Positions 1 through 64,000 of a stretch of DNA of 64,000 nt are shown here, one piece after another (position 1 is the stretch's first letter; the number at the start of each line of letters is the position of its first letter). The translations under genes were made by a program, and so were the position numbers. The notes beneath the pieces were generated by a model, which had not been told where the DNA came from, did no database searches, and saw only the letters and a program-made list of their open reading frames with translations. The DNA is taken from positions 1-64,000 of the forward strand of contig NZ_JABAFC010000015.1 of NCBI RefSeq assembly GCF_012843435.1. Reading direction: 5' to 3'. Source of the DNA: Psychrobacillus sp. BL-248-WT-3 (GTDB lineage: Bacteria; Bacillota; Bacilli; Bacillales_A; Planococcaceae).

Positions 1-1
1 T

Positions 2-795
2 ATGATGACGAAAAATCAAACCAATGAACGCGAACAATTAGAAATCTTGACTATTGAACAGTTGGTACCACAAGACCATCCTGTTCGTATGTTAGATGCG
101 GCAATTGATTTTTCCTTTATCTATCCATTGGTTGAAAACCTTTATTCGACAATAGGGAGACCTAGTATTAACCCAGTGGTACTTATCAAGATGACTTTTA
201 TCCAATATACCTTTGGTATACGGTCCATGCGCCAAACCATTAAAGAGATTGAAACCAACATGGCATACCGATGGTTTCTAGGCTTTGGTTTCCATACCGA
301 GGTTCTCCAGTTCTCAACTTTCGGGAAAAACTATGTCCGTCGTTTTGCAGACACAGATCTATTCGAGCGGATTTTCTACAGAGTATTAAAGGAGGTCGCA
401 GATCGTGGGCTCCTAAGTCCGGATCATGTCTTTATTGATTCGACCCATGTGAAAGCTAGTGCTCAATAAGAGAAAGTTTGAGAAGAAGGTTGTTCGTAAA
501 GAGACGCGGGCTTATGAAAAGAGGCTCCAGGAGGAGCTCAACCTCGACCGGGAAAAGCGTGGGAAGAAACCATTCCCGCATGAAAAAGGACTTACGTCAT
601 AACTATGAAATGAAAGAAATTTACGGGAAACGTAAAGAGACGATCGAGCGTGTCTTTGCCGATGCCAAAGAAAAGCATAGTATGCGATGGACAACCTTAA
701 AGGGTCTTAAAAAATTGTCCATGCAGGCGATGCTAACTTTTACTGCCTTAAATCTTAAGAAGTTGGCCAGCTGGACCTGGAAAACGCTGGCGTAA
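2..795 (+). pseudogene. IS1182-family transposase remnant, frameshifted and internally deleted
   Basis: Three pieces of one DDE transposase lie in different frames. Residues 1-154 from position 2 are the N-terminal DUF772-type domain, ending in the conserved HVKASA motif. An extra C at about 464 gives a premature stop. Reading on in frame 3 (465-600) gives the expected Lys/Glu-rich NKRKFEKKVV segment. Frame 1 from about 586 then gives the C-terminal region (LRHNYEMKEIYG, ERVFADAKEKH, WTTLKGLKKLS). About 200 residues of the middle catalytic domain expected for this family are absent, so the copy cannot encode active transposase. The left end lies at or beyond the window edge. Family assignment rests on recognition of these motifs. 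Confidence 0.85.
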
Positions 796-855
796 AACAA
801 ACAAAATCGAGAGCTGAATTAGCTCTTTTTCCAGAATGTAAACTGTGATAATAGC

Positions 856-892
856 AAAAGGGTTGGAAATCGTTTCGATTTCCAACCCTTTT
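856..892 (+). terminator. Perfect 17-bp hairpin downstream of the transposase remnant
   Basis: The arm AAAAGGGTTGGAAATCG is followed by a TTT loop and its exact complement, ending in a T-run. It is probably the intrinsic terminator at the 3' end of the IS remnant. The symmetrical A/T ends would let it work on both strands. Confidence 0.75.
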
Positions 893-904
893 GTCTACAC
901 TCTG

Positions 905-928
905 ACGTGAATGTATTTACATTCACGT
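905..928 (-). terminator. Hairpin overlapping the end of the minus-strand Pyr_excise-like gene
   Basis: ACGTGAATGTA, TT, TACATTCACGT form a perfect 11-bp stem that includes the stop codon region of the gene ending at 923. There is no strong T-run on the minus strand, so its role as terminator is tentative. Confidence 0.45.
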
Positions 929-1318
929 TTCCTTTTTGTACACGGACATTAAGGATTCATACTGTTCAGTATTAAAATCCTTCTGCCCTCGCATAAATTT
1001 TTCTTTTAGATTAAAATAACATATCTCTAAATATTCTTTCGTATGATGATGCTCAAATGGATTTGTTAGCGTTTTATAAGAGCGGCCTTCAAAATATTTT
1101 TCCATTTTGTCTACTGTACGTATATTTATGTTGCGTTTACGCATTTCCAGTAAGACCAATTGGGTATAAGCAAACAGATCATCTTTTGGGTAGTCATAAA
1201 TATAGTTTATTAAAATATGGCGATCTTCTTTCGCAAAAATACTGTTTAACTCACGCCATTGTGCCAACAGTTGGGATTTCGGTAAAGAGCTTAGTAAATG
1301 TTGGTGCCATAAGCGCAA
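923..1318 (-). CDS. TIGR02328 / Pyr_excise-like protein (pyrimidine dimer DNA glycosylase related)
   Basis: This 131-residue protein opens with MRLWHQHLLSSLPKSQLL, the N-terminal signature of the family related to phage T4 endonuclease V, where the residues after the initiator Met act in glycosylase chemistry. Further family-like stretches are QWRELNSIF, ILINYIYDYP and LLEMRKRNI. Bacterial members are short and mostly uncharacterised, so actual pyrimidine-dimer glycosylase activity is inference. An AAAGGAG ribosome binding site lies just upstream of the ATG on the minus strand. It stands alone, downstream of an IS remnant and near ku/ligD, which may be a coincidental clustering of DNA-repair functions. 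Confidence 0.65.
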   Translation of the reverse strand: MRLWHQHLLSSLPKSQLLAQWRELNSIFAKEDRHILINYIYDYPKDDLFAYTQLVLLEMRKRNINIRTVDKMEKYFEGRSYKTLTNPFEHHHTKEYLEICYFNLKEKFMRGQKDFNTEQYESLMSVYKKET

Positions 1319-1483
1319 AAGATAACATCTCCTTTATAAAGTTGACCCTGTGCTAGAAACATTCATGTTATTTCAAACAATGATAATAATTGAATTTTTG
1401 CATTTGTTCGCTACAAAGAGAATTGAGATGTGGTGTAAAATGTAAAATAACTGTGCTATTATTAGGTGAATGGAGGTGCCAGA

Positions 1484-1597
1484 ATGCCAACAATAGCATT
1501 GCCTGGTTTTTTATTTACTATCATAGTTCTTGCTTTTATTGCAATTATAGCACTTATTATTATCTTTATGGCTACAAGTAAAACAAAAAAAGGATGA
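1484..1597 (+). CDS. 37-residue single-pass membrane peptide
   Basis: An ATG preceded by TGGAGGTG at good spacing opens a 37-codon frame. The product is MPTIALPGFL followed by about 20 hydrophobic residues rich in Ile, Ala and Phe and a basic tail (TSKTKKG). This is a typical small single-span membrane protein with a cytoplasmic basic end. No family is recognised. A longer overlapping frame starting at 1390 has no ribosome binding site and is judged spurious. The next gene begins 35 bp downstream, so the two may be cotranscribed. Confidence 0.6.
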   Translation: MPTIALPGFLFTIIVLAFIAIIALIIIFMATSKTKKG

Positions 1598-1632
1598 CCT
1601 TCTAGGTGATCTTAAAGGGGAGATTTACTTAA

Positions 1633-1923
1633 ATGGTTTTAAGGATGCTTTTAGAAATTCTTCGTATCATTTTCATTTTTGCGATCCTAGGTGTAATTTT
1701 GAGTGGTTTACTAAATGCAATCTATACTAAGTTCGAGGCGGGAACTTATTCCTGGTTAGGTAGCGTGGCGATTTTATTATTACTATTTGTACTATATAGA
1801 AATAAACTTCAATTTTCAGGTTGGTATAAAGGAGAAGGAAGAAAAAAATTACCCAATTCAGTTACTTATGCTATTGCTACAGTGTCAGTTTTTATGATTG
1901 TCTCTCCTTTTATTGTAGGTTAA
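1633..1923 (+). CDS. Small membrane protein, three predicted transmembrane segments
   Basis: This 96-residue protein has hydrophobic stretches at about residues 6-26, 41-56 and 77-95. The linker between the second and third is basic and polar (around YKGEGRKKLPNS). AAAGGGGAGA ends about 10 bases before the ATG and serves as ribosome binding site. No family or function is recognised. It follows the 37-residue membrane peptide in the same direction, so the two may form a small envelope operon. Confidence 0.65.
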   Translation: MVLRMLLEILRIIFIFAILGVILSGLLNAIYTKFEAGTYSWLGSVAILLLLFVLYRNKLQFSGWYKGEGRKKLPNSVTYAIATVSVFMIVSPFIVG

Positions 1924-1944
1924 AGGAGTTCCTAAAATCAAACA

Positions 1945-1970
1945 AAGCCCTCGTAATATATAGAGGGCTT
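1945..1970 (-). terminator. Hairpin between the membrane-protein gene and ku
   Basis: AAGCCCTC and GAGGGCTT form an 8-bp stem. The T-rich tract follows on the minus strand (CTTTGTTTGATTTT), so it more probably terminates transcription coming from ku. Confidence 0.6.
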
Positions 1971-2045
1971 GGGACTAGCTTAAGCTGTTAACAATAAATT
2001 ATGTGTATATTGAATCCAGGAAGTATGCTTTGATATAAAATAAGC

Positions 2046-2876
2046 TTAAGATGTCTTTGCTTTTGGAGTTCTTTTCCGAGCGGGCGTCTTTTTCTTTTTT
2101 GTTTTATCTAGGGAAGCCTGTAACGCTGCCATTAAATCCGTAACATTTGATGCGGCTGCAGGCTGTTGTTTACTGTCCGTTTCAATAGGCGGACTGCTAA
2201 CTTTTTTCTCTTCGATTAATTCCATAAGTGCAGTGCGGTAATCATCTGTGTATTTTTCAGGGTTAAATTCAGTAGTTAGCTGATCGACTAATAGCAAGGC
2301 AGTTTCTAATTCCTTTTGTACGACTGTTTGGTCAAGTGGGATATTTGGAACGTCTGAAGCCTTTCTCACTTCATCAGGGAAATGAATGGTTTCCATAACA
2401 AGCAATTCCTTGTATACACGCACAACTGCTAGCTGTTCTTTAGCTCTTATAATAATTTTAGCTACGCCAATTTTGCCAGATTCCTCTAAAGCTTTTCTTA
2501 AAAGAGAGTATGCCTTAGAGCCACCACTGTCAGGAGCTAAAAAATAGCTTTTTTCAAAATAGATAGGATCAATTTCTTCTAGTTTCACAAAATCGATTAT
2601 TTGTACGGCTTTATCCTCATTTTCCTTTCGTAGCTTTTCAAGTTCCTCTTCATCCAAGACGACAAACTTGTTTTTAGAATACTCGTAAGCCCTCACGATA
2701 TCTTCAGGCTTCACTTCTTCACTACAGCCCTCACAAACCTTTTTATAGGAAATGGGCTTCATGCATTCCTTATGAAGTTGGCGTAATTTAATATCTTTAT
2801 TGTCAGTAGCAGTATGAAGCTTTACAGGAATATTGACAAGTCCAAAACTGATGCTTCCTTTCCAAACTGTATGCAT
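2046..2876 (-). CDS. ku: Ku protein, non-homologous end joining
   Basis: Bacterial Ku homodimers thread onto double-strand DNA ends and recruit LigD. The N-terminus (MHTVWKGSISFGLVNIPVKL) is the family signature and the Ku bridge domain covers roughly residues 5-190. His35, Cys38, Cys48 and Cys51 form a zinc-knuckle-like cluster that some bacterial Ku proteins carry. The last 20 residues are a Lys/Arg/Pro-rich tail of the kind used for DNA binding. At 276 residues the length is normal. It is divergently arranged with ligD, sharing an 86-bp intergenic region. In B. subtilis this pair acts in spores under SigG; a SigG-like promoter is noted separately. Confidence 0.97.
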   Translation of the reverse strand: MHTVWKGSISFGLVNIPVKLHTATDNKDIKLRQLHKECMKPISYKKVCEGCSEEVKPEDIVRAYEYSKNKFVVLDEEELEKLRKENEDKAVQIIDFVKLEEIDPIYFEKSYFLAPDSGGSKAYSLLRKALEESGKIGVAKIIIRAKEQLAVVRVYKELLVMETIHFPDEVRKASDVPNIPLDQTVVQKELETALLLVDQLTTEFNPEKYTDDYRTALMELIEEKKVSSPPIETDSKQQPAAASNVTDLMAALQASLDKTKKKKTPARKRTPKAKTS

Positions 2877-2904
2877 ATGTGTTACACCTGCTTTTCTTTT
2901 CCCT

Positions 2905-2935
2905 TACTATGATATCTTTCGACTGGTTTTATGTA
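2905..2935 (-). promoter_or_regulatory. Candidate SigG/SigF-type promoter for ku
   Basis: Read on the minus strand, TACATA (2935-2930), an 18-base spacer and CATAGTA (2911-2905) resemble the forespore consensus TGMATA / CATNNTA. The B. subtilis ku gene is forespore-expressed, which makes the match plausible, but it was found by eye. Confidence 0.4.
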
Positions 2936-2962
2936 TGAGGAAGATAAATTTATCAAAAGCTA

Positions 2963-4819
2963 ATGAAAAAGAAAGGAGGAAAGAATATTAAACCGATGCT
3001 TTTAACTCCTAGTGACGATATTCCTTCAGATAAGGATTGGATATATGAAACTAAATATGATGGTTTTCGATGTATATTAGAATGGCATGAGGAACCTATA
3101 ATAAAAAGTAGAAATGAGAACGTTCTTAATAAAATGTTTCCGGAAATTATCCAATTCTGCCTTTCTATTCAGGACAAAATGAAACCATACTTACCAATAG
3201 TGATGGACGGGGAGATTGTACATTTAGTAAATAATTATAAGAGTAATTTTACAGTCGTTCAAACAAGAGGTAGGATGAGAACTAAAGATGCAATTGAACA
3301 GCATGCTGCTAAATTTCCTTGCCACCTAGTTATTTTTGATCTCATGACCATTAATGGAGAAGGCATTCATAGTCTTCCACTTGTTACACGAAGAGAGAGG
3401 CTTAGTCTAATATTTAAAAAGCTTAGTCTACCTACTGCTGATTATGAAAATGATAAACGGCTACAAATAATTGAACAAAGTAAATGGAGTAAACAACTAT
3501 GGGGAAAGATTGTAGCGCATAATGGAGAAGGAATAGTTGCAAAGAAGAAGAATAGTTTCTGGACTATTGGAAAGCGTTCAACTGATTGGCTCAAAATCAA
3601 AAATTGGAAGATTACAACCATCATTCTAACATCATTTGATAAGAACAATAATTATTTTTTTGGAGCTATCTATGAACAGGATAAATTAATAGAAGTGGTC
3701 AACTTTAGCCACGGACTCAAGGAAGAAGAGCTTCTAACGCTTCAAAACTTTTTTTATTCTAATGGTCAAATGGTTGGGAAAAATAAGTGGATCATAGAAC
3801 CTTCTATATGCGTGGATATTGCTTCAATCGACTTTGACGGAAAAAGTTTGAGAGAACCAAGGTTCCATCAATTTAATTTTGATTGTGAACCAGCTGATTG
3901 TACAAGAAGACAATTTAATTTACAATTATACTCTTTACCCGAAAAAGTGAAAGTAACTCATCCAGACAAGCCTATATGGCTTTCAAATGATATTAGAAAA
4001 GAGGACTATCTCTATTATCTTCAACGAGTCTCTTCTTATATGATACCTTTTTCAAAAAATAGACTCTTGACTGTCATTAGATATCCACATGGAACGATAA
4101 GGGGAGAACGTTTTTATCAAAAGAATTGGGAGGATAACATCCCTAAATATGTAGAAACCAAACTTTTTGAAGATAATAGGTATGTTATTTGTAATAATAT
4201 CGAAACTCTTCTTTGGCTGGGAAATCAGCTAGCCCTAGAATTCCATATTCCTTTTCAAACAATTGATACAGAAATGCCAACAGAAATTGTATTTGACTTA
4301 GATCCACCTTCCGTGGATTATTTTTGGATGGCAGTTGAAGCTGCAGTTAGAATGAAAGCTATTTTCGATGAATTTTCTCTTGTTTCATTTATTAAGACAT
4401 CAGGGGGAAAGGGATTGCAAATTTATATTCCACTACCTAAAGGTACTTTCTCCTACGAGAACACCAGGATTTTCACTAAGTTTGTTTGCGATTTTCTATG
4501 TGAGCAGGAGCCAAACCTTTTTACGACTGAACGCATGAAAAAAAATAGAGATAACAAGCTTTACCTGGATTACGTGCAGCACCATGAAGGGAAAACAATT
4601 ATTGCTCCCTATTCTACACGCGGTAACGAGGGTGGCTATGTTGCTACTCCATTAAATTGGGTAGAGGTAAATAAAGAGCTGAGTCCCACTTTGTTTACTA
4701 TTCCAATGGTTTTAGAAAGAGTTAGTAAGCATGGAGATATATTTCATACGTTTAGACACGTAGACAATCAACGTGCATTCAAAAAAGTAATAGAACAGTT
4801 AAAAAACATATTATTTTAA
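2963..4819 (+). CDS. ligD: ATP-dependent DNA ligase D (ligase plus polymerase domains)
   Basis: This 618-residue protein seals double-strand breaks with Ku. The ligase domain comes first: the adenylated lysine is in ETKYDGFR (Lys31), followed by DGEIV and, near residue 190, EGIVAKKKN. The primase-polymerase domain follows from about residue 330 with VFDLDPPS and KTSGGKGLQIYIPL. This order and the absence of a phosphoesterase domain match Bacillus LigD. The ATG used here lacks a ribosome binding site upstream. A strong AAAGGAGG lies inside the first codons, 7 bases before an in-frame ATT at 2987, so translation may really start there (MKPMLLTPS, 610 residues). Confidence 0.95.
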   Translation: MKKKGGKNIKPMLLTPSDDIPSDKDWIYETKYDGFRCILEWHEEPIIKSRNENVLNKMFPEIIQFCLSIQDKMKPYLPIVMDGEIVHLVNNYKSNFTVVQTRGRMRTKDAIEQHAAKFPCHLVIFDLMTINGEGIHSLPLVTRRERLSLIFKKLSLPTADYENDKRLQIIEQSKWSKQLWGKIVAHNGEGIVAKKKNSFWTIGKRSTDWLKIKNWKITTIILTSFDKNNNYFFGAIYEQDKLIEVVNFSHGLKEEELLTLQNFFYSNGQMVGKNKWIIEPSICVDIASIDFDGKSLREPRFHQFNFDCEPADCTRRQFNLQLYSLPEKVKVTHPDKPIWLSNDIRKEDYLYYLQRVSSYMIPFSKNRLLTVIRYPHGTIRGERFYQKNWEDNIPKYVETKLFEDNRYVICNNIETLLWLGNQLALEFHIPFQTIDTEMPTEIVFDLDPPSVDYFWMAVEAAVRMKAIFDEFSLVSFIKTSGGKGLQIYIPLPKGTFSYENTRIFTKFVCDFLCEQEPNLFTTERMKKNRDNKLYLDYVQHHEGKTIIAPYSTRGNEGGYVATPLNWVEVNKELSPTLFTIPMVLERVSKHGDIFHTFRHVDNQRAFKKVIEQLKNILF

Positions 4820-4859
4820 GTAAATGCTTGAGAGAAAGGCCCTATTTTAAGGAGAATAT

Positions 4860-4884
4860 GTTTTAGTCTTTAAAAGGTGGGAAT
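4860..4884 (+). promoter_or_regulatory. Candidate SigB promoter for the KGG-protein array
   Basis: GTTTTA, a 13-base spacer and GGGAAT fit the general stress consensus GTTTWW N12-15 GGGWAW. The first KGG gene starts 55 bases downstream. B. subtilis GsiB, a KGG-repeat protein, is a classic SigB target. Confidence 0.65.
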
Positions 4885-4938
4885 ATGATTAGTGAGCCTG
4901 AAAGAAAGCTCAAAAACAAAGTAAGAGGAGGAATTAAT

Positions 4939-5169
4939 ATGGCTAACAACAACCAAAGCAATCGCGGAAGAAATAACAACGGAAACATGTCATTTGAAGA
5001 AGCAGGACGTAAAGGCGGGGAAGCTACCTCCAATAATCATGGACAAGAATTCTATGAGGAAATCGGACGCAAAGGCGGAGAGGCCACTTCCGACAACCAT
5101 GACAAAGACTTTTATAAGGAAATTGGTAAAAAGGGTGGAGAGTCGCGAGGCAACTCCAACAACAATTAA
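4939..5169 (+). CDS. KGG-motif general stress protein (GsiB-like), copy 1
   Basis: This 76-residue hydrophilic protein is built from repeats of GRKGGEATSxNHGxEFYEEI, the KGG (stress-induced bacterial acidophilic) motif. GsiB in B. subtilis carries the same repeat and resembles plant LEA proteins, implying protection during desiccation or other stress; that role is inference here. The ATG at 4939 is chosen because AGAGGAGG lies 7 bases upstream. An earlier in-frame ATG at 4885 would add 18 unrelated residues. It is the first of three tandem paralogues and has a SigB-like promoter. Confidence 0.85.
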   Translation: MANNNQSNRGRNNNGNMSFEEAGRKGGEATSNNHGQEFYEEIGRKGGEATSDNHDKDFYKEIGKKGGESRGNSNNN

Positions 5170-5279
5170 ACTCAAGGCTGTATAAATAAATTCAACCTAA
5201 CTAGAACCAAAAAATCCGAGAATAAATTTTAAGAGAATCTAAATAGTGAGTTTCAACTATTACTAGGAGGATGATTTTA

Positions 5280-5495
5280 ATGGCAAACAATCGAGGAAAT
5301 AATAATGGTAAAATGTCTGTAGAAGAAGCAGGACGTAAAGGTGGAGAAGCAACCTCCAGTAATCACGGACAGGAATTCTACGAGGAGATCGGACGCAAAG
5401 GCGGAGAAGCCACATCCGATAATCATGACAAGGATTTTTATGAGGAAATAGGTAAAAAAGGTGGAGAGTCGCGAGGCAACTCCAACAACAATTAA
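5280..5495 (+). CDS. KGG-motif general stress protein, copy 2
   Basis: This 71-residue paralogue has three KGG repeats and differs from copy 1 mainly by a shorter Asn/Gln-rich N-terminus (MANNRGNNNGKMSVEEAG). The ATG at 5280 has AGGAGG about 9 bases upstream; an upstream in-frame ATG at 5271 overlaps the ribosome binding site and is rejected. The leader just upstream, from ATTTTAAGAGAATC through the ribosome binding site, recurs almost unchanged before copy 3, showing a recent duplication of gene plus leader. No separate SigB-like promoter was found, so read-through from copy 1 is possible. Confidence 0.85.
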   Translation: MANNRGNNNGKMSVEEAGRKGGEATSSNHGQEFYEEIGRKGGEATSDNHDKDFYEEIGKKGGESRGNSNNN

Positions 5496-5637
5496 AGTCA
5501 AAGCTATATGAATAAATAAAAAATGTTAATCACTAACTAAAATCCATGTTTAACAAAACCGAATTCAAAATAATCCACACGAAATTTTAAGAGAATCTAA
5601 ATAGTGAGTTTTAACTATTACTAGGAGGATGATTTTA

Positions 5638-5853
5638 ATGGCTACAAACAATCGAGGAAACAATAATGGTAAAATGTCTGTAGAAGAAGCAGGACGTAAA
5701 GGCGGAGAAGCAACCTCCAATAATCACGGACAAGAATTCTACGAGGAAATCGGACGCAAAGGCGGAGAAGCCACATCCGATAACCATAACAAAGACTTTT
5801 ATAAGGAAATTGGACGTAAGGGCGGGGAATCTCGTCAACAAGGTAATAACTAA
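5638..5853 (+). CDS. KGG-motif general stress protein, copy 3
   Basis: This 71-residue third paralogue begins MATNNRGNNNGKMSVEEAG and ends differently from the others (GGESRQQGNN). The central repeats are nearly identical to copy 2. The leader of about 55 bp is almost the same as that of copy 2. A strong terminator follows within 40 bp, closing the array. As with the other copies, the highly charged, Gly-rich and Cys-free composition suggests an intrinsically disordered stress protectant. Confidence 0.85.
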   Translation: MATNNRGNNNGKMSVEEAGRKGGEATSNNHGQEFYEEIGRKGGEATSDNHNKDFYKEIGRKGGESRQQGNN

Positions 5854-5892
5854 TTACTTCAGTCTGATATACAAAAAGAAGACTATCTCTGC

Positions 5893-5926
5893 AATACCCG
5901 AGTCGATTATGACTCGGGTATTTTTT
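5893..5926 (+). terminator. Intrinsic terminator closing the KGG array
   Basis: AATACCCGAGTC and GACTCGGGTATT form a 12-bp stem with a GATTAT loop, followed by a run of T. Confidence 0.9.
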
Positions 5927-6142
5927 GTTATTAGCATGTTGTAAGGAACAATATATCAGATATACACTCAGGTTATAGGCTTTTTAAAATAATACTTATA
6001 AAGAATTCCTTTTTGTATTCAAAGAAAGAATACTGTTTATTTCCTCGGAAATGATATAAGTATAATTACATCTTAATTAGTCGTCATAACCACATGTTAC
6101 ATAATGTTAGGTAAATCCAAACTGTTTATTGTAAAAATTAAA
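5927..6142 (+). other. AT-rich intergenic sequence with no recognised feature
   Basis: No frame with a ribosome binding site, no strong hairpin and no RNA family was recognised here. It separates the KGG terminator from the MITE-like element; with that element and the stretch to 6761, about 830 bp contain no gene. Confidence 0.5.
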
Positions 6143-6529
6143 AGCTTTGTTAAAGTTATTGGTTGATTTTGACTAACAATTCTTTTTTATAGTGACTGCA
6201 AACATTAAAAAAGGAACATTCAAATGGCTATAAAACATAAATAGATGAGGAAATTGAGGTTGGTGACAGTTTTTCACCTTTATTTATGCGAGTAAATTGA
6301 TTAGCGCTTTACCGATGCTAAAGCTGTTCCCATTTATTGATTGGAGCGCCAGACGGCGACTCCTACGGGATGAGTGAGACAGATAAGACCTCACAACCAC
6401 GCGCCTAAGCGATGGGTGAGGGCTTATCGCTCACCCCGTGGAAAGCGTCCGGCTGGGGCGGAAATCAATTTTACTCTCTGATTTAAGATTTCTTTGCATC
6501 ATAAATCAACCCTACTCTTTAACATAGCC
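6143..6529 (+). mobile_element. MITE-like repeat element, copy A (full length)
   Basis: This 387-bp non-coding element begins AGCTTTGTTAAAG and ends CTTTAACATAGCC, which are inverted copies of one another. It is flanked on both sides by the 8-bp direct repeat AAATTAAA, a target-site duplication. A GC-rich core at about 6349-6455 forms a long imperfect hairpin, its two arms sharing CGGGGTGAGYGATAAG-type sequence. A near full-length inverted copy lies at 31756-32123, a truncated copy at 25265-25399 and a 30-bp minimal copy at 7720-7749. It encodes no transposase, so it would be mobilised in trans. Confidence 0.8.
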
Positions 6530-6761
6530 AAATTAAAAAGAGATCTCAACTAGCGTGCCCCGAATAATGATACCAGATAAGTGAAAAACACTTCTAATTG
6601 CTTATTAAAAAGCATATAAAGTTCATTATATACTTACTTACTTGAATTGTGCTTTAAGATTTAATACAAAAATATTGTAAAATTTTAGTTATTGTTATAT
6701 AGTATTACTCATTGAAAACTTGTCCTAACAATAAATACACAAGGGGTAAAAAAGAAACATA

Positions 6762-7319
6762 ATGACATATGTTAAAACGCAAAATAATATAGAAGAAATA
6801 ATCCATTCAACAGTGCACTCGGTTAACATGACCATGGAGGTTTATAAAGACAATTCAGGGATTAATATGAGCTATAACTTTATAGGTAATTATATCGGGG
6901 TAGATTTGAACAGATTATTTATAGCCATAGAAGAAATGCCTTACCCTTTAACAATGGAGTTATATGTTAAAATACTTACAATTCATGAGCTAGGTCATGC
7001 CATGGATCGTGTTGCATTAATGAATACTCTGGAGCGAACAAAAGAAATTTTTCATATGAAACGAAATCATTCTATAAAAGAAATTTACAATAATTTAGAA
7101 ATGTTATCTATGATTTTGGAAGAACATGAAATGAATCTTGTCTTTGAGGAAACAGCCTGGACTAATGCGGAGACACTAAACGAAGCATATAAAATAGTAA
7201 ATCCTGTTTATTTAGAGATTGTTAAAAAACATAGCATGTCTACCTATATAAATTCTTACGAGGCTGATCTTTCTATTTATAATAGTCTTATGGAAGAAAC
7301 CAATGAACAAATCGCGTAA
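6762..7319 (+). CDS. Uncharacterised HExxH zincin-like protein
   Basis: This 185-residue protein has no recognised family name. HELGH at residues 75-79, inside a hydrophobic helix-like stretch (ILTIHELGHAMD), is the classic zinc-metallopeptidase motif, and acidic residues at 129-130 (FEETAW) could supply the third ligand. There is no signal peptide or membrane segment, so it should be cytoplasmic. A weak AAGGGG lies about 14 bases upstream of the ATG. It stands alone in an accessory region and is followed by a terminator. Peptidase activity is inference from one short motif. Confidence 0.7.
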   Translation: MTYVKTQNNIEEIIHSTVHSVNMTMEVYKDNSGINMSYNFIGNYIGVDLNRLFIAIEEMPYPLTMELYVKILTIHELGHAMDRVALMNTLERTKEIFHMKRNHSIKEIYNNLEMLSMILEEHEMNLVFEETAWTNAETLNEAYKIVNPVYLEIVKKHSMSTYINSYEADLSIYNSLMEETNEQIA

Positions 7320-7327
7320 ACCCTAGT

Positions 7328-7363
7328 CATCTGTAATCTATATACAGATGGCTTAATTTTTTC
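7328..7363 (+). terminator. Intrinsic terminator after the HExxH gene
   Basis: CATCTGTA and TACAGATG form an 8-bp stem with a 7-base loop, followed by GCTTAATTTTTT. Confidence 0.75.
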
Positions 7364-7369
7364 TCTAAG

Positions 7370-7394
7370 GTTTCACTAATCTTTAAAAGGGAAT
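7370..7394 (+). promoter_or_regulatory. Candidate SigB promoter for the small hydrophilic gene
   Basis: GTTTCA, a 13-base spacer and GGGAAT. Spacing and -10 are identical to the candidate upstream of the KGG array. Confidence 0.55.
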
Positions 7395-7433
7395 ATATAT
7401 GGTAAATCCATATAGAGAAAGAAGGAAATCTTA

Positions 7434-7655
7434 ATGCAGCACAATAACGAGCAAAAAGATATGAGACAACCAAATAGCTTTCAAGAGCAAGGTAATTCTG
7501 TTCATCCCAAAGAAGAAAAAGATACTAGACAGCCTAATAGTTTCCAGGAGCAGCCTCCACTTACGGAAAAGAACCCAACACAAAAAGCCAAAGAAAAACA
7601 AGGCTTTTCGATGAATGATACAATTAGTAGACAAGAAGATAGCTTCAATAAATAA
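7434..7655 (+). CDS. Small hydrophilic protein with duplicated RQPNSFQEQ motif
   Basis: This 73-residue, very polar protein (rich in Gln, Asn, Lys and Glu, no Cys) contains two copies of the motif KDxRQPNSFQEQ. No family is recognised. AAAGAAGGAAA precedes the ATG at suitable distance. The SigB-like promoter just upstream and the disordered composition suggest a small stress or spore-associated protein, by analogy with the KGG proteins 2 kb away. That function is inference. Confidence 0.6.
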   Translation: MQHNNEQKDMRQPNSFQEQGNSVHPKEEKDTRQPNSFQEQPPLTEKNPTQKAKEKQGFSMNDTISRQEDSFNK

Positions 7656-7719
7656 GTGAGTGTTTGAAAGGGTATTCCTTGAAAGAATTATTTAGGGATA
7701 TCCTTTTATTTTTATATAA

Positions 7720-7749
7720 AGCTTTGTTAAAGTTATGGGTAACATAGCC
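7720..7749 (+). mobile_element. Minimal 30-bp derivative of the MITE-like element, copy D
   Basis: The left end AGCTTTGTTAAAG is joined almost directly to the right end GGGTAACATAGCC. The 8-bp sequence TTATATAA lies immediately on both sides (7712-7719 and 7750-7757), as expected for a target-site duplication, although TTATATAA is itself a palindrome. No other feature was seen in the rest of the 7656-7948 gap. Confidence 0.65.
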
Positions 7750-7948
7750 TTATATAATAATATGACCCTATCTTAATAACGTAATTTCTCACATAGTTAT
7801 TTTTATATTAAGTAAAATATGACCAGGCTGGTTTATTTCTTGTGATTATAAATGAATTACCTTTTTCACAGTTTGTAGTTAGTACATAAGTAAGAGTTAG
7901 TATAAAATAATACATATACATAGTGAAAATAAAAGGCGGCGGAATATA

Positions 7949-8944
7949 TTGAAGAAGAAAAAACATAAACTTCAAACAAATGAAAATGTAATTGTGTTTC
8001 CAGGAATGGTGGACACATTAATAAGTGATGGGCTTGCCTATGCGGAGGCTAATAATTATGTCAAAGCAGCAGCTTGCTTTGACGAAGCGAAGAAATATGT
8101 GGTACTCGATGATGTGATTCTAAGTGTTTATGTGCTTACCTTATTAGAAACTAGGAGGGCCAAAGAGGCAAAGCAAATATGTGAGGGCCTACTAGAAGAG
8201 AAATCTCCGGTTTTTGAACAGATAGTAGAGCTTTACTTGACTATATTATTAGATTTAAAGGAGTATTACGAGTTAAATCAAGTGATTAACCGAATTTTAA
8301 CTGAATATAATTTTTCAGATGAAAGAAAGACCAATTTTAATCAGCTAAAAGATTTAAGTAATCGCCTTGCTAACGAGCAACCACTTATAGATGATAATGA
8401 GGAAACTGCTCTTATACCTATTGAGAAGGAGCAACTTGAGTTAAAAACGTTTAAACAACTAAGCTTTGTTGAACAGGAGCAAATTCTACAGCAAGCTTTT
8501 TATAGAGACATCCATTCAGCTATTCCTGAAATTAAGGCTATTGTAGAATATCCTGACGTTTCTCCGACCGTTCAAACACTAGCACTTTTACTATTGGGTA
8601 GTGCTGGAATTACAGATACGATCACAATCAGTAAGTTTGGTTTGACTCAGCAGGTAAATCCTTCTTCTCCTCCTCCTCAAACAGGTGTAGATCGAATGGA
8701 AGAAATAAATCAGCATGTACAAGAATATCTTCAAAAGGACCCATCTAAGCAAATGCTCACGACGGAGCTTTTACACCGCCATGCCTATGCTCTTTTTCCT
8801 TTTGACTGGCAAGGGTACAAAAATGAAGAGGTTGCAATGGCGTACATTGACTTTATTAAAATTATGTTTGGGGAAGAAAACGTGCATTTAAATTCCTTGT
8901 TGGAATTTATTGAGACAATAGAAAATTCGATAGAAAAGCCTTAA
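7949..8944 (+). CDS. ysoA: TPR-like protein, YsoA type
   Basis: This 331-residue cytoplasmic protein has tetratricopeptide-like helices in the first 130 residues (LISDGLAYAEANNYVKAAACFDEA and following). A Pro-rich linker lies near residue 240 (PSSPPPQTG). Its C-terminal helical part includes HRHAYALFPFDW. B. subtilis ysoA, a TPR gene, sits directly upstream of tig. Here the two are 16.8 kb apart, so the assignment rests on repeat architecture plus disrupted synteny. Translation starts at TTG, 5 bases after a GGCGGCGGA ribosome binding site. Function is unknown in the family; scaffold or chaperone-related roles are only suggested by the fold. Confidence 0.7.
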   Translation: MKKKKHKLQTNENVIVFPGMVDTLISDGLAYAEANNYVKAAACFDEAKKYVVLDDVILSVYVLTLLETRRAKEAKQICEGLLEEKSPVFEQIVELYLTILLDLKEYYELNQVINRILTEYNFSDERKTNFNQLKDLSNRLANEQPLIDDNEETALIPIEKEQLELKTFKQLSFVEQEQILQQAFYRDIHSAIPEIKAIVEYPDVSPTVQTLALLLLGSAGITDTITISKFGLTQQVNPSSPPPQTGVDRMEEINQHVQEYLQKDPSKQMLTTELLHRHAYALFPFDWQGYKNEEVAMAYIDFIKIMFGEENVHLNSLLEFIETIENSIEKP

Positions 8945-8998
8945 GTTAATTTCTCGCGTCTTTTAAAGGAATACAAATTTTTATTTCATAAATATAAG

Positions 8999-9048
8999 AA
9001 ACTCATTCGTTACCGCTTAAGCTTAAGTAGTAATTAATGAGTTTTTTT
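8999..9048 (+). terminator. Intrinsic terminator after ysoA
   Basis: AAACTCATT and AATGAGTTT close a branched stem-loop followed by a T-run. The interior contains a second small palindrome (CTTAAGCTTAAG). Confidence 0.7.
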
Positions 9049-9366
9049 AATGGGAAAAAATGAAACTATATTTTATTTAAAAAGAATTATATTGACTTTT
9101 TTTATCAATTCAAATAATATACAAATAATTGCTAATATTTTGTAAAATTTAGTTATTTTGAGAAATAGTGTTGTAAAGTAATCATCTTGTTGTGGCAACG
9201 GGCGACTAAAGTGGAGAAAGTGAGCCAATAAGAAACCACACTTACATGTATTATAGATTTTCCTTCTCTAGCATCACACTAATAACTTAGTATTATATAA
9301 ATTTTATGGAAAAGGAGGGCATTTATTAGTTGTATAAAAATAAGAATTGGAAAGAGGAGGAAAAGA
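9049..9366 (+). other. AT-rich upstream region of the GHL10 gene
   Basis: No gene is seen. A GC-richer segment at about 9190-9241 may fold, with TGTGG and CCACA at its ends and a purine-rich interior (around GGGCGACTAAAGTGG). It was not recognised as any named riboswitch. Two Shine-Dalgarno-like sequences occur, at about 9313 (AAAGGAGGG) and 9352 (AGAGGAGG). The first could serve a 14-codon leader from TTG at 9330, which runs into the start of the GHL10 gene. This is weak evidence. Confidence 0.35.
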
Positions 9367-10896
9367 ATGAATAGAAGGTATTTTAAAGCCTTTATTGCTG
9401 TGTTACTTACGTTTACCCTATTCTTTACAAGTATCGAAACAGGAAGTGCGGTGAGTACAATCTCTCCTAAGGTTGAAATGAGAGCTTCATGGATTTCTAC
9501 TGTTGCAAATATAGACTTGAAGCCAGGTATGGATGAAGCTGCTTATACATCATGGGCTCGTTCTACCATCAAAGAGTTAGAACGAAAAAATTTTAATACA
9601 GTTGTTTTTCAAGTTAAACCAACTGCAGATGCATTATATCCATCTGAGCTAGCACCTTGGTCACGTTATATTACAGGTAGTAAACAAGGGACAAACCCAG
9701 GTTACGATCCGTTGCAAATTATGCTAGATACTGCACATGAACATGGTATGGAGTTACATGCTTGGATCAATCCTTACCGAGTTACAATGGCTAATCAAAA
9801 ACTAGAGGAACTAGCACCAAATAATATAGCTTCTATTCATCCTGAATGGGTAGTAAAGCATGGGACTCAATATTACTTAAATCCAGGAATTCCAGGCGTC
9901 CAAAGTTATTTAATAGATGCTGTAAAAGAACTAGTAACAAATTATGACGTGGATGCGGTTCACATGGATGATTATTTCTATCCAGGAGTTAATTTTGATG
10001 ACGCTGCAACCTACGCACAGTATGGTGCTGATTTTAACGACATCGGTGACTGGAGACGTAATAACGTCAATGAACTAGTTCAACATATTAATAGTAACAT
10101 CAAACAAATTAAGCCTTGGGTACAATTTGGTATTTCTCCATCAGGAATTTGGAGAAATAGTAAGGACGATCCGAATGGAAGCGAGACAAATGGATCTGCT
10201 CATTATGACTCACTTTTCGCAGACAGCAGAAAGTGGATTCAATCAGGGTATATAGACTATATAACACCGCAAGTATATTGGTCTCGTCAGTTGGCTATAG
10301 CAAACTACTCGGTGCTTCTAGAGTGGTGGAGCAGACAAACAGAAGGATATCCGATAAATCTTTACATTGGAATGGCAGATTACAAAGTTAATGCTAACTT
10401 TGATACGGCGTGGGACAATCCGTATGAATTACCAGAGCAAATTTTGGACAACCGTACAAATGGAAAGACGATGGGCCAAATGCATTTTACTCTCCGGGAT
10501 ATCCTTGCAAATAAGCTTGGCTATGCTGATATAGTAGAAAATGAAATTTATCAGTCAAAATCATTAACCCCTCCTACTCCATGGAACGGAGCAGAAGAAC
10601 CTAAAAAACCAATACTAGTTACTGCTAAAAATAATGGGAACTCTGTTCAAATATCAATTGACAATAAGAAGCGGAAAGATGCTAGGAAATATGTGATTTA
10701 CCGCTTCGAGGGCAACCAAGCAGGGGATTACAATGATCCTAAAAATATTGTCGGGGTAGTTTTTGACCAAAACGGCTTTGCTAAATTTCAAGATCAGAAC
10801 GTGGATCCGAATAAGCGATACACTTATGGTGTAACATCTATTTCTTACACAGGTGTGGAAAGCAAGAATGCCGAGGAAACAAAAACTAAAAAGTAA
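9367..10896 (+). CDS. Secreted GHL10 family glycoside hydrolase (YngK/DigH-like)
   Basis: This 509-residue protein has a signal peptide (basic MNRRYFK, hydrophobic to about residue 20, cleavage near GSA-VS). The GHL10 (DUF187) domain covers about 38-370, with RASWISTV, HAWINPYR, HMDDYFYPG, GISPSGIWR and YITPQVYW typical of this TIM-barrel family. A fibronectin-III-like module fills about 405-505. The E. coli family member DigH (YddW) cleaves denuded peptidoglycan glycan strands. Next to NagZ, NamZ and MurQ genes, an extracellular enzyme feeding glycan fragments to the importer is a coherent inference. It has its own terminator, so it is probably a separate transcription unit. Confidence 0.85.
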   Translation: MNRRYFKAFIAVLLTFTLFFTSIETGSAVSTISPKVEMRASWISTVANIDLKPGMDEAAYTSWARSTIKELERKNFNTVVFQVKPTADALYPSELAPWSRYITGSKQGTNPGYDPLQIMLDTAHEHGMELHAWINPYRVTMANQKLEELAPNNIASIHPEWVVKHGTQYYLNPGIPGVQSYLIDAVKELVTNYDVDAVHMDDYFYPGVNFDDAATYAQYGADFNDIGDWRRNNVNELVQHINSNIKQIKPWVQFGISPSGIWRNSKDDPNGSETNGSAHYDSLFADSRKWIQSGYIDYITPQVYWSRQLAIANYSVLLEWWSRQTEGYPINLYIGMADYKVNANFDTAWDNPYELPEQILDNRTNGKTMGQMHFTLRDILANKLGYADIVENEIYQSKSLTPPTPWNGAEEPKKPILVTAKNNGNSVQISIDNKKRKDARKYVIYRFEGNQAGDYNDPKNIVGVVFDQNGFAKFQDQNVDPNKRYTYGVTSISYTGVESKNAEETKTKK

Positions 10897-10905
10897 GCTA
10901 TTCAA

Positions 10906-10936
10906 AACCTGGAGCCGTTTAGGCTTCAGGTTTTTT
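10906..10936 (+). terminator. Intrinsic terminator after the GHL10 gene
   Basis: AACCTGGAGCC and GGCTTCAGGTT form an 11-bp stem with one wobble pair, followed by a T-run. Confidence 0.85.
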
Positions 10937-10985
10937 ATATGGATGAAATCTATCTTTATAAAAACATTAATTGAAATATTAAAAC

Positions 10986-11004
10986 GAAAATAATTATAAA
11001 TTTC
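10986..11004 (+). promoter_or_regulatory. Imperfect palindrome upstream of nagZ, possible MurR operator
   Basis: A 19-base AT-rich sequence running GAAA to TTTC, with seven of nine symmetric pairs, lies about 120 bp before nagZ. RpiR-family regulators often bind TGAAA-type palindromes. The assignment is tentative because the region is very AT-rich. Confidence 0.25.
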
Positions 11005-11121
11005 AAAAATTATGTTTCATTTTCAAAATAAATATGATATGTTATTTAATATTCAGACTTTATAGAAAAGTCGTTGTTATGAGAACTGTTTTTAATTGAT
11101 TAATATAAAGAAGGTGTTTAT

Positions 11122-12717
11122 TTGAGTCAACGGGTTGCGTCTATTCAAGTCGGACAATTAATGGTTGTAGGATTTAAAGGGAAAATTGCACCAGAGGGTA
11201 TCATTGACCTGATCCATCGACACCGAATTGGTGGAATTATATTGTTTAGTCATAATGTTGGTACACCTCAGGAGCTCTTAAGTTTAACATCTTCTCTTCA
11301 GCGCGAAGCACAAAAAGCAGGATATGAATATCCTCTTCTGATTTGCCTGGATCAAGAGAATGGGGTAGTACGTAGATTGGGAAAAGGTGCAACTACATTT
11401 CCTGGAGCAATGTCCATCGGGGCTACGGCAAACATAGAAAATGCTTTTGATATAAGCCTTGCCACTGGAAAAGAGCTGAAAGAGTTAGGGGTTAATTGGA
11501 ATTTAGCACCTGTACTAGATGTAAATAATAACCCGGATAATCCGGTTATTGGGGTTCGATCCTTCGGAGAAAATCCACATTTAGTAGCTGAATTCGGGAA
11601 AAATGCAATGAAGGGCTTGCAAAGTGCAGGAGTGATCACTACATTAAAGCATTTTCCAGGTCATGGTGATTCAAATGTAGATTCCCATTTATCCCTTCCA
11701 GTGATAGGTCATACAAGAGCAAGGTTAGATGAAGTAGAGCTTGTACCATTCCAAGCTTGCATTGCCGAAGGGGCAGATACTATTATGTCTGCTCATGTTT
11801 ATTTTCCTGCAATTGAGGACAGAGAAAATGTCCCTGCTACTTTGTCCAAAAAAGTAATTAGTGGGCTGTTGAGAGAGGATCTTGGATTTGACGGTGTGGT
11901 CACAACAGATTGTCTGGAAATGAAGGCAATTTCAGAAACAATTGGTACTGAAAAAGGTGCCGTTGAGGCCCTTAATGCAGGTGTAGACTTAGTAATGGTC
12001 TCACATACACATGAGGTTCAGCTACGTACGATAAAGGAATTAGAGCTAGCCTTAGCTCAGGGTGTATTACAAGAAGAGAGCTTAAAGGCTTCCCTTAATC
12101 GCATTAATAAACTGAAGGGAAAATATTTGTCATGGGAAAACACTCCCTTCCATTCCGAGTTTGTTTCACTTGGTAGTGAAGAACATAAAATATTAGCTGA
12201 GAAGGTATTTCAAGAGAGCGTTACAATCGTGAAAAATGAGGGCCTACTTCCTTTACAGATGGATCAAAATATATTAGTCATTAATCCGCCTAACCAAACT
12301 ATTTACGGTGTTGAGGATGTAAAAGAAATAAAAACAACACTAAGTGATGCAATGAAGGAATTTAGTAATCAAGTAGAGGCTTATGATTTACCGACATCAT
12401 TCACTCTTAAGGAAATGGATTTACTCATTCAAAGGGCAAAGGAATTTGATGTAATTGTTATTGGTACTCTGTCTGTATCTGCTGCAAGTTATGAGACAGA
12501 GTTATTTAATAGACTTTTAAAATTAGATATTCCGATTGTTGGAGTAGCAATGAGAAATCCATATGATTTAAGGTTTTTCCCGGATGTAACGGCATATTTA
12601 GCAACCTATGAATTTACTTATCTTGCATTAAGAACCGCAGCTCAAGCGATATTTGGAAAAGTCTCGGTTAGTGGAAAACTTCCAGTAACTTTACTTGAAA
12701 CAAAGACAACATTTTAG
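11122..12717 (+). CDS. nagZ: Beta-N-acetylglucosaminidase NagZ (GH3), apparently cytoplasmic
   Basis: NagZ removes non-reducing GlcNAc from muropeptides. The GH3 barrel shows KHFPGHGDS followed by VDSHLSLP, containing the Asp-His dyad typical of NagZ (about residues 187-189). VTTDCLEM near residue 263 holds the nucleophilic Asp. A C-terminal alpha/beta domain follows. At 531 residues it is shorter than the secreted B. subtilis NagZ. It has no signal peptide, starting MSQRVASIQVGQLMVVGF, so the substrate must be imported first. The start is TTG with AAGAAGGTG upstream. It leads the operon-like series of salvage genes. Confidence 0.93.
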   Translation: MSQRVASIQVGQLMVVGFKGKIAPEGIIDLIHRHRIGGIILFSHNVGTPQELLSLTSSLQREAQKAGYEYPLLICLDQENGVVRRLGKGATTFPGAMSIGATANIENAFDISLATGKELKELGVNWNLAPVLDVNNNPDNPVIGVRSFGENPHLVAEFGKNAMKGLQSAGVITTLKHFPGHGDSNVDSHLSLPVIGHTRARLDEVELVPFQACIAEGADTIMSAHVYFPAIEDRENVPATLSKKVISGLLREDLGFDGVVTTDCLEMKAISETIGTEKGAVEALNAGVDLVMVSHTHEVQLRTIKELELALAQGVLQEESLKASLNRINKLKGKYLSWENTPFHSEFVSLGSEEHKILAEKVFQESVTIVKNEGLLPLQMDQNILVINPPNQTIYGVEDVKEIKTTLSDAMKEFSNQVEAYDLPTSFTLKEMDLLIQRAKEFDVIVIGTLSVSAASYETELFNRLLKLDIPIVGVAMRNPYDLRFFPDVTAYLATYEFTYLALRTAAQAIFGKVSVSGKLPVTLLETKTTF

Positions 12718-12819
12718 GGGGTGAGGGATACATAAGCAGGGAGGGAAGAAGTGTTTACAAGAATAGTTTGTTTTGTTTCATAGCAATGACTATTTTAAAA
12801 AAACTAGGGGGTATTACAA

Positions 12820-14421
12820 ATGAGAGGTAAAAAGATAATTTCATTAGCACTTATAGCTGCATTAGCCTTAGCAGCATGTTCGGATGATGAAGCAAAAGGT
12901 ACTGTAGAACCAGATAGCAAAAATTTTAACAAAACAGGAATGCCCATTGTAAACGAAACAATTAAGTTGGACATTTTTGCAGGTAAGTCAGCTACTACGG
13001 CTGATGATTGGAATGACGTTCTAATACTTAATGAATATGAAAAAATGTCAAATATAGATATCACGTGGCAGCAGGTACCAGCCGATGGATTACAAGAGAA
13101 ACGTAACCTTGCGTTAGCTAGTGGAACGTTGCCAGACGTTTTTTATGCCGCAACTATTCCAGTAGGGGATTTACAAAAATATGGCCAGCAGGGCACATTT
13201 ATTCCTTTGAACGACTTAATCGAGGATTATGCACCTAATCTAAGTAAAGTGTTAGAAGCAAATCCTGAAATTAAAAAAGGACTTACATTCCCGGATGGTA
13301 ATATTTATTCCTTCCCTACTATTTATTCACCAGAGTTCACGTCTCTATTAATAGGTGCTAAGCCTTGGATTAAACAAGATTGGTTAGATCAATTAGGTAT
13401 GAAAAATCCTGAGAATTTAGATGAGCTATATGCTTACTTGAAGGCAGTAAAAGAAACCGACCTGAATGGAAATGGAAAAAATGACGAGATTCCTTTAAGT
13501 AGTGTTTCTATGACTCGTATACTACATTGGATTTCCGGTGCATTCGGTGTACAAAACAAAGGGTCTCTTCACACTTTACTTGATACCGACTCTGCTGGTG
13601 AGCTTCGTTTCTTCCCAACGGCTCCAGAGTATAAAGAAATGTTAGAGTATATGCATAAATTATATTCAGAAGGCTTAATCGATCAAGGTATTTACTCCAT
13701 TGACGTTCCTAAATATTTGGCTGCTGCAGCTGAGGAGTTGTATGGAGCTACTCAATTCTACAACCCTGTTGAACTCTTTGGAGAAGAAATCGGTAAGGAC
13801 TATGTGGTAGGAAATGCACTTGCTGGCCCGAGTGGGGAAAAACTATACACAGGAATTACCTCTCCATTAAGAGACTTAGGAAACTTTGCTATTACGAGTG
13901 AAAATAAATACCCTGCTGAAACGGTAAGATGGTTAGATCATTTCTACAGTGATGAGGGAGCTTTGATGTTCTTCATGGGAATTGAAGGGGAAACTTTTGA
14001 ACAAACAGCAGATGGACCGAAGCTATTAGATAAAATCACAAATAGTAAAGACGGACTTACGATGACACAAGAACTAGCTAAATATTTAATCAATCCAGGT
14101 GGAAATCATCCAGTAATGATTACAGATGATTACTTCACTGGATCAGAGAATGCACCAGGTGATAAAGAGGCTACGAAAGAGCTTGAACCATATTTAATAG
14201 ATGAAGTATGGCCTAACTTTACCTATACTGCAGAAGAAAATGATCGAGTATCAGTTTTAAAAGCAGATATTGATAAATACGTACAAGAAATGCAAGCGAA
14301 ATTTATAACAGGAGAAACTCCTTTAACTGAATGGGACTCTTATGTGGGAACCATTGAAAAAATGGGATTAAAGGACTTCATGGAGCTTCAACAAAAGGCG
14401 TATGAAAGATACAAAGATTAA
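12820..14421 (+). CDS. ABC transporter sugar-binding lipoprotein (LplA/YtcQ type)
   Basis: This 533-residue extracellular family 1 solute-binding protein has a lipobox (LALAAC, lipidated Cys20). The mature part begins with an Asp/Glu-rich linker. Its size matches the large binding proteins that work with LplB/YtcP permeases (CUT1 superfamily, oligosaccharides). DLNGNGKNDEIP near residue 216 resembles a calcium-binding loop. It lies between nagZ and two permease genes, so a muropeptide-derived sugar is the expected ligand; this is inference from context. CTAGGGGG upstream is a moderate ribosome binding site. The long hairpin that follows may give higher expression than the permeases. Confidence 0.9.
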   Translation: MRGKKIISLALIAALALAACSDDEAKGTVEPDSKNFNKTGMPIVNETIKLDIFAGKSATTADDWNDVLILNEYEKMSNIDITWQQVPADGLQEKRNLALASGTLPDVFYAATIPVGDLQKYGQQGTFIPLNDLIEDYAPNLSKVLEANPEIKKGLTFPDGNIYSFPTIYSPEFTSLLIGAKPWIKQDWLDQLGMKNPENLDELYAYLKAVKETDLNGNGKNDEIPLSSVSMTRILHWISGAFGVQNKGSLHTLLDTDSAGELRFFPTAPEYKEMLEYMHKLYSEGLIDQGIYSIDVPKYLAAAAEELYGATQFYNPVELFGEEIGKDYVVGNALAGPSGEKLYTGITSPLRDLGNFAITSENKYPAETVRWLDHFYSDEGALMFFMGIEGETFEQTADGPKLLDKITNSKDGLTMTQELAKYLINPGGNHPVMITDDYFTGSENAPGDKEATKELEPYLIDEVWPNFTYTAEENDRVSVLKADIDKYVQEMQAKFITGETPLTEWDSYVGTIEKMGLKDFMELQQKAYERYKD

Positions 14422-14433
14422 TAAATGAGTTGC

Positions 14434-14477
14434 TTTCTAATTTGCAGAGGAAGTATCTTCCTCTGCAATATTAGAAA
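14434..14477 (+). terminator. Long hairpin between binding-protein and permease genes (attenuator or mRNA stabiliser)
   Basis: TTGCAGAGGAAG, a TAT loop and CTTCCTCTGCAA pair perfectly, and TTTCTAAT/ATTAGAAA extends the stem to about 20 bp with one bulge. No T-run follows, so it is more likely a processing or stabilising structure or partial terminator than a full stop. Confidence 0.7.
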
Positions 14478-14500
14478 AACGGGGAGAAGGGGGTAAAAAT

Positions 14501-15457
14501 ATGCACATTAATGAAACAAAAGCAAAGCATGGGGTTGTTCCGAAAGTGAGTCGTTTTGCTAAAATTAAAAGAAATTTCCTAAAAAGCTGGCAGCTCTATG
14601 TTTTCTTACTTCCTGCGCTTTTATATTTTTTAATCTTTCACTATGTTCCTATGTATGGAGTACAAATAGCCTTTAAAAACTTTATGGCTAATCAAGGGAT
14701 TTGGGGAAGTCCGTGGATTGGATTTGATCATTTTACGCGCTTTTTTGATTCATACTACTTTTGGAGATTAATAAAAAATACAATCATTCTTAGTCTATAT
14801 CAATTGTTATTATTCCCTTTGCCAATTATTTTGGCCCTTTCATTAAACGAGCTGAAAAATGGTGCTTTTAAAAAATGGGCTCAAACACTTACATATGCTC
14901 CTCACTTTATATCCGTAGTTGTAGTAGTTGGGATGATTGTTATTTTCTTAGATCCTGTAAACGGTTTAGTCAATCAAATTATTACTCTATTTGGCGGGGA
15001 ACAAATTCGCTTTTTAGATGAGGCTAGTTGGTTTAGACATATATTTGTTTGGTCTGGGGTATGGCAAACTTTAGGGTGGAGTTCCATTATTTACTTAGCT
15101 GCATTAGCAGGCATTAATCCAGAACTACATGAGGCAGCAGAAGTCGACGGGGCGTCGAAATTACAACGAATTCTACATATCAACATACCGGGCATTTTTC
15201 CAACAATTGTTGTGCTTCTAATTTTAAACATTGGTAGTTTTATGTCTGTAGGATTCGAAAAGGTTTTACTATTACAAAATAGCTTGAACTCTGAAACCTC
15301 AGATGTCATACAAACCTATGTATATCAAGCTGGATTACTAGAAGGTCAATATAGTTTTGCAGCAGCTATTGGTTTATTTGACTCCATCATTAACATAGCT
15401 TTATTAATAACCTTCAATTATGTTGCAAGAAAAACTAGCAATAACAGCTTATGGTAA
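14501..15457 (+). CDS. ABC sugar permease, LplB type
   Basis: This 318-residue inner-membrane permease has about six hydrophobic segments, the first at about 31-50 (LYVFLLPALLYFLIFHYVP, a signature of this subfamily). The cytoplasmic EAA loop reads EAAEVDGASKLQRILHINIPGI near residue 210, where the ATPase docks. A GGAGAAGGGGG ribosome binding site precedes the ATG. It pairs with the permease 12 bp downstream. No ATPase gene is present in the locus, so a shared MsmX-type ATPase encoded elsewhere is expected, as for B. subtilis CUT1 importers. Confidence 0.92.
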   Translation: MHINETKAKHGVVPKVSRFAKIKRNFLKSWQLYVFLLPALLYFLIFHYVPMYGVQIAFKNFMANQGIWGSPWIGFDHFTRFFDSYYFWRLIKNTIILSLYQLLLFPLPIILALSLNELKNGAFKKWAQTLTYAPHFISVVVVVGMIVIFLDPVNGLVNQIITLFGGEQIRFLDEASWFRHIFVWSGVWQTLGWSSIIYLAALAGINPELHEAAEVDGASKLQRILHINIPGIFPTIVVLLILNIGSFMSVGFEKVLLLQNSLNSETSDVIQTYVYQAGLLEGQYSFAAAIGLFDSIINIALLITFNYVARKTSNNSLW

Positions 15458-15469
15458 GGAGGGGTTCAA

Positions 15470-16360
15470 ATGAAAAAAGTTAGTTTGTCTGACAAAGGCT
15501 TTGACGTTCTAAACAAAATATTCTTAACGGTCATCGTCATTTTAATAGTTTATCCGCTTGTCTTCGTTATTAGTGCCTCCATAAGTGATCCCTTAGCCGT
15601 AAGCTCAGGGAAAATGTGGTTATGGCCAGTCGATATTACGTTTGAAGGTTATAGAAAAATATTACAAAATGACTCTATTTGGTCAGGGTATCGCAATACC
15701 ATTTTATATACAGCAGTAGGAACACTTCTCCATTTATTTGTGCTGTTACCATGTGCTTATGCACTTTCTAGAAAAGAGTTGATGGGAAGTAAGTATATCT
15801 TATGGTTTGTTCTATTCACAATGATGTTCAGTGGTGGTTTAATCCCAACTTATTTAGTGGTCAAAAATTTAGGAATGCTTGATACCATTTGGGCAATTGT
15901 AATACCTGGAGTGGTTGGGGCTTGGTCTATTTTAGTAGCGAGAACTTTCTTCCAAAGCAGTATTCCGGATCAGTTAGTAGAGGCGGCTAAAATTGATGGA
16001 GCATCTGATTTTTATATGTTTATCAAAATTGTATTACCACTATCGTTGCCAATTATAGCGGTTATGGCATTGTTCCATGCAGTGGGCTTATGGAATCAAT
16101 ATTTTAATGCGTTAATTTATTTATCTGATCGGGATAAATATCCGCTTCAGCTCATTTTGAGGGAAATTTTAGTAGTAAATCAGGCACAACTAGGTGAAGG
16201 ATCTGGGGAGCAAACGGAATCGCTCATCCAACAGGTGAGGACAGGTGGCCTTATTAAATATGCGGTCATCATTATCTCTTCTTTGCCACTACTAATTGTT
16301 TACCCATTTTTACAACGATTCTTTGTCCAAGGCGTATTAATCGGTTCGATTAAAGAATAG
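15470..16360 (+). CDS. ABC sugar permease, YtcP/LplC type
   Basis: This 296-residue second permease of the importer has an N-terminal segment (FLTVIVILIVYPLVFVISASISDP) and the EAA loop EAAKIDGASDFYMFIKIVLPL near residue 165, both typical of YtcP/LplC proteins. It starts 12 bp after the LplB-type gene behind AAGGAGGGG, so the two are co-translated as a heterodimer. Substrate specificity cannot be read from the sequence; the surrounding genes point to a muramic-acid sugar or disaccharide. Confidence 0.92.
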   Translation: MKKVSLSDKGFDVLNKIFLTVIVILIVYPLVFVISASISDPLAVSSGKMWLWPVDITFEGYRKILQNDSIWSGYRNTILYTAVGTLLHLFVLLPCAYALSRKELMGSKYILWFVLFTMMFSGGLIPTYLVVKNLGMLDTIWAIVIPGVVGAWSILVARTFFQSSIPDQLVEAAKIDGASDFYMFIKIVLPLSLPIIAVMALFHAVGLWNQYFNALIYLSDRDKYPLQLILREILVVNQAQLGEGSGEQTESLIQQVRTGGLIKYAVIIISSLPLLIVYPFLQRFFVQGVLIGSIKE

Positions 16361-16370
16361 TTTTTCGTGG

Positions 16371-16490
16371 TGTCTAGCTTCGGCGCCTTGCCCCTCGGGT
16401 CAAATGGTTAAAAGCTACGGTGGCTGAAGAGCTGCCTCCTCGTATTTCCCCATTTGCCTGCCAGGGCAGAGATAGGCGCCTACGCTTTTC
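16371..16490 (+). repeat. Intergenic repeat of the Bacillaceae TGTCTAGCTNCGGCGCC type
   Basis: A GC-rich 120-bp unit begins TGTCTAGCTTCGGCGCCTTG and ends GGCGCCTACGCTTTTC. The ends carry inverted GGCGCC copies and the interior contains CCCCTCGGGTC. Such elements are scattered between genes in many Bacillaceae. It lies inside the salvage gene series, between a permease and the YesL-like gene, and can form RNA structure. Confidence 0.65.
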
Positions 16491-16518
16491 AATTTCAACA
16501 TAGAAGGGAGAGTCTACT

Positions 16519-17136
16519 ATGAACAGTTTTGTTAATGGATACTATCAGTTCGCAGTGTGGGCAATGAGGTTAGCATACTTGAACATACTTTGGTTTGTAT
16601 TCACACTAGTAGGCTTGTTCTTTTTTGGACTCATGCCTGCAACGGCGGGTATGTTTGCAGTAGTAAGAAAATGGGTTTCTGGAGATACAGATATTCCCGT
16701 ATTTCAAACCTTTTGGAAATCTTATCGCCAAGAATTTTTTAAAGCTAATCTACTCGGATACATACTTGCCGGTATAGGATATCTACTATATATTGAGCTG
16801 CAAATTTTAAGAGCTCAGGAGAATATGGTTTACTTTGTGGCAAGCTATGGGGTAATAGCACTTTTTATAGTTTTACTTATTGTATTGTTATACTCTTTCC
16901 CAATCTTTGTACATTTCAATATAAGCACCTTACAAAATATTAAATGGGCTTTTGTAATAGGAGTCATTCATCCTATACTAACGATTGCATTGATTGCAAT
17001 ATTATTATTTGTTCACTATGTAACTTTTATAACCATTCCCGCTTTGCTCTTTTTCTTTGGTGGAAGTGTAACCGCCTTTATCCTAACGTGGGGAGCGTCT
17101 AAAACGTTTACAAAGTATGAGCCCTCAAATGTCTGA
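16519..17136 (+). CDS. YesL-like DUF624 membrane protein
   Basis: This 205-residue protein has four or five hydrophobic segments (about 15-40, 76-95, 105-130, 140-165, 170-190). GLMPATAGMFAVVRKW near residues 36-51 is the DUF624 signature. Members sit beside CUT1 ABC importers of the Lpl/Yes type, but their function is unknown; an accessory or regulatory role in transport is assumed. AGAAGGGAG precedes the ATG. It follows the permeases after the GC-rich repeat and lies 16 bp upstream of namZ. Confidence 0.85.
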   Translation: MNSFVNGYYQFAVWAMRLAYLNILWFVFTLVGLFFFGLMPATAGMFAVVRKWVSGDTDIPVFQTFWKSYRQEFFKANLLGYILAGIGYLLYIELQILRAQENMVYFVASYGVIALFIVLLIVLLYSFPIFVHFNISTLQNIKWAFVIGVIHPILTIALIAILLFVHYVTFITIPALLFFFGGSVTAFILTWGASKTFTKYEPSNV

Positions 17137-17152
17137 TTAGTGGAGGAAACAA

Positions 17153-18301
17153 ATGAAGCTAGGGGTAGAAGTATTTTTGGAAGATGGCTATAAAGCTTTT
17201 ATCGGAAATCGTATAGGCTTGGTGACGAATATGACGGGTGTAAACCAAAAGCTCACACCGACTATTGAATTGTTTGTCGATCACCCTGGCATAAATCTTA
17301 CAGCTTTATATGGTCCAGAGCATGGGATACGTGGAGATGCTAAAGAAGGAGAGGGAGTACAGTCTTCGATAGACCCTTACACAAATCTTCCGGTTTACAG
17401 TCTATATGGTGATTCAAGGAAGCCTACAAAAGAGATGTTAGAATCTGTTGATGTCATTGTTTTTGATCTGCAGGATATTGGTTCAAGATATTTCACGTAC
17501 ATTTATACAATGGCATATGTAATGGAAGCCTGTGGAGAGCAAGGAAAGCAGTTTGTTGTATTGGATCGACCAAATCCAATTTCTGGTGACCGAATAGAAG
17601 GAAACCTTGTGGAAGAGGATGTTCGCTCCTTTGTTGGTTTGTTACCTATTCCAAATAGACATGGGATGACTGTAGGAGAACTTGCACAGTTGTTTAAATA
17701 TAAGTTTGGATATAATTGTGACTTAACAGTGGTTCCAATGGAGGGTTGGCTGCGATCCATGTACTTTGATGACACTCCTGTATTGTGGGTACCCCCTTCT
17801 CCAAATACTACTAATATTGATATGAATGTATTATATCCTGGAACCTGTTTAATAGAAGGAACTAACTTATCTGAAGGACGAGGCACGACAAGACCTTTTG
17901 AATGGATTGGTGCTCCTTATGTGGATGGGCAAAGGCTAGCAAAGGTATTTAATGAGAAAAAGATAGAAGGCGTTATCGCAAGGCCCATTTCTTTTAAACC
18001 AACTTATCAAAAGCATATGAATGTTATTTGCAGCGGAATTCAGCTACATATTGTCGATCGCCGCATATTAAATGCTTGGGAAACTGGTCTCTTGCTAATA
18101 GAGACAATCGCAGAAATGTATCCAAATGATTTCTCATTTATAGAAAATGGGCAGAAGAAGTATTTTTTTGACTTGTTGGCTGGATCTAAAAGTATAAGGG
18201 AACATATTTGGAATGGAACGACAACAGAATATATAGAGAATTGTCTATCTTTAATCGAAGGCTTTCAAAAAGAAAAGAAAATATACGACATATATAACTA
18301 G
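17153..18301 (+). CDS. namZ: Exo-beta-N-acetylmuramidase NamZ (DUF1343, YbbC family), no signal peptide
   Basis: This 382-residue DUF1343 protein has the family motifs GPEHGIRG (54-61), VFDLQDIGSRYFTY, DRPNPISG and YPGTCLIEGTNLSEGRGTT. B. subtilis NamZ (YbbC) is a secreted exo-lytic muramidase that releases MurNAc from the non-reducing end of glycan chains. This copy begins MKLGVEVFLEDGYKAF without signal peptide, so it should act in the cytoplasm on imported fragments, unlike the B. subtilis enzyme. GGAGGAAAC precedes the ATG. murQ follows almost without gap. Confidence 0.92.
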   Translation: MKLGVEVFLEDGYKAFIGNRIGLVTNMTGVNQKLTPTIELFVDHPGINLTALYGPEHGIRGDAKEGEGVQSSIDPYTNLPVYSLYGDSRKPTKEMLESVDVIVFDLQDIGSRYFTYIYTMAYVMEACGEQGKQFVVLDRPNPISGDRIEGNLVEEDVRSFVGLLPIPNRHGMTVGELAQLFKYKFGYNCDLTVVPMEGWLRSMYFDDTPVLWVPPSPNTTNIDMNVLYPGTCLIEGTNLSEGRGTTRPFEWIGAPYVDGQRLAKVFNEKKIEGVIARPISFKPTYQKHMNVICSGIQLHIVDRRILNAWETGLLLIETIAEMYPNDFSFIENGQKKYFFDLLAGSKSIREHIWNGTTTEYIENCLSLIEGFQKEKKIYDIYN

Positions 18302-18311
18302 GATGATTAAA

Positions 18312-19232
18312 ATGAATGATTTATCTAATTTGAATAAACTGTCAACCGAACAGAGAAATAGCCATTCCATAAACATTGATCATATGTCTACTAAAAGCAT
18401 TTTAGCAATGATTAATGAAGAGGATAAACGTGTCGCTGAATGTGTACAGGATGAGATAGATGATATTGAAAGGGCTGCAGAGGCTGTATTCAACTCATTG
18501 AAATCTGGTGGAAGACTATTTTATGTTGGAGCGGGAACAAGTGGGAGACTAGGTATTTTAGATGCGGTCGAATGTCCACCCACCTTTGGGACACCGTCCA
18601 ATTTAGTGCAGGCTGTTATGGCAGGTGGCCTTTCAGCTTTTGAAAAAGCGGTAGAGGGCGCCGAGGATAGTCCAGAGAAAGGTAAAGAAGATTTAAGAGA
18701 AAGAGCTTTGTCTAGTTATGATGTAGTGATAGGAATAGCAGCGAGTGGAAGAACGCCATATGTAATTGGGGCATTAGAATACGCTAATGAGGTTGGTGCA
18801 CAAACAATCAGTTTAACTGCAAACAAAAATTCCTCCATCAGTGAACATGCTACTATTAAAATTGAAGTAGAGACTGGACCAGAGGTAATTACGGGGTCTA
18901 CAAGGATGAAAGCAGCTACTGCACATAAGCTCATTTTAAATATGATCTCAACAACGGTTATGATTAAGCTAGGTAAGGTTTATGAAAACTTAATGGTAGA
19001 TGTATCCGTCAGCAATGAAAAGCTAAAAGAGCGAGCGAAGGGTATTATTCAAACGATTACTAACCAGACATATCAAGAGGCAGAAGAATTTTTAAAACTT
19101 GCAAATAATGAGGTAAAACCTGCAATAGTAATGATGAAAGCTAATGTGAATTATGAAGAGGCAATAGATTATATTAAACAGGCAAACGGTTTTGTAAGAA
19201 AGGCTATTGAATTAGCGGATAGGAATTTATAA
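18312..19232 (+). CDS. murQ: N-acetylmuramic acid 6-phosphate etherase MurQ
   Basis: MurQ cleaves the lactyl ether of MurNAc-6-phosphate to GlcNAc-6-phosphate and D-lactate. The 306-residue protein has the SIS fold with GAGTSGRLGILDAVECPPTFG near residue 70 and GPEVITGSTRMKAATAHK near 190, both strong MurQ signatures. The ATG at 18312 is preferred because an AGGA lies 8 bases upstream and the result fits the usual length; an in-frame ATG at 18303 adds three residues. It follows namZ directly, so it is translationally linked. It is the committed step tying this locus to muramic acid catabolism. Confidence 0.96.
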   Translation: MNDLSNLNKLSTEQRNSHSINIDHMSTKSILAMINEEDKRVAECVQDEIDDIERAAEAVFNSLKSGGRLFYVGAGTSGRLGILDAVECPPTFGTPSNLVQAVMAGGLSAFEKAVEGAEDSPEKGKEDLRERALSSYDVVIGIAASGRTPYVIGALEYANEVGAQTISLTANKNSSISEHATIKIEVETGPEVITGSTRMKAATAHKLILNMISTTVMIKLGKVYENLMVDVSVSNEKLKERAKGIIQTITNQTYQEAEEFLKLANNEVKPAIVMMKANVNYEEAIDYIKQANGFVRKAIELADRNL

Positions 19233-19246
19233 GAGGAGGAAAAAGG

Positions 19247-21094
19247 ATGAATGAACATAAGAAGCTAATCTTGGACGACTTCAATAATGCCAATCTTAGT
19301 GACTATGAAACCAATCATTCCTTTGTCTCCTCCTATTATTTATCTTTAAACAAAGATTACGTCAAGCATGGAAAGTATAGCTTAGAGGTTAGCTTTAACT
19401 ACGGAGGTTGGGTTAAAGGAAATGGAGCTATGTATATCAAGTTTAAAAAAAAGTTAGTGACACAGCAGATGCCAAAAAAGCTGGCAGTATGGGTCCATAG
19501 TGATGGAAAAACACCATGGCTACGAGCAACCATAATAGATGGAGATAATGAACGGAAGATAATTAACTTAACTAATCAAAATATAAGCTGGAATGGATGG
19601 AAATACTTAGATGTAGAGTTGGAGCAAAACTGGAAGCTTCCATTAAGGTTGGAGCAAATATATGCAGTTGAAACAAATTTGGTTAATCAAAAAGACTCCA
19701 GTATTAATGGAAAGTTCTATTTGGATCATATTACATTTGTATATGTAGATGATCAAGACTTAACGGGACCAATTTTTAGTGACATATTACCGCAAAAGGA
19801 GAAGATATATAGAAATTCCTTTGTCTTTTCTGCAGTAGTGAGCGATGACATGTCAGGTGTAGATTTCGATTCTTTAATCATGAAAATCAATAATAAATTG
19901 GTTGTTCCTTCTGTTCGAGCGAACAAAATATATTATCATGTAAAAGAGCTTCAAGAGGGAAATTGTAAAGTTAGCATCCAAGTAAAAGATTTGGCTGGTA
20001 ATTGGTCGGTACCGCATCTAGAAAAAAATTATTTAATAGATTTAAGTGAAGATCATGAATGTCCCATTATATCTGATGTCACACCAAGTGATACCGCTGT
20101 AATTCATACAGCTACACCGCGAATTGGCTTTCGACTTTGTGATGAACATAGTGGGATTGAAAAGAACGATATAATTCTTACTATTAACAATGAAAAGCAA
20201 AAAGTGTTCTATGATGAAGAAAACGGCTGGGGATTTGCAATATCTAGTACTCATTTAATAGATGGTCCACATCACCTTTCTATTCATACAAAGGATCGAG
20301 CAGGAAATGAAATGGACCCATATCAGCAAAATTTTGTTGTTCACTCTATAAAAGGGCCAATAGACGAGGACAACTTTATAGTAGGCATAATTCCAGATAC
20401 ACATACGCTGGAGCATGGAAAAGCTGCTTTAGTACATTTATTGGAGGAAGCACCTGAGTTTATCATACATATGGGTGACTTTGTAGATCAAGGAACAGAA
20501 GAGGAATTTAAGTTAGCGAAGACATCTCTATTTTCGGATATGAAGAAGCACATACCCATATTAACGCTTGCTGGGAATCATGAAGCATTTCGAGGAAACT
20601 TAACGCTATATCAGAGCATTATGGGTTCACCATCCTATCATTTTACGTATGGGAAAGTACTGTTTATCCTTTTAAATAGTGCTTTAGGGCAAAGTCTCAC
20701 GCTTTCAGACTCAACCCAGTTAACCTACCTGAAGGAAGTATTATCTACCCATGAGCAAAAGCATATTGTAGTACTTACTCATGTACCTACTAAGGACCAT
20801 TTTGGAACTGCACATGAAATGGTATATGAAGATTCCGTTCAATTAGTAGAAATACTTACCGAACACAAAAAAGAATTACCTTCTAGAGACATTGTAGTAT
20901 TATTTGGACATTTACATACGCAAGACCAATGGGAAGTTAGCGGAGTGAGATACATTATTACAGGCAATGCCTCACCAAAAAAATATGTAATGAAGCAGGA
21001 GAATAACATTGGTTACGGGCTACTCCATATACAATCTAACGGTATATATTATGAATACAAGCCTTTTAACTTAATACCTCCGGTGACCCAGTAA
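19247..21094 (+). CDS. Modular calcineurin-like phosphoesterase with N-terminal beta-sandwich domains
   Basis: This 615-residue protein lies 14 bp after murQ. Residues about 1-170 resemble a jelly-roll carbohydrate-binding module (ILDDFNNANLSDYE, ending LDHITFVYVDD). About 175-370 are two Ig-like modules (DDMSGVDFDSLIMKINN, DEHSGIEKNDIILTINN). About 375-605 are a metallophosphoesterase with PDTH, GDFVDQG, AGNHE, LTHVPTKDH and FGHLHTQ, a complete metal-binding set. No signal peptide is evident, which is odd for such architecture. The substrate is unknown; a phosphorylated or wall-derived saccharide is a guess from context. GAGGAGGAAAAAGG precedes the ATG. Confidence 0.85.
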   Translation: MNEHKKLILDDFNNANLSDYETNHSFVSSYYLSLNKDYVKHGKYSLEVSFNYGGWVKGNGAMYIKFKKKLVTQQMPKKLAVWVHSDGKTPWLRATIIDGDNERKIINLTNQNISWNGWKYLDVELEQNWKLPLRLEQIYAVETNLVNQKDSSINGKFYLDHITFVYVDDQDLTGPIFSDILPQKEKIYRNSFVFSAVVSDDMSGVDFDSLIMKINNKLVVPSVRANKIYYHVKELQEGNCKVSIQVKDLAGNWSVPHLEKNYLIDLSEDHECPIISDVTPSDTAVIHTATPRIGFRLCDEHSGIEKNDIILTINNEKQKVFYDEENGWGFAISSTHLIDGPHHLSIHTKDRAGNEMDPYQQNFVVHSIKGPIDEDNFIVGIIPDTHTLEHGKAALVHLLEEAPEFIIHMGDFVDQGTEEEFKLAKTSLFSDMKKHIPILTLAGNHEAFRGNLTLYQSIMGSPSYHFTYGKVLFILLNSALGQSLTLSDSTQLTYLKEVLSTHEQKHIVVLTHVPTKDHFGTAHEMVYEDSVQLVEILTEHKKELPSRDIVVLFGHLHTQDQWEVSGVRYIITGNASPKKYVMKQENNIGYGLLHIQSNGIYYEYKPFNLIPPVTQ

Positions 21095-21149
21095 AAAGGA
21101 AGAGGTATAGTTAAAAAGCTATTTCAAGGAAGAAATGAGTGGATAAATT

Positions 21150-22016
21150 ATGTCATCTGCCAACGGTGGACTAGTTATGCTAAATGAAATGGTGAATACA
21201 TTGCCACCCTCTGAGAAGAAAATTGCAAGATATATATTAAATCATCCCCAAGAGGCAATTTCTTTAACTGCAGTTGAATTAGGGAAAAGAAGCTCTACTA
21301 GTGGGGCGGCAGTCATCAGGCTATGTAAGTCATTAGATTTAAAAGGCTTACAAGATCTGAAGCTCAGAATTGCAGGAGATTTACAAAAGACAACAGAGCA
21401 TGGTTTTAGAGATATTGAACCGAACGAACCGATTATGTCGATAATAGATAAGATGACAAACAATAGTATTAAAACGATTCGAGAAACGGCAGAAATGCTA
21501 AATACCGAAGAATTAGAAAAAGCTATTGACCTACTTAGAGTGGCAAAGACAATCCATTTTGTTGGAGTAGGTGCTTCTAATATCATTGCACAAGATGCTC
21601 AACAAAAGTTTTTACGCATTAACAAGAACTCTTATGCCTTTCCAGATATGCATTTAGCAATGACACTCGTCGCTACTGCGGGAAAAGGGGATGTGGTGGT
21701 GGCAATTTCCTTTTCTGGAGAGACATCAGAAGTTGCAAGAGTTTTAGAGCTTGCTAAGGAAAAAGGTATCTCTATTATCAGTATTACGAAATATGGTAAC
21801 TCCATTGTTTCTAAAATTGCAGACATTAAGCTATATACGTCTGCCACAAGAGAATCAACGTTTCGTAGTGGCGCTACCTCGTCTCGAATTGGACAGCTGC
21901 AAGTGGTGGATATTTTGTTTATGGGAGTTGCTTCTCTGCAATATGAAGAAACGGTAAAGTATTTAGATGCTACTCGAGATGCGGTCAATTTTCTATCAAA
22001 GGATTCAAAGAAATAA
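21150..22016 (+). CDS. murR: RpiR-family transcriptional regulator, MurR-like
   Basis: This 288-residue protein has an N-terminal HTH_6 domain (about 10-85, with PSEKKIARYILNHPQEAISLTAVELG and SSTSGAAVIRLCKSL). A C-terminal SIS sugar-phosphate sensor follows (about 125-260, with VGVGASNIIAQDAQQKF and SFSGETSEV). MurR proteins respond to MurNAc-6-phosphate. The position among MurQ, NamZ and kinase genes makes it the likely local regulator. The ribosome binding site is weak (AAGGAAGAAATGAG about 15 bases upstream). Direct proof of the effector is lacking. Confidence 0.88.
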   Translation: MSSANGGLVMLNEMVNTLPPSEKKIARYILNHPQEAISLTAVELGKRSSTSGAAVIRLCKSLDLKGLQDLKLRIAGDLQKTTEHGFRDIEPNEPIMSIIDKMTNNSIKTIRETAEMLNTEELEKAIDLLRVAKTIHFVGVGASNIIAQDAQQKFLRINKNSYAFPDMHLAMTLVATAGKGDVVVAISFSGETSEVARVLELAKEKGISIISITKYGNSIVSKIADIKLYTSATRESTFRSGATSSRIGQLQVVDILFMGVASLQYEETVKYLDATRDAVNFLSKDSKK

Positions 22017-22025
22017 TTTATTCAT

Positions 22026-22060
22026 AAGCTGACTCTTCTATGAGTTGGCTTGTTTATTGT
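22026..22060 (+). terminator. Weak hairpin between murR and the kinase gene
   Basis: AAGCTGACTC and GAGTTGGCTT pair over 10 bp with two wobble pairs, followed by a loose T-rich tract. Probably a partial terminator. Confidence 0.45.
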
Positions 22061-22077
22061 CAAAAGGGGTGTAGAGA

Positions 22078-23055
22078 ATGTATGTATTAGGGATTGATGG
22101 CGGAGGAACGAAAACTACTGGAATCATTGCTACATCTAAAGGTGAAGTAGTAGCAAAAGCAACGGTTGGTGGAACTAATATTAATAGTACGGGCAAAATA
22201 GCTGTCCAATCAGAACTGCAAAAGCTTATAAGGGAACTAAAAGAATTGGCACCACAAAATTTCCTACTAGTAAAGCGTGTATTTGCTGGGATGGCAGGAG
22301 CGGGCAATATAACCAATCAAGACGCCTTAAAAGCCATACTACAACCTCTATTTTCCTCAGAGGTAAGTATTACTATAGACCATGATGCGATTACAGCACT
22401 TTATTCCGGGACAATAGGAAAACCAGGGGTAGTCCAAATTGCTGGAACTGGAGCAATCACATACGGTGTAAATGAAGCTTCCGATCGAGCGCGTGTAGGA
22501 GGATGGGGTCATCTGTTTGGAGATCAAGGTAGTGGATATGCCATTGGACGAGATGCATTAGAAGCTGCCTTTAAAGCGAGAGATGGTCTCATTGAACAAA
22601 CAGTATTGTCTGACCTACTTATCCAGCATTTCAATAAAGAAGAATTACCGGATATTATTCCGATTATTTATCAGGCAGAAAATCCGAAAAAGCTGATATC
22701 CTCTCTCACGGTGCTTGTTATGAAGGCGGTAGAACGTAATGATTTAATGGCCAAGCATATCATCGATCAGAATGGAGCAGAGCTTGGAATGGCTATATCT
22801 GCTCTTGTAAAACAGCTATTCAGCCAAGGGAATGATGTTATACGAGTTGTTTTAGTAGGTGGACTTTTTAATAGATATGACGTTTTGAAAGAATCAATCG
22901 AAAGAACGATTAAAAATGAAGGTATTCATGTGGATATAATCTTCCCTAAAATATTTCCGGCAGGCGGGGCAGTAGTTGCTGCTCTTTTAGAAGAAAATAT
23001 AGAAATAGATGAGTATTTTTTAGAAACATTTAATAGAACAAACTATGATAATTGA
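22078..23055 (+). CDS. murK: BadF/BadG-type sugar kinase, probable MurNAc/GlcNAc kinase MurK
   Basis: This 325-residue ASKHA-fold ATPase has the phosphate-1 loop GIDGGGTKTTG (residues 5-15), a second motif with DHDAITALYSG, GTGAITYGV and GGWGHLFGDQGSGYAIG, matching the N-acetylglucosamine kinase branch of the BadF family. Clostridium acetobutylicum MurK, of this family, phosphorylates MurNAc and GlcNAc at O6 and is linked to murQ. Here it would supply MurNAc-6-phosphate to MurQ, which is needed because the ABC importer, unlike a PTS, delivers unphosphorylated sugar. AAAAGGGGTG precedes the ATG. The symbol is inferred from context. Confidence 0.88.
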   Translation: MYVLGIDGGGTKTTGIIATSKGEVVAKATVGGTNINSTGKIAVQSELQKLIRELKELAPQNFLLVKRVFAGMAGAGNITNQDALKAILQPLFSSEVSITIDHDAITALYSGTIGKPGVVQIAGTGAITYGVNEASDRARVGGWGHLFGDQGSGYAIGRDALEAAFKARDGLIEQTVLSDLLIQHFNKEELPDIIPIIYQAENPKKLISSLTVLVMKAVERNDLMAKHIIDQNGAELGMAISALVKQLFSQGNDVIRVVLVGGLFNRYDVLKESIERTIKNEGIHVDIIFPKIFPAGGAVVAALLEENIEIDEYFLETFNRTNYDN

Positions 23056-23064
23056 GGTGAAAGC

Positions 23065-24012
23065 ATGCAGTTGATAGAATGGCAGTTAGATAGACTAGAT
23101 GAATTGGTGAGTTTGTGGAATCAAGAGCTAGGAAAAGATTTTCCAATGCGAAAGGAGCTATTTGAGCAAAATAGTTTCCAGGATGAAAATATTTGCTATG
23201 ATGCTTCGCGAATAGCTGTAAATGAGGAAGGTCAAATAATCGGGTTCGTAGTAGGTAAAAGGTGGCAGGAAGAAGTAGAGATACCGATGAAGGATAAAAC
23301 AGGCTGGATTCAAGTAATCCTTGTTCATCATGAGTACCGTAACAAGGGAATCGGATCTAATCTATTAAGACATGCAGAGGAGGCTTTTCAATTAGCTGGA
23401 ATGCAAGAAATATTATTAGGAAAAGACCCATGGCATTATTTCCCTGGTGTCCCGTTAGATAGCTATGATAATTGGTTTGAAACACGAGGCTATCATTCTT
23501 TTGGAAAAGAGTTCGATATGCTCTGTAAATATGAGGGAGAGGTAGCGAAAGAATTACCTGCCCTACCTAATGTTGAATTTTCGATATTAAAGCATGAGGA
23601 AAAGGAGGCGTTCCTTGCATTTTTACATCGATGCTTCCCAGGGAGGTGGGAATACGAGGCTCATCAATATTTCCAAAAGGGAGGGAATGGCAGAGAGTTT
23701 GCCGTTCTTAAAAAAGAAAATAAGATTATTGGATTTTCAAGGATAAACGATAATAGCTCACCTTTAATCGCTCAAAACGTGTATTGGGCACCTCTATTCA
23801 GCCAAGAATTAGGGGGGATAGGACCGTTGGGAGTCGATTCCGTAGAACGCGGTAATGGCTACGGTATAGCAATCGTACAAGCTGCTATAGCTTTTCTAAG
23901 AAATAGAGACATTAAACATATTGTCATTGATTGGACAGGGCTTGTCGATTTTTATCGTAAATTAGATTATGAGGTTTGGAAAGGCTATACCTCTTATAGA
24001 AAAGTGCTCTAA
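23065..24012 (+). CDS. Double-GNAT acetyltransferase in the salvage locus
   Basis: This 315-residue protein has two GNAT modules. The first has the acetyl-CoA pyrophosphate loop HHEYRNKGIGSNLL (about residues 89-102). The second half (about 170-315) ends with GPLGVDSVERGNGYGIAIVQAA and IDWTGLVDFYRKLDYE, also GNAT-like. The substrate is unknown. N-acetylation of a free amino sugar such as glucosamine or muramic acid, or acetylation of a drug-like compound, are both possible; context favours a sugar. It begins 9 bp after murK behind TTGAGGTGAAAG, so it is surely cotranscribed. Confidence 0.85.
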   Translation: MQLIEWQLDRLDELVSLWNQELGKDFPMRKELFEQNSFQDENICYDASRIAVNEEGQIIGFVVGKRWQEEVEIPMKDKTGWIQVILVHHEYRNKGIGSNLLRHAEEAFQLAGMQEILLGKDPWHYFPGVPLDSYDNWFETRGYHSFGKEFDMLCKYEGEVAKELPALPNVEFSILKHEEKEAFLAFLHRCFPGRWEYEAHQYFQKGGNGREFAVLKKENKIIGFSRINDNSSPLIAQNVYWAPLFSQELGGIGPLGVDSVERGNGYGIAIVQAAIAFLRNRDIKHIVIDWTGLVDFYRKLDYEVWKGYTSYRKVL

Positions 24013-24052
24013 TATGCTTTTATTATTAATTTCTTTATAGGGAGAGATGTAT

Positions 24053-25237
24053 TTGGAAGAGCAAACGAGCTATGTAGTTGGTCTTATGTCCGGAACATCA
24101 CTTGATGGAGTAGATGCAGCTCTCATTAAAATGATTGATACTAATGACAATTTACAAATAGATTTGGTAACGTATTTGTCACTCCCTTACTCAAGGGAAC
24201 TAAAACAAAAGCTTAGAGAAATTTGCACTCCTGAAATAGCAAAAATAGCAGACATTAGTAGCATGAATATGTATTTAGCAGAAATCTTCTCTGAAGCTAC
24301 CTTATCTATTATTCAACAAGCAAATTTAACGCCGCAAGATATTTTACTTGTAAGCTCCCATGGTCAAACTATCTTTCACCAGCCGGCTTCAATTAACATT
24401 GAAGGAAGAGATATTACATCCACTCTACAAATAGGAGACATAGCAGTAATTGCTGAACGTACCGGTATTACAACTGTTGGTGATTTTAGGACTCGAGACA
24501 TGGCTGTAGGTGGAGGGGGAGCTCCGTTAGTCCCTTATGCTGATCATATGCTTTATACGAATAAGAGTCATGGGAGAGTGCTCGTTAATATAGGAGGAAT
24601 TGCTAACATAACTGTCCTTCCGAAAGGAGCTACAGCATCGGAGGTTATTGCATACGATACCGGCCCGGGAAATATGATCATTGATGCATTTGTCAATTGG
24701 GCAACAAATGGGAAGCATGACTATGATCGCGAGGGAGCTATAGCAGCAAGCGGTAAGGTGAATGAAAAATGGCTAACTAAGCTACTTGCTTATCCGTTCT
24801 TCCATCAGAATTACCCAAAAAGCACCGGTAGAGAGATGTTTGGAACTCAATTTGCGAGAATACTGTGGGAGGAAGCTGAACATCTAGCTATTAGTCTGGA
24901 GGATCGGATTGCTACCATTACTGCATTAACTGCACGGACGATTGCTACAGAGATTTTAAAATTTATTGAATCTGCAGAGATAGAGGAAGTAATCGTTAGC
25001 GGCGGAGGGAGACATAATTTGACACTATTCAAAAGCCTGCAAGTTTATATGTCCGATCGTGTTTCTGTGGTTGGAATGGAAGCATATGAAATAAGCGCAG
25101 ATGCTAAAGAGACGGTAATTTTCGCTTTATTAGGCTATCAATGCTTAAAGAAAAAAACAAATAACCTTCCTGCCGCTACCGGGGCTAAAAAAGCAGTTGT
25201 TATGGGCAAAATAGCTTGGGGAAATTTGATTGTGTAG
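24053..25237 (+). CDS. anmK: Anhydro-N-acetylmuramic acid kinase AnmK
   Basis: AnmK hydrolyses the 1,6-anhydro ring and phosphorylates O6, giving MurNAc-6-phosphate for MurQ. The family motif VGLMSGTSLDGVDAALIK lies near residue 8. VSSHGQTIFHQP, GDFRTRDMAVGGGGAPLVP, NIGGIANITVLP, YDTGPGNMIIDAF and VSGGGRHN all match. The TTG at 24053 is preferred because AGGGAG lies about 8 bases upstream; the ATG at 24047 sits only 2 bases from it. The length of 394 is normal. It is the last gene of the salvage series. Confidence 0.95.
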   Translation: MEEQTSYVVGLMSGTSLDGVDAALIKMIDTNDNLQIDLVTYLSLPYSRELKQKLREICTPEIAKIADISSMNMYLAEIFSEATLSIIQQANLTPQDILLVSSHGQTIFHQPASINIEGRDITSTLQIGDIAVIAERTGITTVGDFRTRDMAVGGGGAPLVPYADHMLYTNKSHGRVLVNIGGIANITVLPKGATASEVIAYDTGPGNMIIDAFVNWATNGKHDYDREGAIAASGKVNEKWLTKLLAYPFFHQNYPKSTGREMFGTQFARILWEEAEHLAISLEDRIATITALTARTIATEILKFIESAEIEEVIVSGGGRHNLTLFKSLQVYMSDRVSVVGMEAYEISADAKETVIFALLGYQCLKKKTNNLPAATGAKKAVVMGKIAWGNLIV

Positions 25238-25264
25238 GCTGATTGAGACAGCTAAAATATCAAA

Positions 25265-25399
25265 ACTGCGTGTGTTAATGACGGATGATGACTTATCGCT
25301 CCCCCCGAGTAAACCGTCTGGCTAGTGCGAAAAATCAATTTTACTCTTTGATCTAATGTTTCTTTGCATCATAAGTCATCCCTACCCTTTAACAAAGCC
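25265..25399 (+). mobile_element. MITE-like repeat element, truncated copy C
   Basis: This copy matches the right third of copy A, including the AAATCAATTTTACTC block and the TTTCTTTGCATCATAA block. It ends CTTTAACAAAGCC, the terminal inverted repeat. The left part, including the other end and half of the GC-rich hairpin, is missing or degenerate. It lies right after anmK, at the junction with the conserved tig region. Confidence 0.7.
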
Positions 25400-25593
25400 A
25401 AATTATAAAATCAATTCATTTTATGAATAGTAAAGAACGGCAATTCCGATTTTATAGTTGACAACCTTATAAGGATTAAAGGATTATAAGTAATGAAGGT
25501 TATCTGATTAGGTAATAGTTTTGAAACCTTTACATAGCATATAGAAAAAAGTTTACTAGGAAAATAGGCGAGCTTACTTGTATATCAATAATG

Positions 25594-25621
25594 TTGAAAG
25601 TCTAGTCAGTTATGCTATAAT
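25594..25621 (+). promoter_or_regulatory. SigA promoter of tig
   Basis: TTGAAA, a 16-base spacer and a perfect TATAAT lie about 105 bases upstream of the trigger factor start. The rest of the 25400-25726 gap is AT-rich with nothing else recognised. Confidence 0.75.
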
Positions 25622-25726
25622 ATACAAGTTGTCAATATAATTAGTGAAAAACTGTCCTGTTAAGTTTCAAACTTTTAATATACAGGCTACTAAATTATTG
25701 TAATTTATTTATTGGAGGTAGAATAA

Positions 25727-27007
25727 ATGTCAGTTAAATGGGAAAAACAAGAAGGAAATAATGGTCTTTTAACAGTTGAAGTTGCTGCTGATGTAGTAAA
25801 CAAAGGTTTAGACCAAGCTTTTAAGAAAGTGGTTAAGCAAATTAATGCACCAGGTTTCCGTAAAGGGAAAATGCCACGTCCAATTTTCGAAAAAATGTAC
25901 GGAGTTGAGTCTTTATACCAAGATGCATTAGATTTCATTCTTCCTGAAGCATATGCTTCAGCAATCGATGAAGCTGGAATCGATCCAGTAGATCGTCCAG
26001 AAATCGACATCGTAACTATGGAAAAAGGTCAACCTTTAGTGTTTACTGCTAATGTAGTAGTAAAACCAGAAGTAACTCTTGGCGATTACAAAGGTCTTGA
26101 AGTTACTAAGTTAGATCAAACAGTTACAGACGAAGAAATCGAAGAGCAACTTAAAGGGCATCAAGCTCGTTTAGCTGAATTAGTTGTAAAAGAAGATGCA
26201 ATCGTTGAAGGCGACACTGCAGTAATCGACTTTGAAGGATTTGTAGACGGAGAAGCATTTGAAGGCGGAGCAGGACAAGATTATCCTTTAGAAATCGGTT
26301 CTAACTCTTTCATCCCAGGCTTTGAAGGTCAATTAGTTGGCGTTAAAGCTGGCGAATCAAAAGACGTAGAAGTTACATTCCCAGAAGAATATCATGCAGC
26401 AGAATTAGCTGGTAAAGCAGCAACTTTCAAAGTAACAGTTAAAGAAGTAAAAGGAAAAGAACTTCCTGAACTTAATGACGAGCTTGCTAAAGAAATCGAT
26501 GCTGAGGTTGAAGGTCTTGAAGCTTTACGCACTAAGCTAAAAGAAGCAGCAACTGAAGAGAAAAAACAAATGTCTGAACAAAACCTTCGTGATGATTTAG
26601 TAGAAGCTGCAGCAGCAAACGCTACTATCGATATCCCAGAAGCTATGATCGAAACAGAAGTAGACCGCATGTTACAAGAATTTGGTCAACGTTTAGAGCA
26701 ACAAGGTATGAACTTAGAACTTTACTTCCAGTTCTCTGGTCAAGACGAAGCTGCTTTACGTGAGCAAATGACAGAAGATGCTAAAAAACGTGTGAAAGTA
26801 CAATTAACTATTGAAGCTATCTCAGAAAAAGAAGAGCTTCAATCTTCTGAAGAAGAGGTTAATGCTGAACTAGAAAAAATGAGTGCTCAATTCAATATGT
26901 CAGCTGATGATATTAAACGTGCACTTGGTGGTACGGAAGTTCTTGAAAAAGACCTTCGCTTCCAAAAAACTGTGGAATTCTTAGTAGAAAACGCTAAAAT
27001 TTCATAA
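25727..27007 (+). CDS. tig: Trigger factor
   Basis: This 426-residue ribosome-associated chaperone with prolyl isomerase activity has the ribosome-binding signature [12 protein letters not shown] near residue 42. An FKBP-like PPIase domain covers about 160-245 ([34 protein letters not shown]). The helical C-terminal arms complete the normal length. TTGGAGGT precedes the ATG. Codon use is strongly biased, as expected for a highly expressed gene. Next downstream are clpX and lonA, the usual Bacillus proteostasis cluster. Confidence 0.98.
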
Positions 27008-27030
27008 TTACACATAACGCGTTATAATAT

Positions 27031-27064
27031 AACAAGGTACAGCATCTGTCTGTGCCTTGTTTTA
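27031..27064 (+). terminator. Intrinsic terminator of tig
   Basis: AACAAGGTACAG and CTGTGCCTTGTT form a 12-bp stem with one wobble pair, followed by TTTA. Confidence 0.85.
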
Positions 27065-27193
27065 TACATACATAACTTTTTTAGTATGGCGCTGTTGCTA
27101 TCGTTGTCACTTGTATCTAGTCTGAATACTGCCTTGAGTAATGCAATCCGATGTTACAGCGTATATAGAATAAATCTTAAGCAAACTTATTAT

Positions 27194-27222
27194 TTGATTC
27201 TGGACAAAGAATCTTGTAAGAT
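27194..27222 (+). promoter_or_regulatory. Candidate SigA promoter of clpX
   Basis: TTGATT, a 17-base spacer and TAAGAT end about 25 bases before the translation start. A moderate match. Confidence 0.45.
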
Positions 27223-27247
27223 AATGGCTTGAATAGGGGTGAATATT

Positions 27248-28519
27248 TTGTTCAAATTCAATGATGAAAAAGGGAACTTAAAATGTTCTTTTTGTGGCAA
27301 GCCACAAGAACAAGTTCGTAAACTTGTTGCAGGACCTGGAGTTTACATTTGTGATGAATGTATAGATCTATGTTCTGAAATAGTGGAAGAGGAACTTGGC
27401 ACAGAAGAAGAAGTAGAGTTCAAAGAAGTTCCAAAACCAAAAGAAATTTTAGCTATTCTTGATGAATACGTAATTGGCCAAGAGCGAGCAAAAAAATCAC
27501 TTGCAGTAGCTGTTTATAACCATTACAAACGTATTAATTCCAATAGCGTAATTGATGAAGTTGAATTATCTAAATCAAACATAGTTTTAATCGGACCAAC
27601 AGGGAGCGGTAAAACTTTACTAGCTCAAACTTTAGCTAGAATTCTGAATGTTCCTTTTGCTATTGCAGATGCGACTTCATTAACAGAAGCTGGGTATGTT
27701 GGAGAAGATGTTGAGAATATCCTGTTAAAGCTTATTCAGTCAGCAGACTATGATATTGAAAGAGCAGAAAAAGGTATTATATATATAGATGAAATAGATA
27801 AAGTAGCTCGAAAATCTGAAAATCCTTCTATTACTAGAGATGTTTCAGGTGAAGGGGTACAACAAGCACTTCTAAAAATATTAGAAGGAACTGTTGCAAG
27901 CGTTCCACCACAAGGCGGACGTAAGCATCCTCATCAAGAATTCATTCAAATTGATACAACCAACATATTGTTTATCGTTGGAGGAGCATTTGATGGAATC
28001 GAACAAATTATTAAACGCCGTTTAGGTGAAAAAGTAATTGGTTTCGGTGCGGATCCAAATAAAGCAATAGTAGATGTAAAATCAGTATTATCCCAATTAA
28101 TTCCTGAGGATTTACTAAAGTTTGGTTTAATCCCAGAATTTATAGGTCGTCTTCCAGTATTGGCTAGCTTAGAGCAATTGGATAACAATGCATTAGTGCA
28201 GATTCTTACTGAGCCTAAGAATGCACTAGTGAAGCAATACCAAAAAATGATTGAGTTGGATAATGTTAAGTTAACATTTGAAGATGAAGCTTTAGTGGAG
28301 ATTGCGAAAGAAGCTATTGAGCGTAAGACTGGTGCTCGTGGATTACGTTCTATCATTGAAAATACAATGTTAGACGTTATGTATGAATTACCATCTCGTG
28401 ACGATATTGTGGAATGTGTGATTACGAAAGAAACAATTACACAACACTCTCGTCCTAAGCTTTTATTGGAAGATGGGTCTGAACTTAAAGAAATAGACAA
28501 CGAAAAAACATCGGCTTAA
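27248..28519 (+). CDS. clpX: ATP-dependent Clp protease ATP-binding subunit ClpX
   Basis: ClpX unfolds substrates for ClpP. The N-terminal zinc-binding domain has [10 protein letters not shown] and CDECIDLC. The AAA+ core shows the Walker [28 protein letters not shown] and [21 protein letters not shown] is the ClpP-contact loop. TTG at 27248 is chosen, giving the canonical [18 protein letters not shown] with AGGGGTG 6 bases upstream; an in-frame GTG at 27239 would overlap that ribosome binding site. The length is 423 residues. It is transcribed separately from tig. Confidence 0.98.
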
Positions 28520-28679
28520 TAGCCATTGAAAAAGCTGGCTTCCAAACTACGTGCACAGGCGCGAGCAAGGATGTCAGCTATTTCTCTTTATAGAGTGAAA
28601 TCTACCTCTTTTTATCCAGAGGATTTACTGTATTATTAGGATATATAAAGGATACAATATGATGGAGGTGACTTCCAAG

Positions 28680-30995
28680 ATGGCAGAAAAGACGTATTAC
28701 CCGGTATTACCCCTTCGTGGATTATTTATATTTCCTACCATGGTGCTTCATATAGATATAGGTCGCGAGCGCTCCATCGCCGCTTTGAATACAGCAATGG
28801 AACGTGAGGAAAAACTATTTCTTTCTGCTCAGAGGGATTTAGGTATTGAACAGCCAGTGCAAGAGGATATTTATGATGTGGGAATAATTGCACACATAAA
28901 ACAAGTGGTTAAATTACCTAACGGAACGATGAGAGTTTTAGTGGAAGGTTTACAGCGTGCCATTTGGGATGAATATAAAGTGACGGATACAATTGATGAA
29001 GTTACTGTATCGGCTTATATTGAGCCTAAAAACGCTGATCAAGAAGATCAAGCTTTAATGCGTACTCTATTACATAATTTCGAAAAGTATTCTAAAGCTT
29101 CGAAGCACGTATCGGAGGAAACATATCGTTCAGTAGCTGATATTGAAGAACCAGGTAGATTAGCTGATATGATCGCAGCAGCTCTGCCGTTAAAGATTTC
29201 AGGCAAACAAGAGATTTTGGAAATTATGGATGTTAAAGAGCGCATGGAAACTTTAATCGTGCAGCTTTATAATGAACAAGAAATTTTGAATCTTGAGAAA
29301 AAAATCAACAATCGAGTTAAAAATGCGATGGAAAGAACACAAAAAGAGTTCTACCTCCGTGAGCAAATGAAGGCGATTCAAACAGAGCTTGGTGATAAAG
29401 AAGGTAAGACTGGCGAGGTTGCCGAGTTAAAAAAACGAATTGAAAAAGCAGGTTTACCTGAGTCTACTAAAAAGAATGTACTGAAGGAATTAGACCGTTA
29501 TGAAAAGCTGCCAACTCAAGCTCCAGAAAGTGGAGTAATTCGTAACTATATTGAATGGATTGTCTCTATTCCATGGTCCAATTCTACAGAAGACCAGTTA
29601 GATATTAAACGCTCAGAGCAAATTCTAGATCGCGATCATGATGGATTAGAAACTGTTAAAGAACGTGTACTAGAATATTTAGCAGTTCGTCAATTGACTA
29701 AATCACTAAGAGGACCAATTCTTTGTCTGTCTGGGCCACCAGGAGTGGGGAAAACCTCATTAGCCAAATCTATTGCAGAGTCACTTGGTAGAAAATTCGT
29801 TCGTATCTCTCTTGGAGGGGTAAGAGATGAATCAGAAATCCGTGGACATAGAAGAACCTATGTAGGCTCTATGCCTGGTCGAATTATTCAAGGGATGAAA
29901 AAGGCAGGAACGATCAATCCGTTAATTCTCTTGGATGAAATTGACAAGATGTCCAATGATTTCCGTGGAGATCCTGCAGCAGCAATGCTAGAAGTGCTAG
30001 ACCCAGAGCAAAATAACTCCTTTAGTGATCACTACATTGAGGAGACCTATGATTTATCCAATGTATTGTTTATTGCTACTGCTAATGATTTAAGCACAAT
30101 TCCAGGTCCATTAAGAGACCGTATGGAAATTATATCAATTGCGGGATATACAGAAATTGAAAAGCTGTCTATTGCTAAAAATCACTTGCTACCAAAGCAG
30201 CTTAAAGAGCATGGATTAAAGAAAACTCAGCTTCAAGTAAAGGACGATGCACTTATAGATGTCATTCGTTATTATACTCGTGAGGCGGGTGTTCGTAGCT
30301 TAGAGAGAGTATTAGCTAATATTTGCCGTAAAGCAGCTCTGCTCATTGTTTCAGGTGATAAAAAACGAGTTACTATTTCCACAAAGAATTTGGAAGATAC
30401 TATTGGTAAGCGAAAATTCCGTTATGGACAAGCTGAATCGGAAAATCAAGTAGGCGTAGCAACTGGTCTTGCTTATACAACAGTTGGTGGGGATACACTT
30501 CAAATAGAGGTCTCCTTATCAGCCGGATCAGGTAAATTACAGCTTACAGGTAAACTTGGAGATGTTATGAAGGAATCCGCTCAAACGGCCTTATCTTATG
30601 TTCGCTCTAAGGCAGCTGATTTCGGAATTGATCCTACCTTCCATGAAAATAAGGATATTCATATTCACGTACCAGAAGGTGCTGTTCCAAAGGATGGCCC
30701 ATCTGCAGGTATAACGATTGTGACGGCACTTGTTTCTGCACTATCTAAACGACCAATTTTACGTGAGGTCGGGATGACGGGTGAGGTTACATTAAGAGGT
30801 CGAGTGTTGCCAATCGGTGGTTTAAAAGAAAAAACATTAAGTGCTCATCGCGCTGGCTTGACGACAATTATTTGTCCGAAAGACAACGAGCGTGATATTG
30901 AAGATATTCCAGAAAGTGTTCGCGAAGTATTAACATTCCATTTTGTTTCCGATGCTGAAGAGGTGCTTCAACTTGCATTAGAGGAGGCAAAATAA
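28680..30995 (+). CDS. lonA: ATP-dependent protease Lon (LonA)
   Basis: This 771-residue protein has a LAN substrate-binding domain (about 8-195, YYPVLPLRGLFIFPTMVLHI). The AAA+ ATPase has GPPGVGKTS and LLDEIDKM. The C-terminal serine-lysine protease domain has the catalytic Ser in PKDGPSAGIT and the Lys in IGGLKEKTLSAHRAG. The ATG at 28680 is preferred: GGAGGTGA lies 8 bases upstream and the protein then begins MAEKTYYPVLPL like B. subtilis LonA. Upstream in-frame ATGs at 28659 and 28662 precede or overlap the ribosome binding site. Its stop codon abuts the ysxC start. Confidence 0.98.
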   Translation: MAEKTYYPVLPLRGLFIFPTMVLHIDIGRERSIAALNTAMEREEKLFLSAQRDLGIEQPVQEDIYDVGIIAHIKQVVKLPNGTMRVLVEGLQRAIWDEYKVTDTIDEVTVSAYIEPKNADQEDQALMRTLLHNFEKYSKASKHVSEETYRSVADIEEPGRLADMIAAALPLKISGKQEILEIMDVKERMETLIVQLYNEQEILNLEKKINNRVKNAMERTQKEFYLREQMKAIQTELGDKEGKTGEVAELKKRIEKAGLPESTKKNVLKELDRYEKLPTQAPESGVIRNYIEWIVSIPWSNSTEDQLDIKRSEQILDRDHDGLETVKERVLEYLAVRQLTKSLRGPILCLSGPPGVGKTSLAKSIAESLGRKFVRISLGGVRDESEIRGHRRTYVGSMPGRIIQGMKKAGTINPLILLDEIDKMSNDFRGDPAAAMLEVLDPEQNNSFSDHYIEETYDLSNVLFIATANDLSTIPGPLRDRMEIISIAGYTEIEKLSIAKNHLLPKQLKEHGLKKTQLQVKDDALIDVIRYYTREAGVRSLERVLANICRKAALLIVSGDKKRVTISTKNLEDTIGKRKFRYGQAESENQVGVATGLAYTTVGGDTLQIEVSLSAGSGKLQLTGKLGDVMKESAQTALSYVRSKAADFGIDPTFHENKDIHIHVPEGAVPKDGPSAGITIVTALVSALSKRPILREVGMTGEVTLRGRVLPIGGLKEKTLSAHRAGLTTIICPKDNERDIEDIPESVREVLTFHFVSDAEEVLQLALEEAK

Positions 30996-31577
30996 ATGAA
31001 AATTCATAACGTCGAACTATTAATAAGTGCCGTAAGACCAGCGCAATATCCAGAAGGTGACTTACCGGAATTTGCGCTTGCTGGGCGCTCCAATGTTGGA
31101 AAATCTTCGTTCATCAATAAGATGATTGGAAGAAAAAGCATGGCTCGTATTTCTTCCAAGCCAGGTAAGACACAAACACTGAACTTTTATAAGCTAGAAG
31201 AAGATCTGCTATTTGTCGATGTACCTGGATACGGATATGCAAAGGTATCAAAATCGGAACGTGCCGCGTGGGGTAAAATGATCGAAACTTATTTTACCTC
31301 TCGTGAGGTTCTAAAAGGCGTGCTATTAATAGTGGATTTAAGACATCCACCTACTAAAGATGACTGTATGATGTATGATTTCTTGAAGCATTACAACATT
31401 CCATGTATCGTAATCGCTACAAAAGCGGACAAAATTCCTAAAGGAAAATGGGACAAACATAAGAAGATTGTAAAAGACGAACTTCAAATGGATAAAAGCG
31501 ATCCACTAATTGTTTTCTCTTCCGAAACTGGGCTAGGATTCGATGCAGCCTGGAAGGAAATCGAAACTAGAATGTAG
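30996..31577 (+). CDS. ysxC: Ribosome biogenesis GTPase YsxC/EngB
   Basis: This 193-residue TRAFAC GTPase is required for 50S subunit assembly. It shows G1 GRSNVGKSS, switch I region [15 protein letters not shown]3 [10 protein letters not shown] and G4 ATKADK. Length and order are typical. The ATG directly follows the lonA stop codon, and the ribosome binding site GAGGAGG lies in the lonA 3' end, so the two are translationally coupled. This lonA-ysxC pairing is conserved in Bacillus. Confidence 0.97.
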
Positions 31578-31636
31578 TATTTTCATATACACTTTTTTTG
31601 CCTTAAATTAAGTCGTTAATAAGTCTAGATAAGATT

Positions 31637-31681
31637 AAAAAAGATTAATTGGGGAATACCATCCTTAGTTAATCTTTTTTT
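31637..31681 (+). terminator. Intrinsic terminator of lonA-ysxC
   Basis: AAAAAAGATTAA and TTAATCTTTTTT form a 12-bp stem around a 20-base loop, with a T-run. Confidence 0.8.
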
Positions 31682-31755
31682 GTGCAAATAGTTAATCTAA
31701 TAAAGCACCAATTACCAGCAAGCGTCGTTTAGATGAGCGGAAGGCATTCGCCGAG

Positions 31756-32123
31756 AGCTTAAACAAAAGGGTTGATTTGTAATACAAAGAAATTTTAAAT
31801 CAGAGAGTAGAATTGATTTCCGCCCCAGCCGGACGCTTTCCTCGGGGTGAGCGATAAGCCCTCACCCATCGCTTACGCGCGTGGTTGTGAGGTCTTATCT
31901 GTCTCACTCATCCCGTAGGAGTCGCCGTCTGGTGCTCCAATCAATAAATGGAGCAGCTTTAGCATCCATAAAGCGCTAACAAATTTACTCCCAGAAACAT
32001 AGCAAAAAATGTCACCAATTTCAATTTCATCATCTATATATGTTCTTAATAGCTATTGTTTATGTCTACAGTCACTATAAAAATGAATAGTTAGCAAAAT
32101 CAACCAATAACTTTAACAAAGCT
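31756..32123 (-). mobile_element. MITE-like repeat element, copy B (inverted)
   Basis: This copy matches almost all of copy A on the opposite strand, including the GC-rich hairpin core and the GGTTGATTTTG-type end. Its right end CTTTAACAAAGCT is intact. The left end (GCTTAAACAAAAGGG) is degenerate and no target-site duplication is visible. A short GC-rich fragment just upstream (around GATGAGCGGAAGGCATTCG) may be debris of another repeat. It fills most of the 800-bp gap between ysxC and hemA. Confidence 0.8.
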
Positions 32124-32266
32124 AAAAGTATTAAAAAGTATTAATTATCGTGATTTAAATAAAAATAGGAATTATGATAATGGTCAAAAATTAAATTTGA
32201 ATAGTTAATCTTTTATAAACTTGGACAGAATGTTTGTATATGCGAATAGTTTTTGCTATTATTAAT

Positions 32267-32281
32267 TTATAATAATTCTAA
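32267..32281 (+). promoter_or_regulatory. PerR-box-like operator upstream of hemA
   Basis: TTATAATAATTCTAA matches the PerR consensus TTATAATNATTATAA at all but one position. B. subtilis hemAXCDBL is PerR-controlled, which supports the call. It lies 101 bases before the hemA start. Confidence 0.65.
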
Positions 32282-32298
32282 ATAAGATTTCATAGCTT

Positions 32299-32330
32299 GT
32301 TCACAAATGTCGAATTCTCTACTTGTGAAC
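32299..32330 (+). promoter_or_regulatory. Perfect inverted repeat next to the hemA promoter
   Basis: GTTCACAA and TTGTGAAC are separated by 16 bases and lie just upstream of a TATAAT at 32337-32342. Being upstream of the -10, it is more likely a protein-binding site than an RNA hairpin. The binding protein is unknown. Confidence 0.45.
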
Positions 32331-32381
32331 CTATGCTATAATAGGTCTTATGAAATGAACGTGAAAGGGTGACATGACTCC

Positions 32382-33746
32382 ATGCACACACTAGTGGTAG
32401 GTGTCAATTATCGTACTGCACCTGTTGAGATTCGTGAAAAGCTTTCTTTTGTTGAAGCTGAGCTTCCAAATGCGATGCAGGCGTTACAAGAACAGAAAAG
32501 TATTTTAGAAAACGTTATTGTGTCTACATGTAACCGTACTGAAATTTACGCTACTGTAGATCAATTGCATACAGGAAGATACTATGTTAAACAATTTCTA
32601 GCAAATTGGTTCGATATCCCAATGGAGAACCTTTCTAGATATTTATTTATTCATGAAGATAATGAAGCAAATAATCACTTATTCCGTGTTACTGCTGGAG
32701 TCGACTCCATGGTTCTAGGCGAGACTCAAATTTTGGGACAAGTGAAGAAGAGCTTTTTAAATGGGCAAGAAAATGGGACAACTGGCACGATATTTAACCA
32801 ATTATTTAAACAAGCAGTGACGTTTGCGAAACGTGCTCATGCGGAGACATCTATTGGTGAAAATGCAGTATCTGTTTCTTATGCGGCAGTTGAGTTAGGT
32901 AAAAAAATATTTGGTTCGTTAAATCATAAGCACGTGGTCATTTTAGGTGCCGGAAAAATGGGCGAGTTAGCTATCCAAAACCTACATGGTAGCGGGGCTG
33001 AAAAGGTAACAGTTATAAATCGTACGTATGAGAAAGCAAAGGAGCTTGCTTCTAAATTTGCTGGAAATGCTAAACCGATGGACGAACTTCAATGTGCTCT
33101 ATTAGAGGCGGATATTCTTATCAGCTCTACAGGTGCTACTGAATATGTAATTGACCTGGAACTAATGCAATTCGTAGACCGTTTACGTAAAGGGAAGCCT
33201 TTATTCATGGTAGACATTGCTGTACCGCGAGACTTAGATCCACGTATCGGTGATTTACCAAACGTGTTCTTATATGATATTGATGATCTTCAAGGAATTG
33301 TAGAAGCGAATCTTGCAGAAAGAGAACGTGCTGCAGTCCAAATCAATAAAATGATTGAGACAGAAATTGATCAGTTTAATGAATGGGTAGCTACGCTTGG
33401 AGTAGTGCCAATCATATCTGCTTTACGTCAGAAAGCTAACAGAATTCAAATGGAAACAATGAGTTCTATTGAAAACAAGATGCCGAACTTATCTGATCGT
33501 GAACGAAAAATATTAAATAAACATACGAAATCAATTGTTAATCAGCTTTTAAAAGAGCCAATACTACAAGCTAAAGAGCTTTCTACTTCTAAAAATCCAG
33601 GTGAACAGCTTCAATTATTCCAACAGATCTTTGGTATTGAGGATGATGTAAAGAAGGAAGTAGAAAGCCAAGCTGAAAAAGCAAAAATTAATTTGAAGCA
33701 AGCGTTAATGCATCAAGATTTAAAAGAGAACTTAACGTTCAATTAA
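32382..33746 (+). CDS. hemA: Glutamyl-tRNA reductase
   Basis: HemA reduces glutamyl-tRNA to glutamate-1-semialdehyde, the first committed step of haem synthesis by the C5 pathway. The 454-residue protein shows the catalytic cysteine in [11 protein letters not shown] (about residue 50) and [18 protein letters not shown]. It also has the NADPH-binding [11 protein letters not shown] and the C-terminal dimerisation domain. AAAGGGTG precedes the ATG. It heads the hemAXCDBL operon, with a PerR-box-like site and a TATAAT element upstream. Confidence 0.98.
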
Positions 33747-33829
33747 TCTAAAGGAGGTGTTTTTGTATCTTTATGGAAACTAGAGAGATATAAAAATGCC
33801 TTTTTTGTTGTACAAAGGGAGAAATTTAT

Positions 33830-34660
33830 ATGGCTGATTTGACGATGACACGGCTCCACGAGATTATGGTCGTCCTTCAATCCGTTAGCCTTGTCTTCTA
33901 TTTTATAGATTATCTTAATAAGGATCGGCAAGTTCATCGCTTGGCGGTAGGGCTTCTTTCCATCGTCTGGCTACTTCAAACGGTGTTTTTGGTGTTGTAT
34001 ATGGTTGAAATGAAGCGCTTTCCAATTTTATCGTTGTTTGAAGGGATTTACTTTTATGCATGGCTCATCATTTTGCTTTCCTTAGTCATGCAGCTAGTAT
34101 TCAAATCAGATTTGCCTGGATTCTTTCTAAATATTATTGGTTTCATATTTATGACTATCCATACATTTGCCCCGAGTCAATTGGAGCAATCTCCAGTGGG
34201 TGATGCACTCCGATCGGAGTTATTATTCATTCATATTACATTTGCATTTTTAGCATACGCAGCATTTGCTTTATCGTTTGTTTTTTCTATTCTTTATTTG
34301 ATATTGTATAGAGTGTTGAAGAAGAAAAAGTGGACAAAGCAATTTAGTAGATTACCTTCGCTACAGCATGCGGAAACAGGAATGACTCTGTCTATTATTA
34401 CTGGAATACCTTTATTGTTTGTAAGTCTCGTTCTTGGGTTACAATGGGCTTATATATCTTTAAATGAGTTTTCTATATTTGATTTTAAGATTGTTAATTC
34501 CTTTATTCTATTAGTTCTATATATTGTCGTTCTTTTAATAAGAAAGGGTGTACGATATAAAGGAACGAATTATGCGTGGATTCACGTATATGCATTTTTA
34601 TTTGTTATAATAAATTTTTTACTAGGTAGTCAATTATCACAATTCCATTTTTGGTATTAA
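33830..34660 (+). CDS. hemX: HemX, membrane protein of the CcsA/ResC-like family
   Basis: This 276-residue protein has about eight hydrophobic segments and the cytochrome c assembly family fold (PF01578 type). HemX in B. subtilis lowers HemA protein level and lies at the same place between hemA and hemC. The start ATG has AAAGGGAG about 7 bases upstream. In the 83-bp gap after hemA there is a second AAAGGAGGTG with only tiny frames behind it (ATG GAA ACT AGA...), possibly a leader remnant. Confidence 0.9.
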
Positions 34661-34676
34661 GAAAGGTAGCGTGTTT

Positions 34677-35606
34677 ATGCGTAAAATTATTGTAGGTTCA
34701 AGAAGAAGTAAATTAGCTCTAACACAAACGAAATGGTTTATTCAACAAATGAAAGATATGGGCGCACCATTTGAGTTTGAAATAAAAGAGATTGTTACAA
34801 AAGGTGATCAAATCTTAAATGTAACACTTTCCAAAGTTGGAGGGAAAGGTCTATTCGTTAAGGAAATTGAGCAAGCGTTATTTGACAAGGAAATAGATTT
34901 TGCCGTACATAGCATGAAGGATATGCCATCAGTCTTGCCTCCTGGCTTAGTAATGGGATGTACTCCTAAGCGTATCGATGAACGTGATGCTTTCATTTCT
35001 ACAGGACATGTGAAGCTAATGGATTTACCTAAGGGAGCTATTGTAGGGACAAGTAGTCTACGCAGAAGCGCTCAATTACTATTATTACGTCCAGATATCG
35101 AGATTAAGTGGATACGAGGCAACGTGGATACAAGGCTGCAAAAGCTTCAAGATGGAGAATATGACGCTATAATCTTAGCAGCAGCTGGACTTAAACGACT
35201 TGGCTGGAGTGATGAAGTAGTAACAGAGTATATCTCCGTTGAGGATTGTGTTCCAGCGGTAGGGCAAGGGGCATTGGGAGTTGAATGTCGTGAAGATGAC
35301 AAGGAGCTTCTAAATGAGCTTCAAAAACTTTCAGACAAAGAAACTTGGGATACCGTTCTTGCTGAACGTACATTTTTGGCTGCTATGGATGGCGGGTGTC
35401 AGGTTCCGATTGCAGGGCATGCTGTTATGAATGGCAATGAGATTACGTTCACTGGACTTATTGCAGCACCAGATGCATCTGTTGTGTACAAAGAAGTAGT
35501 ATCTGGAACAAACCCAGTAACAGTAGGGAAAGAAGCGGCACGAATTTTAACGGAACAAGGAGCTTTCGATTTAATCCAAAAGGTTAAGGCTGATTTAAAT
35601 GTTTAA
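34677..35606 (+). CDS. hemC: Hydroxymethylbilane synthase (porphobilinogen deaminase)
   Basis: HemC polymerises four porphobilinogen units. The 309-residue protein has [31 protein letters not shown] and RGNVDTRL. The dipyrromethane cofactor cysteine is in [12 protein letters not shown]. The ATG at 34677 gives the usual [11 protein letters not shown] start with AAAGG about 10 bases upstream; the in-frame GTG at 34671 is too close to it. It overlaps hemD by 8 bp. Confidence 0.97.
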
Positions 35607-36354
35607 AAATTCACCTCTACAAAATGAGCATATCATTTTTACAGGGGTGAATAGATCAGATGAGGCAGCAAATCTTACAGCTAGTTTAGGAGGGGTTCCC
35701 TATGTGGCACCCTTCATAGCTACTAAGGAGATTGTGGAGCCCGAAGACAAAGATAAACTCTTAAACAGTAAAATTTACCAATGGTTTATATTTACGAGTC
35801 AGGCAAGTGTAGCTGCCTTTCATCAAAAGATGCTTACCTATCATTTAGGTGTAGAAGCTTTTCAGGTTAAAATGGCCGCTGTCGGTTCAAAAACGGCGTC
35901 AGCTCTCGAGAAAATTGGATTTACAATAGATTTTATGCCGACTACCTTTAGTGCAGATGTTTTTATTAAAGAATTTCCACGGGTAGCAGCACCGGAAGAT
36001 ACATGTTTGTATTTCCGAGGGAATCTTGCAAAAAATACAATTACAGAGGGTCTGGTCAATTCAGTTGATGAATGGACAGTCTATGAGACCGTGATGCTAG
36101 AAGATAATGTAGAGATGGTGAAGGAGCTTTTAACTAGTGGGAAAAGCTGCTCGGTAGTGTTCACAAGTCCTTCTTCGGTGAATGCCTTTCATCAAACGAT
36201 TGGCAAGGATTTAGGCTATAATAGCTTTACCGTATGTGCTATTGGTCATATAACGAAAAACCATTTAAAATCATTAGGTGTTACCGTGCAGGTAATGCCT
36301 AAAACCTATACTTTAACAGAGGTAGTAAATGCGCTAGCTCAATGGAAGGGATGA
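35599..36354 (+). CDS. hemD: Uroporphyrinogen-III synthase
   Basis: HemD cyclises hydroxymethylbilane with inversion of ring D. The 251-residue protein is divergent, as the family usually is. It shows the two-domain pattern with [10 protein letters not shown] (about 56-65), [25 protein letters not shown] and [14 protein letters not shown]. It starts within the hemC 3' end, so translation is coupled. Identity is secured by position between hemC and hemB. Confidence 0.93.
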
Positions 36355-36359
36355 ATGTA

Positions 36360-37343
36360 ATGACAGACTTATATTTTCAACGTCACCGCCGTTTAAGACA
36401 ATCGGCTGGTATTAGAGCAATGGTAAAAGAAACTTACTTACATAAAGAGGATTTAATCTATCCGATTTTCGTTATGGATGGAGAGAATATTAAAAATCCC
36501 GTTAACTCCATGCCGGGAGTTTTCCAATTTTCATTAGATCGTTTAGGTGAAGAAGTAGATGAGGTCGTTTCTTTAGGAATCCCATCCGTTATTTTATTTG
36601 GTTTACCTGCAACAAAGGATGCGGAGGGAACTCAAGCGTATCATGATCATGGAATAGTGCAAAAGGCAATTCGCTTTATCAAGGAGCGTCATCCAAACTT
36701 AGTTGTTATAGCTGATACTTGCCTATGTGAATTTACGGATCACGGTCACTGTGGAGTAGTAGATGAGCATGAAAGAATACTGAATGACCCATCATTAGAC
36801 TTGTTAGCAAAGACAGCGGTGAGTCAGGCTCAAGCTGGAGCAGATATTATTGCACCTTCTAACATGATGGATGGATTTGTAACTGCTATTCGTCAAGGAT
36901 TAGATAGAGCTGGTTTTCACGATGTACCAATTATGTCGTATGCAGTTAAATACGCATCCGCTTATTATGGTCCATTCCGTGAAGCGGCAGATGGAGCTCC
37001 TAAATTTGGAGACCGTAAAACCTATCAAATGGATTATTCTAACCGAATGGAAGCTATGCGCGAAGCCACTTCTGATATCGAAGAGGGAGCAGATTTCTTA
37101 ATCGTAAAACCTGCATTAGCGTATTTGGATATTATTCGTGATGTTAGAAATAGCTTCGACGCCCCTATTGTGGCATATAACGTAAGCGGAGAATATGCAA
37201 TGGTGAAGGCTGCTGCCATCAATGGCTGGATAAACGAAAAAGAAACAGTTTTAGAAACGTTAACAGGAATGAAACGTGCTGGAGCAGATATCATCTTAAC
37301 GTATCATGCTAAAGATGTAGCACGTTGGTTGGAGGAGAAATAA
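36360..37343 (+). CDS. hemB: Delta-aminolevulinic acid dehydratase (porphobilinogen synthase)
   Basis: HemB condenses two aminolevulinate molecules. The 327-residue protein has the metal-site cysteines in [14 protein letters not shown]. Its Schiff-base lysines are in SYAVKYAS and [11 protein letters not shown]. The ATG at 36360 follows AAGGGATG and gives [15 protein letters not shown], close to B. subtilis HemB; the in-frame ATG at 36342 would read through hemD. The stop codon shares a base with the hemL start. Confidence 0.97.
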
Positions 37344-38635
37344 TGTCTAAATCATACAAGTTATCTAAAGAAGCATTTGCAGAAGCAAAGGACTTAATGC
37401 CAGGTGGCGTAAATAGTCCGGTTCGTGCGTTTAAATCGGTCGACATGGATCCGATTTTCATGGAAAGTGGAAAAGGCGCTATCTTGAAAGATATTGATGG
37501 TAATGAATACATTGATTACGTACTTTCTTGGGGACCACTTATTTTAGGTCATACGGAGCCTAATGTCGTGAAGGCAATTCAAGATGTAGCTGCAACTGGG
37601 ACTAGCTTTGGAGCATCTACGTTAGTTGAAAACAAACTTGCAAAATTAGTTATGGAGCGAGTGCCATCTATTGAGATGGTCCGTATGGTTTCCTCTGGTA
37701 CAGAGGCTACTATGAGTGCTTTGCGATTAGCTCGTGGTTACACTGGCCGCAACAAGATCTTAAAATTTGAAGGGTGCTACCATGGACATGGAGACAGCCT
37801 GCTTATTAAAGCCGGTTCTGGTGTTGCTACACTAGGTCTGCCAGATAGCCCAGGTGTTCCTGAGTCGATTGCTAAAAATACGATTACGGCACCTTATAAT
37901 GACATTGAGAGTGTTCGCTACGTGTTTGAAAACTTTGGTGACGATTTAGCAGCAGTTATTGTGGAGCCAGTGGCAGGTAATATGGGAGTTGTACCTCCAA
38001 TTGAAGGATTCCTCGAAGCATTGCGTGAATTAACAGAGAAAAATGGAACAGTTTTAATCTTTGACGAAGTAATGACTGGTTTCCGTGTAGATTATAACTG
38101 TGCACAAGGACATTTTGGTATTACTCCAGATTTGACTTGTCTAGGTAAAGTAATCGGAGGTGGCCTACCAGTAGGAGCTTTCGGTGGGAAACGCGAAATC
38201 ATGGAAATGATTGCACCAGCAGGATCTGTATATCAAGCAGGTACCCTATCAGGGAATCCTCTGGCGATGACAGCAGGCTATGAGACATTATCACGCTTGA
38301 ACGAGGATACGTATAAGTATTTCGTAAAGCTTGGTGACATGCTTGAAAAAGGATTCAAAGAAGCTGCAAGCAAATACAACATTCCTCATACAGTAAATCG
38401 TGCTGGTTCTATGATTGGCTTCTTCTTCACTAATGAAAATGTAGTGAATTATGACGTAGCTAGAACAGCAGACTTAGACTTATTCGCAAAATACTATCGT
38501 CTAATGGCTGAGGAAGGAATCTATTTACCACCTTCTCAATTTGAAGGAATGTTCCTTTCCACTGCGCACACCGAGGAGCATATCGAAAAAACAATTCAAG
38601 CCTTCCATACAGTGTTTGAAAAGTTAGCTCGATAA
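37343..38635 (+). CDS. hemL: Glutamate-1-semialdehyde 2,1-aminomutase
   Basis: HemL isomerises glutamate-1-semialdehyde to 5-aminolevulinate using PLP. The 430-residue class III aminotransferase fold has [49 protein letters not shown] and the PLP lysine in [17 protein letters not shown]. The ATG at 37343 overlaps the hemB stop by one base with GGAGGAG upstream, so the in-frame ATG at 37325 is rejected. A terminator closes the operon. Confidence 0.98.
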
Positions 38636-38644
38636 TAAATATTG

Positions 38645-38691
38645 AACAGACAAACGTTCTAAGCAATTAGACTGGCTTGTCTGTTTTTTTT
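38645..38691 (+). terminator. Intrinsic terminator of the hem operon
   Basis: AACAGACAA and TTGTCTGTT form a 9-bp stem followed by eight T. Confidence 0.85.
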
Positions 38692-38790
38692 GTATTCTGT
38701 TTTATATTTACAAATAGCTGTAAGTACAGGCGAAACTCCCCGAGAAAACAGAAAGAAAGCGAAGGCTGGGGTAAAACTTTTGAAAAGCTG

Positions 38791-38819
38791 GCATATTCGT
38801 AAGGTATTTTTCATATTTT
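38791..38819 (+). promoter_or_regulatory. Candidate SigE promoter of spoVID
   Basis: GCATATT, a 14-base spacer and CATATTTT resemble the mother-cell consensus KMATATT / CATACAMT. The -35 fits fully, the -10 at five of eight positions. spoVID is a SigE gene in B. subtilis. Confidence 0.45.
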
Positions 38820-38863
38820 CTTACGTTGAAACATAATTTGTCCTATATGAAGGAGGATGAAAA

Positions 38864-39550
38864 ATGGAAGTTAAAAGTTGGGAAGTTAAGGAACAGTTCT
38901 GTTTTCCGCAAAGCTTTGGAGTGCCTAAGGAAGTAAAGACAATCAATGTAACCCCTCAGTATTTTCATGAGGAAATGGACAACATGGTGCATATCAATGG
39001 TATTTATCATATTACTTGTCACGTGGAGTTTGAGGAAGGTGAAGTGGAGCATCACGCAACAAGTGAATTTACGGAAATCGAAGACCTAGATTTAAACGGT
39101 GAGCTTGGTTATTTTGAATATGCGGTACCGATGAGTGTAGAGATTAGTAAAGATAGAATACAAGCCGAAACGTTACCAACAGTAAGTATAGAAACTATAA
39201 ATTGCAAGGCAGAGTCAGATGGTATTGAAATCGTATGGCTAGTCAATTGTGAATATGAAACGCATCGTCCTAAAACGGAGGAAGTAGTAGCAGAGGTAAG
39301 ACAAGAAATGATTGAAGAAGTAGAAGAAACCCTAGTATTAGAGTCTAGTAGCCATAGAGAGGCCGTTGTAAGTAATGAACAGCAGTCCCCACGTACGGTA
39401 CAGGAACCAGTTCAGGAGCAGACTAATGTGACGATTAAAAATAGAGAAGTGGAAAGCCCGGCTGAGGATGATTCTGAGCTACAGTTTATATTTAATTTGG
39501 AGGATGGGTATACCAAGCTTTCCTTTCCATCAAATAATGTCCTTAAATAA
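38864..39550 (+). CDS. spoVID: SpoVID-like spore coat morphogenetic protein, short form without LysM
   Basis: This 228-residue protein has an N-terminal beta-rich domain (about 1-135: FCFPQSFGVPKEVKTINVTPQY, VHINGIYHITCHVEFEEGE) like SpoVID, which encases the coat around the forespore. Its place directly after hemL is that of B. subtilis spoVID. The acidic C-terminal half is short and ends without the LysM domain seen in the much longer B. subtilis protein. AAGGAGGATG precedes the ATG. The final codons overlap a convergent small gene. Either a naturally short orthologue or a 3' truncation is possible. Confidence 0.8.
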   Translation: MEVKSWEVKEQFCFPQSFGVPKEVKTINVTPQYFHEEMDNMVHINGIYHITCHVEFEEGEVEHHATSEFTEIEDLDLNGELGYFEYAVPMSVEISKDRIQAETLPTVSIETINCKAESDGIEIVWLVNCEYETHRPKTEEVVAEVRQEMIEEVEETLVLESSSHREAVVSNEQQSPRTVQEPVQEQTNVTIKNREVESPAEDDSELQFIFNLEDGYTKLSFPSNNVLK

Positions 39551-39721
39551 TAGAAAACCAAGAAATGCTAGAAATACTAGCAAGAGAAAATCCCATGTTG
39601 TTGGAACAATTAAAACACGAACAAGTTGAAAGCAACCGATTGGTATAATGATTCCTTTCACGTAAAAACGAGTTCTTCTTAACCAGTCGGGCAGTAAATA
39701 GGGGTTGTATCCTCTTTTCAT
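39530..39721 (-). CDS. Small membrane protein convergent with spoVID
   Basis: This 63-residue protein, MKRGYNPYLLPDWLRRTRFYVK at its start, has two hydrophobic segments (about 22-38 and 42-60) and a basic, aromatic N-terminus. A perfect AAAGGAGG lies 8 bases before the ATG on the minus strand, which is the main reason for accepting it. Its last 21 bases overlap the 3' end of spoVID. Family and function are not recognised. It is divergent from the valS leader promoter, which starts about 30 bp away. Confidence 0.7.
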   Translation of the reverse strand: MKRGYNPYLLPDWLRRTRFYVKGIIIPIGCFQLVRVLIVPTTWDFLLLVFLAFLGFLLFKDII

Positions 39722-39750
39722 AGTGTTTTCCTCCTTTCACAAGACTATGC

Positions 39751-39778
39751 TTGACGGCATATAATAATATCCTATACA
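39751..39778 (+). promoter_or_regulatory. SigA promoter of the valS leader
   Basis: TTGACG, a 16-base spacer and TATACA place the start of the T-box leader near 39785. Confidence 0.65.
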
Positions 39779-39784
39779 ATAAAA

Positions 39785-40042
39785 ACAACTATATATGGAT
39801 GCTATGAATGGGAAGAGTAAAATGACACGGTTATCTAAAGAAAGGAAACAATTTGCTGAAATGTTTCCGTTAGCCACCATTTGAAGGTAGCCCAAGAGCA
39901 GCTTTTGTGAACTAACAGTAGCAATTGCCGGTTTGAAGCCGTTATCTAATTGAGAGCGTGATGTGTTGTATTGCATCTGCGAATAAAGGTGGTACCGCGA
40001 ACAAACTCCTTCGTCCTTTAGTGATGATAGGAGTTTTTTTAT
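39785..40042 (+). ncRNA. T-box leader controlling valS
   Basis: About 260 bases of leader contain the highly conserved T-box AAAGGTGGTACCGCG at 39986-40000. The UGG N in its bulge pairs with the NCCA end of uncharged tRNA; the following U fits tRNA-Val with A73. A terminator follows at 40003-40042. Uncharged tRNA-Val should favour the antiterminator. The specifier codon in stem I was not resolved by eye. Confidence 0.9.
40003..40042 (+). terminator. Regulatory terminator of the T-box leader
   Basis: AAACTCCT and AGGAGTTT pair and are followed by a T-run, 25 bases before the valS start. Mutually exclusive with the antiterminator that contains the T-box. Confidence 0.85.
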
Positions 40043-40066
40043 ATTCTTTTTTAAGGAGGAAACGAT

Positions 40067-42709
40067 ATGACAAATGAGACAACGATGTCAACCAAGTATG
40101 ATCCGCAGTCAATCGAAAAAGGCCGCTATGAATGGTGGTTAAAAGGTAAATATTTTGAGGCGCATCCAGAAAGCGAAAAGGAACCATATACCATTGTGAT
40201 TCCACCGCCTAACGTAACAGGGAAGCTACATTTAGGTCACGCCTGGGATACAACTCTTCAAGACATTATTATTCGCATGAAGCGTATGCAAGGATATGAC
40301 GCTCTATGGCTACCAGGAATGGACCATGCAGGTATCGCTACACAAGCAAAGGTAGAAGAAAAATTACGTGCTGACAATATTTCGAGATATGACCTAGGTC
40401 GTGAAAAATTTGTGGAAGAAACTTGGAAATGGAAAGATGAATATGCAGGACATATTCGCAAGCAATGGTCAAAACTAGGTTTAGGCTTAGACTATTCTCG
40501 TGAACGCTTCACTTTAGATGAGGGTCTTTCCAATGCAGTAAAGGAAGTATTTGTTAAGCTTTATAACAAAGGCTTGATTTACCGCGGGGAATACATTATC
40601 AACTGGGATCCTGCTACAAAAACAGCACTTTCTGATATCGAAGTAATTCATAAAGATATACAGGGTGCATTCTATCATATGCATTACCCACTTGCAGATG
40701 GTACTGGTTCGATCGATGTTGCAACAACTCGACCAGAAACAATGCTAGGGGATACAGCGGTTGCAGTACATCCTGAAGATGAGCGCTACAAACACTTAAT
40801 CGGAAAAACGGTGAAATTACCAATCGTTGGCCGTGAAATTCCAATCGTAGCAGATGATTACGTAGATATGGAGTTTGGTAGTGGTGCAGTTAAAATTACA
40901 CCAGCTCATGACCCGAACGACTTTGAAATAGGTAACCGTCATAACCTAGAGCGTATTTTAGTTATGCATGAAGATGGTTCAATGAACAAGAATGCAGCTA
41001 AATATGAAGGAATGGATCGCTTTGAATGCCGTAAACAAATCGTAAAAGATCTTCAAGATGCAGGTGTTTTATTTAAAATTGAAGAGCATGCACACTCTGT
41101 AGGCCACTCTGAGCGAAGCGGAGCAGTAGTTGAGCCTTACCTTTCTACTCAGTGGTTTGTAAAAATGCAGCCACTTGCAGAAGAGGCGATTAAGCTTCAA
41201 GAATCAGAGGGTAAAGTAAACTTTGTACCGGAACGTTTTGAAAAAACGTATTTACGTTGGATGGAAAATATACATGACTGGTGTATTTCCCGTCAGCTTT
41301 GGTGGGGACACAGAATTCCAGCGTGGTACCATAAAGAAACTGGCGAAGTGTATGTTGGGCATGAGGCTCCAGCAGACGAAGAAAATTGGAAGCAGGATGA
41401 AGATGTACTAGATACATGGTTCTCCTCTGCTTTATGGCCTTTCTCTACGCTAGGCTGGCCGGATGTAGAAAACGAAGAAATGAAGAAGTATTACCCAACC
41501 AATGCCCTTGTTACAGGTTATGATATTATATTCTTCTGGGTGTCACGTATGATATTCCAAGGAGTAGAATTTACAGGAACTCGCCCATTCGATGATGTAT
41601 TAATTCATGGTCTTGTTCGTGCAGAGGATGGGCGTAAGATGTCTAAATCCCTTGGAAACGGTATCGACCCAATGGATGTTATCGATAAATACGGAGCAGA
41701 TTCACTACGCTATTTCTTAAGCACTGGTTCTTCTCCAGGACAAGATTTACGTTTCTCAGTAGAAAAAGTAGAGGCCGTTTGGAACTTTGCCAATAAAATC
41801 TGGAATGCTTCACGCTTTGCGTTGATGAATATGGATGGATTGAAATACGAGGAAATTAATTTAGATGGGAAAAAATCCGTTGCAGATGCTTGGATCCTAA
41901 CTCGTTTAAATGAAACAATCGAGCAAGTTACAAGACTTTCAGAGAGATATGAGTTCGGCGAAGTTGGTCGTGCCCTATACAACTTCATCTGGGATGATTT
42001 CTGTGACTGGTATATCGAAATGTCTAAGCTTCCACTAAACGGAGATGACGAAGAAGCGAAGCATATGACTCGCTCGGTTCTAGCATACGTATTAGACAAC
42101 ACGATGCGTTTGTTACACCCATTCATGCCTTTCATAACAGAAGAAATTTGGCAAAACCTACCGCATGAAGGCGAATCGATTACAGTAGCGGCATGGCCGA
42201 CAGTGAACGAAGAGCTTTCTGATCAAAGCCAAGCAGCAAGCATGAAGCTACTTGCAGAGATCATTCGCTCTGTTCGTAACATCCGTTCAGAGGTACAAAC
42301 ACCGATGAGCAAAAAAGTACCGTTATACATTTCTGCAAAAGATGCAGATACGCTAGCAGTACTAGAAGCAAACGCAAAATACTTAGAGCGTTTCTGTAAC
42401 CCAGAACCTCTAGTAATCGGTCAAGACCTAGATGATCCAGGCCAATCGATGTCAGCAGTAGTAACAGGTGCTCTTTTATACCTTCCATTACAAGGCTTAA
42501 TCGATATTGAGGCTGAAAAAGCACGTCTAGAAAAAGAATTAGAAAAATGGGCAAAAGAAGTGAAGCTAGTTCAAGGGAAACTATCCAATGAACGCTTCGT
42601 ATCAAAAGCTCCTGAGGCAGTAGTAGCTGAAGAGCGTGCAAAAGAACAGGACTACCTAGAAAAACACGCAACCGTTCTAAAACGTATCGAGGAATTAAAT
42701 AGCTTGTAA
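40067..42709 (+). CDS. valS: Valyl-tRNA synthetase
   Basis: This 880-residue class I synthetase has [18 protein letters not shown] (HIGH-like, about 45-62), an editing CP1 domain ([19 protein letters not shown]) and [17 protein letters not shown] (about 522-538). [17 protein letters not shown] precedes the KMSKS part. The C-terminal coiled-coil arm ([20 protein letters not shown]) is intact. AAGGAGGAAACG precedes the ATG. It is controlled by the T-box leader and closed by its own terminator. Confidence 0.99.
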
Positions 42710-42721
42710 AACAGCAAGTGC

Positions 42722-42763
42722 AAGTGTAGCCAAAACCGTTGAGGTATCTGGCTACACTTTTTC
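42722..42763 (+). terminator. Intrinsic terminator of valS
   Basis: AAGTGTAGCCA and TGGCTACACTT form an 11-bp stem followed by TTTTTC. Confidence 0.9.
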
Positions 42764-42780
42764 TTATTTTGAGTGGGAGG

Positions 42781-43115
42781 GGTAGGACGTTGCGGAGATT
42801 AGGTAGAACCTTGCAGAGACGGGAGAGAACCTTGCGGAGATTAGGTAGAACCCTGCAGAGATGGAAGAGAACCTTGCGGAAACAAGGTAGAACCTTGCAA
42901 GTGTCATTCTGAGGAGGATATAGAGAAAAAGTGTTGCAGAGATGACGAAAAGTGTTGCGCGAACAGTTAGAAGTGTTGCAGAGATAAGCTAAAGTGTTGC
43001 GCGAACAGCACGAAGTGTTGCGGGAAATAAAAGTGTTGTGGTAAATGGAGAAAGTGTTGCAGAAAAGAGACAAAGTGTTGCACAAATAACTGGAAGTGTT
43101 GCAAAAATGAATGGC
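42781..43115 (+). repeat. Degenerate 21-bp tandem repeat tract in two blocks
   Basis: Block 1 (about 42781-42905) has six units of the form GTAGAACCTTGCRGAGAYNRG. Block 2 (about 42928-43115) has nine units of the form RAAGTGTTGCRNRAANANN. Measured from the TTGC core, successive units are exactly 21 bp apart, with one 18-bp step and a 39-bp gap between blocks, all multiples of three. It fills the gap between valS and the ATP-grasp genes. The minus strand stays open through the whole tract with Cys-rich heptads (CNTF), but no ribosome binding site supports translation. Confidence 0.8.
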
Positions 43116-43141
43116 CACCCACATGAACAAATAAAAGTACA

Positions 43142-43957
43142 TCAAGCTTTACGCTCGATGTACTTTTTTAATTGCTCATCTATATAATTCATAATTGGTA
43201 TAGCAATATCCGACTGGGTTGTTTGATAATAGGATCTTGCTCCAACTGGATCCTCTAATTCATTGAAAAGCCATCTGCCGTCGGGTAGAAGTAAGAAATC
43301 AATTCCTACGTAATCGCTTTTAATGGCTTTTGCTATTTTAATTACATCTGCCTCTTGAGTTGTAGAGAGCTCATATTTTTCTACAGTTCCACCTAGCGTG
43401 AAATTGGATTTAAAGCTATTTGGAGCACCGATTCTTTTTACTGCTCCAATTACCTCGCTACCTAGCATAAATACTCTTACATCGGTAGCATTCGTTTCTA
43501 CATAAGCTTGAGCAATAATGGTCTGGGATGAAAAGTCATTTAGAAATACATCAGCATCTTGTGCCTCAGTAAACTTTTCTACCTGCATTCCCCCATGTCC
43601 GCCAGTGGTCTTAAGTACAACCGGATAATCTCGTATGTCTTGAACGTCGTTAATTTTATAGGTTGGAACTGTAGCGATTCCAAGCATTTGGACTAGCTGG
43701 ATTGCTTTCCATTTATCATTAGCAATGACATTGACCTCTGATCGGTTGAACATGGGAACACCCCGTTGCTCTAGCTTTTTTGAAAGCTCAGGATTCCTTG
43801 CTCGGAAGAAAATGAAATCACAATCAGGAAATTCGGTTTGATTATCATCTATAACAGTAAGAGAATGGCCATGCGTTTTTGCTGCTTGGATTAGCCGATC
43901 TATAAAGCTTTGATTTCGCTCAATCTCTTTATATTCATATATCAATAGGCCGTTCAT
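43142..43957 (-). CDS. RimK-type ATP-grasp ligase, second of a pair
   Basis: This 271-residue protein has an N-terminal alpha/beta domain (about 1-85) followed by an ATP-grasp core. VVLKTTGGHGGMQVEKF near residue 113 is the glycine-rich ATP loop. DVRVFMLGSEVIGAVKR and NELEDPVGARSYYQ carry the metal-binding acidic residues. The last motif differs from the EVN-type ending of RimK itself. ATP-grasp ligases join a carboxylate to an amine or thiol through an acyl phosphate; the substrates here are unknown. It overlaps the upstream gene by 4 bp (ATGA-type coupling), so the two work together. Confidence 0.85.
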   Translation of the reverse strand: MNGLLIYEYKEIERNQSFIDRLIQAAKTHGHSLTVIDDNQTEFPDCDFIFFRARNPELSKKLEQRGVPMFNRSEVNVIANDKWKAIQLVQMLGIATVPTYKINDVQDIRDYPVVLKTTGGHGGMQVEKFTEAQDADVFLNDFSSQTIIAQAYVETNATDVRVFMLGSEVIGAVKRIGAPNSFKSNFTLGGTVEKYELSTTQEADVIKIAKAIKSDYVGIDFLLLPDGRWLFNELEDPVGARSYYQTTQSDIAIPIMNYIDEQLKKYIERKA

Positions 43958-44832
43958 ATAACAACAGCACCAATTTTAGATAAAATGTAGTCGATCATCG
44001 CATCTCCTACGTTAATGCCTGTGACGTTATAAATGTTACGTATATGGGCTACTCCGTTAACTTCACATACTAAGGGCTCTTCATTTTCCCCAAACAGAAG
44101 ATCTACTCCTGCGAATTCAGCATTCAGTGCAGTAGCAGCTTGAATAGCTACTTCCTTTTGTCTTTCTGTTAAAATAATTTCAGTTGCAGTTCCACCATTA
44201 GTAATATTAGCGCGGAAATCTGTAGCTGATTGGCGATGCATGCAAGCAACGACTTGGCCACCTACCACATTCACCCGTATGTCTCTTCCTCTGCTAGATG
44301 CAATAAATTGCTGGAAGACATACTCTACACCCTTAAGTTCTTCTACTTTATCAAAGAACTGCTCTCTTGTTTCAATTAGGTATACACGCTGACCAAAGGA
44401 GCCATGCGCTTCTTTAATGATCATTGGCAGTTGAAGTATTTGTAGCACTTGTTCGTAATAACCTGTATGCAAAATAGTGAATTCAGGATAAACTTTTGGT
44501 GCTATGATTGTTATAGGCATTGGTACATCAGCTGTTGCTAGCTCGAGATATTGATGTGCTTTGTTATCACAAATCTCAATTACACTAGGATCATTGAACA
44601 CTGGTATGCCCGCATTCTTCAGATATTTCGCAAGCAAAATATCTTTATCAAGAAAGACGACAAAATCAGGCCTCGCTGATAAGCTTTCATGAACGTTCAT
44701 CAGAAGTTCATAATTCTTTACTAAAATAGCTTGTAAGCCTTTTTTCTCTGCGGCTTCTTTAAGGAGGAGAGCCTGATCGAGAAACTTATCATGTGTAAGA
44801 CTACCATTGTAAATGATCCAACAAGTTTGCAT
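43954..44832 (-). CDS. RimK-type ATP-grasp ligase, first of a pair
   Basis: This 292-residue ATP-grasp protein has QLPMIIKEAHGSFGQRVYLIE near residue 125 as the nucleotide loop, VFQQFIASSRGRDIRVNVVGG, and VDLLFGENEEPLVCEVNGVAHI with the metal-binding Glu and Asn. TTGGAGGTCA lies 8 bases before the ATG on the minus strand. It is paired with a second, only distantly similar ATP-grasp gene. No carrier protein or peptidase is adjacent, so the product cannot be guessed. The pair interrupts the valS-folC neighbourhood of B. subtilis. Confidence 0.87.
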   Translation of the reverse strand: MQTCWIIYNGSLTHDKFLDQALLLKEAAEKKGLQAILVKNYELLMNVHESLSARPDFVVFLDKDILLAKYLKNAGIPVFNDPSVIEICDNKAHQYLELATADVPMPITIIAPKVYPEFTILHTGYYEQVLQILQLPMIIKEAHGSFGQRVYLIETREQFFDKVEELKGVEYVFQQFIASSRGRDIRVNVVGGQVVACMHRQSATDFRANITNGGTATEIILTERQKEVAIQAATALNAEFAGVDLLFGENEEPLVCEVNGVAHIRNIYNVTGINVGDAMIDYILSKIGAVVI

Positions 44833-44910
44833 AATTAAATGACCTCCAAGGGTACGTGTTATAATGTGTTCACAAGAAGTTTAGCAGAAAAGTAACCAAG
44901 ACGGAATAGG

Positions 44911-46140
44911 GTGAATGACTTGGAAATAAAAAAATTTAACAATTATAAGATAAAGTGGAATATTAATAGTGAAACTATGATTAAACCTGGCTTGGATAGG
45001 ATAAAAAAGGCTTTGGATTTGCTTGGAAATCCTCAAGATAAACAAAAAATAATTCATGTTGCAGGAACAAATGGAAAAGGTTCAACGATTGCTTTTATGA
45101 GAGCGATCGCGTCTGAACATAAACTCAAGTACGGAAGTTTCACATCTCCCTGTTTAATTGACGTACATGATCAAATTCAACTGAATGGTAATAATGTGAC
45201 AGAGGCTCAAATGGATCACGCGTTTGAACAACTAGTGAATGTGGGTATTAGTGGAATGCTTACTGACTTCGAACTGTTAACAGTTGTTGCGTTTATAGTC
45301 TTTGCAGAACAAGAATTGGATGTAGTATTCATAGAAGCCGGTATGGGTGGAAGATTTGATAGCACAAACGTGATTAAACAATCAGTAGGGGTAATACCGA
45401 GTATTTCTATAGATCATACTAATTTCCTTGGGGAAACAATCGAAGAAATTAGTTGGCACAAAGCAGGAATTATTAAGGAACATGGCAAATTGATATTAGG
45501 TGATACTTTACAGTCTTCTAAAGAAGTTATATGGAAAGAAGTAAATAGTCAAAATGCAGAGCTGATAGAGATAAATAAAGATTTTCAAATCCGTAAAAAC
45601 AGCTATAATTATAAAAACTATGCATTTGACGAACTAACCCCTCAGATGCTAGGGAAGCATCAGCTTTCTAATATGGCCCTTGCCATTACTGCAATGATAG
45701 AAACTGGTTTTATATTAAATGAAGAGAACGTTAGAAAAGCTGTTATAAAAGCTTCACTTCCTGGTCGCATGGAAAAGTGGAATGACCATGTTTACATGGA
45801 TGGTGCACACAATCAAGCTAGTATAGATGCACTCGTTGATACCATTAAGCAGTATTTCCCTAATGAACATATTCACTTTATTATTGGTATTTTAAAAGAT
45901 AAAGATTATAAATATATATTAAGTAGACTAGAAGAAGTTGCGACTAGCTTTGAATTCGTTGACTTCAAACATGAACGTGCTTTAGCCGCTACTACATTAT
46001 TTAACCACTGTTCCCATAGTGATAAACGTGTAACTAAAGATATACATTTGATAGACCTACATAAACCTAAAAAAGAAAGCATGACTATTGTATCAGGGTC
46101 ATTGTATCTAATTACCGAATTAAAAGGAATAAACAGTTAA
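44911..46140 (+). CDS. folC: Folylpolyglutamate synthase / dihydrofolate synthase
   Basis: FolC adds glutamate to folates. The 409-residue Mur-ligase-type protein has HVAGTNGKGSTIAFMRAI (P-loop), FTSPCLIDVHDQIQLNG, EAGMGGRFDSTNVI, SIDHTNFLGETIEEISWHKAGIIK and GRMEKWNDHVYMDGAHN. The GTG start is taken with GGAA nearby; an in-frame TTG at 44920, 6 bases after AGGGTG, is equally possible and would remove three residues. Its position downstream of valS matches Bacillus synteny. Confidence 0.95.
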   Translation: MNDLEIKKFNNYKIKWNINSETMIKPGLDRIKKALDLLGNPQDKQKIIHVAGTNGKGSTIAFMRAIASEHKLKYGSFTSPCLIDVHDQIQLNGNNVTEAQMDHAFEQLVNVGISGMLTDFELLTVVAFIVFAEQELDVVFIEAGMGGRFDSTNVIKQSVGVIPSISIDHTNFLGETIEEISWHKAGIIKEHGKLILGDTLQSSKEVIWKEVNSQNAELIEINKDFQIRKNSYNYKNYAFDELTPQMLGKHQLSNMALAITAMIETGFILNEENVRKAVIKASLPGRMEKWNDHVYMDGAHNQASIDALVDTIKQYFPNEHIHFIIGILKDKDYKYILSRLEEVATSFEFVDFKHERALAATTLFNHCSHSDKRVTKDIHLIDLHKPKKESMTIVSGSLYLITELKGINS

Positions 46141-46237
46141 AATGTAATTTTAATTATTCAGTTTATATATGTTATAATCTTTATAATACAAATATATGTA
46201 AAATTAATAGATATGTTGAAGGGAGGTCTAAAGGTCT

Positions 46238-47944
46238 ATGGAATTCACTCAGAGAGCAAAAAATATAATGATAGCCGTATGGTTTATCTTTGTTCCACTA
46301 GGTACTCTGTTAGTGTATATAAATTCCCCAACAAAACCTACCGAATGGGAAAACTACGGCTACTATTTGCTTTTAGCCTTGTTATCTAGTGTATTTCCTT
46401 TTGTGATAGCCGGATCCACCATTGTTCTAGTCCTTTGGGTCAATGTAGCAATTTTCATGCAGTTCGGTATACTAGCAGAATTAATTTCGATGCAATTATG
46501 CATGTTTCCTATTATCTACCACATGAAAATAACACGTGAAACGTTATTTAAATACTTCTTCAACTCATCTATGTTTTTCTTTCTTTCCGTAATATGCGGA
46601 AGTCTTATTATTGGACTTGGATTTGAAGTGGGTAGTGTGAATATAATGGACGTTATTATTTTTGGTTCCTTATATGCCATCTCTTATATTTTCATAAACC
46701 ATATTATATTATATGGGCGAGAAGTAATTTGCGGCTTTAAACCACTTTTTCTTACAAAAGATTTCTATTGGGAAACTGCATGTCTTTTAATGACATTGCC
46801 TTTTGGGCTAAGCTTATATTTATTTGAAGCTGCAATAGGTCCCATTGCTTTATTGTTAATGGGGATCCCGTTAATGACAATAACTGTGATCGTTCGTTTA
46901 TATAGTGATTCAGAAAAAGTCAATAATGATTTGAATAAGGCTAGTGAATTTGGACATGAGTTAGCGGAACGTTTAACATCTAATGAAATACTAGATATTT
47001 TTGTGGAAAGAGTTTCTAACATGTTCCCTATTGATAGTGCTTTTATTGTTGATAATTTAAATGGCAAATTTATTATTTTACGCGCAATGGTAGATGGAAG
47101 TATGAAAGAGCTAGAATTCCCTCATGAAGAAATTCAAAATAGCTTTGCAGGTACTTGTTACGATAAAGGGGAGCCAACCCTATTTAATAAACAGGTAGAA
47201 TGGGTATCACAAAAGCCTCCATTTTTATCAACAGAAATGCAAAGTGTCATGTGTGTACCAATTTACCGCAACCAAAAAATTGAGGGAGTATTGGTTCTAG
47301 CAACGAAGAGTAAGTTCGCCTTTGAGCCATATCAGTTAAATATAGTTCATTTATTATGCTCCTATTTTGCTGTTTCCCTTGAAAAAGCAAGATTGGTTCG
47401 TGAAGCTGTTGCACAAAGTGAAATTTGTGAGCTTACAAAACTCTTTAACTATAGATATTTAGACAAACAAATAGCGCGCGATATGGCAAAAATGGAGGTA
47501 GGGGCTTATCAATCTCTTTCATTAATCATGCTGGACATAGATAAATTTAAAGCGGTAAATGATACGTATGGACATCATAGTGGAAATATTATTCTAAAAG
47601 AATTTGCTCAGCTTATAAAAAGTGAAATCGGTAGAGAAGGCACTGTAGGGAGATATGGTGGAGAAGAGTTCGTCGTCATCCTTCCTAATTACACCAAGCT
47701 ACAAGCCATGAATCTCGCCGAGCAGCTGCGATTAAAGATCGAGCAAACGCCATTTATGGTCGAACTAGACCTAGCTGACGTAACGAGAGAAGAAATCATC
47801 TTTATTACAGCTAGTATTGGCGTTTCAACTGCTCCCGAGGACAGTGACGAGGGTAATTCTCTAATACGTAATGCTGATCGTGCACTGTATATTGGGGCAA
47901 AGCAGGCGGGTAGAAATAGGGTTGCGGAGTATGTGAAGTCTTAA
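46238..47944 (+). CDS. Membrane GAF-GGDEF diguanylate cyclase
   Basis: This 568-residue protein has about six to eight transmembrane segments in residues 8-228, a GAF domain (about 245-395, with SAFIVDNLNGKF and MCVPIYRNQKIEGVLVLA) and a GGDEF domain (about 405-565). The active site reads RYGGEEFVVILP, with LDIDKFKAVNDTYGHHSG upstream, so it should make cyclic di-GMP. The inhibitory RxxD site is absent. It resembles B. subtilis DgcP in its GAF-GGDEF part. AAGGGAGG precedes the ATG. A second GGDEF gene lies in the pilus cluster 11 kb downstream. Confidence 0.9.
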   Translation: MEFTQRAKNIMIAVWFIFVPLGTLLVYINSPTKPTEWENYGYYLLLALLSSVFPFVIAGSTIVLVLWVNVAIFMQFGILAELISMQLCMFPIIYHMKITRETLFKYFFNSSMFFFLSVICGSLIIGLGFEVGSVNIMDVIIFGSLYAISYIFINHIILYGREVICGFKPLFLTKDFYWETACLLMTLPFGLSLYLFEAAIGPIALLLMGIPLMTITVIVRLYSDSEKVNNDLNKASEFGHELAERLTSNEILDIFVERVSNMFPIDSAFIVDNLNGKFIILRAMVDGSMKELEFPHEEIQNSFAGTCYDKGEPTLFNKQVEWVSQKPPFLSTEMQSVMCVPIYRNQKIEGVLVLATKSKFAFEPYQLNIVHLLCSYFAVSLEKARLVREAVAQSEICELTKLFNYRYLDKQIARDMAKMEVGAYQSLSLIMLDIDKFKAVNDTYGHHSGNIILKEFAQLIKSEIGREGTVGRYGGEEFVVILPNYTKLQAMNLAEQLRLKIEQTPFMVELDLADVTREEIIFITASIGVSTAPEDSDEGNSLIRNADRALYIGAKQAGRNRVAEYVKS

Positions 47945-47952
47945 TAACAAGT

Positions 47953-47993
47953 ATAAAGGCGAGGATGCTGTTAACTAGCATTCTCGCCTTTAT
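47953..47993. terminator. Bidirectional terminator between GGDEF and pilX-like genes
   Basis: ATAAAGGCGAGGATGCT and AGCATTCTCGCCTTTAT form a 17-bp stem with one wobble pair and A/T ends, between convergent genes. Confidence 0.85.
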
Positions 47994-48024
47994 CTTATAA
48001 TTATATTTGCTAACATAGGAGTTG

Positions 48025-49548
48025 CTATACTTCTCTATCCTTTACTATTGGTGGTTCAATTTTATAAATAACATGCTGTTTTCTTTTTAAATTATTATAT
48101 ATATCTATTATGTCTTTGTCATAGATGATTTGTAAGCGTGATTTGTTAAAAAAATCAATACCTGTTAAAATTACGTTTTTACCCGAAACACCACCCTTAA
48201 TTTCCATATTTGAAAATATTCCGGTAATTTTTATATCATTTTCTGCATAGAAAAATGCATTTATCCTATTCTGTATTACGGAATTAAAGTTAATTTTGAT
48301 ATTTTCTTTTGTAAGAATAATTAAACTCCCTTTTTCCCCCTTCGGATTTAACTTAGATAGTTGTATATTGACATCTTGTAATGAATAAATCATGGAATTA
48401 CTATCTATGTTACCATTAATATTTACCTTGCCATTAACATATATTGGACCTTCTATAGTTACGTCCCCAGAAATAGATAAATTGCCTCCTACATATAAGC
48501 CATCTTTAATAGTTAAATTAGCATCGAATATATGAAGATCAGCTGGTGTTGTAAATTTTTTAATTGTATTAACTCCAGTTATTCTAAAAGGTACATTAGG
48601 ATTTTCTTTGTTCTCACATCTTAACCAAAACAACCAATAACATTCTTTGCTAACCGGTTTTATATTTCCTAGGTCTTCGGTAAGATCATTAATTTTGACA
48701 TAGGTCAAATTGTTTCTGTCATATTCTCTTGTCGAGTAAATATCGTTACTGTTGTTAAAATTTTCTACGTAATCCTTAATGCCTAGATTACTATATTCCG
48801 GAATGAATTTAGTAATTTTATATAAAGAATCATTTGAAAATAAGGGGGGTCTCTGATTTGTATTTTCGCTCCCTATATTTATTATAGATTTTTGTTTCCC
48901 GCTGCTAGGATAAATTTTTGGCAGATCCCCTAATAGATAACTGGTTGTAAGGACGTTATCTACCTTAATATCCCCTTGTATAGACAAACCTCCATTTAGT
49001 GTTAAATCTCCCCCATTTTTATTTTTATCTTGATTGGAACCTACAGCATAATTAAGCGAAGGAGGGGCTATTTCTGCACCCATCTCTATTTTTGATGATA
49101 GTACCTTTTCTACTCCACCAGAGTATCCAGTACTTTCAAACTTAATAAGCTTTCTCGTTTTATTTTCTATCGTTTCATCATAGATTTCATAGGTTGGTGA
49201 TATTTTTTTTATGCAAACACTATATTTATCTTTTTCAGTAATCATGTTATTGGAGCAAGTGTAATGATCTAGTGTAGAATTAAGGATTTTTATAAAGTTT
49301 TCCCTTGGTAACCCAGAATAATTCGTATTCTTAAGTACTGTTTCTAATTCTAAATTAATTTGTTGTGTAATTCTGTCTATTCCTTTCTCCGCATAAGCAG
49401 CTGCTCGAATATTATTTTCTCTTACTTCATTTTTGGAAATTCCGTTCATTGTTAATGTCATTATACTAAGACCTATTACACTGAATAAGACTAAGAGAAT
49501 AACAGAAATAATTAAAGTATTTCCAGCCTGGTTCTTTAACCGTCTCAT
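48025..49548 (-). CDS. PilX-like type IV pilus assembly protein with large C-terminal domain
   Basis: This 507-residue protein starts MRRLKNQAGNTLIISVILLV, a PilX-type N-terminus in which the Glu+5 of ordinary pilins is missing. One transmembrane helix covers about 10-33. The long ectodomain includes a beta-helical or polymer-forming-like part from about residue 340 (VGGNLSISGDVTIEGPIYVNG). Such proteins are minor pilins placed at pilus tips; adhesive function is inference. A GGAGGAAG site precedes the ATG, which overlaps the stop of the upstream minor pilin gene by one base. It is the last of three minus-strand pilin-like genes. Confidence 0.8.
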   Translation of the reverse strand: MRRLKNQAGNTLIISVILLVLFSVIGLSIMTLTMNGISKNEVRENNIRAAAYAEKGIDRITQQINLELETVLKNTNYSGLPRENFIKILNSTLDHYTCSNNMITEKDKYSVCIKKISPTYEIYDETIENKTRKLIKFESTGYSGGVEKVLSSKIEMGAEIAPPSLNYAVGSNQDKNKNGGDLTLNGGLSIQGDIKVDNVLTTSYLLGDLPKIYPSSGKQKSIINIGSENTNQRPPLFSNDSLYKITKFIPEYSNLGIKDYVENFNNSNDIYSTREYDRNNLTYVKINDLTEDLGNIKPVSKECYWLFWLRCENKENPNVPFRITGVNTIKKFTTPADLHIFDANLTIKDGLYVGGNLSISGDVTIEGPIYVNGKVNINGNIDSNSMIYSLQDVNIQLSKLNPKGEKGSLIILTKENIKINFNSVIQNRINAFFYAENDIKITGIFSNMEIKGGVSGKNVILTGIDFFNKSRLQIIYDKDIIDIYNNLKRKQHVIYKIEPPIVKDREV

Positions 49549-50045
49549 TATTCTTCCTCCTTATCATTAATAGTTCGAACATGATTTAAAAAAGAGATTT
49601 CTTTTTTGTTTTTTTGATTTATAAGAGCTAAATGTATTTCATATAAACCTGGCTCATTTTGATGGATGTACGAGTTATTAGAAATAACTATATCTTTATT
49701 TTCGATTTTAATAAGCTTGTCACTAATATAAAGCTGTCCATTATCGAATCCGCTCTTTGTTTTCACGTTATTTGTCTTTTTTATTAAAAAGTAATATATG
49801 TTTTTATTTTTATCAGGAGCCTGAGTAATATCTGTTTCTTTTGTTGTATAGATATCTTTAACTAGTTCAGCCATTAAAAAGTCTGCTTCATCCCTTAAAT
49901 TATTAACAACTTGTATATGTTCATAATGTTCAAACCCCTTAAATATCAATGAAAATGCCAATATAGCTATTGTTACACTTAAAATGAGGGACGCAATTAG
50001 TTCCAAGAGGGTTAGCCCATTTTGATTTTTTATGTATTTATTCAT
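49548..50045 (-). CDS. Minor type IV prepilin (PilW-like)
   Basis: This 165-residue protein has the class III prepilin leader MNKYIKNQNG, cleavage before LTLLE, Glu+5 and a hydrophobic helix to about residue 32. The remainder is a short beta-rich domain without recognised family. Start could be ATG at 50045 or TTG at 50051; AGAGGGG lies 10 or 4 bases away, favouring the ATG. It overlaps the upstream minor pilin gene by 8 bp. A role in pilus initiation with the PilV- and PilX-like partners is inferred from the gene order. Confidence 0.8.
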   Translation of the reverse strand: MNKYIKNQNGLTLLELIASLILSVTIAILAFSLIFKGFEHYEHIQVVNNLRDEADFLMAELVKDIYTTKETDITQAPDKNKNIYYFLIKKTNNVKTKSGFDNGQLYISDKLIKIENKDIVISNNSYIHQNEPGLYEIHLALINQKNKKEISFLNHVRTINDKEEE

Positions 50046-50439
50046 AAACAATATACCCCTCTACGGCGCTAGATGATTTACTTGAATCCAGTCTAACTTT
50101 AATAACAACATTTAGAAGCTTCATTTTTTTTTCATCGTTATTTTGAGATGTTTTTATTGATACCTTATAGTTTTTGTTATTCAATTTGATAACTTTCTCT
50201 AGTTTTTCTTTTATCTCAAAAGTAGAGTTCTCCAAATCAACTAAAAATAAATTGGAGGGATCTATTTTTAGCCTTTCTAATTCTGCATCCGCTAAGTAAA
50301 TCATTACTAGTTTTTCATTGTTAGAAGCAGCATTTTCATTTGAGTTAATTATTAACTGAAAAAATGAAAGTAGGACTATAGAGATAATAGCTAATGAAGT
50401 AAGAACTTCCACTAGAGTTAATCCTTTCTGATTTACCAA
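50038..50439 (-). CDS. Minor type IV prepilin (PilV-like)
   Basis: This 133-residue protein has the very short leader MVNQKG followed by LTLVEVLTSLAIISIVLLSFFQL, a prepilin helix with Glu+5. AGAGGGTG lies upstream of the TTG start. It is the first gene of the minus-strand minor-pilin operon and is divergent from the VanW/G5 gene. In well-studied systems PilV, PilW and PilX homologues prime pilus assembly. Confidence 0.8.
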   Translation of the reverse strand: MVNQKGLTLVEVLTSLAIISIVLLSFFQLIINSNENAASNNEKLVMIYLADAELERLKIDPSNLFLVDLENSTFEIKEKLEKVIKLNNKNYKVSIKTSQNNDEKKMKLLNVVIKVRLDSSKSSSAVEGYIVYE

Positions 50440-50691
50440 AAAAACACCCTCTTCGACCTATTAATGTTTAAATTAATCTACTATATTTCCAATATTATCA
50501 TAAAACATGTGGATAAATAGATATAAAAATATATTTTTTAGAAGAAATTTGTAAAAATAGCTACTAAAGTCATGTGTAATTTTGCTTAAATTACGTTATT
50601 ATCTTTAATATACTCTTGTTTTTTAAGAAAAATATCCATTTTAAAGGTTAAAAAAGGTAAAAATAAGTGAATTAAGAAGTGGGTGAATCAT
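50440..50691 (+). other. Divergent intergenic region between minor pilins and the VanW gene
   Basis: This AT-rich 252-bp region must hold promoters for both directions. No confident -35/-10 pair, hairpin or operator was picked out by eye. Confidence 0.4.
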
Positions 50692-51999
50692 ATGAGGAAG
50701 ATTATTTTGATATCTATCGTATTTGTCTTATTTTCAATAGTTGTCCTTAACGGTGCGGCAAATGCTGAGAAGAATACAGGTGGTGGTAGCTCCACTATTG
50801 GTGGCGTAACAATAGAAACTAAAGACCGTGAAGAGGTCATTGCTCTTTTAAATGAAGAAATAGCAAAGTGGAAAGAACGACCAATAATCTTAAAAACTCT
50901 AGTCAAGGAAATTATACTTGATCCAAATAGCTTTAGTTTTGATGTGGAATATAGTTCTCAATCCTACATCGAGGCTACTTCCAATGCTTGGTTTAAATTT
51001 TGGAAGAAAGATGCTGAGGTGAATCTTCCTTTAACAGTTGAAATAGATGAATCTTTAATAGAAATGCTAGCTCAATATCCATCACTAAATATAGAGAAAA
51101 CGATTGAAAATATAAAAAGCAGTGTAGAGAATCTAGTATCAACGCCAATTGAAGCTGTAGAGCTCGATAATACTATTTTAGAATCCGAGAGAATGGCCTT
51201 TAGTCTTGAAAGTGTAACTCAAAATCTAGTGGGACAGGCAGATATTATTGAAGCATTGAATGATGTGGTCATACCCGAAGGTCAGACTTTTTCGTTATTA
51301 ACTAAGCTACAGGAGTCAAATGTTCCATATAACGATGCCACAATGGACTTCATTGCTTCGCTCTTATATGCAACTGTCCTTCAAACAAATTTTGAAATCG
51401 TCGAGAGACACTCGCAAGGAATAATTCCTTCGTACTTAGAGCCTGGTATTGAGGCTGATGTAGAAAGTGATTTTAGTAAAGACTTTAAATTTATAAATTC
51501 TATTCAACTACCGGTTGTCTTGAAGGTTGGTATAAAAGGAAACGAAATATTAGTTGAATTTTATACAGCTCAATCTGAAATAAAAGGCAATTATGAAGTT
51601 TTAGAAAAGGAAATTGTTAATCCTCGTACAATCTACCGTTACTCTAACAGTTTAAAAGAGGGAGAAGAGGAGTTAGTTCAGGAGGGGGAGCCAGGTTTAA
51701 GAGTTACTGTATATCGTACAGTAGCAGATAAGATAGGCCCTTATGAACAAGAAGAAGTGATTAGCAAGGATTATTATCCACCAAAGCATCGAATCGTACT
51801 AACGTCTATAGAAAATTCAGTAAGTGCTGGATCCAATACTTTGACTGACATAGATTTAAATGGAGATGGGTTGCCAGATATAGAAGAAACAGATAAAGGT
51901 CCATCTAACACTCCAGATTCACCTAATTCAGAGCAAACTGGTGAATTATCAGAAGGTAGCTATTACGATAAGGCTGGAAATATTATTACACCGAAATAA
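50692..51999 (+). CDS. Exported VanW/G5-domain protein
   Basis: This 435-residue protein has an N-terminal signal peptide or anchor (RKIILISIVFVLFSIVVLNGAANA). A VanW-like region lies around 185-300 (EALNDVVIPEGQTFSLLTKL, DFIASLLYATVLQTNFEIVERH). A G5 domain follows at about 320-395 (EILEKEIVNP-type start, GEPGLRVTVYRTV). DIDLNGDGLPDIEETD near residue 386 resembles a calcium-binding loop. The ATG at 50692 has GGGTG six bases upstream; an in-frame GTG at 50683 is less likely. It heads the plus-strand pilus genes. A wall-binding role in letting the pilus cross the peptidoglycan is speculation. Confidence 0.8.
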   Translation: MRKIILISIVFVLFSIVVLNGAANAEKNTGGGSSTIGGVTIETKDREEVIALLNEEIAKWKERPIILKTLVKEIILDPNSFSFDVEYSSQSYIEATSNAWFKFWKKDAEVNLPLTVEIDESLIEMLAQYPSLNIEKTIENIKSSVENLVSTPIEAVELDNTILESERMAFSLESVTQNLVGQADIIEALNDVVIPEGQTFSLLTKLQESNVPYNDATMDFIASLLYATVLQTNFEIVERHSQGIIPSYLEPGIEADVESDFSKDFKFINSIQLPVVLKVGIKGNEILVEFYTAQSEIKGNYEVLEKEIVNPRTIYRYSNSLKEGEEELVQEGEPGLRVTVYRTVADKIGPYEQEEVISKDYYPPKHRIVLTSIENSVSAGSNTLTDIDLNGDGLPDIEETDKGPSNTPDSPNSEQTGELSEGSYYDKAGNIITPK

Positions 52000-52020
52000 A
52001 GAAATACGAGGTGAGAAAAA

Positions 52021-53685
52021 ATGAAAAGCAAGACTCGTAAATTATTAGGAGACCTACTAGTTGAATCACATGTTATAACTTCAACTCAACTTGATCATGC
52101 GTTAAAAAACAAAAAACGAGAAGAGAAGCTTGGAGATTATTTAATTAGTGAGAACTTAATTACAGAGCAACAATTAATAGAAGTTCTAGAATTTCAATTA
52201 GGTATTCCACATGTGAATTTAAACCAGTTTTCTATAAATCCTGAACTCATCCAATTGGTTCCTAAGGAATTAGCAAAGCGAACTAATGTAATGCCTTTAA
52301 GAAAAACGAAAAATAAATTATTGATTGCTATGGCAGATCCAATGGATTATTTCGCAATTGAAGAAATACGTATGGCTACTGGATGTCAGATAGAAACTGC
52401 TATAGCTGCAAAAGATGACTTATATCGCACGATTACTAAGTACTATGATTTTCAGGAATCTATGGAACAAGCTTTGATAGATCTGTCTCCAAAGGAAATG
52501 GAAAATGATACGCAAATAACGGACGAAGATTCACCGATAGTTCGACTTGTAAATCAAATTATAGCTAATGGAGTTGCTCAAAGAGCAAGTGATATACATT
52601 TTGATCCTCAAGAGACAGAGCTGCTAGTGCGGTATCGTGTGGATGGGATGCTTAAAACAGAGCGTTCACTTCCAAAATATATGCAAAATGTTGTACTGGC
52701 CCGAATTAAAATTATGGGTAATTTGAACATTACCGAAAATCGAATTCCACAAGATGGTCGAATAAAAATTTCAGTTAATATGAGGTCAATTGATATACGT
52801 CTTTCCACACTTCCTGCAATTTACGGGGAGAAAGTAGTAATGAGGATACTAGATATGTCAAATGCCTTAAATGATGTTACTAAACTTAGCTTTAGCGATA
52901 AAAATTTAGCTACATTTAACAAGATGATTGAACATCCAAACGGAATCGTTTTAATAACGGGCCCCACAGGATCAGGGAAATCATCTACTCTTTATGCAGC
53001 GCTAAACAAGCTGAACGATGAGCATATTAACATTATTACGGTTGAGGATCCAGTGGAATATCAGCTAAACGGCATAAATCAAATCCAAGTACGCGAAGAA
53101 GTTGATTTAACATTTGCGGTAGGACTAAGGTCTATTTTAAGACAAGATCCAGACGTAGTGATGGTTGGAGAAATTCGTGACCTTGAAACCGCTCAAATTG
53201 CGGTTCGTGCTTCTTTAACAGGACATTTAGTATTGAGCACACTTCATACTAACAGCGCAGTAGAGTCGGTATCACGATTAAAGGACATGGGTATCGAACC
53301 CTTCTTGCTCTCCTCTTCACTAGTGGGCATAGTTGCTCAAAGGCTAGTTCGAAAAGTATGTAGAGATTGTGGAGAAAGTATAGTTCCAAGTTCAAGAGAA
53401 AAAGAGATTTTCCTAGAAAGAGGAATAGCATTAGAAAAGATTAGACGTGGCAAAGGTTGTCCAGCCTGCAATCAAACCGGCTACCGCGGACGACTTGCCA
53501 TACATGAAGTACTACAAGTAGATGAATACGTGAAAGATATTATTTTGACTGAAAAAAGTCCGTCCATTTTAAAAAATCATATGAAAGAAATGGGTTATTT
53601 GAGTCTTTTAGAGGATGGATTAATGAAGGTTAAGGACGGACTAACAACTACTGAGGAAGTATTGAGAGTAGCGACAGTCGACTGA
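52021..53685 (+). CDS. pilB: Type IV pilus extension ATPase PilB
   Basis: This 554-residue ATPase powers pilus polymerisation. The N-terminal MshEN/GspE-II domain covers about 1-150 (LGDLLVESHVIT, LIEVLEFQLGIPHVNL). In some PilB proteins this domain binds cyclic di-GMP. The ATPase core shows Walker A GPTGSGKSST, the Asp box ITVEDPVEYQL, Walker B DPDVVMVGEIRD and the His box TGHLVLSTLHTN. A tetracysteine zinc site (CRDCG, CPACNQTGYRGR) is present. It is longer than ComGA. GAGGTGAG precedes the ATG, and pilT follows at 10 bp. Confidence 0.95.
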   Translation: MKSKTRKLLGDLLVESHVITSTQLDHALKNKKREEKLGDYLISENLITEQQLIEVLEFQLGIPHVNLNQFSINPELIQLVPKELAKRTNVMPLRKTKNKLLIAMADPMDYFAIEEIRMATGCQIETAIAAKDDLYRTITKYYDFQESMEQALIDLSPKEMENDTQITDEDSPIVRLVNQIIANGVAQRASDIHFDPQETELLVRYRVDGMLKTERSLPKYMQNVVLARIKIMGNLNITENRIPQDGRIKISVNMRSIDIRLSTLPAIYGEKVVMRILDMSNALNDVTKLSFSDKNLATFNKMIEHPNGIVLITGPTGSGKSSTLYAALNKLNDEHINIITVEDPVEYQLNGINQIQVREEVDLTFAVGLRSILRQDPDVVMVGEIRDLETAQIAVRASLTGHLVLSTLHTNSAVESVSRLKDMGIEPFLLSSSLVGIVAQRLVRKVCRDCGESIVPSSREKEIFLERGIALEKIRRGKGCPACNQTGYRGRLAIHEVLQVDEYVKDIILTEKSPSILKNHMKEMGYLSLLEDGLMKVKDGLTTTEEVLRVATVD

Positions 53686-53695
53686 GGTGAATAAG

Positions 53696-54736
53696 ATGGA
53701 CTTTACTATTTTTAACTTATTGGAAAAAGCATATACAGATAAAGCATCTGATCTTCATTTAACAGTTGGCCTAGCCCCAGTTTTTAGAGTCCATGGGAAG
53801 CTAGATAATTTTGGTGATTATCAATTAGAGAATAACGATACTAAAAAAATGCTAGAGGACCTATTAGATACGGATGGATTACATGAGTTTACTCAAAAAG
53901 GAGAGATAGACTTTAGTTTTGCGTTAGAGGACCTTTGTCGATTTCGAATTAATGCGTATCTCCAACAAAATAATGTTGCCATTGCCATCCGAATTATTGA
54001 ATCTACCATACCTTCTGTTGAAGATTTAAGAATGCCAAATGTCCTTTACACACTTGCGGACAAGCCACAAGGTCTTATTCTTGTCACAGGACCTACTGGA
54101 TCAGGAAAATCTACAACACTAGCAGCGATGATTGATTATATAAACTCTGCTAAATCAAAACATATTATTACGCTCGAAGATCCCATTGAATATGTTCATA
54201 AACATAAGAAATCTATCGTCAATCAAAGAGAAGTTGGTTCAGATACACAAAGCTTTTCCAATGGACTACGAGCAGCACTGCGTCAAGATCCGGATGTGAT
54301 TCTAGTAGGAGAAATGCGTGATTTAGAAACGATCTCTACGGCAATCACGGCAGCTGAAACAGGTCATTTAGTAATGGCTACACTGCATACGAGTAGCGCA
54401 CCAACTACAATTGATCGTATTATTGACGTTTTTCCGCCGCATCAGCAAGGGCAGATTCGTATCCAGCTAGCAAATGTTTTACAGGGAATCGTGTCACAAC
54501 GTCTTTTCTCAAAGGTTAATGGATCAGGAAGGGTTGTAGCTACAGAAATACTAATACAAACCCCATCGGTAGCAAACCTTATCCGTAACGAGAAGATTCA
54601 TCAAATAAAAAATGTGATGCAAACTAGTCGAGCATTAGGAATGCATACGCTTGAAGCATCTATTCAGCAGCTCCTAATGTCAAAACAAATCACATTGGAA
54701 GAAGCCAAACCGTTTATGAATGCAGGTGAATTTTAA
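53696..54736 (+). CDS. pilT: Type IV pilus retraction ATPase PilT
   Basis: This 346-residue retraction motor has SDLHLTVGLAPVFRVHGKL, GPTGSGKSTTLAAMIDYI, ITLEDPIEYVH, DPDVILVGEMRDLETI, a His box (TGHLVMATLHTSSA) and IDVFPPHQQGQIRIQLA. Its presence means the pilus can retract, which distinguishes this cluster from a pure com pseudopilus. The ATG at 53696 is 6 bases after GAGGTG; GTG at 53687 overlaps that site. Its stop overlaps the pilC start by one base. Confidence 0.95.
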   Translation: MDFTIFNLLEKAYTDKASDLHLTVGLAPVFRVHGKLDNFGDYQLENNDTKKMLEDLLDTDGLHEFTQKGEIDFSFALEDLCRFRINAYLQQNNVAIAIRIIESTIPSVEDLRMPNVLYTLADKPQGLILVTGPTGSGKSTTLAAMIDYINSAKSKHIITLEDPIEYVHKHKKSIVNQREVGSDTQSFSNGLRAALRQDPDVILVGEMRDLETISTAITAAETGHLVMATLHTSSAPTTIDRIIDVFPPHQQGQIRIQLANVLQGIVSQRLFSKVNGSGRVVATEILIQTPSVANLIRNEKIHQIKNVMQTSRALGMHTLEASIQQLLMSKQITLEEAKPFMNAGEF

Positions 54737-55941
54737 TGACTGTATACAAATACGTTGGGAGAACTACGACAGGAACTATAAAAAAAGGAATCGTGGATGC
54801 ACCCAGTAAGCAGGACGCCATTGGTAAATTACGATCTCAAGGCATTAACGCTAGAGAAATCGATGAATCAAAAAGTATTCTTCATAAAGAATTATCCCTT
54901 GGTGGCAAGGTTAAAAATGAGGATTTTGTCATTTATAGCAGACAATTTGCAACACTTATTCGTGCAGGTGTATCGATCCTAGAATCTACGAAAATATTAG
55001 CCGAGCAAACGTCCAGTAAGCCTTTAAAAAATGGATTGCTAGCAGTTGAAGAAGATGTTCGCTCGGGTATTTCCTTCTCAGATGCAGCTTCAAAAAATTC
55101 AAAAGTTTTTCCTGCATTATTTGTCAACATGATTAAGGCTGGAGAGGCAACGGGTAACTTAGATTCAGCTTTAGATCGATTAGCGTTTTCCTACGAAAAA
55201 CAATTCAATTTGAAGAAAAAGGTTCAATCAACCTTAGCATATCCTATTATTCTTTTATGTTTAACGCTAATTGTGTCGGTCTTTTTAATGCTAACGATTG
55301 TCCCTCAATTTGTGTCCATGTTTGATGAAATGGGAGCAGAGTTACCATTGATCACAAAAGCAGTAATGGGTTTAAGTGAATCGCTCCAATCATCGTGGTA
55401 TATATTTTTACTAATTATTATATTAGTAGTTTTAATCTTTCATTACTTCTTTAAAAACAATGAGAGGTTTAACTATTCCGTCCATTTGTTCCTTTTAAGA
55501 GTTCCGGTATTTGGAAAGCTGTTACAAAAATCCGCTATAGCGAGAATGACAAGGACTCTATCATCATTATTCAGTAGTGCTGTACCAATTCTTCAGGCGT
55601 TAACGATTGTTGAAAAAGTAATTGGTAATCCAGTAGTTGGTAAAGTTGTGAGAGAATCACGATCTAGCCTTGAAAAAGGAGGAACATTATCGGGTCCATT
55701 TTCGAAAAGTTGGATTTTCCCTCCACTTGTTTCACAAATGACGGCTATAGGTGAGCAGACCGGTTCATTAGATTATATGTTAGAAAAAATTGCTGACTTT
55801 TATGAAGATGATGTAGACAGAACAGTTGATAGCTTAAAATCTCTTATTGAGCCATTAATGATCCTTCTCTTAGCAGGTATAGTAGGTACCATCGTTATGG
55901 CAATCATGATTCCGATGTTCAGTATGTACGAACAAATATAA
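54736..55941 (+). CDS. pilC: Type IV pilus inner-membrane platform PilC
   Basis: This 401-residue T2SF-family protein has two repeated cytoplasmic four-helix domains (about 65-190 and 265-390; FVIYSRQFATLIRAGVSILES and ARMTRTLSSLFSSAVPILQAL). Three transmembrane segments lie at about 166-195, 217-240 and 372-395. PilC connects the PilB and PilT motors with the pilus base. The ATG overlaps the last base of pilT. The major pilin gene lies 32 bp downstream. Confidence 0.95.
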   Translation: MTVYKYVGRTTTGTIKKGIVDAPSKQDAIGKLRSQGINAREIDESKSILHKELSLGGKVKNEDFVIYSRQFATLIRAGVSILESTKILAEQTSSKPLKNGLLAVEEDVRSGISFSDAASKNSKVFPALFVNMIKAGEATGNLDSALDRLAFSYEKQFNLKKKVQSTLAYPIILLCLTLIVSVFLMLTIVPQFVSMFDEMGAELPLITKAVMGLSESLQSSWYIFLLIIILVVLIFHYFFKNNERFNYSVHLFLLRVPVFGKLLQKSAIARMTRTLSSLFSSAVPILQALTIVEKVIGNPVVGKVVRESRSSLEKGGTLSGPFSKSWIFPPLVSQMTAIGEQTGSLDYMLEKIADFYEDDVDRTVDSLKSLIEPLMILLLAGIVGTIVMAIMIPMFSMYEQI

Positions 55942-55973
55942 TAAGGTATTCATTAAAAGGAGGTGAAAAAGTC

Positions 55974-56519
55974 ATGGATATAAATCAACATGTATCAAAT
56001 GAAATGACAAACAAAGGGGATAGTTCAATGAAAAAGATAAAGCACTTATTAAAAAATCAAAAAGGTTTAACGCTTGTCGAGTTACTAGCAGTTATTGTAA
56101 TCCTAGCAATCGTATCAGCAATAGCAGTTCCAGCAATCGGTGGAATTATAGAAAATAGTAGATATAGCGCAGTGAAAGCAGATGCAACGAATGTGTTGAA
56201 TGCAGCGAAGATGTATTTTATTGATAATCCGGAGGAAAAGGTTGCTGACGGAGGAACTAAAACAGGTACTCTAACAGTAGATGTAGAAACATTAAAAAAA
56301 GAAAATTACTTAGAATCGGCAGGGAAAATTCCTAAAGAAGCTAAAGTTACAAAGGGAAGTCCAAATTTTATTAACACTGATGCAATTCCCTACTCAAGTG
56401 GAAAAACTGTTAAATTTACTAATGCTACTTTAGATGCGATCAATAATGATATAAATAAAGGTAGTGATGATAAAGATAAAAACAAAGTTATTTCTGGGAC
56501 AACTGGCACAACGCCTTAA
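55974..56519 (+). CDS. pilA: Major type IV pilin PilA
   Basis: This 181-residue prepilin is cleaved by PilD after KNQKG, before LTLVELLAVIVILAIVSAIA (Glu+5 present). The mature globular part is about 150 residues, Lys/Asp-rich, without cysteines, and ends in a Gly/Thr-rich tail. Two starts are plausible. ATG at 55974 has a near-perfect AAGGAGGTG and gives a 31-residue leader. ATG at 56028 has AAAGGGGA and gives a conventional 13-residue leader (MKKIKHLLKNQKG). A double hairpin follows the gene, fitting high pilin expression relative to pilM. Confidence 0.92.
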   Translation: MDINQHVSNEMTNKGDSSMKKIKHLLKNQKGLTLVELLAVIVILAIVSAIAVPAIGGIIENSRYSAVKADATNVLNAAKMYFIDNPEEKVADGGTKTGTLTVDVETLKKENYLESAGKIPKEAKVTKGSPNFINTDAIPYSSGKTVKFTNATLDAINNDINKGSDDKDKNKVISGTTGTTP

Positions 56520-56545
56520 ACAGGAAGTAACTAACGGTAACAAAA

Positions 56546-56623
56546 CTACAGCAGTACCAACGCTGCTGTAGCTTTTAGTAAAACTTTTGAGCAAACGATT
56601 GTCGTTCGTTGAAAAGTTTTACT
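56546..56623 (+). terminator. Double hairpin between pilA and pilM
   Basis: First stem CTACAGCAG/CTGCTGTAG, followed by CTTTT. Second stem AGTAAAACTTTT/AAAAGTTTTACT with inner AACGA/TCGTT pairing. The first looks like a leaky terminator; the second may stabilise or further reduce read-through. Confidence 0.65.
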
Positions 56624-56650
56624 AATTCTTATACATAGGGGAGACAAAAT

Positions 56651-57628
56651 ATGTTTGAGAGATTCAAAAAGAAATCCAATCGATTTGTCGTTATGGATAT
56701 CAATGAGTATTTAATAAAAGCTGTTGTAATGAACACGAAACAGATTGAAAATGCAGTTATTTATCAAGCTCCTTTAAAGGAAGGGATCTTTGATGGTGAT
56801 GTGCTAGTGGATGAAATGGCTTTCTATGAACTTATGAAGGAGCTTTTAGATAAATGGGGTTTGAAGCGTTTAGATGTTCGTTTTTTTGTGCCTGAGAGTA
56901 CGGTCATGATGAAAACGTTTGAACATCCAGATGATGTGGCTACGGAGAATTTAAAGGGATTTGTAGAAATGGAGCTTGGAAGATCCATTCATCTGCCATA
57001 TCCTCAGCCATTACTCGATGTTTATGACTTTAAACAAGGCGATGGAGAGGCAACTTTATTTGCTGCTCCTTCTGAGGAAATTATCAAAATGGCTGGTCTA
57101 CTAGATGATTTATCTTTACATCCTTCTGTTGCAGAAATAAGAGCCTTAGCTTCTATACGATTTTTTGAGGAAATAAAAAGTATAGAAAGCGCAAGAAGCT
57201 ACTTGATTATGGAATGGTCTATTACAGGGGTTTCTATCAGTATTTATTCTGGTGGTAAAGTAGAATTCCTACGTTATCAAGCAATCGAAACAGAACGTTC
57301 AAATTGGATGATTGATACTAAGGGTGAGGAATTTATATATGAATATAATGGAGATGCTGACGAATATCGGGGGCAACTGATCGATCAGATTGCAGAGGTT
57401 GACCGTATTTTAAACTTCTACCGTTTCTCTTTGTATAAGGGAGAAAAAGCCGTCGATGAAATTGTTATATTTGGGGACAATCCTGAAATGGAATATATTT
57501 ATACAGAAATGGCAGCTAATTTGGTTACCCCCGTTCAGTATTTTGACGACATAAAGGTAAAAAAGATGCACCCCAATTTCAAATCTAGAGATATTCCACT
57601 GATTGGACTTATTTATAGGGAGGTATGA
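56651..57628 (+). CDS. pilM: Type IV pilus assembly protein PilM
   Basis: This 325-residue cytoplasmic actin-like ATPase homologue binds the N-terminus of PilN. Recognisable parts are FVVMDINEYLIKAVVM at the start, RFFVPESTVMMKTFEHPDD, FVEMELGRSIHLPYPQPLLDVYDF and a central SIRFFEEIKS segment. Sequence is divergent as usual in Firmicutes, but order pilM-pilN-pilO is diagnostic. AGGGGAGAC precedes the ATG. Its end overlaps the region used to start pilN. Confidence 0.88.
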   Translation: MFERFKKKSNRFVVMDINEYLIKAVVMNTKQIENAVIYQAPLKEGIFDGDVLVDEMAFYELMKELLDKWGLKRLDVRFFVPESTVMMKTFEHPDDVATENLKGFVEMELGRSIHLPYPQPLLDVYDFKQGDGEATLFAAPSEEIIKMAGLLDDLSLHPSVAEIRALASIRFFEEIKSIESARSYLIMEWSITGVSISIYSGGKVEFLRYQAIETERSNWMIDTKGEEFIYEYNGDADEYRGQLIDQIAEVDRILNFYRFSLYKGEKAVDEIVIFGDNPEMEYIYTEMAANLVTPVQYFDDIKVKKMHPNFKSRDIPLIGLIYREV

Positions 57629-57630
57629 AC

Positions 57631-58218
57631 ATGGTTCCAAAAATAAACCTTTTACCTCAAATGGAGAGAAGAAAGTCTAATTCCATACTAATTTTAGTAA
57701 TTGGTATTATTTTATTCGTCACAGTTCTTTTGTGGTTTTTTATTCAATACATGACATTAAAAGGTGATATAGAGCTTTTAGAAAATGAAGAAATTTACTC
57801 CATAGAAGAAAAGTCTGACCTAGCAGATTATATGTCTAATGTCGATCTTTCATCGGAAGGAGATTTTCCTTCTTCTGTGGCTTTTGCAGAAAATATATCT
57901 TATCCTGTAAGTCCTTTACTTATAGAAGTGGACTCTTTAATAGAGGAGCATACATATTTACGACAGTATGGGTTTTTAGAAAAGGGAATGACGTTAGTTG
58001 TTGATATAGAAACATTAAGCTCTTTATCTTATTTAGTTACCAATCTATTAAATAGTGAGTATTTTACAGATGCGAAAATTGAAAGCATCGGTAACTTCAA
58101 CCCAAGTAATTCAACTGAAAACAATGAAGTGCATTTTAATATAATTCCTAGGTATTCAGCTACATTAACTTTAGAAATAGATACAGGTTATTTAAGAAAT
58201 GGGGGTGGAACTCCTTGA
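57631..58218 (+). CDS. pilN: Type IV pilus assembly protein PilN
   Basis: This 195-residue bitopic protein has the PilN cytoplasmic motif VPKINLLPQMERR at residues 2-14, one transmembrane helix (about 18-40), then an extracytoplasmic ferredoxin-like domain. The ATG at 57631 puts INLLP at its canonical place, 7 bases after GGGAGGT; ATG at 57625 is too close to the ribosome binding site. It overlaps pilO by 4 bp. Confidence 0.88.
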   Translation: MVPKINLLPQMERRKSNSILILVIGIILFVTVLLWFFIQYMTLKGDIELLENEEIYSIEEKSDLADYMSNVDLSSEGDFPSSVAFAENISYPVSPLLIEVDSLIEEHTYLRQYGFLEKGMTLVVDIETLSSLSYLVTNLLNSEYFTDAKIESIGNFNPSNSTENNEVHFNIIPRYSATLTLEIDTGYLRNGGGTP

Positions 58219-58940
58219 ATGAATTAGTTAGCAATAAAAGAAATGCTTATTTAATAATAGGTGCCCTTGTCTTCTTGTTGTTATTTGCCATTTATTATTT
58301 TATTATTTCACCCTTAAAAGAAGAAAAATATTCGAAAGAAATCTCTGTCGAAGTACTTCAGGGGGAAGTGGCTTCATTAAAAGAACAATATAATTCGTTT
58401 CAAGCTTCAGACGTAAAGGTTGATAATTTATTTGCATTAGAGTCTAAAGTTCCTTATGAACGGGAATTAGATGAGCTATTGCTCTCATTGGAACAGGTAG
58501 AATTGATTAGTGATTCTAAAATTGAAACTATTGAATTTAATAACTATGATGGAATAATAGATGAGGCGCAATTAGCTCAATACCCAGTGGAAGATAGTTT
58601 AGTAGACACTGAGACTGGGGAAGAAGTGGTTGAAGATGCTACTGAGAGTTCAAACTCTACAGAACCGATTGAGGAAACGTTAGAGGAACTTCCTGTCTCT
58701 TCTGTTGCAGAGGTAGCCTTACCAGCTAACTTGAAGCTGATTACCTTCAATGTCTCAGTTCAAACTAAAAACTATGAGCATTTAGTTCTTTTAATAGAAG
58801 AAATTGAAAATTTAGAGCGAGTCTTGAGAGTAGATCAAATTACTATGAATGCTCCTGGGGAACAAGAGCTACTAGATGAAGAATTACCTACTGCAACCTC
58901 AGCTACCATTCAATTGACTACATTTTTTCATAATGAATGA
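58215..58940 (+). CDS. pilO: Type IV pilus assembly protein PilO-like
   Basis: This 241-residue bitopic protein has a transmembrane helix at about 11-31, a short coiled coil (about 35-65), and a C-terminal domain with LITFNVSVQTKNYEHLVLLIEEIENLERVLRV, typical of PilO. An acidic linker (about 125-165) is rich in Glu and Ser. The TTG start overlaps the pilN stop and has GGGGGTGG upstream. PilN and PilO form a heterodimer that aligns the assembly complex. Confidence 0.87.
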   Translation: MNELVSNKRNAYLIIGALVFLLLFAIYYFIISPLKEEKYSKEISVEVLQGEVASLKEQYNSFQASDVKVDNLFALESKVPYERELDELLLSLEQVELISDSKIETIEFNNYDGIIDEAQLAQYPVEDSLVDTETGEEVVEDATESSNSTEPIEETLEELPVSSVAEVALPANLKLITFNVSVQTKNYEHLVLLIEEIENLERVLRVDQITMNAPGEQELLDEELPTATSATIQLTTFFHNE

Positions 58941-58980
58941 GCCATCTAACTTTTAAAATAACTGGATAGGGAGTCTATCT

Positions 58981-60540
58981 ATGTCGATATCTCAATTGTG
59001 TATTTATATAGCCGTGTATATTCTACCGGCTTTATATTTCTTTGGCTTAGCTTGTGTGGTGCTAATACAGCAGTCGAGGAGATTGGAAAATAGATTGATC
59101 ACAGCTATTTTAGTCGCCTACAGTTTCCTTTATTTTGGGGAGTTTTTTCGACATTTGTTACCAATTGAGTATAGTTCAACTGTTTCTGGCATTGGGCTAG
59201 GGTTAATTGGTTTGTTGGTGTCTGACCTTACTCTTCATCTGTATATTTACGTCTCTAATTTATATATGTATATTCCACGATTAGTATATCCAGGCGTTTT
59301 TTATGTACCATTTTTAATCTTGCTTTTGGCTCAAGTTATACATTGGAGGACCATTCCATTTATTTTACACGAGCCAAGGGGATTATGGTATGCGCCGATT
59401 TATAATGAGGCATATTATATCGTTTTAACGATATCAGCTATGTTGAATATTATAATGCTTTATATTTTAATAATAGGTTTGCGAAAGACTGTAAATATAC
59501 AGAAGCGAAAACTATTAACATTTTTAATAGTTTGTACGGTAGTTGTATTTACTTTGAAGGCTTCGATGGGTTACCTGAATTTTGGGGAACATATTCCTCC
59601 CTATACATTCCTGATTGAGGGAATTGTTTTCTCCATTTTTATATCTTTTTCCTTCCTGCATAACGATTTACTACCAAATATCTCTCGTCGGTATCGAACC
59701 TTATTCGATATCAGTCCCATACCTATTATGATATTGGATGATAAACTGGATATTTTAGAAATAAACAAGCAAGGGAAGTTTCTCTTGAATATCAGTGATC
59801 CAACGGATATGAATGTGATGAAATATGCACGGACCGAGCATAATAAAAAGCTTCTTCGAAAACTTATTGAACAAATTCAATTAAATGGCACGTTACGGGA
59901 CTATTCTTTAGCGTTGGATAATCTTTTCCTGGATGGCCGAATTCACATCTCCATAGATGCCAAGTATGTGGTTACTAGCAAGGACAGAATCTACTACGTT
60001 ATGCTAAGAGATGTAACGAGCGAGGTTGAAAAGGAAAAAATGATTATGCATCTAGCGTATCATGATGTCCTAACTGATTTACATAATCGAGCTTTTTTTG
60101 TCACTCATATTAACAAAAAGTTGGTTGAACTCTCGAAGAAGACAGTTGGAGAGGCATACTTTATTTTACTAGATTTAAATCATTTTAAGATTATTAACGA
60201 TAGCTTTGGTCATTCTGTTGGGGATCAGGTGCTGCAATATACCGCTGAGCTTTTAAAGGACGCAACGAACAAAAGAGATTTAGTTGCTCGCTTTGGCGGA
60301 GATGAGTTTGTTTTATTTTTAGAAGGCTTTCGCACGCGTGAAGACTTTGATGAATGGCTATCTCAGTTAAGAAAAGCATTTAAGGAAACAAGCTTTGTTT
60401 ATAACGATATCCATATCGAGGTCACTCCAAGTATTGGGATAGCCTATAGTCCGGAGCAGGGAAGCTCTTTTGAGGATCTTTTTCATGTAGCGGATCTGAA
60501 CATGTATGCAGATAAAGAAAGCTTAAAAAGTAGGAAATAA
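58981..60540 (+). CDS. 7TM-PAS-GGDEF diguanylate cyclase in the pilus cluster
   Basis: This 519-residue protein has seven hydrophobic segments in residues 5-225 (histidine-kinase-type N-terminal 7TM layout). A PAS domain covers about 235-350 (RYRTLFDISPIPIMILDDKLDILEIN). A GGDEF domain covers about 355-515 with LDLNHFKIINDSFGHSVGDQ and ARFGGDEFVLFLEGF. The RxxD inhibitory site has Asn instead of Arg. It is the only signalling gene inside the pilus operon, between pilO and pilD, suggesting that cyclic di-GMP controls pilus function, possibly through the MshEN domain of PilB. That link is inference. Confidence 0.88.
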   Translation: MSISQLCIYIAVYILPALYFFGLACVVLIQQSRRLENRLITAILVAYSFLYFGEFFRHLLPIEYSSTVSGIGLGLIGLLVSDLTLHLYIYVSNLYMYIPRLVYPGVFYVPFLILLLAQVIHWRTIPFILHEPRGLWYAPIYNEAYYIVLTISAMLNIIMLYILIIGLRKTVNIQKRKLLTFLIVCTVVVFTLKASMGYLNFGEHIPPYTFLIEGIVFSIFISFSFLHNDLLPNISRRYRTLFDISPIPIMILDDKLDILEINKQGKFLLNISDPTDMNVMKYARTEHNKKLLRKLIEQIQLNGTLRDYSLALDNLFLDGRIHISIDAKYVVTSKDRIYYVMLRDVTSEVEKEKMIMHLAYHDVLTDLHNRAFFVTHINKKLVELSKKTVGEAYFILLDLNHFKIINDSFGHSVGDQVLQYTAELLKDATNKRDLVARFGGDEFVLFLEGFRTREDFDEWLSQLRKAFKETSFVYNDIHIEVTPSIGIAYSPEQGSSFEDLFHVADLNMYADKESLKSRK

Positions 60541-60549
60541 GGTGCTTAA

Positions 60550-61305
60550 ATGGAAATAGTAATAGCAGTTTTTATATTTATATATGGTTTAGTTCTTGGT
60601 TCATTTTATAATGTGGTAGGACTAAGGGTACCAAAAGGGGAGTCTATAGTGCGTCCCCCTTCTCATTGCACGATATGCAATCGAAATTTAACGGCAAAAG
60701 ACTTAGTACCTGTCTTTTCCTATGTTTTTTTGAAGGGGAAGTGTCGTGGTTGTGGAACTAAGATCCATTGGATATACCCAGTGATCGAGCTTTCTACTGG
60801 TGTATTGTTCACATTTGCATACCTACAACTAGGTTTGACGTGGGAGTTCATTGTTTTGCTCCTTTTTATTTCTTTATTAGTCATCATCACAGTTTCTGAT
60901 ATTGCTTACATGCTGATCCCGGATAAAATATTACTATTCTTTTTAATCCCATTGGTCATTGGTCGTATTATCTCTCCTTTAGATCCTTGGTGGGATAGTA
61001 TGGTAGGAGCAATCGTTGGATTTGGAATACTGCTCTTAGTCGCTATGGTGTCGAAAGGTGGCATGGGTGGCGGTGATATCAAGCTGTTTTTTGTTATAGG
61101 TGTTGTATTAGGGACGGTATCAACCTTAGTGACATTATTTTTAGCCTCTGTAATAGGAACGGTTGTGGGCATTATCACGTTAAAAATTTCGAGGCAAGGA
61201 AGGAAAACACCTATCCCATTTGGACCTTCTATAGCTATTGCAGCCGTCATATCTTATTTTTATGGACAAGCAATTGTCGACTTGTATATTAATTTGTTTT
61301 TTTAA
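60550..61305 (+). CDS. pilD: Type IV prepilin peptidase (leader peptidase and N-methyltransferase)
   Basis: This 251-residue membrane aspartyl protease has the cytoplasmic zinc loop CTIC and CRGC with PPSHCTICNRNLTAKDLVPVFS, as in bifunctional PilD/ComC. The catalytic Asp residues are in VSDIAYMLIPD and GGGDIKLFF. Eight transmembrane segments are predicted. At this chromosomal position B. subtilis has comC, the competence prepilin peptidase. It would process all pilins of the cluster. AAGGTGC is a weak ribosome binding site. Confidence 0.95.
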   Translation: MEIVIAVFIFIYGLVLGSFYNVVGLRVPKGESIVRPPSHCTICNRNLTAKDLVPVFSYVFLKGKCRGCGTKIHWIYPVIELSTGVLFTFAYLQLGLTWEFIVLLLFISLLVIITVSDIAYMLIPDKILLFFLIPLVIGRIISPLDPWWDSMVGAIVGFGILLLVAMVSKGGMGGGDIKLFFVIGVVLGTVSTLVTLFLASVIGTVVGIITLKISRQGRKTPIPFGPSIAIAAVISYFYGQAIVDLYINLFF

Positions 61306-61319
61306 CTCGATAAGTTTTT

Positions 61320-61352
61320 AGGACGAGCCGACAAAGGTCTTGTCCTTTTTTA
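61320..61352 (+). terminator. Intrinsic terminator of the pilus operon
   Basis: AGGACGAG and CTTGTCCT form an 8-bp stem with one wobble pair, followed by a T-run. Confidence 0.75.
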
Positions 61353-61391
61353 ATTGGGGAATGGTAAAGTGATGAAAAAAGAGGTGAATTT

Positions 61392-62048
61392 ATGCCATTT
61401 CGAAAAAAAAATCCTAAGAAAATGATTTTAATGGCTGGACTACAAGGGCTTGTTATAGGAGTTGTCGGGGTTTTATTGTTTGGATTGTTATTAAATATAG
61501 CTAACGATCGGAAGGTAGAAGGGGAAGCAAGTGGAGATAAGAATACGGAAAAGCCGGCTACCGAAAATGGAAAGGAAACGGGAGGAGAAAAGGTAGAGAC
61601 ATCTGCGGAGCCGTCCCTAACTTTCAAGGCCAAGCAATATGGAATGTTCTCTACAAAAGAAAGCGCCATTTCTTTTATGGCAGTTGAACCCTCACTAGAG
61701 CGTGCCGGTATTGTTCAGGCAGAAGGGCAGTTTTATATTTGGAGTGATTTATATGTAAAAGAAACTGCTGCTGTTAGTACAGAAGCATTGCCATCCTTTA
61801 TAAAAAATTTTTACGTGTCTACAAGCAGTTGTGAGAATCCAAAAGTTAAAAACATGATGACATTATTGACTGAGGAAAATTTGTCTAAAAATTTTTTTGA
61901 CTCCATTGCCAGTAAAGAAAAATATCCCGATGATCTAGCCACAATTGTTCAAGCTATCACAACGTTTTCGGACAGTCCATCAGTCATTCGACTACATGTT
62001 TTTACCCACTATTTAGAACAGAACGATTGTGTAAAATTAAATTTTTAA
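61392..62048 (+). CDS. spoIIB: SpoIIB-like bitopic membrane protein
   Basis: This 218-residue protein has a Lys/Arg-rich cytoplasmic N-terminus (MPFRKKNPKK), one transmembrane helix (about 11-33), a Lys/Glu/Gly-rich linker and an extracytoplasmic domain (about 75-215) with SPOR-like features (AKQYGMFSTKESAISFM, EGQFYIWSDLYVKET). It lies between the prepilin peptidase gene and maf, exactly where B. subtilis has spoIIB, which acts in septal peptidoglycan remodelling at engulfment. Sequence similarity is not obvious by eye, so the symbol rests on architecture and position. AGAGGTG precedes the ATG. Confidence 0.65.
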   Translation: MPFRKKNPKKMILMAGLQGLVIGVVGVLLFGLLLNIANDRKVEGEASGDKNTEKPATENGKETGGEKVETSAEPSLTFKAKQYGMFSTKESAISFMAVEPSLERAGIVQAEGQFYIWSDLYVKETAAVSTEALPSFIKNFYVSTSSCENPKVKNMMTLLTEENLSKNFFDSIASKEKYPDDLATIVQAITTFSDSPSVIRLHVFTHYLEQNDCVKLNF

Positions 62049-62141
62049 ATAAGAAAACAGCCTAAAATCAAATAGTCACGTTTTTAACACAATTTTCATT
62101 TTCTCCATTCTTTTGTATGCTTAGGAAAAGGGGGAATTTCA

Positions 62142-62744
62142 ATGAAAATAACAACAAATAACAGAATAATTCTAGCAAGCGAGTCACCAAGAAGAAAGGA
62201 GCTTTTTGGTAGATTAGGGATCCCATTTGAAATACAAGCCTCTGGTGTATCCGAGGATGTCGAACAGGAGCTATCTCCAGAGGAATTTACACTTGCGATA
62301 GCGACCAAAAAATCAGATGAAGTAGTACAAGGAAATGAAGATGCCATCGTTATAGCGGCGGATACTACTGTATATTTAGGCGAAAAACTATTAACTAAGC
62401 CTGTTGATTCTAATCAGGCAAAAGAGTTTCTTCAAGCACTCTCTGGTCAAGAGCACCGAGTAATCACAGGAGTATCCATCCAAGGAGCAGGTATTTCTAT
62501 TGGCTTTACCGAAACTACTGCCGTGCAATTTTACGAACTGACAGAAGAACAGATAGATGCTTATGTTGCGAGCGGAGATTCACTCGATAAGGCGGGTGCT
62601 TACGGCATACAAACAATGGGTGGAATGTTCGTTGAGAAAATTAATGGCGATTACAACAATGTAGTCGGATTACCGCTAGGCCGTTTGTTCCAGACGCTTT
62701 TAACATTGAAAGTCATCCAATTAGAAAAGGAGACTTCGGAATGA
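62142..62744 (+). CDS. maf: Maf nucleotide pyrophosphatase (septum-related)
   Basis: This 200-residue Maf/Ham1-fold protein has the signature ASESPRRKELFGRLGIPFE and VIAADTTVYLGEKLLTKP, and later SGDSLDKAGAYGIQTMGGMFVEKINGDYNNVVGLPL. Maf enzymes hydrolyse modified or canonical NTPs. B. subtilis Maf also affects septum formation. AAAGGGGGA precedes the ATG. It overlaps radC by 4 bp, in the conserved maf-radC-mreB order. Confidence 0.96.
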   Translation: MKITTNNRIILASESPRRKELFGRLGIPFEIQASGVSEDVEQELSPEEFTLAIATKKSDEVVQGNEDAIVIAADTTVYLGEKLLTKPVDSNQAKEFLQALSGQEHRVITGVSIQGAGISIGFTETTAVQFYELTEEQIDAYVASGDSLDKAGAYGIQTMGGMFVEKINGDYNNVVGLPLGRLFQTLLTLKVIQLEKETSE

Positions 62745-63439
62745 ATGTTAAAATTCCTCCCGCTCTCATGATCCGAGATGTACATATAGCGGACAGACCA
62801 AGAGAGAGACTGATTAGACAAGGCGCCTCAAGCTTATCAAACCAAGAACTACTTGCAATCTTGCTTCGTACTGGAACGAAGCAAGAGTCTGTTCTTCATC
62901 TTGCCAATCGAGTATTGGGTTTTTTTGAACAGATTCAAGAGTTAAAAAATGCTACGCTGGAAGAAATGATGACGGTTAAAGGAATTGGCCAAGCAAAGGC
63001 TGTCCAGATTCTAGCAGCGGTCGAGCTAGGAAAAAGATTATCCCAGCAAAAAACGAATGAGAAGTTTACGATAAGGTCCCCAAATGATGCAGCCACTTAT
63101 TTAATGCCAGATATGACCTCCCTCACGCAAGAACACTTCGTAACTTTATTCCTAAATGTAAAAAATCAAATACTACACAAGCAAACGATATTTATCGGGT
63201 CTTTAAACGCTTCCATTGTTCACCCTAGGGAAATATTTAGAGAAGCGGTAAAACGTTCCGCTGCATCCATTATTTGTGCTCACAACCATCCTTCAGGAAA
63301 CCCTTCTCCTTCAAGTGAAGACATTGATGTAACGAAGAGACTAATGGAGGCGGGAAAGCTTATGGGTATTGAGCTTCTTGACCATGTAATCATAGGAGAC
63401 CATCAATTTATAAGTTTAAAAGAAAAGGGGTATATGTGA
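62741..63439 (+). CDS. radC: RadC/JAB-domain protein
   Basis: This 232-residue protein has a helix-hairpin-helix region (about 20-95, MTVKGIGQAKAVQILAAVELGKR). The C-terminal MPN/JAMM domain has the metal-binding motif HNHPSGNPSPSSED (about 180-193). EHFVTLFLNVKNQILHKQTIFIGSLNASIVHPREIFREAVK is characteristic. Cellular function is unresolved despite the historical DNA-repair name. It overlaps maf, with GGAG upstream. Confidence 0.96.
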   Translation: MNVKIPPALMIRDVHIADRPRERLIRQGASSLSNQELLAILLRTGTKQESVLHLANRVLGFFEQIQELKNATLEEMMTVKGIGQAKAVQILAAVELGKRLSQQKTNEKFTIRSPNDAATYLMPDMTSLTQEHFVTLFLNVKNQILHKQTIFIGSLNASIVHPREIFREAVKRSAASIICAHNHPSGNPSPSSEDIDVTKRLMEAGKLMGIELLDHVIIGDHQFISLKEKGYM

Positions 63440-63442
63440 CAC

Positions 63443-63471
63443 TGTGCATTTTTCTTTCTTTCCGTTATAAT
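63443..63471 (+). promoter_or_regulatory. Candidate SigA promoter of mreB
   Basis: TGTGCA, a 17-base spacer and a perfect TATAAT, about 60 bases before the mreB start. The -35 is a poor match. Confidence 0.5.
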
Positions 63472-63529
63472 AAGTGTTATTACTTAAAATAAGTGAAACT
63501 TGTTTAGATTAGAAAGGGAGTAAAAAATA

Positions 63530-64000
63530 GTGTTTGGATTTGGATCAAGAGATGTAGGAATAGACTTAGGAACAGCGAATACGCTTGTTTTCATCAAAGG
63601 GAAGGGCATCGTTTTAAGAGAGCCTTCCGTAGTAGCAAAAAACGTACAAAACGGTGACATTGTTGCAGTAGGTAACGATGCAAAAAATATGATTGGTCGT
63701 ACTCCCGGTTCTATTGTGGCGATTCGCCCAATGAAGGATGGGGTTATCGCTGATTTTGATACTACCTCAGCCATGATAGAATACTATTTGAAAAATGCGA
63801 TGAAGTCATCAGGAATGTCTTGGAGCAAGCCCAATGTCATGATTTGCGTACCTTTTGGTATTACTTCAGTAGAACAACGTGCTGTAATTGATGCTGCAAA
63901 GCAAGCAGGAGCTCGTGAAGCATTGACTATCGAAGAGCCATTTGCAGCTGCAATCGGAGCTAATCTTCCAGTTTGGGAACCTACAGGAAGTATGGTCGTT
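63530..64000 (+). CDS. mreB: Rod shape-determining protein MreB (partial, runs off the window)
   Basis: The first 157 codons of the actin-like cytoskeletal protein that organises elongation. [20 protein letters not shown] with the phosphate-1 loop, [15 protein letters not shown] and [19 protein letters not shown] are all canonical. The start is GTG, 9 bases after AGAAAGGGAG. Downstream mreC and mreD are expected but lie outside. A SigA-like promoter is present just after radC. Confidence 0.97.

Follow-up and report, generated by a model that had tools for sequence, protein, structure and literature searches.

Between ysoA and tig, the window (the whole 64,000-nucleotide stretch of Psychrobacillus sp. 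BL-248-WT-3 DNA analyzed here) carries a plus-strand gene island that, with modest confidence, we consider best explained by an import-first route for cell-wall glycan. We infer the substrate and its flow as follows. A secreted transglycosylase, perhaps the neighboring GHL10 protein, would cut glycan strands, and an ABC importer (a solute-binding protein [SBP], two permeases, and a MalK-type ATPase supplied from elsewhere) would take up peptide-free GlcNAc-MurNAc oligosaccharides, many of them ending in anhydroMurNAc; peptides would be removed by an amidase encoded outside the island. A GNAT protein would first re-acetylate the glucosamine ends of de-N-acetylated wall, and, working inward from the non-reducing end in the cytosol, NagZ and NamZ would take turns in releasing GlcNAc and MurNAc. 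The BadF-type kinase would phosphorylate inner MurNAc (and GlcNAc) and AnmK the single terminal anhydroMurNAc, both yielding MurNAc-6P for MurQ, followed by NagA and NagB, encoded elsewhere. Given that a transglycosylase-cut chain would contain several MurNAc residues and one anhydroMurNAc, one substrate would need both kinases.

All genes named in a preliminary description of this DNA are present, uninterrupted, and on the plus strand at 11122-25237. Its gene list omitted two, encoding the GHL10 protein and a metallophosphoesterase; the gene beginning at its starting point, 9367, is that for GHL10 and not nagZ, which lies further downstream. The features are as follows.

Whole island, between ysoA and tig, + strand throughout
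9367..10896, +, secreted GHL10 protein, possible Cwp19-like lytic transglycosylase, island membership uncertain (PF02638, E 3.9e-83)
10899..10939, +, terminator-like inverted repeat 3' of the GHL10 gene (18-nt arms, 83% complementary)
10965..11065 (limits approximate), +, conserved non-coding block 5' of nagZ, presumed promoter/operator
11122..12717, +, nagZ, GH3 beta-N-acetylglucosaminidase, no signal peptide (PF00933, E 1.9e-91)
12820..14421, +, lipoprotein SBP, oligosaccharide-binding group (PF01547/PF13416)
14501..15457, +, importer permease 1, presumably LplB type (PF00528, E 3.5e-15)
15470..16360, +, importer permease 2, presumably YtcP type (PF00528, E 2.3e-13)
16519..17136, +, YesL-like DUF624 membrane protein (PF04854, E 1.2e-30)
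17153..18301, +, namZ, exo-N-acetylmuramidase, no signal peptide (PF07075, E 1.2e-86; PF20732, E 3.7e-47)
18303..19232, +, murQ, MurNAc-6-phosphate etherase (TIGR00274, 404 bits, cut-off 302)
19247..21094, +, metallophosphoesterase, 615 aa, N-terminal beta and Ig-like domains, no signal peptide (PF00149, E 1.7e-10; Big_13)
21150..22016, +, MurR/RpiR-type regulator, HTH_6 and SIS (PF01418, PF01380)
22078..23055, +, BadF-type sugar kinase, probable MurNAc/GlcNAc kinase (PF01869, E 7.8e-42; 8zo3, E 1.2e-42)
23065..24012, +, double GNAT, probable glucosaminide N-acetyltransferase (5kf1, E 9.4e-54; C-terminal part of 4zm6, E 7.4e-25)
24047..25237, +, anmK, anhydro-MurNAc kinase (PF03702, E 5.5e-105; NF007148, 458 bits, cut-off 387)

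Two kinases feeding MurQ, as first proposed, is a fair reading of these genes. The best solved relative of the BadF protein is the MurNAc/GlcNAc kinase 8zo3, ahead of hexokinase 2e2n (second, E 1e-29), NAGK 2ch6 (E 6.4e-17), and MurNAc kinase 8ow9 (E 9.6e-5); its lone NCBIfam match (97) is far under the cut-off of 370. We regard it as a probable MurNAc/GlcNAc kinase of the MurK type. The anmK product is a predicted anhydro-MurNAc kinase by family score: curated family cut-offs are passed, yet a levoglucosan kinase structure scores above AnmK structures. Specificities for this and all other island proteins are inferred from sequence. The GNAT protein, to which no role had been assigned, probably re-acetylates glucosaminides. 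The record of its nearest solved chain, 5kf1, states a predicted acetyltransferase only; we take this chain to be GlmA. NagZ and the GNAT match the two parts of a single protein, 4zm6, one part being the best PDB match of NagZ and the C-terminal part the fourth of the GNAT. Genes for NagA and NagB lie side by side elsewhere in the genome. In C. acetobutylicum, the MurK and GlmA genes presumably adjoin, with an ABC transporter near. The MurK of that organism is named in excerpts of PMC10465942 and PMC5061867. The island likewise has a probable MurNAc/GlcNAc kinase adjoining a double GNAT; the difference is that it joins them with NamZ, NagZ, and AnmK.

At E up to 0.01, the GHL10 protein has a single PDB match, the C. 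difficile lytic transglycosylase Cwp19 (E 6.3e-110), and the protein combines a GHL10 domain with a signal peptide (N-terminal KD 2.63), making it a possible lytic transglycosylase. Cwp19 likewise has a GHL10 domain with a signal peptide and releases anhydroMurNAc-ended pieces and reducing-end MurNAc pieces (PMC6016235, in excerpt), whereas no CWB2 domain was matched in the window protein. There is a substantial minority chance that GHL10 is an unrelated neighbor and that other transglycosylases, whether the cell's own or foreign, supply the anhydro-sugars, which would be compatible with the remainder of the import-first explanation. The terminator-like repeat 3' of the gene fits such separation; it is poorly kept in L032, and a terminator scan did not list it. 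GHL10 also lies near namZ in just 1 of 44 loci and occurs without NamZ or AnmK in G011. Against this, it falls inside the ysoA-tig interval in all three island-bearing genomes of 19 (two of one species), and its predicted chemistry fits AnmK; any co-regulation with the island would be conjectural. The genes do not by themselves imply that the locus scavenges debris of other bacteria: the operon is adjoined by a secreted lytic transglycosylase relative, and own-wall turnover would suffice. Foreign wall is not required, though not disproved.

Uptake by an importer, as first proposed, is supported. No MurP match was found in the genome, whose sole PTS_EIIC match is of GlcNAc-specific type (TIGR01998, 658 bits, cut-off 553). 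At least two ABC-permease matches lie within 10 kb of namZ in 38 of 44 NamZ loci, and a PTS match in 1. The importer consists of two permeases and a large SBP of the FusA/AlgQ oligosaccharide-binding group, related by sequence and fold to FusA, AlgQ1/2, and chondroitin-disaccharide binders, from which it differs in its context of wall-sugar metabolism. A YesL-like DUF624 gene travels with this importer type at many loci. No ATPase gene lies within the island; two MalK-type ATPase genes are located elsewhere in the genome. By eye, an EF-hand-like stretch, DLNGNGKNDE, can be seen in the SBP.

That the importer serves another amino-sugar glycan, the MurNAc genes adjoining for other reasons, appears unlikely, although several observations lean that way. 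The SBP's nearest relatives outside murein loci accompany other sugar genes: a nagA-type gene is near a related SBP in 7 of 13 such stretches, most of these seven also having aldolase, SIS, hexose kinase, and ROK genes. One of the stretches, from genome G312, has sulfatases, a fucosidase, and GH35; this genome carries three SBPs (49-52% identity) apart from its NamZ. Conversely, the window SBP falls in a group of 12 sequences in the tree, every one from a NamZ locus, a pattern biased by their having been found through NamZ. At least three divergent SBP groups adjoin namZ across loci, which would be expected of a position where an importer of wall glycan is needed. The first SBP tree had 34 sequences; the second had 36, with L045 (a NamZ locus), L234, and L235 dropped as distant and five added, and neither tree included the L249 SBP or the truncated one of L034. 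The data did not reject a placement of L061 inside the window group (p-AU 0.1), nor did they demonstrate it.

The import-first route also depends on where the glycan is digested. In the window, as in most of the 44 loci, NagZ and NamZ lack a signal peptide, as judged by a simple hydrophobicity test, not a trained predictor (N-terminal KD maxima in the window, 1.62 and 1.10). Neither window gene has a longer ATG/GTG/TTG start, the TTG of nagZ being the first such codon past a stop codon. NagZ scores 201.9 against the NCBIfam beta-N-acetylhexosaminidase model, narrowly under the cut-off of 207, and matches YbbD (3bmx, E 6.1e-93); in NamZ, both NamZ_N and NamZ_C domains were matched. Together with the oligosaccharide-binding group of the SBP, the lack of signal peptides suggests that digestion is probably cytosolic and makes an oligosaccharide a likelier cargo than the free MurNAc originally envisaged. 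Uptake of monosaccharides (MurNAc, anhydroMurNAc) from glycan fully digested outside, with NagZ and NamZ reaching it without a classical signal or acting on leakage, would suit two kinases that by family act on monosaccharides and the sequential, extracellular degradation of B. subtilis (PMC5061867, in excerpt), but is improbable given the signal-less window enzymes, the SBP group, and the longer NagZ and NamZ with signal-like N-termini in L066, L067, and L070, unlike those of the window. Secreted-type NamZ loci (L066, L068, and L070) also show ABC-permease matches; importer and internal digestion are therefore not strictly linked, which counts against the import-first route. No amidase is encoded in the island; a beta-lactamase-family gene present in 22 of 44 NamZ loci might act as one.

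We take ybbC of B. subtilis to be NamZ. Excerpts of PMC5061867 give the cluster of that organism as murQ-murR-murP-amiE-nagZ-ybbC. MurQ, a MurR-type regulator, NagZ, and NamZ are together in both clusters; the island lacks MurP, an AmiE-type gene, and signal peptides on NagZ and NamZ, and adds the ABC importer, BadF kinase, GNAT, and AnmK. Of the hallmarks of B. subtilis-type PTS salvage, it thus retains MurQ without MurP or secreted NagZ/NamZ. E. coli-type recycling (same source, in excerpt) shares AnmK, cytoplasmic NagZ, and MurQ with the island, which has an ABC importer instead of AmpG and adds NamZ and a MurNAc kinase. The Agrobacterium YejBEF-YepA system (excerpts of PMC9790009) is also an ABC transporter for wall-fragment recycling, but it imports muropeptides in a Gram-negative and is likened here by role. 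If correct, the import-first route would have an ABC importer and exo-digestion in the cytosol take the place of the PTS and extracellular steps of B. subtilis, the reference for Gram-positives. It would also offer a concrete reason to keep AnmK and a MurNAc kinase together, give an importer family a testable ligand class, and, through GNAT, tie salvage to the lysozyme-resistance trait of wall de-N-acetylation.

The route had been called little described, which applies to the whole but not to its parts. Importer and NamZ are usual among the close NamZ relatives examined, and ABC import, cytosolic NagZ, and both kinases are already published as separate pieces. In the excerpts available, a review states that Gram-positive NagZ may be cytoplasmic, with uptake relying on ABC transporters (PMC13204101). 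For M. smegmatis, AnmK, MurK, and MurQ are listed side by side in a preprint (PMC13041923). The latter set, with NagB, resembles the island in that a single organism has MurQ along with both kinases, and differs in that the excerpt names NagE where the island has an ABC importer. Among the matches listed from open-license literature, no description of the whole combination was found.

Of 19 genus members, 3 have the island in the ysoA-tig interval, and ysoA and tig are adjacent in the other 16. A parallel cluster, whose importer differs, is present in five other genus members. In the parallel clusters (these five plus one from another genus), both kinases were matched in all six, anmK being split in two in one, and nagA, nagB, and an ATPase gene are also present in three. 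Within the genus, NamZ and AnmK share their distribution, both occurring in the same 7 of 18 members; other genera also have much of the gene set. Counting against the route, both kinases are present together in only 9 of 44 NamZ loci, though this is a minimum, as the loci end at 10 kb. Across 101 related genomes, NamZ occurs in 13 of the 16 that have AnmK and in 11 of the 85 that lack it (p 1.2e-7 by Fisher test, relatedness ignored); the gene association exceeds chance. We give nearly even credence to a general import-first system in Bacillales, in which interchangeable ABC oligosaccharide importers, re-N-acetylation, and cytosolic NagZ and NamZ would degrade wall glycan, with AnmK serving the transglycosylase-made end of a chain and a BadF kinase acting on its inner residues. 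Composition gives no signal of recent foreign DNA: G+C in 2-kb windows is 35-39% from 10001 to 26000 and 29-41% in the rest of the window.

Regulation was approached through the non-coding sequence. The regulator matches NCBIfam MurR/RpiR models under their cut-offs. The block 5' of nagZ is kept in P. faecigallinarum amid divergent sequence, and a candidate operator at 11005, a 3-mismatch palindrome match, was no better than chance. With the patterns used, no cre-like or RpiR-like sites were found between 8900 and 26000. The palindrome TGAAA-W5-TTTCA has 15 copies in 11 of 50 loci, the same loci in which it was first noticed before being counted; 13 copies have a mapped cluster gene no more than about 350 bp away, and 19 other arrangements of the arm letters have 0-1 copies each. 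As the window's MurR operator it was rejected, there being no exact copy and 24 inexact matches versus a chance mean of 31.8.

The metallophosphoesterase gene sits between murQ and the murR-type gene. Residues D384, D411, N444, H445, H512, and H557 are invariant in six aligned sequences, and H386 and H555 are substituted in L062 and L063. When its predicted structure (pLDDT 83.5) was compared with solved folds, purple acid phosphatases and Ig-domain proteins came first, with low TM-scores, and these fold matches give no substrate hint. We take a PADLOC match (E 1.2e-4) to reflect the shared phosphoesterase domain. Among the 44 NamZ loci, the metallophosphoesterase occurs in 5 and a second GNAT ("gnat2") in 21, never together (one-sided p 0.03).

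Thirteen plus-strand genes lie between a ysoA-like gene and tig in the ORF map of the window, whose genome spans 3.8 Mb in 91 contigs.

7949-8944: ysoA-like gene
9367-10896, plus strand: GHL10 gene
12820-14421, plus strand: solute-binding protein (SBP) of the importer
19247-21094, plus strand: metallophosphoesterase gene with Ig-like domains
22078-23055, plus strand: BadF-type kinase gene
23065-24012, plus strand: double GNAT gene
25727-27007: tig

The preliminary description placed an importer-fed muramic acid salvage island here. Its gene assignments were borne out by family scans, and the genes it named were right, but its list omitted the GHL10 and metallophosphoesterase genes. A gene does start at 9367, where the island was said to begin, but that gene is GHL10. 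The interpretation is supported in part. In the NamZ search, the best named relative of the window NamZ was that of P. faecigallinarum (84% identity), pointing to Psychrobacillus as the genus.

The pairing of a probable MurNAc kinase with AnmK may be explained by the chemistry of one glycan chain. A transglycosylase would cut the glycan, and the chain would be imported whole. Working from the non-reducing end, NagZ and NamZ would free ordinary GlcNAc and MurNAc until anhydroMurNAc was the last residue left, with the MurNAc kinase serving most of the length of each chain and AnmK its end. Because the chain would be cut by a transglycosylase and digested from the non-reducing end, one chain would need both kinases; from this enzyme chemistry we infer that a second food source need not be invoked. 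In the open-licence literature searched, we found no description of this gene combination or of the one-chain logic. A preprint lists both kinases, AnmK and MurK, alongside MurQ for M. smegmatis (PMC13041923), and Agrobacterium has an ABC importer that serves peptidoglycan recycling (PMC9790009).

Comparison with solved structures bears on several steps. The single PDB match of GHL10 at E ≤ 0.01 was Cwp19 (E 6.3e-110, 372 residues aligned). One study gives GlcNAc-anhydroMurNAc muropeptides as Cwp19 products, alongside tetrasaccharides whose MurNAc end is reducing and peptide-free (PMC6016235). GHL10 is only a possible member of the island: of 44 loci taken around namZ, a single one has it within 10 kb, and one genome (G011) has GHL10 and lacks NamZ and AnmK. 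Below its first-ranked match (the MurNAc/GlcNAc kinase 8zo3, E 1.2e-42), the BadF-type kinase matched a hexokinase (E 1e-29) and, far lower, a further MurNAc kinase, 8ow9 (E 9.6e-5). The window AnmK passes curated family cut-offs, and a levoglucosan kinase (E 1.4e-70) outscores AnmK structures (best E 1.7e-64) as its PDB match. NagZ is closest to 4zm6 (E 1.7e-120), 6k5j, and YbbD; the GNAT is closest to 5kf1 (E 9.4e-54), two 5kf1 variants, and then the C-terminal part of 4zm6 (E 7.4e-25). We take 5kf1 to be the glucosaminide N-acetyltransferase GlmA; its database record reads only "predicted acetyltransferase." Since 4zm6 is one protein with counterparts of both genes, this likeness argues that glucosaminidase action and re-acetylation would be linked. 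As a guess, the metallophosphoesterase could be a phosphodiesterase acting on the wall-polymer attachment at C6 of MurNAc.

The proposed route places digestion inside the cell, and we gauged signal peptides by the plain hydrophobicity of the first 60 residues. In the window, GHL10 (2.63) and the SBP (2.85) had signal-like values, and NagZ (1.62) and NamZ (1.10) had none; for both nagZ and namZ, no ATG/GTG/TTG lies between the preceding stop and the start of the ORF. Values of at least 2 occurred for NamZ in 4 of 44 loci (L066, L067, L068, L070). NagZ was identified in 29 loci and reached such values in five (L066, L067, L069, L070, L053). The first four of these NagZ proteins all have ~700 residues, and the high score in L053 falls within the conserved core. 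NagZ and NamZ are thus of two predicted kinds, secreted versus internal, and the window has the internal kind. ABC-permease hits also occur in three secreted-type loci (L066, L068, L070). According to a 2026 review, Gram-positive NagZ can be extracellular or cytoplasmic, and uptake proceeds mainly via ABC transporters (PMC13204101). The PTS_EIIC search gave one match genome-wide, and because it scores as a GlcNAc transporter, no MurP was found in the genome. The island holds no ATPase gene; two MalK-type ATPase genes lie elsewhere in the genome, and the NagA and NagB genes adjoin each other on another contig.

The pathway reading draws its strongest support from a parallel cluster with a divergent importer. 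Among 19 genus genomes, ysoA directly adjoins tig in 16 and is separated from it by the island in three: the window's own, a conspecific (G101), and G001. NamZ and AnmK co-occur in the same 7 genomes of an 18-genome genus set. Five of these (G003, G004, G008, G015, G016), plus G045 from another genus, carry at another place a cluster of badF, a beta-lactamase-family gene, PIG-L, nagZ, anmK, namZ, murQ, a second GNAT, and murR, with a different SBP and two permeases; gene families were checked on the G015 copy. A GlmA-like GNAT is present in 4/6 copies, and nagA, nagB, and a MalK-type ATPase gene in 3/6. In G016, anmK was matched in two pieces (L153, 12188-13329) within an otherwise full cluster and is probably broken. 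In G101, an additional ORF that by eye resembles a transposase separates GHL10 from nagZ (L214:3727-5103); similar sequence, split into two ORFs, stands at the window start (2-795).

The 44 loci came from one NamZ scan of genome contigs with up to 10 kb kept on each side, so the counts below are lower bounds; as close NamZ relatives by design, they describe that branch rather than all NamZ. At least two ABC-permease hits were present in 38/44 loci, and in 35/36 where NamZ identity was at least 60%. A PTS hit, with GlcNAc EIIBC as query, appeared in one (L050).

Genes within 10 kb of namZ (number of 44 loci)
murR: 37
murQ: 33
nagZ: 29
GlmA-like GNAT: 26
beta-lactamase-family gene: 22
badF: 21
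second GNAT: 21
PIG-L deacetylase: 21
anmK: 17
DUF624: 16
both kinases: 9
metallophosphoesterase: 5

In many clusters the PIG-L deacetylase gene (L044:3008-3724 and 20 more loci) occurs together with acetyltransferase genes, whose predicted activity would oppose it. The metallophosphoesterase (5) and second GNAT (21) are mutually exclusive across the 44 loci and mostly occupy the same spot, before murR. A palindrome, TGAAA-W5-TTTCA, precedes many cluster genes (11/50 loci, e.g., L068:3007 and 9755, L154:1517) and is a candidate MurR-family operator.

Importers near namZ are of several kinds. In nine loci the SBP shares 50% or more identity with that of the window, a second SBP group has ~35% identity, and 22 loci have C-type permeases whose SBP went unmatched by the window SBP query at E 1e-6. 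By sequence and by fold (structure search with a predicted model, pLDDT 84), relatives of the window SBP include FusA and AlgQ1/AlgQ2; close structures with a stated sugar bind fructo-, alginate, or chondroitin oligosaccharides. In a 36-row tree, the window SBP falls inside a 12-row group drawn entirely from NamZ loci (support 88/81); a distant second group of 8 rows is likewise from NamZ loci throughout, and the SBP of NamZ locus L061 lies outside the window's group. NamZ-locus rows entered via the NamZ search and the remainder via SBP searches, making the tree a biased test of context. Among 13 stretches fetched for the remaining SBPs, seven have a nagA-type gene, in most cases accompanied by genes for aldolase, SIS, hexose kinase, and ROK proteins. 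Another, from G312, carries genes for sulfatases, a sulfatase-modifying enzyme, an alpha-L-fucosidase, and GH35, and the other five have neither gene set. Searching from the SBP across 101 genomes, identity above 45% beyond the window's own was found only in G001 (94%), where the island is present. Across 398 genomes, the next best were three G312 SBPs (49-52%), encoded on a contig other than that of the G312 NamZ.

In L225-L229, L233, and L248, a related importer adjoins nagA-type, aldolase, SIS, hexose kinase, and ROK genes, likely an amino-sugar oligosaccharide cluster. Elsewhere in the window, at 42781-43081 and downstream of a valS-like gene, imperfect tandem repeats of 21 bp form two blocks, of AACCTTGCRGAGA and AAGTGTTGC types.
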